A stretch of DNA of 39,094 nt from the NCBI GenBank assembly GCA_016218305.1, contig JACREJ010000105.1, forward strand, positions 1-39,094, given 5' to 3'. How positions within the stretch are numbered: position 1 is the stretch's first letter; every line of letters begins with the position of its first letter. Source of the stretch: Gemmatimonadota bacterium. Lineage in GTDB: Bacteria; Gemmatimonadota; Gemmatimonadetes; Gemmatimonadales; Gemmatimonadaceae. This document shows, piece by piece, positions 1 to 39,094 of this stretch. A model generated the notes under the pieces. It made no database searches and was not told the DNA's origin. It saw only the letters and a program-made list of their open reading frames with translations. The position numbers were made by a program, and so were the translations under genes.

Positions 1-1403
1 ACAACGGCAAGGTGGGGATGCTCGGCGTGTCGTATCCGGGTTGGCTCGCGGCGATGGCGATGCTCGATCCGCATCCGGCCCTCGCCGCCGTGAGCCCGCA
101 GGCCTCTCCGGCCGACATGTGGATCGGCGACGATTTCCACCACAACGGCGCGTTCCGCCTGAGCTACGGCTTTGAATACGCGGCCATGATGGAGACGTCC
201 AAGGAAAGCGAGCAATTCGCGTTCGACACGTACGACACCTTCGACTGGTACCTGAAGCTCGGCTCGCTGGCGAACGTCAACGCGAAGTACCTGAAGGGGA
301 AGATCCCCACGTGGAACGACTACGTGGCGCATCCGAACTACGACTCGTTCTGGCAGCGGCAGGCGATGATGTCGTACCTCACGCGCGTCACCGTGCCGAC
401 GCTCAATGTCGCCGGCTGGTGGGACCAGGAGGACTTCTACGGGCCGGTGCACATTTACCGCACGCTCGAAGGGCACGACTCGACGTCCCGGAACTTCCTG
501 GTCGTCGGTCCATGGAACCACGGCGGCTGGCGTCGCGACGGGCGCACGCTCGGCAAGATCGACTTCGGTGCGGCAACGGGCGTGGAGTACCGCGCGAAGA
601 TCGAGGCGCCGTTCTTCGCGAGGTACCTGAAGGGCATGGGGAGCTATGTGCCTGCCGAGGCGACGGTGTTCGAGAGCGGGAGCAATGTGTGGCGCACGTT
701 CAGCGCCTGGCCGCCGCGCGAGGCGGAGACGACGTCGCTGTACTTCCAGGCCAACGGCGTGCTGTCGCTGAAGCCGCCCACGACGACGGGCAACGACTCG
801 TTCGTGAGCGACCCGGCGCATCCGGTGCCGTACCGCAACCGGCCGATCGAGCCGACGTACTACGCCAAGGGGTCGGGCTGGGGAGCGTGGCTCACCGAAG
901 ACCAGCGTTTCGTGAAGGACCGTCCCGACGTGCTCACCTGGGTGACGGAGCCGCTGGCGCAGGACCTCGTGCTCGCCGGCGAAGTCACGGCGAAGCTGCA
1001 CGTGTCGACCACGGGGCAGGACGCCGACTGGATCGTGAAGTTGCTTGACGTTTATCCCGAGGACTACCCGGCGAACAGCAAGATGGGCGGCTACGAGTTC
1101 ATGATCGCCAACGACGTGTTCCGTTCGCGCTTCCGCGAGTCGTTCGAGACGCCGAAGCCGATGGTGCCGAATCAAGTGACGCCCATCGACATCGACCTGC
1201 ACACGCAGAGCTACCGCTTCCTGAAGGGACACCGCGTGATGGTGCAGGTGCAGAGCACCTGGTTCCCGCTCATTGACCGCAATCCGCAGACGTGGGTGCC
1301 CAACATCTTCGAGGCCAGGGAGAGCGACTTCAAGGCACAGACGCATCGCGTCTGGCGCACGCCCGCGCAGGCGTCACGCGTGGAAATCGACGTGGTGCCG
1401 TAG
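1..1403 (+). CDS. CocE/NonD family alpha/beta hydrolase (3' part)
   Basis: This is the C-terminal part of a hydrolase of the CocE/alpha-amino-acid ester hydrolase (X-Pro dipeptidyl-peptidase S15-like) family; the reading frame is open at the left window edge, first full codon at base 3. The nucleophile elbow GVSYPG lies at bases 24-41. The likely acid is the Asp in AGWWDQEDF (codon at 423) and the base is the His in GPWNHGGW (codon at 519), which completes the Ser-Asp-His triad of the family. The C-terminal 200 residues form the jelly-roll domain typical of these enzymes (LVLAGEVTAKLHVSTTGQDA, then HRVMVQVQSTWFP). Such enzymes cleave acyl esters or amides and are often exported, but the N-terminus with any signal peptide is outside the window. 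The substrate cannot be told. The gene converges on the kinase gene across a palindromic repeat element. Confidence 0.9.
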   Translation, partial: NGKVGMLGVSYPGWLAAMAMLDPHPALAAVSPQASPADMWIGDDFHHNGAFRLSYGFEYAAMMETSKESEQFAFDTYDTFDWYLKLGSLANVNAKYLKGKIPTWNDYVAHPNYDSFWQRQAMMSYLTRVTVPTLNVAGWWDQEDFYGPVHIYRTLEGHDSTSRNFLVVGPWNHGGWRRDGRTLGKIDFGAATGVEYRAKIEAPFFARYLKGMGSYVPAEATVFESGSNVWRTFSAWPPREAETTSLYFQANGVLSLKPPTTTGNDSFVSDPAHPVPYRNRPIEPTYYAKGSGWGAWLTEDQRFVKDRPDVLTWVTEPLAQDLVLAGEVTAKLHVSTTGQDADWIVKLLDVYPEDYPANSKMGGYEFMIANDVFRSRFRESFETPKPMVPNQVTPIDIDLHTQSYRFLKGHRVMVQVQSTWFPLIDRNPQTWVPNIFEARESDFKAQTHRVWRTPAQASRVEIDVVP

Positions 1404-1461
1404 CGGCTTCTCGCGGCTTCGAACTGGGCGCGACTGACGGCGATGCCGCTCAGGGGCGCGT

Positions 1462-1618
1462 CTTGCCGCTTCGCCGCGGATCACGCGGATGGGGGCGGAT
1501 TTCGCGGATGATGCATGAGGGGGTCCGCCACGCTGGCCTCGCGGATGCACGCACTTCCCTATGGTGTGATCCGCGTCCAGCCGCCCCTGCTCCGCGCAAT
1601 CCGCGGCGAAGCGGCAAG
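1462..1618. repeat. Palindromic repeat element between convergent genes (CGCGGAT family, copy 1)
   Basis: The 236-base gap between the hydrolase and kinase stops holds no gene. It is filled by an element bounded by a perfect 19-bp inverted repeat: 1462-1480 (CTTGCCGCTTCGCCGCGGA) pairs with 1600-1618. Inside each arm, CGCGGAT-type units recur about every 9-11 bp (1476-1510 on one side, complementary ATCCGCG/TCCGCG units at 1569-1605). The middle contains GCCACGCTGGCC. A second copy in inverted orientation lies at 31303-31442. It could act as a bidirectional transcription terminator; that is inference from position and symmetry. Confidence 0.8.
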
Positions 1619-1639
1619 GCAGTCGAGCTCAGCGATTCG

Positions 1640-3238
1640 TCAGCGGCTTGTAGCGTTTGCTCGCCGATCCCACCACTGAGCGGCGTCGTGCGACGTCCAC
1701 GGCAGCTCCGCACGCACCGCGGCCAGTTCAGTTGCGAGCACCTCCGCGGTGAGAGGCCGGTCCTCGGGGCGTTTGGCGAGACAGCGCAGTATGAGCTGAT
1801 CGAGCGCCGGAGGCACGGGGAAAGGCGCCGCGACGCTGGGCGGTGTCGGGACGCGCTCGAGATGCGCGGCCAGCATGCCCATCGCCGACTCGCTCTCGAA
1901 GACCAGCCGACCGGCGAGCAGCCAGTACGCGACGCACCCCAGCGCGTAGATATCTGCCCGGCCATCCAGCGCGGCGTCGGCGTGGATCGCTTCGGGGGCC
2001 AGGAAGGCCGGGGTTCCCATGATCACGTCAGCACGTGTGTCGCGGCCTGACCCAGGCGCGGTATTCGATACGATGCGCTTGGCGAGCCCAAAGTCGAGGA
2101 TCTTCACGACGTCGCACTCGAAGGCCTCCCGACACAGGTAGATGTTTGCCGGCTTCACGTCGCGGTGAATCACCCCGCGGCGATGTGCCTCGGACAGCGA
2201 TGCACAGGCCTGCACGAGGATGTGCACCGCACGAGCGGCAGGCATCGGGCCGTCGCGGCGCACGATCTCCTCGAGGTCCATCCCGTCCAGCAATTCCATC
2301 ACGTAGTAGAGCGTGCCGGCCTGTGTCATGCCAAAGTCGTACAGCTGCACCGTGTGCCGGGACTGCAGGCTCGCGATCGCCTGCGCCTCACGTTCAAATC
2401 GGATCGCGGCCTGCCGGGCCAGCGCCGGCTCGCTGTCCAGCGCGTCGGCGCGGATGATCTTGATGGCGGCGGGACGCGCGAGCGTATGGTGCGAGGCGCG
2501 CCACACTTCGCCCATGCCGCCCTGTCCGAGGCGCGATTCCAGGCGATAGCTCCCCAGCTCGCGGGCGCGCTGCACATCCTGCCCCAGTTCGTGCACGACC
2601 AGCGCGGCGATGTACGTCATGCTTGCGCCGACGAGATACGGCAGCACGAACAGCACGAAGAAGTCCGCCGCCGACACGAGCGGCGCCCGGTTGTATGACA
2701 ATTCAACGAGGTACCCGATGGCGGGCGCCGTCGCGGAGGCGATCAACGCGAGCACCGCTTCGCGCACCGGCGCCTGCACCAGCACCGTGAAGAAGAGCGT
2801 CCACGGAATCACCCACGACATCCCGATGCGGTCGAGTTCCATGGCGCCGGAGGGAATGCCCCAATACGCACTGTAGGATGAGCCGAAGGTAATCGCGAAG
2901 CTGATGACGACTTCGTAGAGCAACCCGGCGCGGATGATCCTCGCCGGCGAGGAACCTGGCTGCCGCGCGACGAAGAAGATCACCAGGGAGGCCACGACGG
3001 TCACCACCGGCGGCGCCCACTGCCACGGATTGTCCAGCTCGGTCCTGAGACTCCCCTGCACGAGATTGCTGACCAGCCACAGTGTCAGGCTGACCACGAG
3101 CAACACGAGCGAGACCAGCTGCAGCCGCCGCACCGAACGCGGCCGGAGGTCGAGCGACGGCGAGCTCGCCGTCTCGAGAACTTGCCCCCGAGCGGAGATT
3201 GGCTTCGACACCACGAGGTCCTTCCAGTCAGGCATCAT
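1640..3238 (-). CDS. Membrane-anchored serine/threonine protein kinase
   Basis: 532 residues. The N-terminal ~220 residues hold about six hydrophobic segments (roughly 40-63, 73-95, 103-120, 140-160, 165-180, 190-215), followed by a cytoplasmic Hanks-type kinase domain (about 228-515). The glycine-rich loop is LGQGGMGEVW, the ATP-binding lysine K260 lies in AAIKII, the catalytic loop is HRDVKPAN (D360), the metal-binding motif is DFG (D382), and the activation segment ends at LAPEA. All catalytic residues are present, so it should be active. Most bacterial kinases of this kind place a single membrane helix after the kinase; here a multi-pass domain comes first and may sense a membrane signal. 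Two adjacent ATG codons lie at the start, with GGAAG just upstream. Only 21 bases separate it from the glycosyltransferase gene upstream, so it is probably the last gene of that operon. Confidence 0.92.
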   Translation of the reverse strand: MMPDWKDLVVSKPISARGQVLETASSPSLDLRPRSVRRLQLVSLVLLVVSLTLWLVSNLVQGSLRTELDNPWQWAPPVVTVVASLVIFFVARQPGSSPARIIRAGLLYEVVISFAITFGSSYSAYWGIPSGAMELDRIGMSWVIPWTLFFTVLVQAPVREAVLALIASATAPAIGYLVELSYNRAPLVSAADFFVLFVLPYLVGASMTYIAALVVHELGQDVQRARELGSYRLESRLGQGGMGEVWRASHHTLARPAAIKIIRADALDSEPALARQAAIRFEREAQAIASLQSRHTVQLYDFGMTQAGTLYYVMELLDGMDLEEIVRRDGPMPAARAVHILVQACASLSEAHRRGVIHRDVKPANIYLCREAFECDVVKILDFGLAKRIVSNTAPGSGRDTRADVIMGTPAFLAPEAIHADAALDGRADIYALGCVAYWLLAGRLVFESESAMGMLAAHLERVPTPPSVAAPFPVPPALDQLILRCLAKRPEDRPLTAEVLATELAAVRAELPWTSHDAAQWWDRRANATSR

Positions 3239-3259
3239 GGCTTCCGTCCTCCGGCCCGA

Positions 3260-4807
3260 TCATCCCCAATGCGGGCGCTCCGCCTTCCAGACCTCTTGCA
3301 TGGTCAGCTTGGGATTCCGGCAGAGCAGGATGGGCACGTCCTGCTCCTCGGGCACGCCCCATCGGTTCTTCACCCTCGCGACGATGTCGAGCGAGGCGCA
3401 TCCCAGTTCTTCCAGGTCGCTGCGTGTCACGCCGAGGAAGATCACGATCTTGCCCGGGCGCTCGCCGGGGCCGAAGAGGTAGAAACTCCCGGCCAGGCTG
3501 ACGACGCGAGGGAGCCCGAGTTCCCGGCCATAGAACTCCAGCGCACCGGCCTGCCCATAGTTGTTCCCGTACAGCACGACCTCGGCTTGGTCGGCGGGCG
3601 GCAGGCTTCCGTACACGGCAGCCACGGCCTCCGCTTTCTCACGCCAGCCGGTCATGTCGGCGTAGTCCTGCGGCAGGGCCAGCACCTCGCCCCAGTTCGT
3701 GCGCACGCCGGCGGTCACCCCGGTCGCCGCTGAATACCGAGCCATCGGCTCCGGCGGAATCAACGGAAGGCCGAACGGGAGTGTGGCCACGCCGAACAGC
3801 ACCGTGAGTCCAACCACGCCCCACGAGAACATCCGACGCCATATCGGCCGCGCGATCTGCTCGACCCAGACGCCGGCGCCCGCAAACAGCACCGGATAGA
3901 TGGGTCCGACGTAATACGACTTACCCTTTGTCACGGCGTAGAGCGCAAATGCGGCAATCGCGCTCCAGCCGACCACACGATGCCGAGCCAGCACGGGTGA
4001 CCTGACAAACGCCGCGGCGCCAGCCACGGCGAAGACGAAGGCTGCCGGGCCCCACAGCAGCTGCTCGCCGACGAAGCCGGAGAGAGTGATCCGATTGAGC
4101 TGCCCCTGCTTCAGGCCGGCCATCTGGTCAAACAGCGGCCAGTCGAGCGCAATCTGCCCGATGATGCTCGGCGCGCCGAGAAACAGGGCGATGCCAAGGG
4201 CCATCCACGGACCGACAGTGAGCAGGTCGCGCCGTCGCGTCAGGAGCACGCCGGCGAGGACCGCGGCACCAAAGAAGAGAATCGAGAACTTGCTGAGCAA
4301 TCCCAGTCCACCGGCAACACCAAGCAGGATCCACCACTTCCGATCACCCGAGTTTCCGAGCCGCACGAGCGCGTAGAAGCCCAGCATCCACCAGAACTGG
4401 TCAACGACCACCGGCTGAAAGAGCGACGCCGAGCGCAGGAAGAGAGGATTGAAGATCGCGGCGACCGCGGTGAGCACCTGGGCGGTTCGTCCGCCTCCCA
4501 TCTCACGGGCGGTCAAGACCGCGAGCCAAACGATGGCCGTGCCCACCAGCGCCGGCACCACGCGATACGCGAGCAAGGACGATCCGGCGACGGCGCGCAC
4601 CGCCTCCGCCAGCATCGCGATCATGGGCGGGAAGTCCATGCGCAGCAGCTGGAGGTGGCTTCCCATCGCGAAATAGAGGAACTCGTCGCGATGGAACTCA
4701 TATGGCGTGAACGCCGCGGCGGCGACGTGCATTGCCAGCTTGAACGCGACGAGCGCCAGCGCAACCACCGCCAGTTCGGTCCGGCCCCGTTCGGCATCAG
4801 CCGCCAT
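3260..4807 (-). CDS. GT39/ArnT-like multi-pass glycosyltransferase
   Basis: About 515 residues, with many hydrophobic segments over most of its length. After the first helix comes the first periplasmic loop motif HRDEFLYFAMG (H39-E42), followed by DFPP; acidic residues in this loop are the catalytic signature of the PMT/ArnT superfamily (glycosyltransferase family 39), which moves sugars from polyprenyl-phosphate donors onto proteins or lipid A-like acceptors in the periplasm. The ~140 residues at the C-terminus are soluble. Start choice: a GTG at 4813 extends the frame by two codons, but AAGGAG sits seven bases before ATG 4807 and only one base before the GTG, so 4807 is chosen. It follows the cytidylyltransferase gene after 16 bases and precedes the kinase gene by 21. 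Donor and acceptor are unknown. Confidence 0.85.
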   Translation of the reverse strand: MAADAERGRTELAVVALALVAFKLAMHVAAAAFTPYEFHRDEFLYFAMGSHLQLLRMDFPPMIAMLAEAVRAVAGSSLLAYRVVPALVGTAIVWLAVLTAREMGGGRTAQVLTAVAAIFNPLFLRSASLFQPVVVDQFWWMLGFYALVRLGNSGDRKWWILLGVAGGLGLLSKFSILFFGAAVLAGVLLTRRRDLLTVGPWMALGIALFLGAPSIIGQIALDWPLFDQMAGLKQGQLNRITLSGFVGEQLLWGPAAFVFAVAGAAAFVRSPVLARHRVVGWSAIAAFALYAVTKGKSYYVGPIYPVLFAGAGVWVEQIARPIWRRMFSWGVVGLTVLFGVATLPFGLPLIPPEPMARYSAATGVTAGVRTNWGEVLALPQDYADMTGWREKAEAVAAVYGSLPPADQAEVVLYGNNYGQAGALEFYGRELGLPRVVSLAGSFYLFGPGERPGKIVIFLGVTRSDLEELGCASLDIVARVKNRWGVPEEQDVPILLCRNPKLTMQEVWKAERPHWG

Positions 4808-4823
4808 CGGCACGCTCCTTCGG

Positions 4824-5399
4824 CTACGTGTCGAGATCGTCCCTGGTATCTATGTCACGCCGCACGCCGGCATCGCTGACCGGCACCTCGTGCACCCGCG
4901 CGCCATAGGCGTGCACCACCGCGCGCGCGCCGCCGTCCGCCACGGTCATCAGCTCGCGCCACGTTTCGCGGGCGAACCAGACGGGATGGCCGCGCTTGCC
5001 GTCGTGCACCGGCACCACGACGGGCGCACCGGTGCGTCGCGCCGCATCCACCACGGCGAGCGCACTCGTGGCCAGCGCGAACGGATGATCCACCGGCCAC
5101 ACCAGCACGCCGCCAACGGACGTGTTGGCGAGCTGCGCGAGACCGAGGCGCAGGCTCTTCACCTGCTCGTCCCTGGGTTTCGCGTTCATGATGCCCCGCG
5201 CACCGGGCGGCACGTCCGTCCCCGGCGGAATCACCGCGATCACGGGATCGGCGCCGCTCGTGATGCAACCCTCGACGACCGCATCGAGAAAGCGGCGGCC
5301 GTCAGGAAGAGCCGCCCCGGCCTTGGGCTCGCCGAACCGCGTTCCCGCGCCGGCCGCCAGCACGATCGCCGCGAACGGGTGCTTCTTCTCGGCGCTCAC
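4824..5399 (-). CDS. MocA-like molybdenum cofactor cytidylyltransferase (MobA-like NTP transferase)
   Basis: 191 residues. The N-terminus carries the nucleotide-binding signature LAAGAGTRFGEPK (residues 14-26) of the MobA/MocA nucleotidyltransferase fold. WPVDHP (the metal-binding Asp position) and GHPVWF follow, as in enzymes that attach CMP or GMP to molybdopterin. In bacteria MocA makes the molybdopterin cytosine dinucleotide (MCD) used by xanthine-oxidase-family enzymes, and this gene is coupled to a subunit of such an enzyme: its GTG start (5399) overlaps the stop of the FAD subunit gene as GTGA (5396-5399). That overlap is the reason for this start, although the frame runs on upstream to 5576. 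It is therefore inferred to mature the hydroxylase encoded here and at 15.5-18.3 kb. A MobA-type GMP transfer cannot be strictly excluded. Confidence 0.85.
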   Translation of the reverse strand: MSAEKKHPFAAIVLAAGAGTRFGEPKAGAALPDGRRFLDAVVEGCITSGADPVIAVIPPGTDVPPGARGIMNAKPRDEQVKSLRLGLAQLANTSVGGVLVWPVDHPFALATSALAVVDAARRTGAPVVVPVHDGKRGHPVWFARETWRELMTVADGGARAVVHAYGARVHEVPVSDAGVRRDIDTRDDLDT

Positions 5400-6361
5400 A
5401 GCGGGTCCAGCCGGCGCATCGCGCGCCGCAACAGGGCCTGCGCTTGCCACACCTTGTAGCCGTTGTGCTCGAGCGGCTTGGCGTCGTACATCGCGCGCTC
5501 GGCCAGCGCGTCGATACTGTCGTCGTCGAGGTCGCCCGTCGTGACATCCTCCTCCACCGACGGATTCACGCGGCACGGGCCCAGCGACAGGCCACCGAAC
5601 GCCATGCGAACGGTGCCGTCAACGCCTCGGTGCGCCGCCAGCGATACCGTAGCGAAGTCCCAGGCGCCGCGCTGCATCAGCTTCTCGTAGAACTGCACGC
5701 CCCCAGCGGCCGATGCCGGCAGGAGCACGGCGCTGATGAACTCGCCGGGCGCGAGCGTCACCTCGCGCTCGGGGCGCTGTGCCGCGCCCTCGAACAGCGC
5801 GGCCAGGGTGAGCGTACGCACGCCGCTGGCGCCCGTGACCTCCACCGCCGCCTCGAGCGCGGTCAACGCGACGAGCGGATCGCTCGGGTGCACGGCGTGG
5901 CAGGTGCCCGTCGTGAACAACCCGTGATAGTGATTCTCTCCCGTCTCCGCGAGGCAGTCGGCGGCGCCATTCTTGAAGCACGGCAGCCCGCCGCGGAAGT
6001 ACCAGCAGCGCGGGCGCTGGGCGAGGTTGCCGCCCAGGGTGCCCATGGTGCGCAGCTGGGGCGTGCCGACTGCCGCCGCCGCCTGCGCCAGCGCCGCGTA
6101 GCGCTTGGTGATGCCGGCGTGTGCCGCGAGATCCTCGATGCGAACGGCACAGCCGAGCCGCGCCGAGCCGTCGTCATGCAGCTCAACCGCGCGTGCCCCC
6201 GGGATGCGCCGCAGGTCCACCAGCGTCTCGGGATGCGCGATGTGCTCCTTCATCGCCACCAGCAGGTCTGTGCCGCCGCCCAGTGGCACGGCCACCGGTG
6301 AGGTGAGGGCGCGCACGGCGTCTGCCGTGCTTTCGGACTGGTGGTACGTGAAGGGCTGCAT
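5396..6361 (-). CDS. FAD/[4Fe-4S]-binding subunit of xanthine-oxidase-family aldehyde oxidoreductase (PaoB-like)
   Basis: 321 residues. The FAD-binding PCMH-type domain shows LGGGTDLL near residue 30 and MGTLGGNLAQ near 110; a CO-dehydrogenase-flavoprotein-like C-terminal domain follows. Directly after GGNLAQ the protein has an insertion with RCWYFRGG, FPC-like LPCFKNG, DCLAETGENHYHGLF and TCHAVHPSD, giving cysteines at 119, 128, 136 and 154. This is the arrangement known from E. coli PaoB (YagS) and 4-hydroxybenzoyl-CoA reductase, where an extra [4Fe-4S] cluster is bound in the FAD subunit. The protein would pass electrons from the Mo and [2Fe-2S] subunits to an acceptor. Its partner subunits are not adjacent but in the operon at 15537-18274. 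The frame continues open far upstream (to 7468), but that part is antisense to a real gene; ATG 6361 fits the family N-terminus. Confidence 0.9.
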   Translation of the reverse strand: MQPFTYHQSESTADAVRALTSPVAVPLGGGTDLLVAMKEHIAHPETLVDLRRIPGARAVELHDDGSARLGCAVRIEDLAAHAGITKRYAALAQAAAAVGTPQLRTMGTLGGNLAQRPRCWYFRGGLPCFKNGAADCLAETGENHYHGLFTTGTCHAVHPSDPLVALTALEAAVEVTGASGVRTLTLAALFEGAAQRPEREVTLAPGEFISAVLLPASAAGGVQFYEKLMQRGAWDFATVSLAAHRGVDGTVRMAFGGLSLGPCRVNPSVEEDVTTGDLDDDSIDALAERAMYDAKPLEHNGYKVWQAQALLRRAMRRLDPL

Positions 6362-6409
6362 CGCGGGAGGGTGTCGGGCGAAGGGACGCTGAGCGTAACT
6401 TCCACGGCT

Positions 6410-7558
6410 GTGACCAGACGATTCCTGAACAAGCTGAACGATTCCGCGCTCGCTCGCCACCATGCGCCGTGGCGCGCCTCGCTGGCGTGCCTCGCCGCGC
6501 TGGCGGTGGGCGCCGGGGGCTGCGGTGGCGGCGGCGCCGGCGGACGGCCCGGAACGGGCGCGGCAGCTCCCGGCGACAGCGCGGCACGGCACACCGCCGA
6601 CTCCGCCGCGGCGATGGCTGCCGCGCACGACACGGCGACGGAGCATCGCCTCTCGCCGTCGGCGGACTCCATTGCGCCGTACCTCGTCTTTGCGCCCACT
6701 GGCGAGCGCCAGTTCGTGGCCGCGGTGCGGAATTCGCAGTGGCTGCTGGACGTCGGGCGCATGGACCTGGATGTGCGCAAAGACAGCACCAAGGCGCGCG
6801 CCTTCCGCGAGGCGGCGCCGGTGCTGAGCCCCGTGGCCCCGCGCACCGTCTTCCGCCTGTGGTGGGCCAAGGGGGCGGAGGACGTGGTCGTGGATTCGTT
6901 CTCCGTCTACAACGGGCGCATCGTCCTGCGGGTCATTGGATCCGCGATGCTCGACAGCGCGGCGCATGCCAAGGGCTCGCCGACGGCGTTTGCCGTGCGC
7001 GCCGACAGCGCCACGCCGCCGGCGGCCACGACGTGCGAACTCCGGACGGAGCCGGACAGCGCGGCGCAGGCCGCCCTGGCGGCGCTGCCGCCCGTCGAGC
7101 GTCGGGCGCAACTGGCCGTGCAGAAGTCCGCCGACAGTGCCTATGCCGCGCGCGTCGCGTTCGTGCGGGACTCGCTCGATGCCGAGATGCGCGCCAGCCC
7201 GCCGCCGTACGAGCGGCTGCAGCGCCGCATGAAGACGACGTCGAGCCAGGTGCGCGGGTGCTTTGGTGCGGCGCGCCGTGCCCTGGTCGTGAGCGTACGC
7301 GCCGGCGACGCCGAGTGGGTGCGCGAGCGGCTCGTGCTCATCGCGCCCGATGGTGCGGTGACCCCGCTGCGCGTGGACGACCTGCGCTTTCGCGCGCACG
7401 AACTGCTCTCCGCACTCGACGCGGACGGCGACGGCGTGGACGACCTGGCCGTGAAGGGCACCACGCACCGCGCCGGCGGCACGGCCATTCTGCGCCTGGA
7501 TCTCGCGAAGAAACGCGCCGAGCGACTCGCCGCCGGCTTCGTGTGGGAGACGCTCTAG
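6410..7558 (+). CDS. Secreted/lipoprotein-like protein of unknown function
   Basis: About 382 residues from a GTG at 6410; the start is uncertain because the frame is open back to 6341, into the divergent FAD-subunit gene. The N-terminus has basic residues, then a hydrophobic stretch SLACLAALAVGAGG followed by Cys38, an imperfect lipobox, then a low-complexity Gly/Ala/Ser linker. The rest is Ala/Asp/Arg-rich with no family I recognise. Near the C-terminus DADGDGVDDL resembles a calcium-binding or FG-GAP-type loop (D-x-D-x-D-G). Two cysteines occur in the mature part (TTCELRT and RGCFGAA), which could form a disulfide. It is divergent from the hydroxylase operon and convergent with the S9 peptidase gene across a hairpin terminator. 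Confidence 0.65.
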   Translation: MTRRFLNKLNDSALARHHAPWRASLACLAALAVGAGGCGGGGAGGRPGTGAAAPGDSAARHTADSAAAMAAAHDTATEHRLSPSADSIAPYLVFAPTGERQFVAAVRNSQWLLDVGRMDLDVRKDSTKARAFREAAPVLSPVAPRTVFRLWWAKGAEDVVVDSFSVYNGRIVLRVIGSAMLDSAAHAKGSPTAFAVRADSATPPAATTCELRTEPDSAAQAALAALPPVERRAQLAVQKSADSAYAARVAFVRDSLDAEMRASPPPYERLQRRMKTTSSQVRGCFGAARRALVVSVRAGDAEWVRERLVLIAPDGAVTPLRVDDLRFRAHELLSALDADGDGVDDLAVKGTTHRAGGTAILRLDLAKKRAERLAAGFVWETL

Positions 7559-7584
7559 CCCGCCGCGCTGTATCGCGGCGGGCT
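7557..7584. terminator. Hairpin terminator between convergent genes
   Basis: A perfect 11-bp stem (AGCCCGCCGCG at 7557-7567, CGCGGCGGGCT at 7574-7584) with a six-base loop CTGTAT. It starts inside the stop codon of the upstream plus-strand gene and ends 13 bases before the stop codon of the minus-strand S9 gene. There is no T-run on either side, so classification rests on position and stem strength. It could serve both genes. Confidence 0.65.
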
Positions 7585-7597
7585 GGAGCGCCGTGCA

Positions 7598-9688
7598 CTA
7601 CATCGCCGTGCGCAGCCCCGGCTCGAGCACCAGCGACTGGATGAAGAACTCCATCATCCGCTGCGGATTGAGCGCGCTGTGCCCCGCGTCGGGCCCCACC
7701 TGCACCTCGAAGCTCTTGCCGGCGCGCTGGAGCGCGCGGATGAGCTGCATGGCGTTGTTGGGGTGCACGTTGTCATCGGCGGTGCCGTAGTAGATCATCA
7801 GCCGCCCCTTGAGGTTCGCGGCGTACTCCATCGCGCTCCCCTTCTTGTAGCCGGCTTCGTTCTCCTGCGGCGTGTACATGTACCGCTCGGTGTAGATCGT
7901 GTCGTAGTGGTGCCAGCTCGTCACCGCCGACTGCGCCGACGCGGCCGCGAACAGGTCGGGATAGCGCAGGATCGCCATCGCGGCGGCATAGCCGCCGTAC
8001 GAGGTGCCGAAGATGCCGATGCGTTTGGCGTCGACGTACGGAAGCGTGCCGAGGTACTTCGCGGCCGCCGCGAGGTCGTCGATCTCCGTCTCGCCAAGCT
8101 TCAGGTAGAGCGCATCGAGCGCCCGCTTGCCGAGCCCGGCCGCGCTGCGCGTGTCGAGCGTGACGACGAGGAAGCCGTACTCCGTCATTGGGGACGGCGC
8201 GGCGAAGGTCTCGCGGGCGCCGTTGGTGGCCGGGCCGTTGTAGACGGAGAAGAGCACCGGGTACTTCTTGGCCGGGTCGAAGTTCGACGGCTTGTTGATC
8301 ATGCCGAAGTGCTTCGTCACGCCGTCGCCGGCCACGTAGGTGAACTGCTCCACGGGCTTGAGTCCTGCCGCACCGAAACCAGTGAGGTCGCTCTCGGCGA
8401 TGGTGGCCACCGTCGCGCCCTTGGCATCACGCAGCACGGTCACCGGCGCCATGGCGTGCGTCTGCGCGACGTCGGTGAAGTACTTGCCGTCGGGCGAGAC
8501 GCTGACCGTGTGATGCAAGGCCGGGTCGGTGAGGCGCGTGTCCTTCTTGCCGTCGAGCCCCACGCGGTGGAGCTGCAGCTTCATGTAATTGTCGCCGCTG
8601 CGGGCGTAGTACCAGAGGAGCTTCGCCTTCTCGTCCACCTTCACGATGCCGGCGACCTCGAAGGGATGCTGCGTCAGCGTGGTGAGCAACTTTCCGGAGA
8701 GGTCGTAGAGGTAGTAGTTCTTGAACCCCGTCCGCTCCGACTCCCAGATGAAGCGCTTGCCGTCGTCGAGCCAGCGCATCGTCGGGTGGTTCTCGGTCCA
8801 ACTCGGCAGCCACTCTTCGCGCACGACCGCACGGCAGACGCCGGTGATCGGATGGCACGCGGCGAGTTCCATGATGTTCTGGCGCCGGTTGGTGCGGTGG
8901 ATCAGCAGTTCGCTGCCGTCCTTGGTCCACGAGATGCCGTAGACGTAGTGCCCGACCGCGGCGTCGGTGAAGGGCACGCCGTCGCGCACCTCGAGCCGCC
9001 GCGTCTGCTCGGTGCGGTCGTTGTAGACGTAGATGTCCACGATCGGGTTGGCGGTGCCCGCCTTCGGGTACCCCTCCGTCATCACCGATCCCTGCACCGT
9101 CGTCTGGTCGGTCTGCAGGTAGTAGTCCTTCACCGGCTTCTCGTCGAAGCGATAGTACGCGAGCTTGCTGCCGTCGGGTGACCACCACATCGCCGTGGTC
9201 TGGTCGAGCTCTTCGCCGTAGACCCAGCTGGCGGTGCCGTACTTGATGCGCAGGCTCTCACTGCCGTCGGTCGTGATCTGCCGCTCGCCCGAACCGTCCT
9301 TGGCGGCGAGCTAGAGATTGCGGTCCTTGTAGAACGCCTTGCGCGATGAGTCGGCGGTCCACGCCACCGTGGCCTGGCGGCCGCGGGCCGGACCACCGAA
9401 GCGGCGCGCATCACCGGCGTTCGCGGCGCCGGCCGGCGCGTCGCCCACCTGCTTGGTGGTGAGGTCGAAGCGCAGGCGCTTGCCGTCGCGCAGGAAATCG
9501 AAGGACTTGCCGTCGTCGGCCCACTGGGCTGCGGCCACGCCTGGCTTGATGGCTCCCTGGATCTTGGGGAGCATCTGCATGTAGCGGTCGTAGCCCGGCA
9601 TCGACTTGAGCCGGTCCTGCGCGGCGAGCGGAAGCGAGGCGGCGACGAAGAGAGCAGCGGCGACTACGCCGAACCGGTTGAGGCGCAT
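7598..9688 (-). pseudogene. S9 (prolyl oligopeptidase/DPP-IV-like) peptidase with in-frame amber codon
   Basis: One continuous frame of 697 codons broken only by a TAG at 9311-9313 (codon 126). Upstream of it: signal peptide MRLNRFGVVAAALFVAASLPLAAQ and the first propeller blades, ending KAFYKDRNL. Downstream the same frame resumes with LAAKDGSGERQITTDG, then the rest of the DPP-IV N-terminal propeller (WWSPDGSKLAYYRFDE) and the catalytic domain: nucleophile S563 in GTSYGGY, Asp in YGTADDN (638/639), His in DAGHSAL (670). The family usually has an aromatic residue in the position of the stop (a pattern like RNLYL), so a Tyr codon TAC or TAT changed to TAG is the simplest explanation. No frameshift exists. 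It may be a recent nonsense mutation, a base-call error or suppressed. It lies 62 bases downstream of the ChaN-like gene and probably in its operon. Confidence 0.85.
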
Positions 9689-9750
9689 CGTTCAGTGAGG
9701 CAAAGGGTGAAGGCAGCGACGGCGCACCGTGGGGCGCGCCGCGCGTGACG

Positions 9751-10809
9751 CTAGCGAAGGGAGATGGGCGGATTGGGCGCGGACTGCGGTGCAATCGGCG
9801 GCTTGGCGGGCGTGCCGGGTGGAACGGCCGGAGTGCCCGGCGGCACGGCGGCGGGGGCCGGCGCCTTGGGCGGCGCGGGCGGCTTCAGGGTGAAGACGAT
9901 GAAGTCGCCCTGCTTGCGGATCTTCCTGCCGTCCGCCGTGTCGAGGTTCTCAACGGGGACGAAGCTGAGCACCGCCGAGCGCGCGCTGGGCAGGCGCCGT
10001 TCGGCGCGATCCACCGTGCCCATGCCGAAATCGGAGTGGAACGCGCCATTCACGTGCACGATCACGGCGTCCGGATACTTGGCGCGGGCGCTGGCGATCG
10101 CCTCGCCCATCGTCTCGTCTTTCACGCACTGGGCGTCGTAGAAGCGCCGGACCATCGCGGCCGCTTCCTCCTTGGTGATCTTCTGGCCGTGGCCGCTCAT
10201 GTCCCCCATGGTGGCCTTGAAGCGCTCGAAGTACTTGTCCTGCGGACACTGGAGCTGGGTGGCGATGAGTGCGCGGTCGGCGGCAGGCAGCGAGTCCACG
10301 CCAGTCAGTCCCTTCCGACCGACGAGCGATGCGAGCCGGCGGGGGACGTTGGCCGCGATCACCGGCCACCCCTTGGCCTTGGCGAGTTCAACGAGCGGGC
10401 GGTAATCGGTGGCGTACTTGGGCCAGGGGCGCGACGTCTGCAGGAAGTCGGCCTCGTCGGTCCGGCCCGCGAGATAGTCGTCGAGCTTGGCCTGTGCGTC
10501 GCGTTCGAACATCTCGAGTGAGAGCACGACCTTCGCGCGGCGGCGACCGATTCCCTCGAGGGCGGCGCGCTCGAGGCGGTGCGTCCCCGGGTCGTCGTGC
10601 TGTTCACCGAGGAAGACGAGATCGCGCTGGGCGACCTCGGCGAGCATGGACTCGAAGTCGGCGAAGCGCTTCTTGCCGGACTTGTAAACCCGGTGGGGCG
10701 TGTACGACGAGACCGAGGCGACATGCCGGGCGACCGCGGTGTCAGGAGTCTGGGCGGCCTGTGCCGCAGGCACCTGCAGAGCGAAAAGTAAAAATGAGCC
10801 AATAAACAT
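9751..10809 (-). CDS. ChaN-like haem-binding-uptake family protein
   Basis: 352 residues. A hydrophobic N-terminus (MFIGSFLLFALQVPAAQA) suggests export. The ChaN/EreA-like domain shows its signature DLVFLGEQHDDPGTH (residues 63-77), followed by SLEMFERDAQ, PVIAANVPRR and VHVNGAFHSDFGMG, all typical of the family (ChaN of Campylobacter is an iron-regulated haem-binding lipoprotein; here no lipobox is seen). The C-terminal 40 residues are a Pro-rich tail with the repeated unit PPGTPA, a likely extended linker. The ATG at 10809 lies in an AT-rich stretch that also carries the promoter region of the divergent gene. Haem binding is known for one member only; for this protein the ligand is unknown. 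Confidence 0.82.
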   Translation of the reverse strand: MFIGSFLLFALQVPAAQAAQTPDTAVARHVASVSSYTPHRVYKSGKKRFADFESMLAEVAQRDLVFLGEQHDDPGTHRLERAALEGIGRRRAKVVLSLEMFERDAQAKLDDYLAGRTDEADFLQTSRPWPKYATDYRPLVELAKAKGWPVIAANVPRRLASLVGRKGLTGVDSLPAADRALIATQLQCPQDKYFERFKATMGDMSGHGQKITKEEAAAMVRRFYDAQCVKDETMGEAIASARAKYPDAVIVHVNGAFHSDFGMGTVDRAERRLPSARSAVLSFVPVENLDTADGRKIRKQGDFIVFTLKPPAPPKAPAPAAVPPGTPAVPPGTPAKPPIAPQSAPNPPISLR

Positions 10810-10875
10810 TATTATCGTCCGGTGATGATTCGTGGCCTTCGGGTGTGGCTTTTTCGCAATTTAAGAATAGATTGT

Positions 10876-10890
10876 TAAAACTAATTAGAC
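10876..10890 (+). promoter_or_regulatory. Shared 15-bp AT-rich motif, copy 1 (candidate operator)
   Basis: TAAAACTAATTAGAC, ten bases before the TTG start of the winged-helix gene and 67 bases upstream of the ChaN-like gene. It contains the perfect palindrome CTAATTAG. A 14/15 identical copy lies at 12322-12336, at the other end of the same convergent gene pair. In this GC-rich DNA such a match in two divergent control regions is unlikely to be chance, but the bound factor is unknown. Confidence 0.45.
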
Positions 10891-10899
10891 GGAGCGTCC

Positions 10900-11784
10900 T
10901 TGGATATTGACGTCGGTATCCTCCGGGCAACGGAAGATGTCGTTGACGCCCTTTCCCGCCTCGATGAGCAGGTGGCGGTATCGGCGACCGGGCTCGCGGC
11001 GCTCCTCAAACTACGCAGCGCTCAAGCTATCGTTGCTGCCAATGATCGGCCACCAGGTGAGGCGCTCGATGGCGACGCCGCCTTCGCGGCGCTGCTCGCC
11101 TGGTGGTACGCGCCGGAGGGGCGGGAGTTCATCGCCGATGACCTGCACCTGCGCGGCGCGGCCGTTGCGCTGGACGCCGCGGCGGAAATGACGCGCGCGG
11201 GGCGTGCGCTGACGCCGGGACTGCTCGAAGAGGCGATGCGCGCCGCCGATGCGGCACTTCCATGGATGCCGGATGTCTTTGCGGAGACCCTGCGCACCGC
11301 AGAGGCGGAGCAATGGCCCGCGCTGCTGACGGCCGCGGTCCTTTCCTCAGGGGAGTGCGGTCGCGTGCACGATGTCGCGGCCTCAATCGCCCGGGCGGTC
11401 GTGCCGCTGTCGGGGGGAGCCTCGGCGGACGTTTTCGTCGTCTCTGGTTCCGCGGACGATGCGGCCGGGGCGCTGCACCTGATGGCCAACGAAGCGCGCG
11501 CCGTGCGGCGACGCGTGGCGGTCTACCGCGAGGCGTGCACGCTCGCGGAGGCGCAGTGCCGAGCGTTCGGACGGGGAGGGCCGACGGCGGTTGCGCTGGC
11601 CGAGTTGCTGGAGGGCCGGCCGGCCGTCACCGTGGCGCAGGCGGCCGCGGCGCTCGAGATCTCGGCGCCCACCGCGGGAGCGGCCGTGGAGCGGCTGATG
11701 GGCGCCGGACTGCTCCGCGAGATCACCGGCCGCGGGCGCGACCGGGTCTTCGTCTATCAGCCGGCGGTGGCGATCGCCGGCTGA
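10900..11784 (+). CDS. Winged-helix protein resembling the C-terminus of Fic-family proteins, Fic motif absent
   Basis: 294 residues from a TTG start with GGAG five bases upstream. The first ~230 residues are mostly Ala-rich helices and match nothing I can name; a Fic motif HPFx(D/E)GN is not present. The last ~65 residues (from LLEGRPAVTVAQAAAALEIS to GRGRDRVFVYQP) form a clear winged helix-turn-helix: helix AQAAAALEIS, recognition-type helix APTAGAAVERLMGAG, then a wing with RGRDRVF. The same DNA-binding tail pattern is found at the C-terminus of many Fic/DOC proteins. It could be a transcription regulator derived from such a protein. The shared motif at 10876 and 12322 would be a natural binding site (inference). 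Its 3' end overlaps the convergent thioredoxin-like gene by 28 bases. Confidence 0.7.
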   Translation: MDIDVGILRATEDVVDALSRLDEQVAVSATGLAALLKLRSAQAIVAANDRPPGEALDGDAAFAALLAWWYAPEGREFIADDLHLRGAAVALDAAAEMTRAGRALTPGLLEEAMRAADAALPWMPDVFAETLRTAEAEQWPALLTAAVLSSGECGRVHDVAASIARAVVPLSGGASADVFVVSGSADDAAGALHLMANEARAVRRRVAVYREACTLAEAQCRAFGRGGPTAVALAELLEGRPAVTVAQAAAALEISAPTAGAAVERLMGAGLLREITGRGRDRVFVYQPAVAIAG

Positions 11785-12314
11785 GCGACGGCCGCGTGCT
11801 CGAGGAGGGCCACAATCTCCTCGAGGATCGTGCGGCCCTTGTCCACGGCGTACCAGCGGCGGATTTCCTTATTGCGCTCGGGCTTGTCGAGCTGCTTCCA
11901 CTCGGCGGCCACGCGCTGCTGGAGCGCCTTGGGACGCGGGCCCCACCAGCCGCGCTCCTCGAAGTCGGCGTCGAGCACGATGATGACGGGGATCGACCGC
12001 GAGGTGCCATTGGTGAGGTGCGCGTCCATCAGCTCGGGGAACGCATCGCGATTGACCGTGCGCAGCGAGAGGTTGGACGCGGTATCCGCCAGCGCGCTCA
12101 CCACCGGGACGGCGCTCTGGGAGTCGATGCACCAGTCCTCGGAGATGACGAGCAGGTGCCAGGCCCCGCCCAGCGCCTCGGCGCGGGCGAGCAGGTCGGC
12201 GGGAACGACGGCGCGATCGCGCTGCGCCTGGAACAGGGGGCCGTACTCGGCGGAGGCGGCCGCCATATCCGCAAAGGAGGCGGCGCCCGTGTAGTACTCG
12301 GAGAGGGTCTTCAT
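11757..12314 (-). CDS. Thioredoxin-fold protein with CxxS active site
   Basis: 185 residues. It looks like the thioredoxin-related family whose members read EDWCGDC or EDWCGDA near residue 60: here ISEDWCIDSQ gives Cys62-Ile-Asp-Ser65, so the resolving cysteine is replaced by serine. The cis-proline loop is SIPVIIVLD (about 107-115). No signal peptide, so it is probably cytoplasmic. A CxxS site cannot do ordinary dithiol-disulfide exchange but can form mixed disulfides, act as a monothiol reductase or isomerase, or only bind. The gene lies divergent from the M23 peptidase gene and overlaps the end of the winged-helix gene. An AT-rich motif shared with the promoter region of that gene lies eight bases upstream of its ATG. 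Confidence 0.82.
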   Translation of the reverse strand: MKTLSEYYTGAASFADMAAASAEYGPLFQAQRDRAVVPADLLARAEALGGAWHLLVISEDWCIDSQSAVPVVSALADTASNLSLRTVNRDAFPELMDAHLTNGTSRSIPVIIVLDADFEERGWWGPRPKALQQRVAAEWKQLDKPERNKEIRRWYAVDKGRTILEEIVALLEHAAVAQPAIATAG

Positions 12315-12321
12315 ATAACTA

Positions 12322-12336
12322 TAAAACTAAATAGAC
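12322..12336 (+). promoter_or_regulatory. Shared 15-bp AT-rich motif, copy 2 (candidate operator)
   Basis: TAAAACTAAATAGAC, differing at one position from the copy at 10876-10890. It lies eight bases upstream of the thioredoxin-like ATG (minus strand) and 61 bases upstream of the M23 peptidase start (plus strand), that is in a divergent control region, like copy 1. Confidence 0.45.
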
Positions 12337-12397
12337 ATACGGTAGATCGCAAGGGCCGGGCGTGACGCTGCGGGTCCAAATTCGTTAGTCAATAGAG

Positions 12398-13060
12398 ATG
12401 CGCTCAGTTCGATTCCTTCCTGCGCTGGCCCTGGTGACGGCCGCGTGCGGCCCGGCCATTCGGCCGCTCGGGCCGCACGTGCCCGTGCCGGCCCGGACGG
12501 AGGAGCTGCCGGAGCCGCCGTCGGAATCGCCGCCGCCGGAGGCCCCGCTGGCGGCGACCGACGAGGAGTACCTGCTCGAGCGCGGGCTCATGGTGCCGGT
12601 GGAGGGCGTCACTCCAGACCGGGTGCCTGACACCTACTGGCAGGCGCGGGACGGCGGCGCCCGAACCCATCAGGCGGTGGACATCCTCGCCAAGCGAGGC
12701 ACGCCGGTCCTGTCGGCGGACAGCGGGACGATCCTGCGCCTGACGAAGAGCACGCTGGGTGGCATCACGATCTACGCCACCGACCCGGCGCGTCGATTCG
12801 TCTTCTACTACGCGCACCTCGACGGGTACGCCGAGGGGCTGCGCGAAGGGAAGGCCGTCGCGCAGGGCGAAGTCATCGGGTACGTTGGCACGACGGGGAA
12901 TGCGCCGAAGAACACGCCGCACCTGCACTTTCAGGTGCTGCGGTACGTCGACGCCCGGACGTGGTGGGGCGGGCCGCCGCTGGATCCGCGTGCCTTCCTG
13001 ACGCGACCCGGGACGCGGGACGGGACCTCACGCTCGGCTGCCGCCGTGCCGAAACAGTAG
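12398..13060 (+). CDS. M23 family metallopeptidase lipoprotein
   Basis: 220 residues. Signal peptide with lipobox LVTAAC (Cys17), then a Pro/Glu-rich linker (about 18-55). The LytM-type domain follows: zinc ligands H91 and D95 in the motif HQAVD and H177 in HLHF (residues 175-178), with H140 in YYAHLDGY and the conserved GxVGxTGN segment (GYVGTTGN). All four catalytic positions are present, so it should cleave peptidoglycan cross-links or act as a hydrolase in the periplasm, anchored to a membrane. The gene precedes yhbY by 13 bases and is likely cotranscribed with it. There is no clear ribosome binding site before its ATG. Confidence 0.9.
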   Translation: MRSVRFLPALALVTAACGPAIRPLGPHVPVPARTEELPEPPSESPPPEAPLAATDEEYLLERGLMVPVEGVTPDRVPDTYWQARDGGARTHQAVDILAKRGTPVLSADSGTILRLTKSTLGGITIYATDPARRFVFYYAHLDGYAEGLREGKAVAQGEVIGYVGTTGNAPKNTPHLHFQVLRYVDARTWWGGPPLDPRAFLTRPGTRDGTSRSAAAVPKQ

Positions 13061-13073
13061 TCGAGGAGCAGTC

Positions 13074-13385
13074 ATGACGATGTCAGGTAAGATGCGCGCT
13101 GCCTTGCGCGCTGAATGCAACGGTCTCCAGGCGACGGTTCACGTCGGCAAGGAAGGGCTTACGCAGACCCTCATCCAGTCGCTTGACGATGCGCTTCGCA
13201 CGCGCGAACTGGTGAAGGTGGCGCTCAACCGCTCCGTGGACGTCAGCGCGAAGGCCGCCGCCGCCGATCTCGCCGAGGCCGTGGGAGCCGAGGTCATCCA
13301 GACAATCGGGAAGACGGCGACGCTATACCGGCAGAATCCCGAGATCGAGGGAAAGAAGGGAGATGCGCCTCCATGGCGCAGATAA
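13074..13385 (+). CDS. yhbY: YhbY family RNA-binding protein (CRM domain)
   Basis: 103 residues, nearly all one CRM (CRS1-YhbY) domain: HVGKEGLTQTLIQSLDDAL is the GxxG-type RNA-binding loop and helix, then ELVKVAL and VIQTIGKTATLYR close the domain. In E. coli YhbY associates with pre-50S ribosomal particles. AGGAG lies five bases before the ATG. The last codons run into the period-11 repeat element: the TAA stop at 13383 lies just before the left arm. Confidence 0.93.
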   Translation: MTMSGKMRAALRAECNGLQATVHVGKEGLTQTLIQSLDDALRTRELVKVALNRSVDVSAKAAAADLAEAVGAEVIQTIGKTATLYRQNPEIEGKKGDAPPWRR

Positions 13386-13390
13386 ACAAC

Positions 13391-13498
13391 AGAGACACAA
13401 CCGCGAGACAACAGAGAAGAAACAGAGAGGGCGCCGCAGCTTGCGACGCCCTCTGTTGTCTATCTGTTGTTTCTCTGTTGTCTCTCTGTTGTTTCTCT
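13391..13498. repeat. Period-11 repeat element with inverted arms and hairpin core
   Basis: Left arm: three degenerate 11-mers of type AGAGAAACAAC (13391-13423). Core: AGAGGGCG (13426-13433) pairs with CGCCCTCT (13447-13454), with an inner CGCA-GCT-TGCG stem. Right arm: four 11-mers of type GTTGTTTCTCT (13455-13498), the complement of the left arm. It joins the convergent yhbY and serine hydrolase genes and overlaps the end of the latter. The strong core hairpin flanked by long pairing arms makes a bidirectional terminator role likely. A one-armed relative lies at 26420-26463. Confidence 0.85.
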
Positions 13499-15097
13499 CT
13501 GAAACACCAGATCCCACACTCGCCCAGATCCCAGATGCATCTGGGTGGGATTCCCCTTCTTGTCTCGCGTGAACCACACGCTTCCGTAGTTCCCGCCTTC
13601 AAACGCGTCGGCATACGCCGGCACGAGCGTGAACTGCGTGCCGGGGCGGAGTTCCATGACGAGCGCGCCCTTCTCGATCTTCGCGGTCCAGGTGGCATCG
13701 ATCTCCGGCTGGTGCCAGCGGCCCGTGAATCCCTGCAGCTGCGCGTCCGTGGGCTTCCAGCGCTCGGCGGCCATGAACGTCCAGGAGAGCGTGTCACCGT
13801 CGGGCGCGATGATGCGCGCACCGGTTGGCGATCCGTCGGCCGTCGTGCTGATGCGGAGGCGCGAGGCGGCGCCGAACAGGAAATCACCGTCACGCAGTGC
13901 ACGCAGCATCGCGCCGCCGCGGAGGCGCAGCTGGCCGCGTTCGATGAAGAACTCCGAGATGTCGTGGGTGCGCTCGTCGCGGTAGAGGCCGGTCAGTCGC
14001 GCGAGGCGATTGGGATCGGCCGTCGTGGTGTCAGGCGTCGTCGGTGCCGCGAGATCCGGGATGAGCGCGTCCGCCAGTTGGCGCACGTACGATGTTGCCG
14101 GCGCGCCGGCGGCGTTACACATGACGGCGATGGACAGGCCGGCCCTGGGATAGCGGGCGAGGAAGGTGCTGTATCCGGCGGTGCTGCCGCTGTGCTGCCA
14201 CTCCGGCGTGCCCCGATACACTCCGTTGATCATGCCCATGGCGTACGGGATCTGCCGTCCGCTCGTGAGCGTTGCCCGGCTGAGCAGCGAATCGCTGACC
14301 GCGCCGAAGACGCGCGTGTCGAGCGCGTGGTTCCACGTGAGCCAGTCGCCCACGGTCGTGAGCAGGCCGCCGGGGCCGTGCACGTTCTCGAACGGCATGT
14401 TGATGCGCCAGCCACTGGCCGTGCGCGAATAGGCCTGGCCACGTCCGGGGACGACGACCGTGAAGTCGTCGCGCCAGCGCGTGTCCACCATGCCGGCCGG
14501 CCTGAAGATCCGCTCGTTGCTGAACTGGGCGAACGGCATGCCGCTCACCCGCTCGACGATCGTCGGCAGCAGCGCGAAGCCGGAGTTCGTGTACGAGTAG
14601 AAATCGCCCACGGGATAGTTGAGCGCCTGCTGCCGGACGATGATGTCGAGCAGGTCGGCCTGCGTCGTCACCCGCGTGCCGCGCGGATAGCCCTGGTCGG
14701 CCACGAGATTGCTCCACTCGCGCAGGCCGCTCGTGTGCGACACGAGGTGCCGGATGGTGATGGTGCGCCCGTACTGCGGCAGTTCGGGCACGTACTTTCG
14801 CACGTCGTCATCGAGCCGAAGCTTGCCCTCCTTCGCGAGGAGCAAGATCGCGGTCGCCGTGAACTGCTTGGCGACGGAGCCGCTCTCGAGAATGGTCTTC
14901 GCCGTGATCGGCGTGCCGCTTTCGAGGTCCGCCATGCCGTAGCCGCGCATGAGGATCGGGACCCCGTTGCGCGAGACGCCGACCGCGCAGCCCGGCGTGT
15001 GCGTGCTGTTCCACTGGGCGAAGATCCGGTCGGCCGTTGCCGTCAGGTCCTGGGCGCCGAGCGCGGCGGGCAGGAGGAGCACGAAGAGTCGCTTCAT
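13460..15097 (-). CDS. Serine hydrolase, class C beta-lactamase family
   Basis: 545 residues from ATG 15097 with a signal peptide (MKRLFVLLLPAALGAQ). The beta-lactamase/transpeptidase-like domain has SxxK as S74-V-A-K77, Y169-T-N171 (YxN) and HSGSTAG in place of KTG. Members include D-aminopeptidases, esterases and penicillin-binding-like proteins, so the substrate is open. A beta-rich C-terminal region (about 380-535) resembles the lipocalin-like extension of these proteins. The last ~12 codons (RETTERQQRNNR) are encoded by the right arm of the period-11 repeat: the natural end of the protein seems to be near DLVFQR, and the repeat supplies a new tail and stop. The frame is open upstream to 15679, but the signal peptide fixes the start. 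It follows the cupin gene after 77 bases. Confidence 0.9.
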   Translation of the reverse strand: MKRLFVLLLPAALGAQDLTATADRIFAQWNSTHTPGCAVGVSRNGVPILMRGYGMADLESGTPITAKTILESGSVAKQFTATAILLLAKEGKLRLDDDVRKYVPELPQYGRTITIRHLVSHTSGLREWSNLVADQGYPRGTRVTTQADLLDIIVRQQALNYPVGDFYSYTNSGFALLPTIVERVSGMPFAQFSNERIFRPAGMVDTRWRDDFTVVVPGRGQAYSRTASGWRINMPFENVHGPGGLLTTVGDWLTWNHALDTRVFGAVSDSLLSRATLTSGRQIPYAMGMINGVYRGTPEWQHSGSTAGYSTFLARYPRAGLSIAVMCNAAGAPATSYVRQLADALIPDLAAPTTPDTTTADPNRLARLTGLYRDERTHDISEFFIERGQLRLRGGAMLRALRDGDFLFGAASRLRISTTADGSPTGARIIAPDGDTLSWTFMAAERWKPTDAQLQGFTGRWHQPEIDATWTAKIEKGALVMELRPGTQFTLVPAYADAFEGGNYGSVWFTRDKKGNPTQMHLGSGRVWDLVFQRETTERQQRNNR

Positions 15098-15174
15098 GGC
15101 TGGGAGCGCTGGGGTAAGAGGTCGGGCCTTCCGTGACGCGAGAGACGCAGTTGATGCCGAGCGTGATGCGCCAC

Positions 15175-15540
15175 CTACAGGCGTTCTGGATTGACTACGG
15201 TGCGGTCGCCGCCGGCATTGCCGGTGTTGAGCGTGCCCGCGGGCTCGAACAACAGAATGCACACCTCCTCCGCCGCCACGGGCCGGTGCTCCACGCCGCG
15301 CGGCACGATGAGAAATTCGCCCTCGCGCAGCGCAACTGTGCGATCGCGGAACTGCATCTCGAACGACCCGCTGATCACGAGGAAGAGCTCGTCCTCCTCG
15401 TCGTGCGCGTGCCAGATGAACTCGCCCTGGAACTTGGCGAGCTTCACGTGCTGTCCGTTGAGCTCGCCCACGATGCGCGGGCTCCAGTGCTCGCGGAGCA
15501 CCGCGAGCTTCTCGGCGATGACGACCTTGTCGGGAATCAT
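15175..15540 (-). CDS. Cupin domain protein
   Basis: 121 residues from ATG 15540, whose first bases overlap the TGA of the Mo-subunit gene as ATGA (15537-15540); this overlap decides the start. A single cupin_2 barrel: first motif WHAHDEEDELFLVISGSFEM (two His plus a Glu as metal ligands), second motif GEFLIVPRGVEHRPVA with the fourth ligand His. It is probably a small metal-binding protein or sugar/aldehyde-binding enzyme. Its tight coupling to the hydroxylase subunit suggests a role in the same pathway, but the reaction cannot be inferred. Confidence 0.88.
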   Translation of the reverse strand: MIPDKVVIAEKLAVLREHWSPRIVGELNGQHVKLAKFQGEFIWHAHDEEDELFLVISGSFEMQFRDRTVALREGEFLIVPRGVEHRPVAAEEVCILLFEPAGTLNTGNAGGDRTVVNPERL

Positions 15541-17813
15541 TCGGCGAGCGCGCCGAGCACGCGCCATGGAGTGAGCGGCAGCGCGCAGACCTCGACGCCA
15601 AGCGCATCGGCGACGGCAGCGGCGATGGCGGGCGCCGTGGGAATGATCGGCGGCTCGGCGATGCCACGCGCCCCGACATGGTTGGCCGCGGGGTCCGCGC
15701 CGTCGAGGAACGACGCGTCGATGGCGGGAATGTCGGCCATCGTCGGGATCATGTAGTCGTGCAGGTTGGCGTTGAGCGTCACGCCGCGCGCGCGGTCGAT
15801 GTGGCGCTCCTCGAAGAGCGCGTACCCGATGCCCTGGATGATGCCGCCGTGCAGCTGGCTCTCGGCGAGCGCGGGATTGATGATGCGTCCCGCGTCATGG
15901 ACCGCGACGACGCGCACCACGCGCACGACACCCGTCTCGGCGTCCACCTCGACCTCCGCGAACTGCGCGCCGACCGTGACCACGGCGAGTTCCGGATTCG
16001 GGCCGCGCGAGCCGCGGCCGACGATCTGGATGTTGCCGAGTTGGCGGCAGAGGTCGCCAAAAGAGAGCGACGCGCCGTCGGTTGAGACAATGTGCGAGTC
16101 GCGGGTGGACAACACGACGAGCGGCAGCCCCATCATCTGCGCGGCCGCTTCGAGCAGCTGCATCTTGGCATCTTCCGCCGCCATGCGAACGGCGGGGCCC
16201 ACGCTCGGCGTGGTCATGGAACCCCACGAGTTGCCCGTGTAGGGGAGGCGCTCGGTGTCGCCGATGACGGCGCGGACCGTGTCGAACCGCGCGCCGAGCG
16301 CTTCCGCAGCGATCTGCGCCAGGATGGTGCGCGACCCGGTGCCGAGGTCCTGCGTGCCGGCGAGCACATCAACCGAGCCGTCGCTGTTGATGCGGACGTG
16401 GGCGTAGGAGGGTGGGCCGCCGCCGGTGGGCCAGGTTTGGGCGGCGACGCCGTAGCCGCGCTTCAGGCGGCTGACGGGAGACGGGAGACGGGAGACGGGA
16501 GAGTGCCAGCTGAAGCGCCTCATCCCCTCGGCGTAACACTCATCCAGACGGTTGCCGCTGAACTCACGGTCGGCGCGTTCGTCGCGGGTGGCGAGGTTCT
16601 TGAGGCGGAGCACGACAGGGTCCATCTGCAGGGCGCGCGCGAGCGCGTTCATGGCGCCCTCGAGCGCGAAGGCGCCCTCCACATAACCGGGGCCGCGGAA
16701 GGCCTGCATGCCGCTGGCGTTGATGTAGACGCAGGTCTCGCTCGTGCGGACGTTCGGGCACGCGTACATCTCGTGGAAGATCTGGGCGGGACCCCCCTCC
16801 CAACCGCTGATGCCGAGCGGGATACGCGCGTCGAGGACGAGCGCGGTGAGCGTGCCGTCCTTGCGCGCGGCGATGGTGACCTTCTGCACCGTCGCGGGAC
16901 GGTTGCCGCTGTCGGTCTGTTCCGCGCGACGATCGTTGACGCAGCGCACCGGCGCCCCGAGCGTGCGCGCGAACAGCGCGGCGGTGTACGTGTGCGCACC
17001 GGCGCCGTTCTTGGCGCCGAAGCCGCCGCCCATGTAGTCCTTGATCACGCGCACTTTCGCCTGCGGCAGCCCCAGCGCCTTGGCGACGTCGCTGCGCACG
17101 CGGAAGATCCCCTGCGTGGACTCCCAGACGGTGAGCTGGTCATCGTTCCACTCGCAGACGGCGCCGTGCGTCTCGAGCGCGGAGTGCAGCGCCACCTGCG
17201 TGCGATACTCACGCGTGATCGTCACCTCCGCCTCCGCCAGGCCGCGGGCGACATCGCCGCGCTGCACGATGTCGGGCTCGGTGGTGTTGCCGGCCTTTCG
17301 CACCTGCGGCGCGTCGGGGGCGATGGCGTCATCCACGGTCACCGCGTGCGGTGCGGCCTCAATGACCAGCGACGCGGCGATGACGCGAGCGGCGCGCTCG
17401 GCGGTGTCGAGCGATTCGGCGCAGACCGCGGCCAGCGGCTGGCCGGCGTACGACACCTCGCGCTTGAAGAGCCGCGTGCCGGCGGGCGCGTCGCCGATGC
17501 CCATCACGGCACGTACGCCGGGCAGGCTGCGCGCGGTCTCAAGATCAATGGCGGTGAGCGTCCCCTTGGCCCGCGGTGCGCGGACGATCACCGCGTACAG
17601 CATGCCCGGCCGCACGATGTCGGCCGTGTAGCGTGCGCGCCCGGTGACCTTCTCGAACGCGTCCACGCGCAGCGGACTGGTGCCGACGATCGAAAGCGGC
17701 GTGTCGGCGGTCCATGGCGCTGGTTCGAACGCCGGCACCTCGACGACACGGGTCTCCGTGCGTCCCTCGACCTCGACGGTCGTCTGGACGAATCGTGTGC
17801 GCTCGCGGCTCAC
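15537..17813 (-). CDS. Molybdenum-binding subunit of xanthine-oxidase-family aldehyde oxidoreductase (PaoC-like)
   Basis: 758 residues from GTG 17813, which overlaps the TGA of the [2Fe-2S] subunit as GTGA (17810-17813). Domains: aldehyde oxidase a/b hammerhead (about 30-150, VTGRARYTADI), then the two molybdopterin-binding domains. Signature segments are GGGFGAKNG, QAFRGPGYVEGAFALE and, near the C-terminus, GIAEPPIIPTAP with the catalytic Glu720. With the [2Fe-2S] subunit and the PaoB-like subunit at 5.4-6.4 kb it would make a three-subunit MCD-type hydroxylase acting on aldehydes or heterocycles. Oddly, residues 437-451 (HSPVSRLPSPVSRLK) are encoded by a heptamer repeat array and interrupt an otherwise ordinary sequence; the frame is kept. 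The substrate is unknown. Confidence 0.9.
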   Translation of the reverse strand: MSRERTRFVQTTVEVEGRTETRVVEVPAFEPAPWTADTPLSIVGTSPLRVDAFEKVTGRARYTADIVRPGMLYAVIVRAPRAKGTLTAIDLETARSLPGVRAVMGIGDAPAGTRLFKREVSYAGQPLAAVCAESLDTAERAARVIAASLVIEAAPHAVTVDDAIAPDAPQVRKAGNTTEPDIVQRGDVARGLAEAEVTITREYRTQVALHSALETHGAVCEWNDDQLTVWESTQGIFRVRSDVAKALGLPQAKVRVIKDYMGGGFGAKNGAGAHTYTAALFARTLGAPVRCVNDRRAEQTDSGNRPATVQKVTIAARKDGTLTALVLDARIPLGISGWEGGPAQIFHEMYACPNVRTSETCVYINASGMQAFRGPGYVEGAFALEGAMNALARALQMDPVVLRLKNLATRDERADREFSGNRLDECYAEGMRRFSWHSPVSRLPSPVSRLKRGYGVAAQTWPTGGGPPSYAHVRINSDGSVDVLAGTQDLGTGSRTILAQIAAEALGARFDTVRAVIGDTERLPYTGNSWGSMTTPSVGPAVRMAAEDAKMQLLEAAAQMMGLPLVVLSTRDSHIVSTDGASLSFGDLCRQLGNIQIVGRGSRGPNPELAVVTVGAQFAEVEVDAETGVVRVVRVVAVHDAGRIINPALAESQLHGGIIQGIGYALFEERHIDRARGVTLNANLHDYMIPTMADIPAIDASFLDGADPAANHVGARGIAEPPIIPTAPAIAAAVADALGVEVCALPLTPWRVLGALAE
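16473..16503 (+). repeat. GACGGGA heptamer array inside the Mo-subunit gene
   Basis: 4.4 perfect copies of GACGGGA in tandem. Read on the coding (minus) strand they give TCCCGTC repeats that translate to SPVSRLP-type sequence. The same heptamer type occurs between genes at 18704-18735 and, as GACGGTA/T/C, at 19426-19454. Confidence 0.9.
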
Positions 17814-18274
17814 GGCGCGGCGGTCCCGGCGTCGGAAACGGCGCGGATGGCGTTGATGATCTTGGGATAGGTGCCGCAGCGGCAGAGGTTGCCGCTCATG
17901 GCAGTCCGGATCTCGGCATCGGTGGGATGCGGGTTCCTCTCGAGCAGGGCGGCGGCGGCGAGCAGCTGGCCCGGCGTGCAGTACCCGCACTGCGCGGCGT
18001 CGTGCGTGATGAATGCCTGCTGCAGCGGAGCGAGCGTGTTGCCCTCCGCGAGCCCCTCCACCGTCTGCACCTGCGCATTCTCACAGGCGGCGGTGAGGGT
18101 GAGGCAGGCGTAGACGAGGTCCCCGTCGAGGCGTACGGTGCAGGCGCCGCATTCACCGTGGTCGCAGCCCAGCTTGGGGCCGGTCAGGCCCAGCTGGTCA
18201 CGGAGCGCGGCCAGCAGGGTGGGAGATCGCGACGGGTCGACTTGGCGGGGGGAGCCGTTGATGGTGATGAGCAT
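17810..18274 (-). CDS. [2Fe-2S] subunit of xanthine-oxidase-family aldehyde oxidoreductase (PaoA-like)
   Basis: 154 residues. The N-terminal plant-type ferredoxin domain binds one [2Fe-2S] cluster through C37, C42, C45 and C57 (GCDHGECGAC...YAC). The C-terminal helical domain binds the second through C96, C99, C131 and C133 (CGYCTPG...LCRC). It carries electrons from the Mo site to the FAD subunit. E. coli PaoA has a Tat signal; here none is seen, so this enzyme is probably cytoplasmic. ATG 18274 is chosen because the domain begins directly after it; the frame continues into the upstream decamer repeat. It is first in the operon: [2Fe-2S] subunit, Mo subunit, cupin, serine hydrolase. Confidence 0.92.
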   Translation of the reverse strand: MLITINGSPRQVDPSRSPTLLAALRDQLGLTGPKLGCDHGECGACTVRLDGDLVYACLTLTAACENAQVQTVEGLAEGNTLAPLQQAFITHDAAQCGYCTPGQLLAAAALLERNPHPTDAEIRTAMSGNLCRCGTYPKIINAIRAVSDAGTAAP

Positions 18275-18280
18275 GTCTGA

Positions 18281-18326
18281 AGAATACGACAGAAGCCGGC
18301 AGAGCACGACAGAATACGGCAGTGCC
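18281..18326 (+). repeat. Decamer repeat array, one-armed (GACAG family)
   Basis: About 4.6 degenerate copies of a 10-mer of the type AGAATACGAC/AGAATACGGC just upstream of the [2Fe-2S] subunit start, in the divergent control region shared with the ferredoxin gene. The same unit, with an inverted arm, forms the element at 27678-27764. Here no inverted partner is seen. Confidence 0.8.
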
Positions 18327-18369
18327 TGTGAATTGGCGTTTCTGGGCCTCGCGCGAGCCCACTGGGCGG

Positions 18370-18398
18370 TTGAGCGGCCATGGCGCGGGGCTTATCTT
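18370..18398 (+). promoter_or_regulatory. Candidate sigma-70-type promoter of the ferredoxin gene
   Basis: TTGAGC (18370-18375), a 17-base spacer, then TATCTT (18393-18398). The expected start of transcription is near 18405, giving a leader of about 32 bases that contains AGGAG five bases before the ferredoxin ATG. It is a pattern match only. Confidence 0.5.
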
Positions 18399-18436
18399 CC
18401 CAGTGTTGCCGGTCGTTTTCACGCCCAGGAGCATTC

Positions 18437-18700
18437 ATGCCGTACATCATCACCGAAGCCTGCATCGGGACCAAGGACAAGGCCTGCGTCGACGTCTGCC
18501 CCGTGGACTGCATCTACGAGGGCGAAGACCAGCTGTACATCCATCCCGACGAGTGCATCGACTGCGGCGCGTGCGAACCGGAGTGCCCGGTGACCGCCAT
18601 CTTCCCCGAGGAAGACGTGCCGGCGAACATGAAGGCGTACATCGCAAAGAACAAGGACGTGTTCAGCGGGCCGAATCCGCCGGGGAAGCCGACGCGGTAG
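18437..18700 (+). CDS. Seven-iron-type ferredoxin ([3Fe-4S]/[4Fe-4S])
   Basis: 87 residues. Cysteines C9, C17, C21 and C25 (C-x7-C-x3-C-P-x2-C) and C40, C43, C46, C50 (C-x2-C-x2-C-x3-C-P) match the Thermus/Mycobacterium type seven-iron ferredoxins, and the segments CIGTKDKACVDVCPVDCIY, YIHPDECIDCGAC and FPEEDVP are close to the Thermus protein as I know it. It is a cytoplasmic low-potential electron carrier. The ATG at 18437 has AGGAG five bases upstream. It is monocistronic, with a hairpin terminator 45 bases after the stop. It lies divergent from the hydroxylase operon, but nothing shows it serves that enzyme. Confidence 0.95.
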   Translation: MPYIITEACIGTKDKACVDVCPVDCIYEGEDQLYIHPDECIDCGACEPECPVTAIFPEEDVPANMKAYIAKNKDVFSGPNPPGKPTR

Positions 18701-18703
18701 CAG

Positions 18704-18801
18704 ATGGGAGATGGGAGATGGGAGACGGGAGATGGAAGATGAAGCGAGCCCGACGGTAGCCGTCGGGCTCGTTGTTTATCCATCTCCCATCTCCCATCGG
18801 T
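18704..18801. repeat. Heptamer repeat element with inverted arms and terminator core
   Basis: Left arm: GGGAGAT/GGGAGAC heptamers from 18704 to 18735. Core: a 12-bp perfect stem CGAGCCCGACGG (18745-18756) with loop TAG and CCGTCGGGCTCG (18760-18771), followed by TTGTTTAT, a good intrinsic terminator for the ferredoxin. Right arm: CCATCTCCCATCTCCCAT (18780-18797), the complement of the left arm. The element fills the gap between the convergent ferredoxin and methyltransferase stops. Confidence 0.88.
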
Positions 18802-18805
18802 ATCC

Positions 18806-19417
18806 CTAGAACAGCCCCCCCGGAAAATACCGATCCTTCCCCACGAACACGGCCAGCAGTGCGATGTACTGCAGGAACGTGCTCATCTCGCTCCTCCACG
18901 CCTCGGCCCAGAAGAACTCGCCGCCGACCTGTCCTGACCCGGCGGTCGGGATCCAGCGCGGCGTCCGGCGCTTGAACGCCAGGTACTCCTCGCCGAAGAT
19001 CGACTCGAGCACGCCTTCCTCGTAGCGCACGATGAAGAAGTACTCCACGGCGAAGAGCAGCGTGGCCACGGGGAGGAACCACCACACCCCGCTGAGCGCG
19101 ACGAAGCCCATCCAGAGGAAGTAGTTACCGTTGTACAGCGGGTTGCGGCTCAGGGCAAACGGTCCGTGCGTCACGAGCTTCTGCACGTTGCGCGACCGGC
19201 GGCGCGTCACGGTGCCGGCCGTGGCGACGCCCCACAGCCGCCATCCCTCGCCCAGGACGAACAGCAGGACGAAGACGACGATGCCGAAGCGCGTGATGCC
19301 GCCCGGTGCGAGCAGCGGGACGAGCAGAAACGGCACGGGAAGCCAGCCGCGGTTGCGGAACAGCACGGCGCCGATGCGCGCGGGGCGGGAGGTTTCGGAG
19401 GCGGAGAGTTCGGCCAA
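18806..19417 (-). CDS. Isoprenylcysteine carboxyl methyltransferase (ICMT)-like membrane protein
   Basis: 203 residues with about four or five hydrophobic segments. The C-terminal half carries the ICMT/PEMT family signature: HGPFALSRNPLYNGNYFLWMG (Arg-Asn-Pro-x-Tyr) and RYEEGVLESIFGEEYLAFKRRTPRWIP, which form the S-adenosylmethionine-binding site. Bacterial members methylate small or lipid-like substrates in the membrane, mostly unknown. After the family domain there is a hydrophilic stretch (SGQVGGEFFWAEAWRSEM) and a last hydrophobic helix. The TTG at 19417 is an uncertain start with no ribosome binding site; the heptamer array at 19426-19454 begins eight bases upstream, so the repeat may have altered the 5' end. 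Confidence 0.85.
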   Translation of the reverse strand: MAELSASETSRPARIGAVLFRNRGWLPVPFLLVPLLAPGGITRFGIVVFVLLFVLGEGWRLWGVATAGTVTRRRSRNVQKLVTHGPFALSRNPLYNGNYFLWMGFVALSGVWWFLPVATLLFAVEYFFIVRYEEGVLESIFGEEYLAFKRRTPRWIPTAGSGQVGGEFFWAEAWRSEMSTFLQYIALLAVFVGKDRYFPGGLF

Positions 19418-19425
19418 GGGATGGT

Positions 19426-19454
19426 GACGGTAGACGGTTGACGGTAGACGGTCG
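19426..19454 (+). repeat. GACGGTA heptamer array between genes
   Basis: Four tandem heptamers GACGGTA, GACGGTT, GACGGTA, GACGGTC in the 54-base gap between two co-directional minus-strand genes. It is related to the GACGGGA array at 16473. No inverted partner and no hairpin core are seen. Confidence 0.88.
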
Positions 19455-19471
19455 AATGATAGCGCCGCTGC

Positions 19472-20266
19472 CTACTGCGCCGTGAGTGAGACGAGGAATT
19501 CGCTCAACACGTGGTTGAACGTCGCCGGACGCTCGATGTTGCTGACATGACCGGCGCCGGCGATGACCTCGAGGCGGCTGCCGGCGATGCCGAGGTGCAT
19601 CGCGCGCGCTTCCTTGACCGGCGTCAGCACGTCCTCGTCGCCCACGCAGATGAGCGTCGGCACGTCGATGGTGGCGAGGGTGGGTGTCGAGTCGGGGCGC
19701 ATCCGCAGCGCGTCGAGCGCGTCCACGATCCCCTGCACAGGGGCGAGCGACATCATGCGATGCAACTCGTCCACGAGCTCCGGGTTCTTTTCGCGCGTGG
19801 TGCGGCCGACCATGCCGGTGATCATCTCGTTGGCGACGGCCATGCTGCCGCGCTCGGTCACCAGCGCCTGCATCTTCAGGCGGGCCTCCCGCGCTGCCTC
19901 GGTGTCGGCGGTGGCCTTGGTGTCGCAGAGGACCAGGGCGCGCACACGGGCGCGATGCCGGCGCCAGAACGCGAAGGTGGCATACCCGCCCATGGACAGG
20001 CCGGCGATCACGGCGCGTTCCACGCCGAGCACGTCGAGCAGCGCGGCGGCGTCGTCGGCGTAGCCATCCACGCCGCCCGGCTCGCCCGGGGCGCTCTCGC
20101 CGAAGCCCCGCAGGTCCATGCAGATCGTGCGCGCCGGTGTGGCGAGCGCACCCAGCTGAGGCGCCCAGAGCGCCCGGCTGTGCGGGAACCCGTGCAGGAA
20201 GAGCACGGGGACGCCGGATCCGACGTCGTCGTACCCGATGGCACGGCCGTTGGTGAACGTGATCAT
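19472..20266 (-). CDS. Alpha/beta hydrolase
   Basis: 264 residues without a signal peptide. Oxyanion-hole motif LHGFPHS (24-30), nucleophile S91 in GLSMGG, acid D212 in GDED and His240 in GAGHVSN give a complete triad. The layout is like that of 3-oxoadipate enol-lactonase or small carboxylesterases. The ATG overlaps the TGA of the permease gene upstream as ATGA (20263-20266), so the two are translationally coupled. The substrate is unknown. Confidence 0.88.
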   Translation of the reverse strand: MITFTNGRAIGYDDVGSGVPVLFLHGFPHSRALWAPQLGALATPARTICMDLRGFGESAPGEPGGVDGYADDAAALLDVLGVERAVIAGLSMGGYATFAFWRRHRARVRALVLCDTKATADTEAAREARLKMQALVTERGSMAVANEMITGMVGRTTREKNPELVDELHRMMSLAPVQGIVDALDALRMRPDSTPTLATIDVPTLICVGDEDVLTPVKEARAMHLGIAGSRLEVIAGAGHVSNIERPATFNHVLSEFLVSLTAQ

Positions 20267-21564
20267 GGCGTATCTCCCGTGCCCGCGATTTCCGATGGAA
20301 CGGGATCCGGCTGCACATGCAGCATCTGGACCGACACAAAGACCGCCGCGAGCAGCGGGGTCGCGACGAACAGGCCCATGAGACCGAAGACGTACGCCAT
20401 CACCACCTGGGTCATCAGGGTCAGCGCCGGCGGCAGGTCCAGTTGCTCCCGCATCAGGTACGGGATGAGGAGGTTGTTCTCGAGGAACTGGATGCCCCAG
20501 TAGACGACCATCACGACGAACGCCTTCTGTGGCGAGTCCACGAACGCCATGACGATGGCCGGAATGGCGGCCAGCGTCGGGCCCACATTCGGGATGAACT
20601 CTAGGAGGCCGGCGATGAGGCCGAGCGGCAGTGCGGCGCGCACCCCGATGATGCTGAGGAGGACGGTGGTGACGGCGCCGATGATCAGCATCGCCAGCAC
20701 CTGCGTGCCGAGCCAGCGGCGCAGCTTCACCGCGATGGCGGTCAGCACGGGATCCAGCCGTCGTCGCGTGGGCGGACTGACGAGGAGGAGCATGCCGCGC
20801 TTGTAGAGGTCGGGCTCGGCGGCGATGTAGACGGCGAGAAACAGCACGAGCATGAAGCCGCCGAAGACCGCGAGCGTCGAGGTCAGGATGCCAAGCGCGA
20901 CGGCCTTGAGCCGACCCGCCTGACGGTAGAATGCCTCGACGAGACGGCCGTGCGAGCGGCGCTCCGCGACCTGGGCAGGGGTGGCGGCCGGTGCGGCCAC
21001 GGCGATCCCCACTGAGTCGGCGGACGCCCCAGAACCCCGCACCGAATCGGGCGTGCTGACCGGCGCCTGCACGGGCGCTCTCGCGGGAGCCGCCGGTGTC
21101 GCCTTCGCGGGGGTCGGTGCTCCCGCGATCGCGTCGAGCAGCCGCGGCTGCTTGGTGGCCAGCCAGGTTTCCACCTTCTCAATGGCCTCGGGGAACCGCG
21201 TGCGCAGTTCCTGCGACTGCGTGATGAGCGTCGGCGCCGACCAGGCGCCAAGGGCGAGGATGAGGCCGAGTACGCCGAAGATGACGAGCGGCGATGCGAC
21301 GCCGCGACGGAAGCCGCGCCGTTCGAGCGCATCCACCGCCGGGGCGGCGCCGAGCCCGAACAGGATCCCCAGGAAGGCCGTCAGCGCCAGGATCCGGGCC
21401 GCCCAGAGCAGCTGCAGGCCCAGCAGGACGAAGACGATGATCAGGGCGGCCCGGACCAGGTCGGCATGCTCTGCGGTGAGGCCGGACATTCCGCGTCGCG
21501 CGCTGGGGCGCGGCGGCGTCTCCGGGGTGGCGGGGATCTCGGGGGGAACGGCGTCTGCTGACAT
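20263..21564 (-). CDS. AI-2E/PerM family transporter
   Basis: 433 residues. About eight transmembrane segments: two near 37-80, one near 90-110, and the conserved block from about 235 to the end with LLEFIPNVGPTLAAIPAI and ENNLLIPYLMREQLDLPPALTL, which are hallmark segments of the family (TqsA, YdiK, PerM). Members export small molecules or exchange ions; the name AI-2 exporter should not be taken as function. Between helices 3 and 4 lies an unusual Ala/Pro-rich insertion (about residues 148-205). It is first in a two-gene operon with the alpha/beta hydrolase and is divergent from the RNase D gene. Confidence 0.9.
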   Translation of the reverse strand: MSADAVPPEIPATPETPPRPSARRGMSGLTAEHADLVRAALIIVFVLLGLQLLWAARILALTAFLGILFGLGAAPAVDALERRGFRRGVASPLVIFGVLGLILALGAWSAPTLITQSQELRTRFPEAIEKVETWLATKQPRLLDAIAGAPTPAKATPAAPARAPVQAPVSTPDSVRGSGASADSVGIAVAAPAATPAQVAERRSHGRLVEAFYRQAGRLKAVALGILTSTLAVFGGFMLVLFLAVYIAAEPDLYKRGMLLLVSPPTRRRLDPVLTAIAVKLRRWLGTQVLAMLIIGAVTTVLLSIIGVRAALPLGLIAGLLEFIPNVGPTLAAIPAIVMAFVDSPQKAFVVMVVYWGIQFLENNLLIPYLMREQLDLPPALTLMTQVVMAYVFGLMGLFVATPLLAAVFVSVQMLHVQPDPVPSEIAGTGDTP

Positions 21565-21639
21565 GGCGGCTCGGCGGGTATTCGGTGAGTGACCCTGCTA
21601 CATTTGTACCACACGTGACACCGGAGAGGAAGGAAGCGA

Positions 21640-22839
21640 GTGAGCCCCAAGAGCGCAGCACCGACGGTGCAGTACCTCGATTCGGACGATGCCGTCGGAG
21701 AATTCCTCGCGGGAATCCGCGGCACCCCGCTGCTGGCGCTCGACACCGAAGGGGCGAGCTTCCACCGGTATATCGATCGCATCTACCTGCTCCAGCTCTC
21801 CACGCGCGACGTCCACGCCATCATTGATCCGCTCCCGATTGCGCCTCCCGCCGCACTCGGCGCGCTGCTCGAGGACCCGAAGGTCGAGGTGGTCTTCCAC
21901 GATGCGGACTACGACCTCCGCCTCCTGCATCAGGACTACGGCTGGCACGTCCGGCGCATCTTCGACACCCGCATCGCGTCCCAGCTGCTGGGCGTCAAGG
22001 CGTTCGGTCTCGCCGCGCTGCTGGAGCAGCATTTCGGCGTGAAGCTCGACAAGAAGCACCAGCGCGCCGACTGGTCCATGCGCCCGCTCACCAAGGGCAT
22101 GCTCGACTATGCGGCCCAGGACACGTTGCACCTGCTCCAGCTGCGCGACGTGCTGAAGGAGCAGCTGGAGCGCAAGGAACGGTGGAGCTGGGCGCAGGAG
22201 GAATTCGAGCGGCTCGAAGGGACGCGCTGGGCGCCGGAGGATGCGGGCGAGTCGTTCCTGCGCATCAAGGGCGCGCGCGACCTGACGCGTCGGGAACTAG
22301 CCGTGATGCGCGAGGTGACCCGGTGGCGCGATGCCGCCGCTCTCACGCTCGACCGGGCGACGTTCCGCGTCGTGGCAAACGAGGTGCTGCTGGAGATTTC
22401 GCGGCTGCAGCCGACCACGGTCGATGCCCTTGGCGCGATCAAGGGCATGCCGCGCGGCATGATGGAGCGCGCCGGCCACGAGGTGCTGCAGGCCGTGCAG
22501 CGCGGCCTCGCGGTGCCCGAGGCGCAGCTGCCGCGCTTCCCGAAGTCCACGCGGTGGGAGAAGGACCCCGAGTTCGACGACAAGGTCGGGCGCCTCAAGG
22601 CGGTGCGCGACGACGCGGCGCGACGGCTGGACCTCGACCCCGGCGTGCTCGGCTCGCGCGAACGCCTCGAGGCGGTGGCGCGGCTCGTGCCGCGGTCCGT
22701 GGAAGAGCTCGCGGCGATCCCCGAACTGCGCCGCTGGCAGGTGGCCGAGATGGGAGAGGCCTTCGTGAAGGCGCTGAGCGGCTTCAAGCCCAAGGCGAAG
22801 TCGGCGCCGAAGACTGACTCGCCGTATCTCGAGTCGTAG
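21640..22839 (+). CDS. rnd: Ribonuclease D
   Basis: 399 residues. A 3'-5' exoribonuclease of the DEDDy class that trims tRNA and other stable RNA 3' ends. Exo I: LALDTEGA (D35, E37); Exo II: HDADYDLRLL (D92); Exo III: Y157-A-A-Q-D161. The tryptophan-rich segment DWSMRPL precedes Exo III. HRDC-type helical domains follow (about 210-295 and 315-385). The length agrees with E. coli RNase D (about 375). GTG start at 21640 with AGGAAG upstream. It converges on the SufT-like gene across a repeat element. Confidence 0.93.
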   Translation: MSPKSAAPTVQYLDSDDAVGEFLAGIRGTPLLALDTEGASFHRYIDRIYLLQLSTRDVHAIIDPLPIAPPAALGALLEDPKVEVVFHDADYDLRLLHQDYGWHVRRIFDTRIASQLLGVKAFGLAALLEQHFGVKLDKKHQRADWSMRPLTKGMLDYAAQDTLHLLQLRDVLKEQLERKERWSWAQEEFERLEGTRWAPEDAGESFLRIKGARDLTRRELAVMREVTRWRDAAALTLDRATFRVVANEVLLEISRLQPTTVDALGAIKGMPRGMMERAGHEVLQAVQRGLAVPEAQLPRFPKSTRWEKDPEFDDKVGRLKAVRDDAARRLDLDPGVLGSRERLEAVARLVPRSVEELAAIPELRRWQVAEMGEAFVKALSGFKPKAKSAPKTDSPYLES

Positions 22840-22851
22840 GCGTCACTGATA

Positions 22852-22996
22852 CCACGAAAGGCGCGACTGATACCGCGAAGGGCGAAGAGCGCGAAGAGCC
22901 GCGAAGAAATCACTGGGGGAACTGCGTCGCCGCAGTTCCCCCGAGTCGTTGCCGTTCTTCGTGACCCTTCGCGCCCGTCGTCCTTCGCGGTGGCAG
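22852..22996. repeat. GCGAAG repeat element with inverted arms and hairpin core
   Basis: Left arm: CGCGAAG/GCGAAGAG-type units from about 22852 to 22907. Core: GGGGGAACTGCG (22915-22926), loop TCGC, CGCAGTTCCCCC (22931-22942), a perfect 12-bp stem. Right arm: the complementary CTTCG-type units CTTCGTGACCCTTCGCG...CCTTCGCGGT to about 22991. It joins the convergent RNase D and SufT-like genes and ends one base before the latter's stop. Confidence 0.85.
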
Positions 22997-22997
22997 G

Positions 22998-23363
22998 TCA
23001 GAACCCGAGGTACGTCCGCACCCGCGGCTCGATCCGATCGGGCGTCCACGGCGGCGACCAGACGATGTTGACCGTCGCGCTGGTGACGCCGGGAATCTCC
23101 TGCACCTGCGTTGTCGCGTCGTGGAGAAGCTCAGGCCCCGACGGGCAGGCGGGCGAGGTGAGCGACATCTCGACCGTGACGCTCGTTCCTTCCACGTGGA
23201 TGGCGTAGACGAGGCCAAGGTCCACGATGTTGAGGTTGAGTTCCGGGTCCTTCACGCGGCGCAGCGCGAGCTTGACGAGGTCCTCGGTCACCGCGTCCGC
23301 GCCGGTCGGGGCGGCGCCCGCGCCGGGGGGAGTCACGGCGGGCGGTGTCATTTCGTCGGTCAT
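22998..23363 (-). CDS. MIP18/SufT-type iron-sulfur cluster assembly factor (DUF59)
   Basis: 121 residues. After a Pro/Ala-rich N-terminus of about 25 residues comes the DUF59 domain: KDPELNLNIVDLGLVYAIHV, then VTVEMSLTSPACPSG with the family's conserved reactive cysteine, and VWSPPWTPDRI at the end. Such proteins help insert Fe-S clusters into target proteins. AGGAG lies six bases before the ATG. Several Fe-S proteins are encoded in the window, but no other Suf/Isc genes, so partners are elsewhere. The serine hydrolase gene ends 63 bases upstream. Confidence 0.92.
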   Translation of the reverse strand: MTDEMTPPAVTPPGAGAAPTGADAVTEDLVKLALRRVKDPELNLNIVDLGLVYAIHVEGTSVTVEMSLTSPACPSGPELLHDATTQVQEIPGVTSATVNIVWSPPWTPDRIEPRVRTYLGF

Positions 23364-23426
23364 CGGGAGCTCCTGGGGGGTAACGCAGTATCGCTGCGCA
23401 CCGCGCAGGAATTCAAGGCACAGCCG

Positions 23427-25007
23427 TCAGCGCTTGCTCGAGGTGGTCGGCTTCTTCGTCGTGGACGCTTTGGGTATTGCCTTGCCGGCGGTGGACTTGG
23501 AGGCCGAGGACGCCTGCTTCGCCGTCGTGGCCTTCGGCCTCGCGGAGGGTGCCTTTGGCTTCACCGCGGACGACCTCGCCGAGGCTGCCTTCGGCTTCAC
23601 CGTCGTCGTCGTCGGCTTCGTCGCGGAAGCCGCGCCCTTCGTCCGGTTCGCGGCGGTTGCGCTCTTCGGCTTTGCCGCCGCCTTCTTGGCGCTCGTCTTG
23701 ACAGTGCTGGCCGTCGGACGCTTCACGGTCCGCGCGCGACGCGACCGGCGGGAGCGGAACGGCTTGTTCCAGTTGAGGGCGCGATCGGCGCGGAACGACG
23801 CCGGCATCACGCTGATGCGCAGTTCCTCGTCGGTCACGGCGAGCGCAGCAGCGTCGGACACGTCGGCGCGAATGTCGGAAATGACGGTCGCCGGGCGCTT
23901 CACGCGCGCCGCGTGCACGCGATTCGTGAGGAGGATGACGAACATGTTGCGTTGCGGGTCGATCCACAGCGACGTGCCCGTAAAGCCGATATGTCCGTAC
24001 GCGGTCGGGCTGAGGTACTCCCCCGCGCCGTGCCGCCCTTCGGCCATCTCCCAGCCGAGCGCGCGCGAGCCGGCCGATCGTTGCGTGAAGAGCCGCACGG
24101 TCGCCTCGCTGACAATCCGCGTTTCGCCGTACATGCCGCCATTCAGCATCATCTGCGCAAAGACGGCGAGGTCATCGGCCGTGCCGAACAGCCCGGCGTG
24201 CCCGGCCACTCCGCCGAGGACGTAGGCGTTCTCGTCGTGCACCTGCGCTCCGACGACGAATCCGCGGCGCGCCGATCGGTCGGTGGGCGCCACGCGATCG
24301 TGCACCGAATCGGGGGGGAGGAAATAGGTGTTGGTCATCCCAAGCGGTTCAAACACCCGCTCACGGACGAAGGCATCCAGCGGCTGACCGGCGATCGACT
24401 CGACCACCCATCCCAGGACGTCGGCGCCGAGGTCGGAGTAGATGAACGAACGACCGGGGCGGAACCGCAGCTTTGTTTCGATCACCGCCTGCCTGTTCTG
24501 CTCGGGGGTGCGCGCAACGCGCCAGAGTTCGCGCCCCGCGGGCAGTCCGCTGCGGTGCGTCAGCAAGTGGCGAATGGTGACTTCGTCCTTCCATTTGCCG
24601 ACAAAGCCGGGGAGGTAATCGACCACCTTGCTGTCGAGCGGCAGGCGCCCTTCGTCATGCAGGATCATCGCCGCCGTGGTCGTCGCGACGACCTTGGTCA
24701 GCGAGGCGAGATCATAAATGGTGCTGTCCGCGGTCACGGCCGAGCTCCCGATGCCCCAGCCGAGCGTCCCAAACCCCTTGCGCCAGACGGCCGCTCCCTG
24801 GCGCCCGACGACGACGGCCGCCCCAGGATATCCGCCGGCCCGAATCCCCTCGTGCACGATCCGGTCGATGATCTCGAGCCGCTCGGCGGCCATGCCGACG
24901 CTCTCTGGGGCCCGCAGGGGGAGTCGCCCCGTTGGGTCGCCAAGCGCAAGTGCGGCAACGAGATAGAGGAGCATGGAGGAGGGCGAGGGGAAACAAGCGC
25001 TCCACAC
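23427..25007 (-). CDS. Serine hydrolase (class C beta-lactamase family) with histone H1-like basic tail
   Basis: About 526 residues from GTG 25007; ATG 24974 is an alternative start that trims 11 residues. A hydrophobic N-terminus (MLLYLVAALALG) suggests export. Catalytic domain about 30-400: SxxK as S102-L-T-K105, YSDLG in the YxN position and HIGFTG in the KTG position, as in esterase EstB-like and NagZ-associated serine hydrolases. The last ~109 residues (from RSRRSRRARTVKRP onward) are almost only Lys, Arg, Ala, Pro, Ser and Thr with repeated KPKA and AKK motifs, like histone H1 tails. In an exported protein such a tail could bind polyanions such as lipopolysaccharide, extracellular DNA or acidic polysaccharide; this is inference. 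No frameshift separates tail and domain. Confidence 0.88.
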   Translation of the reverse strand: MWSACFPSPSSMLLYLVAALALGDPTGRLPLRAPESVGMAAERLEIIDRIVHEGIRAGGYPGAAVVVGRQGAAVWRKGFGTLGWGIGSSAVTADSTIYDLASLTKVVATTTAAMILHDEGRLPLDSKVVDYLPGFVGKWKDEVTIRHLLTHRSGLPAGRELWRVARTPEQNRQAVIETKLRFRPGRSFIYSDLGADVLGWVVESIAGQPLDAFVRERVFEPLGMTNTYFLPPDSVHDRVAPTDRSARRGFVVGAQVHDENAYVLGGVAGHAGLFGTADDLAVFAQMMLNGGMYGETRIVSEATVRLFTQRSAGSRALGWEMAEGRHGAGEYLSPTAYGHIGFTGTSLWIDPQRNMFVILLTNRVHAARVKRPATVISDIRADVSDAAALAVTDEELRISVMPASFRADRALNWNKPFRSRRSRRARTVKRPTASTVKTSAKKAAAKPKSATAANRTKGAASATKPTTTTVKPKAASARSSAVKPKAPSARPKATTAKQASSASKSTAGKAIPKASTTKKPTTSSKR

Positions 25008-25158
25008 CGAATCAACCGGGCGGCTGAACCGGTACGGAAGTCGCGGGAGGGGGAAGGACTAGCATCCCAGCCTTCTACACGCAAGACGAGTACTTTCACC
25101 CACGGTCACCCTCTGGCAACCATTCCGGCGAGCCGCGTGACTCATCTAGCGAACGTTC

Positions 25159-25728
25159 ATGGCTGATCAGCTCACGATCCGACGCGCCATTCATGGCGAC
25201 GAAGCGGCGTTGCGCGCCCTCTGGGTGCAATACGCGCCGCGTATTGACGCCGTCGTGAGGCGACTGGTCGGCGATCCCGACCAGGCAGCCGATGTGGCGC
25301 AGGAGGTCTGGATCCAGATCTTCCGCGCACTCCCCACCTACCGAGGCGATTCGCAGTTCGGCACGTGGGCCCACCGCATTGCGGTGAACCGCACGCTCAA
25401 CGCGCTGCGGTCGCTGCGGCGGATTGGAAGCTCGGAAACGGCGATCGAGGAGGATACGGCCTCGGTCGAGCACGACGGCGATCGTTCGCTGCTGGCGCAG
25501 ACGATCGACGAGGCGGTTCAGAAGCTCTCCCCCGGCGCACGCGCGGTCTTCGTGCTGCACGACGTCGAGGGCTACACGCATGAGGAGATCGCGGCCGAGC
25601 TGGGCATCACGGCCGGCGGCTCCAAGTCTCAACTCTTCAAGGCGCGCGCGAAGCTGCGCACGCTGCTGAAACACCTGGTTGATGCTCCCATTTCGCAGGA
25701 ACCGTCACATGCCGCACATCTCTCCTGA
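25159..25728 (+). CDS. ECF-type RNA polymerase sigma factor
   Basis: 189 residues. Region 2 (about 15-85) shows ADVAQEVWIQIFRALPTYRGDSQFGTW with the classic DxxQE(V)F-like core and the -10-binding helix. Region 4 (about 120-175) has LSPGARAVFVLHDVEGYTHEEIAAELGI, the helix-turn-helix that reads the -35 element, followed by SKSQLFKARAKLR. It lacks regions 1 and 3, as ECF factors do. It overlaps the anti-sigma gene by 20 bases. I could not find a convincing autoregulated promoter in the 151 bases upstream. Confidence 0.93.
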   Translation: MADQLTIRRAIHGDEAALRALWVQYAPRIDAVVRRLVGDPDQAADVAQEVWIQIFRALPTYRGDSQFGTWAHRIAVNRTLNALRSLRRIGSSETAIEEDTASVEHDGDRSLLAQTIDEAVQKLSPGARAVFVLHDVEGYTHEEIAAELGITAGGSKSQLFKARAKLRTLLKHLVDAPISQEPSHAAHLS

Positions 25729-26413
25729 ACGACTGGCCGCCTTGGTGGACGAGACGGCGATGCCCGATGAGGCGTCGCACCTCGCTGCCTGCGCGGAATG
25801 CACCGACGAACTGACCGCGCACCGCCGTCTGGTGCGCCTGGCGCTCGCCGAAGCGTCCCGCGAGGGACCGCCGCTCAACGACTGGGCCGCGCTGGGCGCG
25901 ATGCTCAAGGCCGAAGGGATCGTGTCTACGATGCCGATGGCGCCGGCGCGCTCGCCGCGGCTCCAGTGGGCGTTGCGAATTGCAGCGGGGCTGGTGCTGG
26001 TGGCGGGGAGCGCGCTCGCGGGCCGGTGGAGCGCCGGTGTGGACTTCCCGGCGCCGCCGCAGCAGGCCGCCTCGACGGCGCCCGCGGCTGGGGCGGCGGC
26101 CGCGCCGGTCTTTGCGTCGCCGCAGGCGGCGATGCAGGTGCTGACGTCATCGCAGCAGCAGTACTCCGACGCGGCCGCGTATCTGGCGGCACAGGACACG
26201 AGCTCGCACTTCATCGGGCTGAACGTCAACACGTACCGCGCGCGGCTCACCGCGCTCGACAACATCGTGGCGTCCACCCGCACCGCGCTCTACCAGGCCC
26301 CGCAGGATCCGGTGCTCAACCAGTACTACCTGTCGGCGATGGCGGCGAGAGAAGCCACACTGAAACAGTATGAAGCAGCGCTGCCGGCGAAGCAGGCGCT
26401 GGAGCGCTATTAG
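25709..26413 (+). CDS. Zinc-finger-type anti-sigma factor, membrane-bound
   Basis: 234 residues. The cytoplasmic N-terminus carries the ZAS signature H24-x3-C28-x2-C31 (SHLAACAECTDEL), which binds zinc and the sigma factor. One membrane helix lies at about 87-105 (WALRIAAGLVLVAGSALAG), then an Ala/Pro-rich stretch and a helical, Gln-rich extracytoplasmic domain. The ATG at 25709 (AGGA eight bases upstream) lies inside the 3' end of the sigma gene, a standard arrangement for co-translation with its target. The frame is open to 25679, but the earlier ATG would add only an unlikely basic extension. A hairpin spans its stop codon. Confidence 0.9.
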   Translation: MPHISPERLAALVDETAMPDEASHLAACAECTDELTAHRRLVRLALAEASREGPPLNDWAALGAMLKAEGIVSTMPMAPARSPRLQWALRIAAGLVLVAGSALAGRWSAGVDFPAPPQQAASTAPAAGAAAAPVFASPQAAMQVLTSSQQQYSDAAAYLAAQDTSSHFIGLNVNTYRARLTALDNIVASTRTALYQAPQDPVLNQYYLSAMAAREATLKQYEAALPAKQALERY

Positions 26414-26463
26414 CGCTCCAGAGAGACAACAGAGAAACAACAGAGAAACAACAGAGAAACAAC
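26401..26463 (+). repeat. Hairpin over the anti-sigma stop plus four period-11 repeats
   Basis: GGAGCGCT-ATT-AGCGCTCC (26401-26419) is a perfect 8-bp hairpin that contains the TAG stop. It is followed directly by four 11-mers: AGAGAGACAAC and three identical AGAGAAACAAC (26420-26463). The array is the left arm of the element type at 13391 with no right arm, and it lies between two co-directional genes. The hairpin could reduce read-through into the PDZ gene. Confidence 0.85.
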
Positions 26464-26491
26464 AGAAGCACCTTTCCAGGGATTTGATGAA

Positions 26492-27679
26492 ATGATGGGT
26501 TTCCTAAGGTTCATGCGACGAATCGTGCCGGGGGCGCTGGTGGTGAGCGCGTCGCTGGGCGCGGCGATTGGCGTTGCGGGCGCGCAGCAGACGGCGCCGG
26601 CGCCGCGTGCCAGGCAGCATGTGACCGTGCGCGTGGACACGAGCGATGCGACCAGGGTGACGGTGGTGCTCGAGGGGCTCGACAGCCTGCTACGCACCCT
26701 GACCCAGTCGCGCATTCTCGAGGAGCGCATCGGCATGGCGTTGCGCGAGTACGGCGCCTCGCAGGCCAACGCAGACCGTCGGCGCGCGCTCGAGGAGCAG
26801 CTGCAGGAGCTGGCCGAGAAGAACGTGCAGCTGATGTCGAAGATCCAGCTGGCCTGCTCGAACAAGAAGAGCTCGGAATTCGCCCCCGAGGGCTACCTGG
26901 GCGTCACGTTCAATATTACCGGGACCGTGAAACGCGAGATGCACGGCCCCGAGATCTACCGTTTTGACGAACCGCCCGAGATCATCTCCGTGGAATCCGG
27001 GTCGCCCGCCGATCGCGCCAGTATTCGCCGGGGTGACCGTATCGTTGCGCTGGACGGACGCGACGTGGTGGGACGCGACGTGATCCTGTCACAGTACCTC
27101 GTGCCCGGACGGAAGTTGCCGGTGCGCATCATCCGTGACGGGCGTGAGCAGGACGTGACGGTGCTCGTGCAGAAGCGCCCCGAGGGATTTGGGGACCAGT
27201 GCACCGATCTCGACCTGTGGCTGGCGCCAGTGCGTGTCGGCGGCCAGGCGCTGAAGTCGCCTGATGGCAGGACCTTCACCTGGGTGCGCCCGCCGGCGCC
27301 TCCCAAGACAGCCAGGACGCCCGCTCCCGCCGCTCCTGCCGCTCCGGCGGCCCCCAGCGTCTGGTCGTTCGACGCGCCGCCGCCGGTGGCGATCTCCGGC
27401 TTCTCGAGCATCGTGGCCGGGGCTCAGCTCACCACGCTGACCGACGACTTCAAGGAAGTGCTGGGTGCCGATGCCGGCGTGCTGGTGCAGCGCGTCGTTC
27501 CGGAATCCCCCGCCGCCATCGCCGGGCTGAAGGGCGGTGACGTGATCGTCGAGGCCGCTGACCGCCCGGTGACGAGCGCGCGGCTGCTGCAGCGGATGAT
27601 CGGCGACAGCGAGCAGAGCACGCTGAAGCTCAAGGTGGTGCGAAAGGGGAAGGCGAGGACGGTGTGGCTGAAGTGGTAG
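26492..27679 (+). CDS. Exported protein with coiled coil and two PDZ domains
   Basis: 395 residues from the first of two adjacent ATG codons; ATG 26513 (MRRIVPGALVV) is an alternative that gives a neater signal peptide ending near AGAQQ. After the signal, a helical region (about 50-122, ERIGMALREYGASQ...LEEQLQELAEKN) is likely a coiled coil. PDZ 1 spans about 130-230 (GYLGVTFNI, SGSPADRASIRRGDRIVALDG). A Pro/Ala linker follows (about 268-292), then PDZ 2 (about 300-395, ESPAAIAGLKGGDVIVEAADRPV). There is no protease domain. It is the third gene of the sigma/anti-sigma cluster and might be a substrate-binding or sensing partner in the envelope stress response; this is inferred from position only. 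Confidence 0.87.
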   Translation: MMGFLRFMRRIVPGALVVSASLGAAIGVAGAQQTAPAPRARQHVTVRVDTSDATRVTVVLEGLDSLLRTLTQSRILEERIGMALREYGASQANADRRRALEEQLQELAEKNVQLMSKIQLACSNKKSSEFAPEGYLGVTFNITGTVKREMHGPEIYRFDEPPEIISVESGSPADRASIRRGDRIVALDGRDVVGRDVILSQYLVPGRKLPVRIIRDGREQDVTVLVQKRPEGFGDQCTDLDLWLAPVRVGGQALKSPDGRTFTWVRPPAPPKTARTPAPAAPAAPAAPSVWSFDAPPPVAISGFSSIVAGAQLTTLTDDFKEVLGADAGVLVQRVVPESPAAIAGLKGGDVIVEAADRPVTSARLLQRMIGDSEQSTLKLKVVRKGKARTVWLKW

Positions 27680-27764
27680 CATAAGACAGAATGCCACGGA
27701 GTCCGACAGCGTCCGGCCGTCACTGCCGCAGGCTGTCGGACTCTGTCGCATGCTGTCGTATGCT
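27678..27764. repeat. Decamer repeat element with inverted arms (GACAG family)
   Basis: Left arm 27678-27711 starts on the last two bases of the PDZ gene stop. Right arm 27731-27764 is its reverse complement with about four mismatches in 34. Each arm is built of 10-mers (ACAGAATGCC, ACGGAGTCCG; CTGTCGGACT, CTGTCGCATG, CTGTCGTATG). A 7-bp palindrome TGAAGCC-TAC-GGCTTCA follows directly and covers the end of the matrixin gene. It lies between convergent genes; likely a bidirectional terminator. Confidence 0.85.
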
Positions 27765-27769
27765 GAAGC

Positions 27770-28570
27770 CTACGGCTTCACCACCGACCCCGGCGGAATG
27801 CTGTACACCAGCTGCACCGTGTGCTCATCGGCCACGCTCAGGTCCCGCACGCGTACCCGCGCCGCCATGATGCTGCGCTCGTCCTGGGTGTGGTCGAGGC
27901 CGAGCACGTGCCCGATCTCGTGCAGCGTGATCACGTAGATGGCGTCGGGCTCGAGTGGCGTGCCGCTCTGGTGGTGCAACGCGACCTCGATGGATGAGCC
28001 CACGATCCACCAGTGCTGGTCGCGCGTCCACCGCGTGCGTCCCGAGATGGGCATGTCGAACTTGTCCACCCACACCACCGGAATGTCGCTGCGCGCGGAG
28101 TCGACCACGAACGTGAACGCCACGGGCACGCCGGCGCGCGTCCAGCGCTCAAACGCCTCCCTCGCCCGCACCGGATAGGAGGCGTGGAAGTCGGGGAGGT
28201 TGCTGTGCGGCTGGATCCAGATGCGGAGCGGTTCGATCTGGCGGTCAGGCCAGCGGGCGTTGTTGTCGCCGCGCTGCAGCAGGATCTCGCGGATGTAGGT
28301 GCCCGACTCGCCGTCGGCGAGGCGGCGCTGGATCTCGGCGAGGTCGCGCCGCGGCGCCGGCGATGCGGACGACCGCACGCTGACGAGATCGGCCTCGCCC
28401 GGCACGAGGGTTGGTGCCACGGCGCTCGTGGACTCCGGCGACACGGTCGACGAATCGACCAGGGCAGCGACCGCGGGCAACGGACGCGGCGGGACGCGGC
28501 GCGCCTGCACGACGATGAACGCGGCCATGCCGAGGAGGAGCAGCGCGAGCACCGCCACGGTACGGTTCAC
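27770..28570 (-). CDS. Matrixin-like (M10) zinc metalloprotease
   Basis: 266 residues from GTG 28570, which overlaps the TGA of the alpha/beta hydrolase gene as GTGA (28567-28570). A signal anchor or signal peptide (VAVLALLLLGMAAFIVVQA) leads to a Ser/Pro-rich linker (to about 85) and a metzincin domain: H217-E-I-G-H221-VLGLDH227 is the complete zinc motif HExxHxxGxxH, and RSIM shortly after is the Met-turn. RIWIQP and AFERWTRAGVPVAFTFV are typical of the N-terminal strand and helix of this fold. No cysteine-switch propeptide is seen. It should be a periplasmic or membrane-tethered protease. Confidence 0.9.
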   Translation of the reverse strand: MNRTVAVLALLLLGMAAFIVVQARRVPPRPLPAVAALVDSSTVSPESTSAVAPTLVPGEADLVSVRSSASPAPRRDLAEIQRRLADGESGTYIREILLQRGDNNARWPDRQIEPLRIWIQPHSNLPDFHASYPVRAREAFERWTRAGVPVAFTFVVDSARSDIPVVWVDKFDMPISGRTRWTRDQHWWIVGSSIEVALHHQSGTPLEPDAIYVITLHEIGHVLGLDHTQDERSIMAARVRVRDLSVADEHTVQLVYSIPPGSVVKP

Positions 28571-29463
28571 GCGAGGAAGTCCTCGACGATCGAGAAGAAC
28601 AACTCCGGCTGCTCCCAGAACGGCATGTGCCCGGCTTCGGGAATCAACCGAAGCTGCGCCCCGGGTATCGTCGCCGCGGTGCGCTCCGCCTGCGCCACGG
28701 GAATCATGTCGGACTCGCCGTGCACGAGCAGGGTGCGCGCCCGAATGCCGGCGGCGGCCGCCCGCCAGTCGAACCCCTCGCGGCGCAGGCGCGCGACGAC
28801 CGCGGCCCCGGTCTCGCTGCGCGCCAGCGGGGGCGAGAACATGGCGCCCAGTTCGCCGTCGTGGAACCACGCCGGATAGAGCGCGCGGTTGTACTCGGCC
28901 TGCCGTCCGGGCTCCGGGTCGTGCAGCAGCGTCGGGTCGAAGGCGGCGAGCCGCGCCCGGGCGTCGCCGTTCAGGCGCGCGAGGGCAACGTCGTGCAGGG
29001 CGTGAAGCCACTCGGGCGTCAGCCCAACGGCATCCGCGAGCACGAGATTGCCAACGCCGTCGGGATCCTCGGCGGCACCCAGCATGGCGATGGCGCCGCC
29101 CCACGAGTGTCCCAGCACGTCCCACTGGGCGACGCCGAGTGCCTCGCGCAGGGCGCGCAGGTCGAGTGCGTCGTGCTCGATGCGCGCGGCGCGCGCGCCC
29201 GGGGGCGCCTGGCTGTGGCCGCGTCCGCGCTGGTCGTAGAGGATGAGCTGGCGTCGCGCGGCGAGCGGGGATAGGGCCGGCCAGAGCAGGATGTGCGAAT
29301 AGACCATCCCGCCGTTGATGCAGACCATCGGTGCGGCGCCGGCGACTTCGGGCGTGCGATAGACGGCGAACGCGAGCCCTCGGGCAGTCACCGTGACCGG
29401 TTCGAGATGCGGCGTGCGCGGCGCCGCACGACGAAAGGCGAGGAATCGCTCACGGGCGCTCAT
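28567..29463 (-). CDS. Alpha/beta hydrolase (proline iminopeptidase-like)
   Basis: 298 residues, no signal peptide. The strand leading to the oxyanion hole is CINGGMVYSH, the nucleophile S120 sits in GHSWGG, the acid D252 in GESDM, and His279 in EAGHMPFWEQP. The DQRGRGHS segment and GHSWGG elbow are like those of prolyl aminopeptidases and related esterases, but the substrate cannot be told. It is coupled to the matrixin gene by a 4-base overlap; a role in handling the protease's products would be guesswork. Confidence 0.88.
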   Translation of the reverse strand: MSARERFLAFRRAAPRTPHLEPVTVTARGLAFAVYRTPEVAGAAPMVCINGGMVYSHILLWPALSPLAARRQLILYDQRGRGHSQAPPGARAARIEHDALDLRALREALGVAQWDVLGHSWGGAIAMLGAAEDPDGVGNLVLADAVGLTPEWLHALHDVALARLNGDARARLAAFDPTLLHDPEPGRQAEYNRALYPAWFHDGELGAMFSPPLARSETGAAVVARLRREGFDWRAAAAGIRARTLLVHGESDMIPVAQAERTAATIPGAQLRLIPEAGHMPFWEQPELFFSIVEDFLA

Positions 29464-29555
29464 TCAGCGGTGCGGAGCGCGGCGTGATAGACGGCGAATT
29501 GCGACGCGGTCATGGCAGCGTGGAAAGTACGCGCTCGTCCCTGTACCCCGCACCC

Positions 29556-29598
29556 TTGCCTCGTCCCCCGCCGCGACATATATCTCAGTACAGAGATA
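29556..29598 (+). promoter_or_regulatory. Promoter with an 18-bp palindromic operator over the -10 region
   Basis: TTGCCT (29556-29561), 17-base spacer, TATATC (29579-29584). The palindrome TATCTCAGTACAGAGATA (29581-29598) overlaps the -10 hexamer and the expected transcription start, and its right half touches the monooxygenase ATG at 29600. Only the two A positions beside the central GTAC break the symmetry. A bound protein would block initiation, so repression is likely. No regulator gene is adjacent. Confidence 0.6.
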
Positions 29599-29599
29599 A

Positions 29600-30643
29600 A
29601 TGGATGGCGTTCTGGAACTCGGCATTTACAGTTTTGCGGAAACCACGATCGACCCGGCGACTGGTCAGCGCGCGAGCGCAGCGCAGCGCCTGCACGACCT
29701 GCTGGAAGAGATCGCGCTCGCCGACGCGGTGGGGCTGGATGTGTACGGCGTCGGAGAGCACCACCGCCCCGATTTCTCCGTCTCCACCCCGGCGGTGGTC
29801 CTCGCCGCGGCGGCCGCCCGCACCAATCGCATCCGCCTGTCGAGCGCCGTGTCGGTGCTCAGCTCCGACGATCCGGTGCGCGTCTTCCAGGAATTCAGCA
29901 CGCTCGACCTGCTCTCCGGCGGCCGCGCCGAGATCATGGCGGGGCGCGGCTCGTTCATCGAGTCATTCCCGCTCTTCGGGTATGATCTCAACGACTACGA
30001 CGCGCTGTTCGCGGAGAAGCTCGACCTGCTGCTCGCCCTGCGCGCCAACGAGCGCGTAACGTGGCAGGGGACGCACCGGGCCCCGTTGAAGGACCAACCG
30101 GTCTACCCGCGTCCGCTGCAGGACCCGCTCCCGGTGTGGATTGCGATCGGCGGCACGCCGCAGTCGGCGGTGCGCGCCGGGACGCTGGGCCTGCCGCTCG
30201 CCATCGCCATTATCGGCGGCGAACCGGCGCGATTCACGCCGTTCGTTCAGATCTACCGTGAGGCGTGGGCGCGCGCGGGGCACGACCCCGCCAGGGCGCG
30301 CGTCAGCATCAACTCGCACGGTTTCATCGCTGACACGGAGGCTGAGGCCGCCGACAGCTTCTGGCCCCGGTACGCGGACGTGATGGGACGCATCGGGCGG
30401 GAACGCGGCTGGCCGCCGCCCACCCGGGCCCACTTCGACCGGGAGCGCTCGCCGCGCGGCGCGCTCCTGCTCGGCAGCCCGCAGCAGGTGATCGACAAGA
30501 TCCTCTACGAACACGAACTGTTTGGGATGGACCGTTTCCTGCTCCAGCTGAGCGTCGGCACGATGCCGCACGCACAGATGCTGCGAGCCATCGAACTCTA
30601 CGGCACCGTGATCGCCCCAGCGGTGCGGAAGGCCTTGGCATGA
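29600..30643 (+). CDS. LLM class flavin-dependent monooxygenase
   Basis: 347 residues covering the bacterial luciferase-like TIM barrel. It begins with [12 protein letters not shown], then GEHHRPDF (the His-bearing strand of the family), [40 protein letters not shown], the flavin-phosphate-binding core, and [17 protein letters not shown]. The enzyme would oxygenate a small organic compound using FMNH2 from a partner. The partner is encoded directly downstream: its ATG overlaps this stop as ATGA. Transcription would start about nine bases before the ATG, so the leader is very short. The substrate is unknown. Confidence 0.92.
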
Positions 30644-31221
30644 CCGAGCAACCGATCGTCCTTCAGGTGATCATCTGCAGCACGCGTCCCGGGCGCAAAG
30701 GCCCCGCCGTCGCCCATTGGGCCATGGAGCAGGCGACGGCCCACGGCAAGTTCGCCGCGGAGCTGGTGGACCTCGCCGACTTCAACCTGCCCATCCTCGA
30801 CGAGGTGGCGCATCCGCGGCTCGCGCAATACGAGCACGAGCATACGAAGCGCTGGAGCGCGTCGGTGAAGCGTGCCGACGCCTACGTCTTCGTGCTGCCG
30901 GAGTACGACTTCTCCATGCCGGCCTCGTTGCTCAATGCGCTCCAGTGCATCTACCAGGAGTGGACGTACAAGCCGGCGGCGTTCGTGTCCTATGGCGGGG
31001 AGTCGGGCGGCCTGCGCAGCGTGCAGATGACGCGCCAGGTGCTCAGCACCTTCAAGATGCCGGCGATGCTCGAGGTCGTCTCGATCCACCAGGTGGCGAA
31101 GCACATCGATGCCGCAACGGGCGCCTTCGTGCCGGAGGAGAGCTACCCCAAGAAGGCCAAGGCCATGCTCGATGAGCTGCACAAGTGGGCGGTGGCTCTG
31201 AAACCGATGCGAGCGACATGA
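30640..31221 (+). CDS. NADPH-dependent FMN reductase
   Basis: 193 residues, flavodoxin-like fold: phosphate-binding loop [14 protein letters not shown] after the first strand, [16 protein letters not shown] (the conserved P-E-Y-N/D-x-S-x-P motif) near residue 86, and [19 protein letters not shown] near 125. It is the likely source of reduced FMN for the luciferase-like monooxygenase, which is made by the overlapping gene upstream. The pair makes a typical two-component flavin monooxygenase. No other gene follows for 348 bases. Confidence 0.92.
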
Positions 31222-31227
31222 GGTGCA

Positions 31228-31267
31228 GGGGGGCAGGGAACAGGGTGTGGTGCGGGGGATAGGGGGC
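31228..31267 (+). other. G-rich stretch after the flavin reductase gene
   Basis: Five runs of three to six G separated by 2-8 bases (GGGGGG, GGG, GGG, GGGGG, GGGGG) directly after the stop codon. A G-quadruplex in DNA or RNA is possible, though one loop is longer than usual. It may be another degenerate repeat family. Confidence 0.5.
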
Positions 31268-31302
31268 AGAGTTCGGTGAAGGGAGAACTGCCTTAGCTGC
31301 CT

Positions 31303-31442
31303 TGCCGCGGATGACGCGGATCGGAAACGGATGGACGCGGATCAGGCCTCTTGGGGGAACTCCTCGCGCGGGCTGGGTCAGCGTGGCGAACTCCCCAAGG
31401 CATGATCCGCGAGATCCGCCCGCATCCGCGTCATCCGCGGCA
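31303..31442. repeat. Palindromic repeat element (CGCGGAT family, copy 2)
   Basis: The 348-base gap between the flavin reductase and the next gene holds this element and no gene. Outer 19-bp perfect inverted repeat: TGCCGCGGATGACGCGGAT (31303-31321) and its complement (31424-31442). The left arm is four 10-mers of type CGCGGATxxx (31306-31345). The centre holds CTTGGGG (31350-31356) and CCCCAAG (31393-31399) as an inner stem. Read on the minus strand, the whole element, including GCCACGCTG in its middle, aligns with copy 1 at 1462-1618. Unlike the others it lies between co-directional genes. Confidence 0.85.
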
Positions 31443-31569
31443 GAGCAGTTGCAGTCAGCCGCCGCCGGCTCGTTCCAACTTAGCAGAGCGGACGTGGTCC
31501 AACGGAACGCTGGCGCGCGACGTCTGCTTCGGTAGGTTGCTCAGTAGACCAGTCACCCGGCTTCAGCGC

Positions 31570-33024
31570 ATGCGCCTGCAATTCGCGACCGCCGTCATCG
31601 CGGTTCTCCTGCTCTCATCGTCGGCCGAGGCGCAAGGCGCGGGGGATCGCGCGCCCGGCGTGCGCGTGAGCGGCACCGTGCACGACAGCGTGGCGCACGC
31701 GCCGCTGGCCGGCGCCTGGGTGCAGCTCGCCAGCGCGGACAGCGTCGCGCATGCGAGCGGAGCGCGCACCGCCATCTCGGACTCCCTGGGGCGGTACGCA
31801 TTCGATGACGTGCCCGAGGGGCGCTACCGGCTGGGCTTCTTTCACGCCGTCCTCGACTCGCTCGGCGTCGAACTGCCCCTCCGCGACCTGACCGTGCGGC
31901 GCGGGCGGCCGGCGCGCCTCGACCTCGCGGTGCCGTCGGGGGGCACGCTGCGCGCGCTCATCTGCGGCGTGCGCTCGCCGCGCGACTCGGGCGTCGTGGT
32001 CACCGGGGGCGCCGTCATCGGCGTGGTGCGCGACGCGCGGGGCGGAGCGCCGGTGGAGGGTGTGACCGTCAGCGGCGAGTGGCTCGAGATCTCGTTTCGC
32101 ACCCAGGGCATCGATCGTCGCCGTCCGCGCGTCGTGGTGACGACGGGGGCCAACGGCTGGTTCGCGCTCTGCAACGCGCCCGCCACCGGCAACCTGTTCC
32201 TCACGGCGAGCCGCGGCGCGGACAGCACGGATCTCGTCGAGGCGACGGTGCCCCTCGAGGGATTCCTGCGACGCGACCTCTACCTCGGTGCGGCGCGCAC
32301 GCAGGTGGTGCGAGACACCACGCCCCGTCCCGACTCGCTTGCGCTCCCGCCGCGCATCGTGCGGTCCGGCGAGGGACGGCTCAGCGGGACCGTGGTGAGC
32401 GCCGATTACCAGCGTCCGCTGGCGGGAGCGATCGTCCACCTCAGCGACGGTCCCACGGCGCGCGCCGACGAACGCGGCGCCTTTACGCTGGTGAACGCGC
32501 CGCTGGGCACGCGCGTGCTGGAGGTGCGCTCCGTCGGCTACTATCCCGACCGCCGCGCCGTGCACGTGGTCGGCGGCATGCCGCCGGTGCGTGTGGCGCT
32601 CTCGACTTTCAAGTCGGTGCTCGACACGGTGAAGATCATCGCCCAGTTCGCCGCGGACCGCCACGGCAGCAGCTTCGAGGACCGGAAGCGCACCGGACTC
32701 GGGCGCTACCTGACGAGCGCCGACCTCGAACGGCGCGGCGCGATCTTCACGTCGGATGCCTTCAAGACACTGGCCGGTGTTCGTCTGGAGCGAAGCAGCG
32801 TCGGCTCTCGCCACATCTACGTGCGCAGCGCCTTCGGCGAGTGGTGTGAGCCGTCGGTGCACATCGACGGGCTGTACATGTGGAACCTCAACGCCGATGA
32901 TATCGATGGCATGGTCAGCCTGCGCTACGTGAAGGGCATCGAGGTCTACACCGAGGCCACGACCCCCATGGAGTTCCAGCGCGCGATGACCGGGTGCGGC
33001 ACGATCCTCATTTGGACCAGGTAA
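31570..33024 (+). CDS. Carboxypeptidase-regulatory-like protein with TonB-receptor plug domain, no barrel (paralogue 1)
   Basis: 484 residues. Signal peptide ending near SSAEAQ. Two or three carboxypeptidase-regulatory-like beta-sandwich domains follow (about 30-120: GTVHDSVAHAPLAGAWVQL...GRYAFDDVPEGRYRLGF; about 140-230: GVVRDARGGAPVEGVTV; about 275-355: GTVVSADYQRPLAGAIVHL). The C-terminus (about 385-484) resembles a TonB-dependent receptor plug: LTSADLERRGAIFTSDAFKTLAGVRLE, IYVRSAFGEWCEPSVHIDG, then ending at GCGTILIWTR where a beta-barrel would normally begin. Paired cysteines in GEWCEPS and TGCGTI are conserved in the neighbour. It is probably a periplasmic or outer-membrane-associated protein of unknown role. 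The ATG at 31570 is chosen for the signal peptide; the frame is open further upstream. Confidence 0.85.
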   Translation: MRLQFATAVIAVLLLSSSAEAQGAGDRAPGVRVSGTVHDSVAHAPLAGAWVQLASADSVAHASGARTAISDSLGRYAFDDVPEGRYRLGFFHAVLDSLGVELPLRDLTVRRGRPARLDLAVPSGGTLRALICGVRSPRDSGVVVTGGAVIGVVRDARGGAPVEGVTVSGEWLEISFRTQGIDRRRPRVVVTTGANGWFALCNAPATGNLFLTASRGADSTDLVEATVPLEGFLRRDLYLGAARTQVVRDTTPRPDSLALPPRIVRSGEGRLSGTVVSADYQRPLAGAIVHLSDGPTARADERGAFTLVNAPLGTRVLEVRSVGYYPDRRAVHVVGGMPPVRVALSTFKSVLDTVKIIAQFAADRHGSSFEDRKRTGLGRYLTSADLERRGAIFTSDAFKTLAGVRLERSSVGSRHIYVRSAFGEWCEPSVHIDGLYMWNLNADDIDGMVSLRYVKGIEVYTEATTPMEFQRAMTGCGTILIWTR

Positions 33025-33040
33025 CGCGGCCTCCCAACGC

Positions 33041-34528
33041 ATGCGGCAACTCTCTCTCGCATTCGTGAGCCTCTTCACGACGGTGGCAGGCAGCGCCGCC
33101 GCGCAGGCGCCCGTGCCGGCGGGCGCCGCACCCGGGGGGAGCATCAGCGGCATGGTGCGCGACAGCCTCGCGCGCGGCCCACTGCCGGGGGCCTGGGTGC
33201 AGGTGGTCGACGCCGGCCGCCAGGCGACGGTCGCGCGCACCGTGATCACCGACTCGCTCGGTCGCTTCTCGTTCAGCGGGGTGCCCAACGGCCGGTATAC
33301 GATCGGCTTCTTCCATGCCGTGCTCGATTCGCTTGGCGTGGAACCGCTCCTGCGGCAGGTGACGGTGTCTCGCGGCAGGGCCACGCGCGTCGAGCTAGCG
33401 ACCCCGTCACCGGCGCGGCTGCGCTCGGCCATCTGCGGCGCGCGCCCCGGGTCTGCCACCGGCGGCGTCGTGCTGGGCGTGCTGCGTGACGCGCTCACGC
33501 GCGAGCCGGTCGCCGGTGCGGCGGTGACCGGAGAGTGGCTCGAGGTGTCGTTCCGGCCGGGCGCCATCGCCCGTCAACGCGGTCGCGTGGACGCCACGAC
33601 GGAGTCGAACGGCTGGTTCGCGCTCTGCAACGTGCCGGCGCGCGGCATGATGTTCCTGCAGGCGAGCCGCGGCGGCGACAGCACAGACGTGCTCGAAATG
33701 CAGATCCCGGCGAGCGGATTCGTGCATCGCCATCTCTATGTCGGGGCGTCACGCACCATCGTCTTCGGAACCGCCCCGCCGGAGACGGACACGCTGATGC
33801 CGGTGCGCCGCATGCGCGTCGGTGAGGGCGTGCTGGCCGGCACGATCGTGACCGCGAGCGGCGGCCGCGCTGTAGCCGGCGCGCTCGTGCGGCTCGGCGA
33901 CAATCCGCCCACGCGCGCCGACGACCGTGGGGCGTTCGTGCTCACCGAAGCACCCACCGGCACGCGGATGCTGGAGGTGCGCGCCGTCGGATATAACCCG
34001 TCGCGCATGGTGGTTGATGTCATTCCGGGAGCGGCGCGGGCGACCGTTCTGCTCGCCACGTCAAAAGCCGTGCTCGACACGGTGAAGGTGACCGTTGCTC
34101 GTGCCGCCGATCGACATGCCAGCGGATTCGAGGACCGCCGACGGTCCGGCGCGGGCACGTATCTCACGGCGCAGCAGATCGCGCGGCGCGGTGCGTTCTC
34201 CACGTCCGACCTGTTCCGCTCGATGCGCGGCATGCGCATCGGGTATGACTACGACACGCTGGAGACCGACGGCAACCCGGATGCACTCGCGGAAATGAAC
34301 CAGCTCAGCGACAAGCGCATCCTGATGCGCGGGATCAGCGGCAACTGGTGCGAGCCTGCACTCTGGTTCGACGGAATCCTGATCCCGGAACTCAGCGCCT
34401 ACGCGCTCGACGGCTGGGTGCCGCCCGACCGGCTGGCCGCCATCGAGATCTACAGCGAGGCGACGGTGCCGCCGCAGTTCCAGCGGCTGCGATCGGGATG
34501 CGGGGCGGTGCTCTTCTGGACGAAATGA
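33041..34528 (+). CDS. Carboxypeptidase-regulatory-like protein with TonB-receptor plug domain, no barrel (paralogue 2)
   Basis: 495 residues, colinear with the gene 16 bases upstream: signal peptide (to about SAAAQ), GMVRDSLARGPLPGAWVQV, GRFSFSGVPNGRYTIGFFHAVLDSLGVE (almost the same as in paralogue 1), GVLRDALTREPVAGAAVTGEWLEVSFR, GTIVTASGGRAVAGALVRL, then the plug: LTAQQIARRGAFSTSDLFRSMRGMRI, RGISGNWCEPALWFDG, GCGAVLFWTK. The plug has about 20 extra residues before RGISGNWC. The pair arose by tandem duplication. The next gene converges with a gap of only 12 bases and no hairpin. Confidence 0.85.
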   Translation: MRQLSLAFVSLFTTVAGSAAAQAPVPAGAAPGGSISGMVRDSLARGPLPGAWVQVVDAGRQATVARTVITDSLGRFSFSGVPNGRYTIGFFHAVLDSLGVEPLLRQVTVSRGRATRVELATPSPARLRSAICGARPGSATGGVVLGVLRDALTREPVAGAAVTGEWLEVSFRPGAIARQRGRVDATTESNGWFALCNVPARGMMFLQASRGGDSTDVLEMQIPASGFVHRHLYVGASRTIVFGTAPPETDTLMPVRRMRVGEGVLAGTIVTASGGRAVAGALVRLGDNPPTRADDRGAFVLTEAPTGTRMLEVRAVGYNPSRMVVDVIPGAARATVLLATSKAVLDTVKVTVARAADRHASGFEDRRRSGAGTYLTAQQIARRGAFSTSDLFRSMRGMRIGYDYDTLETDGNPDALAEMNQLSDKRILMRGISGNWCEPALWFDGILIPELSAYALDGWVPPDRLAAIEIYSEATVPPQFQRLRSGCGAVLFWTK

Positions 34529-34540
34529 CGGCGCGCCGCC

Positions 34541-35746
34541 TCAGGGCGGAGTGAAGGTCGCCCGCACCGAGCGACGCGCGGTCGGGAGCTTGGTGACCGG
34601 CGTACGCGCCGCCGACGCGAACAACTCGGCGCGGGTCCGCGTCTGCGCGGCCGTGCGCCACGTGTAGACGCCGTCGCGCCGGCGCGCGCCAGAAAACCAG
34701 AGCGTCACCATGTCCCGCGGCGCATCGTACGCGAACGTCGACCGATAGACCACGTCGGCGAATTCCGGAATCGCGCCGGCGGTCATCACGGCACTGGGCA
34801 AGGTCCGCCAGGTGACACCGTCGGGACTCGTCGCGAGGAAGACCGCCGTGGTGGCGCAGGTGCCGGGCGCCTTGACCGGGAAGAGCGCCCAGAACTCGGC
34901 GCGCGACGGAATCCACGCGACATCGATGTGCCAGGCGAACTGCCCCGCCGGGCTCGGCATCGTCACGGACTCCGGAGCCGACCAGTCCACGCCATTGGCC
35001 GAGCGTCGCAACTCGACGGATGTGGTGCTGTCGTTGCATCCCGTGCCGGCATTGATGCTCCACATGCGCCAGTCCCCGGCGCGCACCCGCACCACGGACG
35101 GCGAGAGCGCGCTGTTGCGGGGCGCATCGAACAGCGGCTGCCGCGGCGTCCAACGGGACCCGTCCACCGAACGCGTGAGGAAGATGCGGTCCGACCGCCC
35201 GGCTTGTCGGTAGTAGAGCAGCAGTTCGTTCCGGACCGGCGCGTGCACCACATCGGGGTCGGAGAGATGGCCTTCCTGCGGCCGGGCCAAGGGCATTGGC
35301 GCGTTGGGTGCCGCCTTCCATTTCACGCCGTCGAGGCTCGCGTAGAGCGACGGATTCTCGTGCGTGGACGTTCCGCTCGGGTACGGCGTGAGCGCCAGAT
35401 AGAAGTAGCGCCGCCGCCACGGTGCAGCCGGTGCGGCGTAGTCCGGGTGCACGCTCTGGCCGGAACCGTCGTAGGTACGCAGGTCGAGCAGCACGGGAAG
35501 CGACGGGACTTGGAGTGCCGCCACCTCGTTGGTCTCCCGGAGTTCAGGAACCGTCGGGGCGGCCTTGTCCTTCGTGCACCCGGTCGCGAGCACGAGCACC
35601 GCGAAGGCGGCCAGTGCCCGGTATGCGACGCGCGGTTGCGGAGCGTAGAGGAGCAGGGGGCCTCGAAGTGGGAGGGCGAGCGTCGGAGACCGATGGGGCG
35701 GATGCGATAATAGCGTCCACCACGAACGCGCGCGAATTCGCCTCAT
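34541..35746 (-). CDS. Asp-box beta-propeller lipoprotein (sialidase/glycosidase-like fold)
   Basis: About 401 residues from ATG 35746, which overlaps the sulfatase TGA as ATGA (35743-35746). A hydrophobic segment with lipobox LVLATGC lies about 55 residues in, unusually far from the start, so the true start may be a non-standard codon further downstream. The body shows four Asp-box-type turns: SLDGVKW, SVDGSRW, SANGVDW and SPDGVTW, one per blade, as in sialidases and related glycosyl hydrolases (families 33, 43, 32). HLSDPDVVH and HENPSLY contain acidic residues in the place where five-bladed glycosidases keep their active site. It may bind or cleave a sugar polymer; coupling to a sulfatase supports action on a sulfated glycan (inference). 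Confidence 0.75.
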   Translation of the reverse strand: MRRIRARSWWTLLSHPPHRSPTLALPLRGPLLLYAPQPRVAYRALAAFAVLVLATGCTKDKAAPTVPELRETNEVAALQVPSLPVLLDLRTYDGSGQSVHPDYAAPAAPWRRRYFYLALTPYPSGTSTHENPSLYASLDGVKWKAAPNAPMPLARPQEGHLSDPDVVHAPVRNELLLYYRQAGRSDRIFLTRSVDGSRWTPRQPLFDAPRNSALSPSVVRVRAGDWRMWSINAGTGCNDSTTSVELRRSANGVDWSAPESVTMPSPAGQFAWHIDVAWIPSRAEFWALFPVKAPGTCATTAVFLATSPDGVTWRTLPSAVMTAGAIPEFADVVYRSTFAYDAPRDMVTLWFSGARRRDGVYTWRTAAQTRTRAELFASAARTPVTKLPTARRSVRATFTPP

Positions 35747-37239
35747 TCCGGCGGCCGGTCCTCCGCCGCGCGGCAGTTGGCGCCGGTACAGGCGGCGAGC
35801 GCCTTCAGCCAAGCGGAGAGCCGGCGCACGAGCGCCGTGTCGGCGCGGTCGGCCATGTTGTCGAGCTGGAACCGATCGCGATGCAGGTCGTAGAGCTCCC
35901 GCTCCCCGGTGGCATACTCGACGTACGTGTGCTCGCGCGTACGCAGGGCATTGAAGCTGTTGGCCCCGAACATCCCGTCGGTGTCGCCCGGTTCCTCCTG
36001 CGCGTCACGGCCACCGCGGCGTTCAATCATAAATGCGGCGCGGTCCCACGGCGCGGGATTCGCCGAGAGGAGGGGAAGGAATGAACGCCCCTCGACGAAC
36101 GCCGGCGCGGGCACGCCCGCCATCGCGGCGAACGTCGGCGCGAGGTCGTTGTTCAGGACGATCGCCCGCTCGCGCCTGCCCGCCGGCACGCCTGGGCCGC
36201 GCACGACAAAGGGCACGCGAATGTCGGTCTCGTACGCGGTGTTCTTGCCCTGCAGCAGGCGATGCTCGCCAAGGTGAAAGCCGTTGTCCGACGCATAGAC
36301 GATGTACGTGCGTTCGAGCTGTCCCGTCTGCCGTAGCGTCGTGACGACGCTGTCCACGAGGTCATCCACCGACTGGAGCGAGCGCAGGCGGCGGCGATAG
36401 ACGTCCGTGAGGCGCGCGACCATCCGGGGCCGCAGGCGCGGGCGATTGCGAACGACGGCCGGCTTCTCGCTCACGTCGGCTTCGTCGAAGGCCGGCGTCC
36501 GCGGCAGCTCGGTGTCCTCAAAGAGCGTCTCGTGCCGCGGCGCCGCGGTGGAGGGCCCGTGCGGAGTAAACGGCGCCACGTAGATGAAGAACGGCTGGCC
36601 GTCTGCCGCACTGCGCCGAATCAGGTCGGACGCCTTGTGCGCGATGACGTCCACGAGGAAATCCTCGGGACGGCTGCCGTAGCGTACGGACCGGCCGCTC
36701 TCGTTCAGCACGTAGTCGTAGCTGCGGTACGCGTTGCCGCCCACGTACCACTCCGACCATCCCGGTGGCACACCCGAGGCCGGTTGATATCCGTTGAGGT
36801 ACTTGCCGAACATCGCCGTGCGGTAGCCGGCGTCGCGCAGCCAGGTGGCGATGGTCGAGGTCTCTCGGCCGAGGGCGCGGAAGGTCTCGAAGCCACCGAG
36901 CGGCGGCGTATTGCCGCGCACACCGCTGCTGTGCGGATACTGCCCACGCAGGGTGGTGGCGCGCGACGGACAGCAGAGGGAGTACGTGACGAAGTAGTTG
37001 TCGAACGTCGTCCCGGCATCGTGCAGCAGCACCTTGGTCTTCGGCATGAAGGCGTGCAGGGCCGTGTCCTCATCGTCGGTGAGGATGAAGACGATGTTCG
37101 GCCGGTCGACCGGCGCCTGGGTCGCCTGCGTCAAGGCAGCCGGCGATGCCCCCTGGACGCGGCTGCCGGACGTGATCGACGCGGTGCCGACCAGTATGGC
37201 GAGGGCGATGCGGGTGTAACGAGCCGCGTTCGTGTGCAT
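35743..37239 (-). CDS. Type I sulfatase (formylglycine-dependent)
   Basis: 498 residues with a signal peptide (MHTNAARYTRIALAILVGTASITSG). The metal site begins with RPNIVFILTDDED (D55, D56). The formylglycine signature is C90-P-S-R93 in LCCPSRATTLRGQYPHSSGV, so the nucleophile is made by oxidation of Cys90. GKYLNGYQP and the C-terminal ASDNGFHLGEH (DNG metal ligand) follow. It matches N-acetylglucosamine-6-sulfatase/arylsulfatase-type enzymes in order and length. It needs a formylglycine-generating enzyme, which is not in the window. The gene lies 28 bases after the MerR gene and overlaps the Asp-box propeller gene; the three may form one transcript. Confidence 0.93.
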   Translation of the reverse strand: MHTNAARYTRIALAILVGTASITSGSRVQGASPAALTQATQAPVDRPNIVFILTDDEDTALHAFMPKTKVLLHDAGTTFDNYFVTYSLCCPSRATTLRGQYPHSSGVRGNTPPLGGFETFRALGRETSTIATWLRDAGYRTAMFGKYLNGYQPASGVPPGWSEWYVGGNAYRSYDYVLNESGRSVRYGSRPEDFLVDVIAHKASDLIRRSAADGQPFFIYVAPFTPHGPSTAAPRHETLFEDTELPRTPAFDEADVSEKPAVVRNRPRLRPRMVARLTDVYRRRLRSLQSVDDLVDSVVTTLRQTGQLERTYIVYASDNGFHLGEHRLLQGKNTAYETDIRVPFVVRGPGVPAGRRERAIVLNNDLAPTFAAMAGVPAPAFVEGRSFLPLLSANPAPWDRAAFMIERRGGRDAQEEPGDTDGMFGANSFNALRTREHTYVEYATGERELYDLHRDRFQLDNMADRADTALVRRLSAWLKALAACTGANCRAAEDRPPE

Positions 37240-37267
37240 GGTGATAACCGGATCGCTGGCCGCTCGG

Positions 37268-37726
37268 TCAGCCGCGCGTTCCAGCGCCGGTCAGCGTGCC
37301 GAGAATGCGGCAATGGCCGATGCCGGCATCGCCGGCGCACGCGTCGATGACGTGGCGCAATTCCGTCCGGAGTCGCTTGAGCTGGGCGAGCTTCTCCTCG
37401 ACCTGCGCGAGATGGGCGCGTGCGATGGCGTCGACTTCCTCACACGGCCGGGACGGATCACTCGACGCCAGCTGCATCAGCTCCTTCACATCGTCGAGGG
37501 CGAAGCCCAGTTCGCGCGCGCGCCGCAGGAACCGCACGCGCTCGACGTCAGCCGAGGTATAGAGCCGGTACTGGCCCTCGCCACGTCGCGCGGGGACCGG
37601 GAGCACCCCTTGGTGCTCGTAGAAACGAACAGCTTCGGGCGTACACCCAGTCCGTGAGGCAAGTTCGCCGATGCTGAACTCACGCTTCGGGAGCGGGTTT
37701 TGCGCCACCTGCGTCATGTCGGACAC
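37268..37726 (-). CDS. MerR family metal-responsive transcription regulator
   Basis: 152 residues. N-terminal winged HTH: FSIGELASRTGCTPEAVRFYEHQGVLP (17-43), wing with GQYRLYTSADVERVRFL. Dimerisation helix about 97-128. Metal-binding cysteines C95, C130 and C139: the spacing 35 and 9 equals that of C82, C117 and C126 in Tn501 MerR, and PbrR/CadR proteins use a similar set. It should bind a soft metal ion (Hg, Pb, Cd or Zn) and activate the divergent promoter at 37735-37765. GGAG lies eight bases before the ATG. Which metal it senses is open; the operator looks closer to CadR/PbrR sites. Confidence 0.92.
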   Translation of the reverse strand: MSDMTQVAQNPLPKREFSIGELASRTGCTPEAVRFYEHQGVLPVPARRGEGQYRLYTSADVERVRFLRRARELGFALDDVKELMQLASSDPSRPCEEVDAIARAHLAQVEEKLAQLKRLRTELRHVIDACAGDAGIGHCRILGTLTGAGTRG

Positions 37727-37734
37727 TCCGGGGC

Positions 37735-37765
37735 TTGACCTTGTAGTGACTACAAGGTTTAAGGT
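37735..37765 (+). promoter_or_regulatory. MerR-type promoter with 19-bp spacer and perfect dyad operator
   Basis: TTGACC (-35, 37735-37740), a spacer of 19 bases, TAAGGT (-10, 37760-37765). The dyad ACCTTGTAG-TGA-CTACAAGGT (37738-37758) is perfect and sits in the spacer. The overlong spacer that only a metal-bound MerR dimer can twist into register is the hallmark of the family. It points towards the TonB-dependent receptor gene, away from the merR-like gene, which starts nine bases to its left. Confidence 0.9.
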
Positions 37766-37826
37766 ACGTGGAGTCTCCTTCGGATGCCATGCGCTCTATC
37801 CCATCCTTCGTCCAGGTGTGCTGCCT

Positions 37827-39094
37827 GTGCGCGCTGATTTCGGGGCACTTCATTTTGGCTCATTAGCCGCCCGTGTCCTCCGTCGCGTTGCGATGGCAGT
37901 GATCAGCGCGGCTGCGACGACCACCCTTCAGGCGCAGGACCCGTCCGCGGGCGCCACGGCGCGCGTGAACGTGCGGGTGGTCAGCGACGGTTCGGGCGTG
38001 GAAGCGGCCATCGTGCGCGCGGGGCGATTCGGTGCGCAGACGAATGCGCGCGGCGAGGCCGAGCTGCGCGTAAGCCCCGGCATCCACACGCTCGTTGCCT
38101 CCAAACTCGGAATGCGCACCGACTCCGTGCGCCTGACGCTTGGCGCCGGTGCCGATACCGCCATCACGATCGCCTTGGTGGCGCAGGTGACACAGGTCGA
38201 AGCGGTCGTCGTGAGCGCCACGCGGAGTGAACGGCGTGTCGAGGACGTGCCGCTCCGCGTCGAGGTGATTGACGAGGAAGAGATCGCCGAGAAGGTCACC
38301 ATGACGCCGGGCGACATCGCGATGATGCTGAATGAGACGTCGGGCCTGCGCGTGCAGACGACGAGCCCGTCGCTTGGCGGCGCGAACATCCGCATTCAGG
38401 GACTCGCGGGCCGGTACTCGCTGCTGCTGGCCGACGGTCTCCCACTCTACGGCGGGCAGGCGGGCGGCCTGGGGCTGCTGCAGATCCCCCCGGTGGACCT
38501 CGGGCGGGTGGAAGTCATCAAGGGCACGGCGTCGGCGCTGTATGGAAGCTCCGCGCTCGGCGGCGTCGTGAACCTGCTCTCGCGCCGTCCGGGCAAGGAA
38601 GCGGAGCACACCGCGCTGCTCAACCAGACGACGCGCGGCGGGACCGACGGTGTGGTCTTTCTCACCTCTCCGCTTTCGGAGAATTGGGGATACACCCTTC
38701 TCGCCGGCGCGCATCGCCAGTCGCAGCGCGATCTCGATGCCGACGGCTGGACCGACCTGCCCGGATACGAGCGCGCGGTGATTCGACCTCGGTTCTATTT
38801 CGGTGATGGCAGTCGCACCGCGTTCCTCACCGCCGGCTTCACGGCCGAGGATCGAGAGGGAGGTACGCTGCCCAGACGCAGCGCGCCCGACGGCGCGGCG
38901 TTTGCTGAGGGGCTCACCACGCGCCGGGCCGATGTCGGTGCGCTTGCGCGGTGGGTCGTGACGGACACGACGCGCGCGTTGCGCGGGGCGATCGTGACGC
39001 TCCGCGGCTCAGCGGTCGAGCAGCGGCATCGCCACCAATTCGGCCGGGCACGCGAGGAGGATCGCCATCGCACGTGGTTCGGCGAGGCGGCGAT
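37827..39094 (+). CDS. TonB-dependent outer-membrane receptor (5' part)
   Basis: The frame is open to the right window edge. After a signal peptide (VLRRVAMAVISAAATTTLQAQ) comes a carboxypeptidase-regulatory-like domain (NVRVVSDGSGVEAAIVRAG...GIHTLVASKLGMRTDSV), then the TonB-box-like region and the plug: VVVSATRSERRVEDVPLRVEVIDEEEI, MMLNETSGLRVQTTSP, ANIRIQGLAGRYSLLLADGLPLYGG, and GRVEVIKGTASALYGSSALGGVVNLLSR, the standard plug signature. The barrel begins after about residue 260. Start is uncertain: GTG 37818, GTG 37827 and ATG 37893 share the frame; an upstream start is preferred because only then does the signal peptide have basic residues. Under a MerR-type promoter, it probably takes up or exports-senses a metal complex; this is inferred from control only. 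Confidence 0.88.
   Translation, partial: MRADFGALHFGSLAARVLRRVAMAVISAAATTTLQAQDPSAGATARVNVRVVSDGSGVEAAIVRAGRFGAQTNARGEAELRVSPGIHTLVASKLGMRTDSVRLTLGAGADTAITIALVAQVTQVEAVVVSATRSERRVEDVPLRVEVIDEEEIAEKVTMTPGDIAMMLNETSGLRVQTTSPSLGGANIRIQGLAGRYSLLLADGLPLYGGQAGGLGLLQIPPVDLGRVEVIKGTASALYGSSALGGVVNLLSRRPGKEAEHTALLNQTTRGGTDGVVFLTSPLSENWGYTLLAGAHRQSQRDLDADGWTDLPGYERAVIRPRFYFGDGSRTAFLTAGFTAEDREGGTLPRRSAPDGAAFAEGLTTRRADVGALARWVVTDTTRALRGAIVTLRGSAVEQRHRHQFGRAREEDRHRTWFGEAA

Follow-up and report, generated by a model that had tools for sequence, protein, structure and literature searches.

Short repeats between bacterial genes are usually regarded as slippage noise. Cyanobacteria carry short tandem heptamers (STRR), and we know of no STRR with inverted arms. 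In bidirectional intrinsic terminators, convergent genes have a hairpin in common with one purine-rich and one pyrimidine-rich side, a feature also seen here. The arrays described here include short tandem heptamers, as STRR do, and as far as is known differ from them by their inverted arms; they differ from bidirectional terminators in adding long tandem-repeat arms outside the hairpin and in occurring as single arms between tandem genes.

Closer relatives have been described. According to the accessible part of the Xanthomonas study, tandem GGGAATC heptamers are 89-93% intergenic, lie nearer the 5' neighbouring ORF, place 16% of repeats between convergent ORFs and form 70 and 75 inverted-orientation array pairs in two genomes; this single word was studied, as a G-quadruplex former (PMC4692102). 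The same source records tandem heptanucleotides in Calothrix. The first-pass annotation of our DNA had hinted that inverted arms were new, which was too strong, since the Xanthomonas heptamers form inverted pairs (PMC4692102). Such pairs are already known, and the Gemmatimonadota arrays are a variant of them. The units GGGAATC and GGGANTN were not found here, where the units, 7-mers among them, have other wordings, and the accessible part of the Xanthomonas description mentions neither a phase relative to stop codons nor a hairpin core or a change of family (PMC4692102). In marine Beggiatoaceae, the available text describes TAACTGA heptamers that, like our arrays, are tandem, intergenic and preferentially oriented with respect to genes; unlike ours, most precede start codons, and inversion is nearly absent, with one inverted repeat among 170 sets (PMC4679880). 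The DNA uptake sequences (DUS) of Neisseriaceae resemble our arrays in having species dialects and terminator-associated inverted pairs, but as far as the accessible description goes, they are single words, common in genes, without tandem arrays (PMC3630211).

We analysed a window of 39,094 nucleotides (contig JACREJ010000105.1) from a 2.0-Mb Gemmatimonadota MAG. An Rfam search of the window gave no family at gathering score, and literature searches for repeats in Gemmatimonadetes, Gemmatimonas or Gemmatimonadota found no paper. Six elements built as tandem repeats, hairpin and inverted tandem repeats had been proposed, and all six were found where they had been placed (Table 1). Their fold z-scores, obtained by RNA folding against 200 shuffles per element, range from -7.7 to -10.4, and in no case did a shuffle fold equally well. 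In the window's list of inverted repeats, seven of the first eight entries (I1-I6 and I8) fall in five of the elements; the sixth element, 18704-18801, follows at I14 and I15. The gene calls, which were made in this analysis, agreed that five lie between convergent genes, the exception being 31303-31442, and convergence at 13391 depends on a weak left-gene call (13074-13385).

Table 1. Repeat elements and arrays of the window, with matching inverted repeats and fold z-scores
Feature	Unit or family	Positions	Strand	Inverted repeat	Fold z (interval)	Parts and setting
Element 1	family E, CGCGGAT words, irregular spacing	1462-1618		I6	-7.9 (1466-1614)	long palindrome; flanking genes 3-1403(+) and 1640-3238(-)
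Element 2	family A, 11-mer AGAGARACAAC	13379-13498		I1	-10.4 (13379-13498)	arms 13379-13428 (left) and 13451-13498 (right), hairpin 13426-13454
Element 3	family B, 7-mer AGATGGG	18702-18801		I14 + I15	-9.0 (18704-18801)	arms 18702-18741 (left) and 18780-18798 (right), hairpin 18745-18771
Element 4	family C, GCGAAG words	22838-22996		I3	-8.1 (22852-22996)	hairpin core 22915-22942; flanking genes RNase D-like (+) and 22998-23363(-)
Element 5	10-mer words like AGAATACGAC, near family A	27678-27764		I2	-7.7	flanking genes 26525-27679(+) and 27770-28570(-)
Element 6	family E, CGCGGAT words	31295-31448		I8	-8.9 (31303-31442)	between two + genes (ending 31221, starting 31570), not convergent
Single-armed array	family A	26419-26466	+		-0.1 (26414-26470)	sense polarity; 5 nt past stop at 26413, 58 nt before next called start
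Single-armed array	7-mer GACGGTA	19425-19452	+			polarity opposite to gene-end rule
7-mer array	GACGGGA x4.3	16473-16502	+			within minus-strand gene 15537-17813

A fixed unit length had been claimed for all six elements. It is clear at 13391 (11), at 18704 (7) and in the left arm of 22852 (9). In the other three elements, TRF detected the right arm alone in 27678-27764 (4.3 ten-mers at 75% matches) and in 31303-31442 (period 9), and no array in 1462-1618. Hence, these three are palindromes in which the words are irregularly spaced. Elements 1 and 6 resemble each other (E 5.5e-16), and element 5 has a counterpart in congener G001 (L079:8231-8312, E 1.5e-8). The right arm of element 2 extends into the 3' codons of the minus-strand gene, whose stop is at 13460. 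Single-armed versions had also been noted elsewhere, and three were located, one of them intragenic. The family A arm at 26419-26466 is without structure; arrays occupy the orthologous place in G001, G002, G005, G007 and G010, and one in G009 (L086) matches the site as judged by C-terminus likeness. The 19425-19452 array has like placement in seven congeners, with other 7-mers.

How closely are such arrays tied to gene ends? We sampled 439 kb of the source genome and 772 kb of congeners, on contigs picked from those with 11-mer matches. Family A, the best-studied family, gave 51 arrays, a count that, like those that follow, takes in orthologs of a few loci more than once. In convergent or stop-side gaps, 36 of 38 arrays begin no more than 13 nt from the stop, and polarity is sense in 21/21 convergent and 14/17 tandem stop-side arrays. 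The first motif lies 4 nt past TAG at 7 of 41 gene ends and 5 nt past the stop at 8 (TAA 7, TGA 1); at the other 26 it lies between -11 and 20 nt. TGA accounts for 7/41 of these stops versus 542/1012 overall. Four copies make up 19 of 21 arrays in the source genome, where most variation falls at one of the 11 positions (A/G), as scored with a unit-finding motif that itself favours conservation at 8/11 positions. In congeners, just 16/33 arrays have four copies, and two positions vary.

The number of arms follows gene orientation. At convergent ends family A is mostly two-armed: over 610 gaps, both arms were present in 11 convergent gaps and one arm, by the counting rule, in 3. Tandem gaps had sense arms only in 14 cases, both in 2 and antisense only in 4, and divergent gaps had 3. 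The tandem-gap arrays are mostly single-armed and unstructured, as between nuoD and nuoE. Two-way termination and gene-end insulation, the roles suggested by the first-pass annotation, are putative: single arms sit inside the presumed nuo operon, where transcription should pass.

Our best reading, to which we give somewhat less than an even chance (about 0.45), is that these are stop-anchored 3' arrays that at convergent ends act as two-way, terminator-like stems. A short tandem array, in the source genome typically four AGAGARACAAC units, lies directly 3' of the stop codon; in the mRNA it is purine-rich, U-free and predicted to lack secondary structure. Between genes of the same direction there is mostly a single arm, which would serve as an intercistronic spacer between presumably co-transcribed genes. 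Each of two convergent genes has its own arm, the two facing across a locus-specific GC-rich hairpin, so that either transcribed strand is predicted to fold into one long stem. That stem is most likely a two-way terminator and a 3'-end block that may protect the transcript. At a few orthologous ends the words are seen to change although position, polarity and mirror layout remain, so that species have dialects of their own.

The GC-rich hairpin of intrinsic terminators is present in the elements. Candidate T-rich tails follow the hairpins at 13426-13454, 18745-18771 and 22915-22942 on the minus strand only, in a loose scan for which shuffles yield similar numbers. Two scans for terminator-like sites in the window gave no clear excess, with 8 found versus 7.9 expected and 10 versus 6.1 expected (sd 2.9).

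The species dialects and inverted gene-end pairing recall DUS (PMC3630211), and perhaps the arrays are uptake-like or other genome-wide recognition words, often paired as terminators as in Neisseria? We consider this very improbable. The 11-mer is almost never single: of 70 exact copies in 439 kb, 69 adjoin another unit, the lone exception lying outside genes, while DUS, as far as the accessible account describes them, are single words often found within genes (PMC3630211). The lack of singletons led us to reject the uptake reading for family A.

Does the plan extend beyond family A? Across the samples, units are 7-, 8-, 9/10-, 11- and 13-mers. As with the Xanthomonas heptamers, the arrays come in inverted pairs: in three genus samples, same-period pairs were inverted in 27 cases (one L084 right arm being counted twice) versus direct in 4, and shuffles gave none. 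Inverted arms occupied 15/91 convergent gaps versus 8/458 other gaps (Fisher p 1e-7). In the source genome, arrays lay in 9/22 convergent, 26/117 tandem and 4/33 divergent gaps, against shuffle expectations of 0.2, 0.8 and 0.2 gaps. The predicted excess at convergent 3' ends therefore appeared in the source genome and congener blocks, but not in the G001 sample with the strict detector: there, arrays were not enriched at convergent gaps (4/32 versus 15/147), inverted arms lay in only 1/32 convergent gaps, and inverted and direct pairs were equal (3 and 3). One G001 convergent gap pairs an A arm with a facing C-type arm (L181:13394-13519). Across 40 stretches (566 kb) from the order's remaining genera and families, each of two samples had one inverted pair, in 1/10 and 1/7 convergent gaps; arrays lay in 2/10 and 4/7 convergent, 14/91 and 14/82 tandem, and 4/21 and 2/15 divergent gaps. 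By the strict detector the plan is thus only sporadic there, and the single plan with unrelated units and symmetric arms, as first described, recurs within the genus, with scattered cases in the rest of the phylum. A gene-agnostic scan of 46 gcvP/gcvH loci from other phyla found a single inverted pair and no direct pair in 365 kb; these loci provide no control for the gcvP|gcvH gap, as 40 lack the partner, 5 are not convergent and 1 has a gap of 0.

Heptamers fit the stop-anchored reading less well. In tandem gaps they are without polarity, which was assigned by purine content rather than by a fixed word: on the stop side 10 agree and 9 are opposite, and on the start side 3 are opposite. Seventeen clear 7-mer arrays lie within genes and nine in divergent gaps. 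A G-quadruplex reading was set aside, since GGG runs occur only in AGATGGG-type words and the family A word has none.

Units drift from species to species. At the element 3 site, congeners retain the hairpin and replace the 7-mer; the Perm|HSP20 gap has an 11-mer in G000 and 7-mers of four wordings in five congeners. Orthologous ends can therefore keep the plan through a change of unit, even one from 11-mers to 7-mers, as these few ends do. At gcvP|gcvH, conservation of the core exceeds that of the arms only slightly (0.80 versus 0.75 and 0.72) among the eight species with a pattern-findable core, G003 being truncated, G004 lacking a core and G001 being omitted.

Such drift, together with the agreement in wording between arms, would also suit a purely mutational origin, in which replication slippage multiplies short words beside terminator hairpins, template switching within a quasi-palindrome copies one arm to the other, and gene ends merely tolerate the arrays. 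Arm homogenisation by template switching has published precedent in other systems, as far as the accessible accounts go. In G010, which has 10-mer and 11-mer dialects, 11 of 12 inverted pairs were single-dialect versus 5.8 expected if arms paired at random (P 0.004; mixed pairs expected 6.2/12), a test that uses 100 of 106 and 100 of 176 matches. For 7-mers, however, arms agree 0.94 between elements of a genome (n=12) versus 0.88 within an element (n=11), and a genome-wide dialect suffices. Local arm-to-arm homogenisation is hence not supported by the 7-mers, while the G010 test favours within-element concordance. The mutational account also sits poorly with the closeness to stop codons, the sense polarity in tandem gaps, the four copies in 19/21 arrays, variation mostly at one position and the absence of a second arm from most tandem-gap A arrays. 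We regard it as rather unlikely. Slippage on a hairpin, as the first-pass annotation suggested, does not alone explain the stop-codon position or the source genome's near-fixed four copies.

A dispersing palindromic element was the other proposed origin. MITE or REP-type palindromes are dispersed, mostly intergenic and conserved in sequence, and family F fits this description: its palindrome recurs at dispersed sites, and the core is conserved. In 400 kb of G001, eight copies from convergent gaps were aligned and have about 180 bp in common, core included. With nhmmer, the F element was found at about 20 sites of that sample, some of them in tandem gaps and one in a divergent gap, at two in the source-genome sample (L045, L050) and at one in G002. 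Its termini, TTTTTCACCACGGAG and its complement, are terminal inverted repeats, as in MITEs. The RNase D gap holds an F element in G002 and a GCGAAG element in G000; among ten congeners, seven have a gap of only about 4-34 bp there. Perhaps families C and E are also dispersed palindromes in the same gene-end niche. The element 4 core gives a weak F-profile match (22921-22982, E 4e-4). For family E, core likeness was judged by eye only.

If whole MITE-like or REP-like palindromes copied into gene ends and insertions elsewhere were lost, the spread of F copies with their cores through G001, the source genome and G002, and the different fillings of the RNase D gap, would follow. The proposal thus suits family F, possibly C and E, but not families A and B. 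Repeated words in the arms set the elements apart from MITE or REP-type palindromes. In A and B, moreover, the hairpin at the centre differs from locus to locus with no common centre, the arms occur alone, and words can change at orthologous ends while the plan stays. As a general explanation we find it doubtful.

For families A and B, we return to stop-anchored arrays that would form two-way stems at convergent ends. A bolder version would be a gene-end marking system, in which a factor recognises set-length, stop-anchored sense arrays in RNA or DNA form and changes its specificity from species to species, arrays at many unlinked ends being rewritten in step and the mirror plan kept at convergent ends. 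We hold this to be improbable; if true, it would amount to genome-wide concerted evolution of 3' ends.

These data suggest that layout, not wording, is kept at the gene ends of some uncultured Gemmatimonadota. Related species offer a comparison of corresponding gene ends at which layout and position are kept and the word is replaced, sometimes by one of another unit length. This makes it testable whether selection on form, a mutational engine or a recognising factor maintains bacterial 3' ends. The elements are also a natural set of convergent-gene boundaries for studying termination in GC-rich genomes.

The window corresponds to C63, one of the 116 contigs of a 2.0-Mb metagenome-assembled genome (MAG), here G000. 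Its GcvP finds its best named relative in a Gemmatimonas sp. MAG (PNKL01000007.1, 94%), and the next matches come mostly from Gemmatimonadetes MAGs. We sampled this genome as the window plus 20 stretches of 20 kb, a non-random set since contigs were picked for having 11-mer matches; the resulting 439 kb has a GC content of 69%, and our own codon-usage script called 405 genes in it, with 32 convergent, 318 tandem and 34 divergent junctions. The congeners (G001 to G010) were represented by 372 kb of blocks around two anchor genes, which contain orthologs of one another, and G001 also by the first 400 kb of one contig.

Visual inspection of the 24 convergent gaps of at least 40 bp in the G000 sample showed 12 that held an array or words, a hairpin and the same array or words inverted, in 11-mer, 7-mer, GCGAAG, CGCGGAT and CACAGAGG wordings. 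A unit-agnostic detector, applied to gaps of 40 to 600 bp (two longer convergent gaps and one longer tandem gap were excluded), found arrays in 9/22 convergent, 26/117 tandem and 4/33 divergent gaps of G000, where shuffling predicts 0.2, 0.8 and 0.2, and in 20/991 coding pieces; the congener counts were 20/37, 15/97 and 8/63. Same-period arrays at most 300 bp apart formed nine inverted pairs and no direct pair in G000, 15 and one in the congeners (one right arm being counted twice), and three of each in the G001 sample, with none in the shuffles of any set. Over the three samples of the genus together, inverted arms occupied 15/91 convergent gaps versus 8/458 other gaps, in line with the symmetric gene-end arrays proposed in the first-pass annotation, although the G001 sample by itself showed no such excess. 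A 13-mer family of the GATTGGGATTGC type lies in tandem and divergent gaps with no tie to gene ends; its pair at L045, a sampled locus, scored as not inverted in the unit test (0.46). The earlier hint that inverted arms were new was too strong: Xanthomonas has tandem heptamers that form inverted pairs and lie closer to the 5' neighbouring gene (PMC4692102), so the kind is already known. For multi-family arms, stop-codon phase and word replacement at orthologous ends, the accessible parts of the open-access literature searched yielded no description.

The 11-mer arrays (family A, AGAGARACAAC) are confined in the genomes searched to the genus. A two-unit pattern with at most one mismatch gave 151 matches in G000 and occurred in 8/10 congeners, of which four had over 100, G007 had 80, G002 had 21, and G004 and G009 had a single match apiece; at that tolerance it was absent from 49/49 genomes of other genera. 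Since the word nearly equals its mirror image, the backward-pattern control came out almost as high; it was zero wherever the count was zero. Convergent gaps hold 21 of the 51 arrays, every one of them in sense polarity; 17 are on the stop side of tandem gaps (14 agreeing, three opposite) and four on the start side (one agreeing, three opposite); the rest are in divergent gaps (four), inside genes (four) and at an edge (one). All but two of the 38 convergent and tandem stop-side arrays (36/38) start within 13 nt of the stop. At 41 gene ends, several of them mutual orthologs, the first motif falls 4 nt past TAG in seven, 5 nt past TAA (seven) or TGA (one) in eight, and at -11 to 20 nt in the other 26. 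Four copies make up 19/21 arrays in G000, whose 43 inner units vary mostly by A/G at one position, and 16/33 in the congeners, with two variable positions; the unit is hardly ever solitary. At three places an array supplies the gene end itself, which is thus a gene end turned into repeat. A mutational origin of the arrays would account for their symmetry, but it leaves position, polarity and copy number unexplained. We tentatively read the family A arrays and the 7-mer arrays of family B as stop-anchored 3' modules, the convergent two-armed form probably serving as a long-stemmed two-way terminator, and put this reading at roughly 0.45.

Across 610 gaps of all types, 11 convergent gaps carried both family A arms and three carried one by the counting rule; tandem gaps had the sense arm only in 14 cases, both arms in two and the antisense arm only in four, and three divergent gaps had arms. 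A single arm is unstructured (RNA fold z -0.1) and two-armed elements fold strongly (z -7.7 to -10.4), which suggests that the array by itself is unlikely to be a terminator and that the hairpin with facing arms may be one. Of the 14 sense-only tandem arrays, whose neighbouring genes were named from Pfam, the one behind ftsA precedes a strong fold (-41.5 kcal/mol), and the next 9 to 70 nt after the other 13 give 0 to -21.5 kcal/mol, all computed without shuffles; several of these 13 directly precede a start region.

Orthologous gaps can hold different words. At the third element of the window the hairpin is retained and the 7-mer varies between congeners; G009 has AGATGGG-like words and G006 a 16-bp gap. 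The perm-HSP20 gap carries 11-mers in G000 and 7-mers in five congeners, and its mirrored arms have a unit similarity of 0.91 to 1.0 in 4/6 loci and 0.71 in G008, those of G001 (periods 7 and 14) not being comparable; three further loci had no partner gene. The gcvP-gcvH gap was obtained at 9/11 loci of the genus, the other two being cut off. Arrays stood on the gcvP side in 8/9, with mirrored units of at least 0.8 in 6/9; G004 has the hairpin only. The 27 loci outside the genus gave 19 gaps of at least 30 bp, four of 1 to 22 bp and four without a partner, one of them (L119) titled Eisenbacteria. Fold z was below -4.5 in 13 of the 19 (30 shuffles); two of the 19 gaps exceed 300 bp and may contain missed genes. 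Words were diverse (GTTGACG, CACAGGG, GGCCCGCA, GGTGAGTT), and only 4/19 passed the mirrored-unit test at 0.8 or more.

Dialects also differ between genomes. A 10-mer form had 111 matches in G001, 106 in G010, 55 in G003, 28 in G009, one to four in G008, G004 and G005, and none in G000, G002, G006 and G007. Among the matches listed, 11/12 inverted pairs in G010 had both arms of one dialect versus 5.8 expected (P 0.004). Over 11 elements, 7-mer arms agree at 0.88 within an element versus 0.68 between different elements overall; between elements within a single genome the agreement is 0.94, so the within-element value is not higher.

A dispersing palindromic element, also proposed at first pass, fits family F, a palindrome of about 180 bp that occupies eight convergent gaps of G001 and whose core and arms are conserved across loci. 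A profile search found about 20 places in the G001 sample, the others being in tandem gaps and one divergent gap; in the G000 sample it gave two (L045 and L050), and in G002 a single one. The GCGAAG element of the window (C) matches the F core weakly (E 4e-4), and the two CGCGGAT elements (E) are alike and, read by eye, appear to resemble that core. F-, C- and E-type palindromes are therefore set apart from the A and B arrays, to which we do not extend the dispersal proposal.

Positions of individual elements, with the words carried by each genome where these differ
Location	Feature	Detail
Window 13460-13498; L078:11810; L087:12817	Array-supplied gene ends	Array provides last codons and stop (of a minus-strand gene in the window)
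Window 18701-18805	Family B 7-mer types	G000 AGATGGG; G005 TAGACGG; G001 GGATGGC; G010 GGTGGAC; G004 GGTAGAG
	perm-HSP20 7-mers	G001 and G007 GATGGCC; G002 GACGGGA; G005 GATGTGG; G008 AGATGGC
Window 19367-19471	7-mer array	Position kept in seven congeners, 7-mers differ; polarity opposite to gene-end rule
L047:15241-15607	ald-mreB gap	G000, G001, G002, G006 and G010 have a hairpin and a stop-side arm; G000 and G006 alone add an antisense arm ~190 nt beyond; G008 has 7-mers
G010:C16:26747-26890	10-mer and 11-mer dialect arrays	Adjoining, same orientation
L033:10777-10988; L045:405-598; L032:18750-18911; L042:12045-12150	13-mer family	Arms inverted by eye
L186:5308-5506	Family F (CACGGAG words)	More nhmmer places in L173, L182, L183, L185-L188, L192; copies dense in L185-L188 of G001
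L181:13394-13519	Mixed element, G001 convergent gap	11-mer arm facing GCGAAG-type words
L036:5713-5845	nuoD-nuoE junction	Overlap, spacer or array by congener

The nuoD-nuoE junction carries an array in G000, G006 and G002, an ATGA gene overlap in G001, G005, G009 and G010, and a plain spacer in G003, G004 and G008; no match was obtained in G007. These junction states constitute a natural test of translational coupling.
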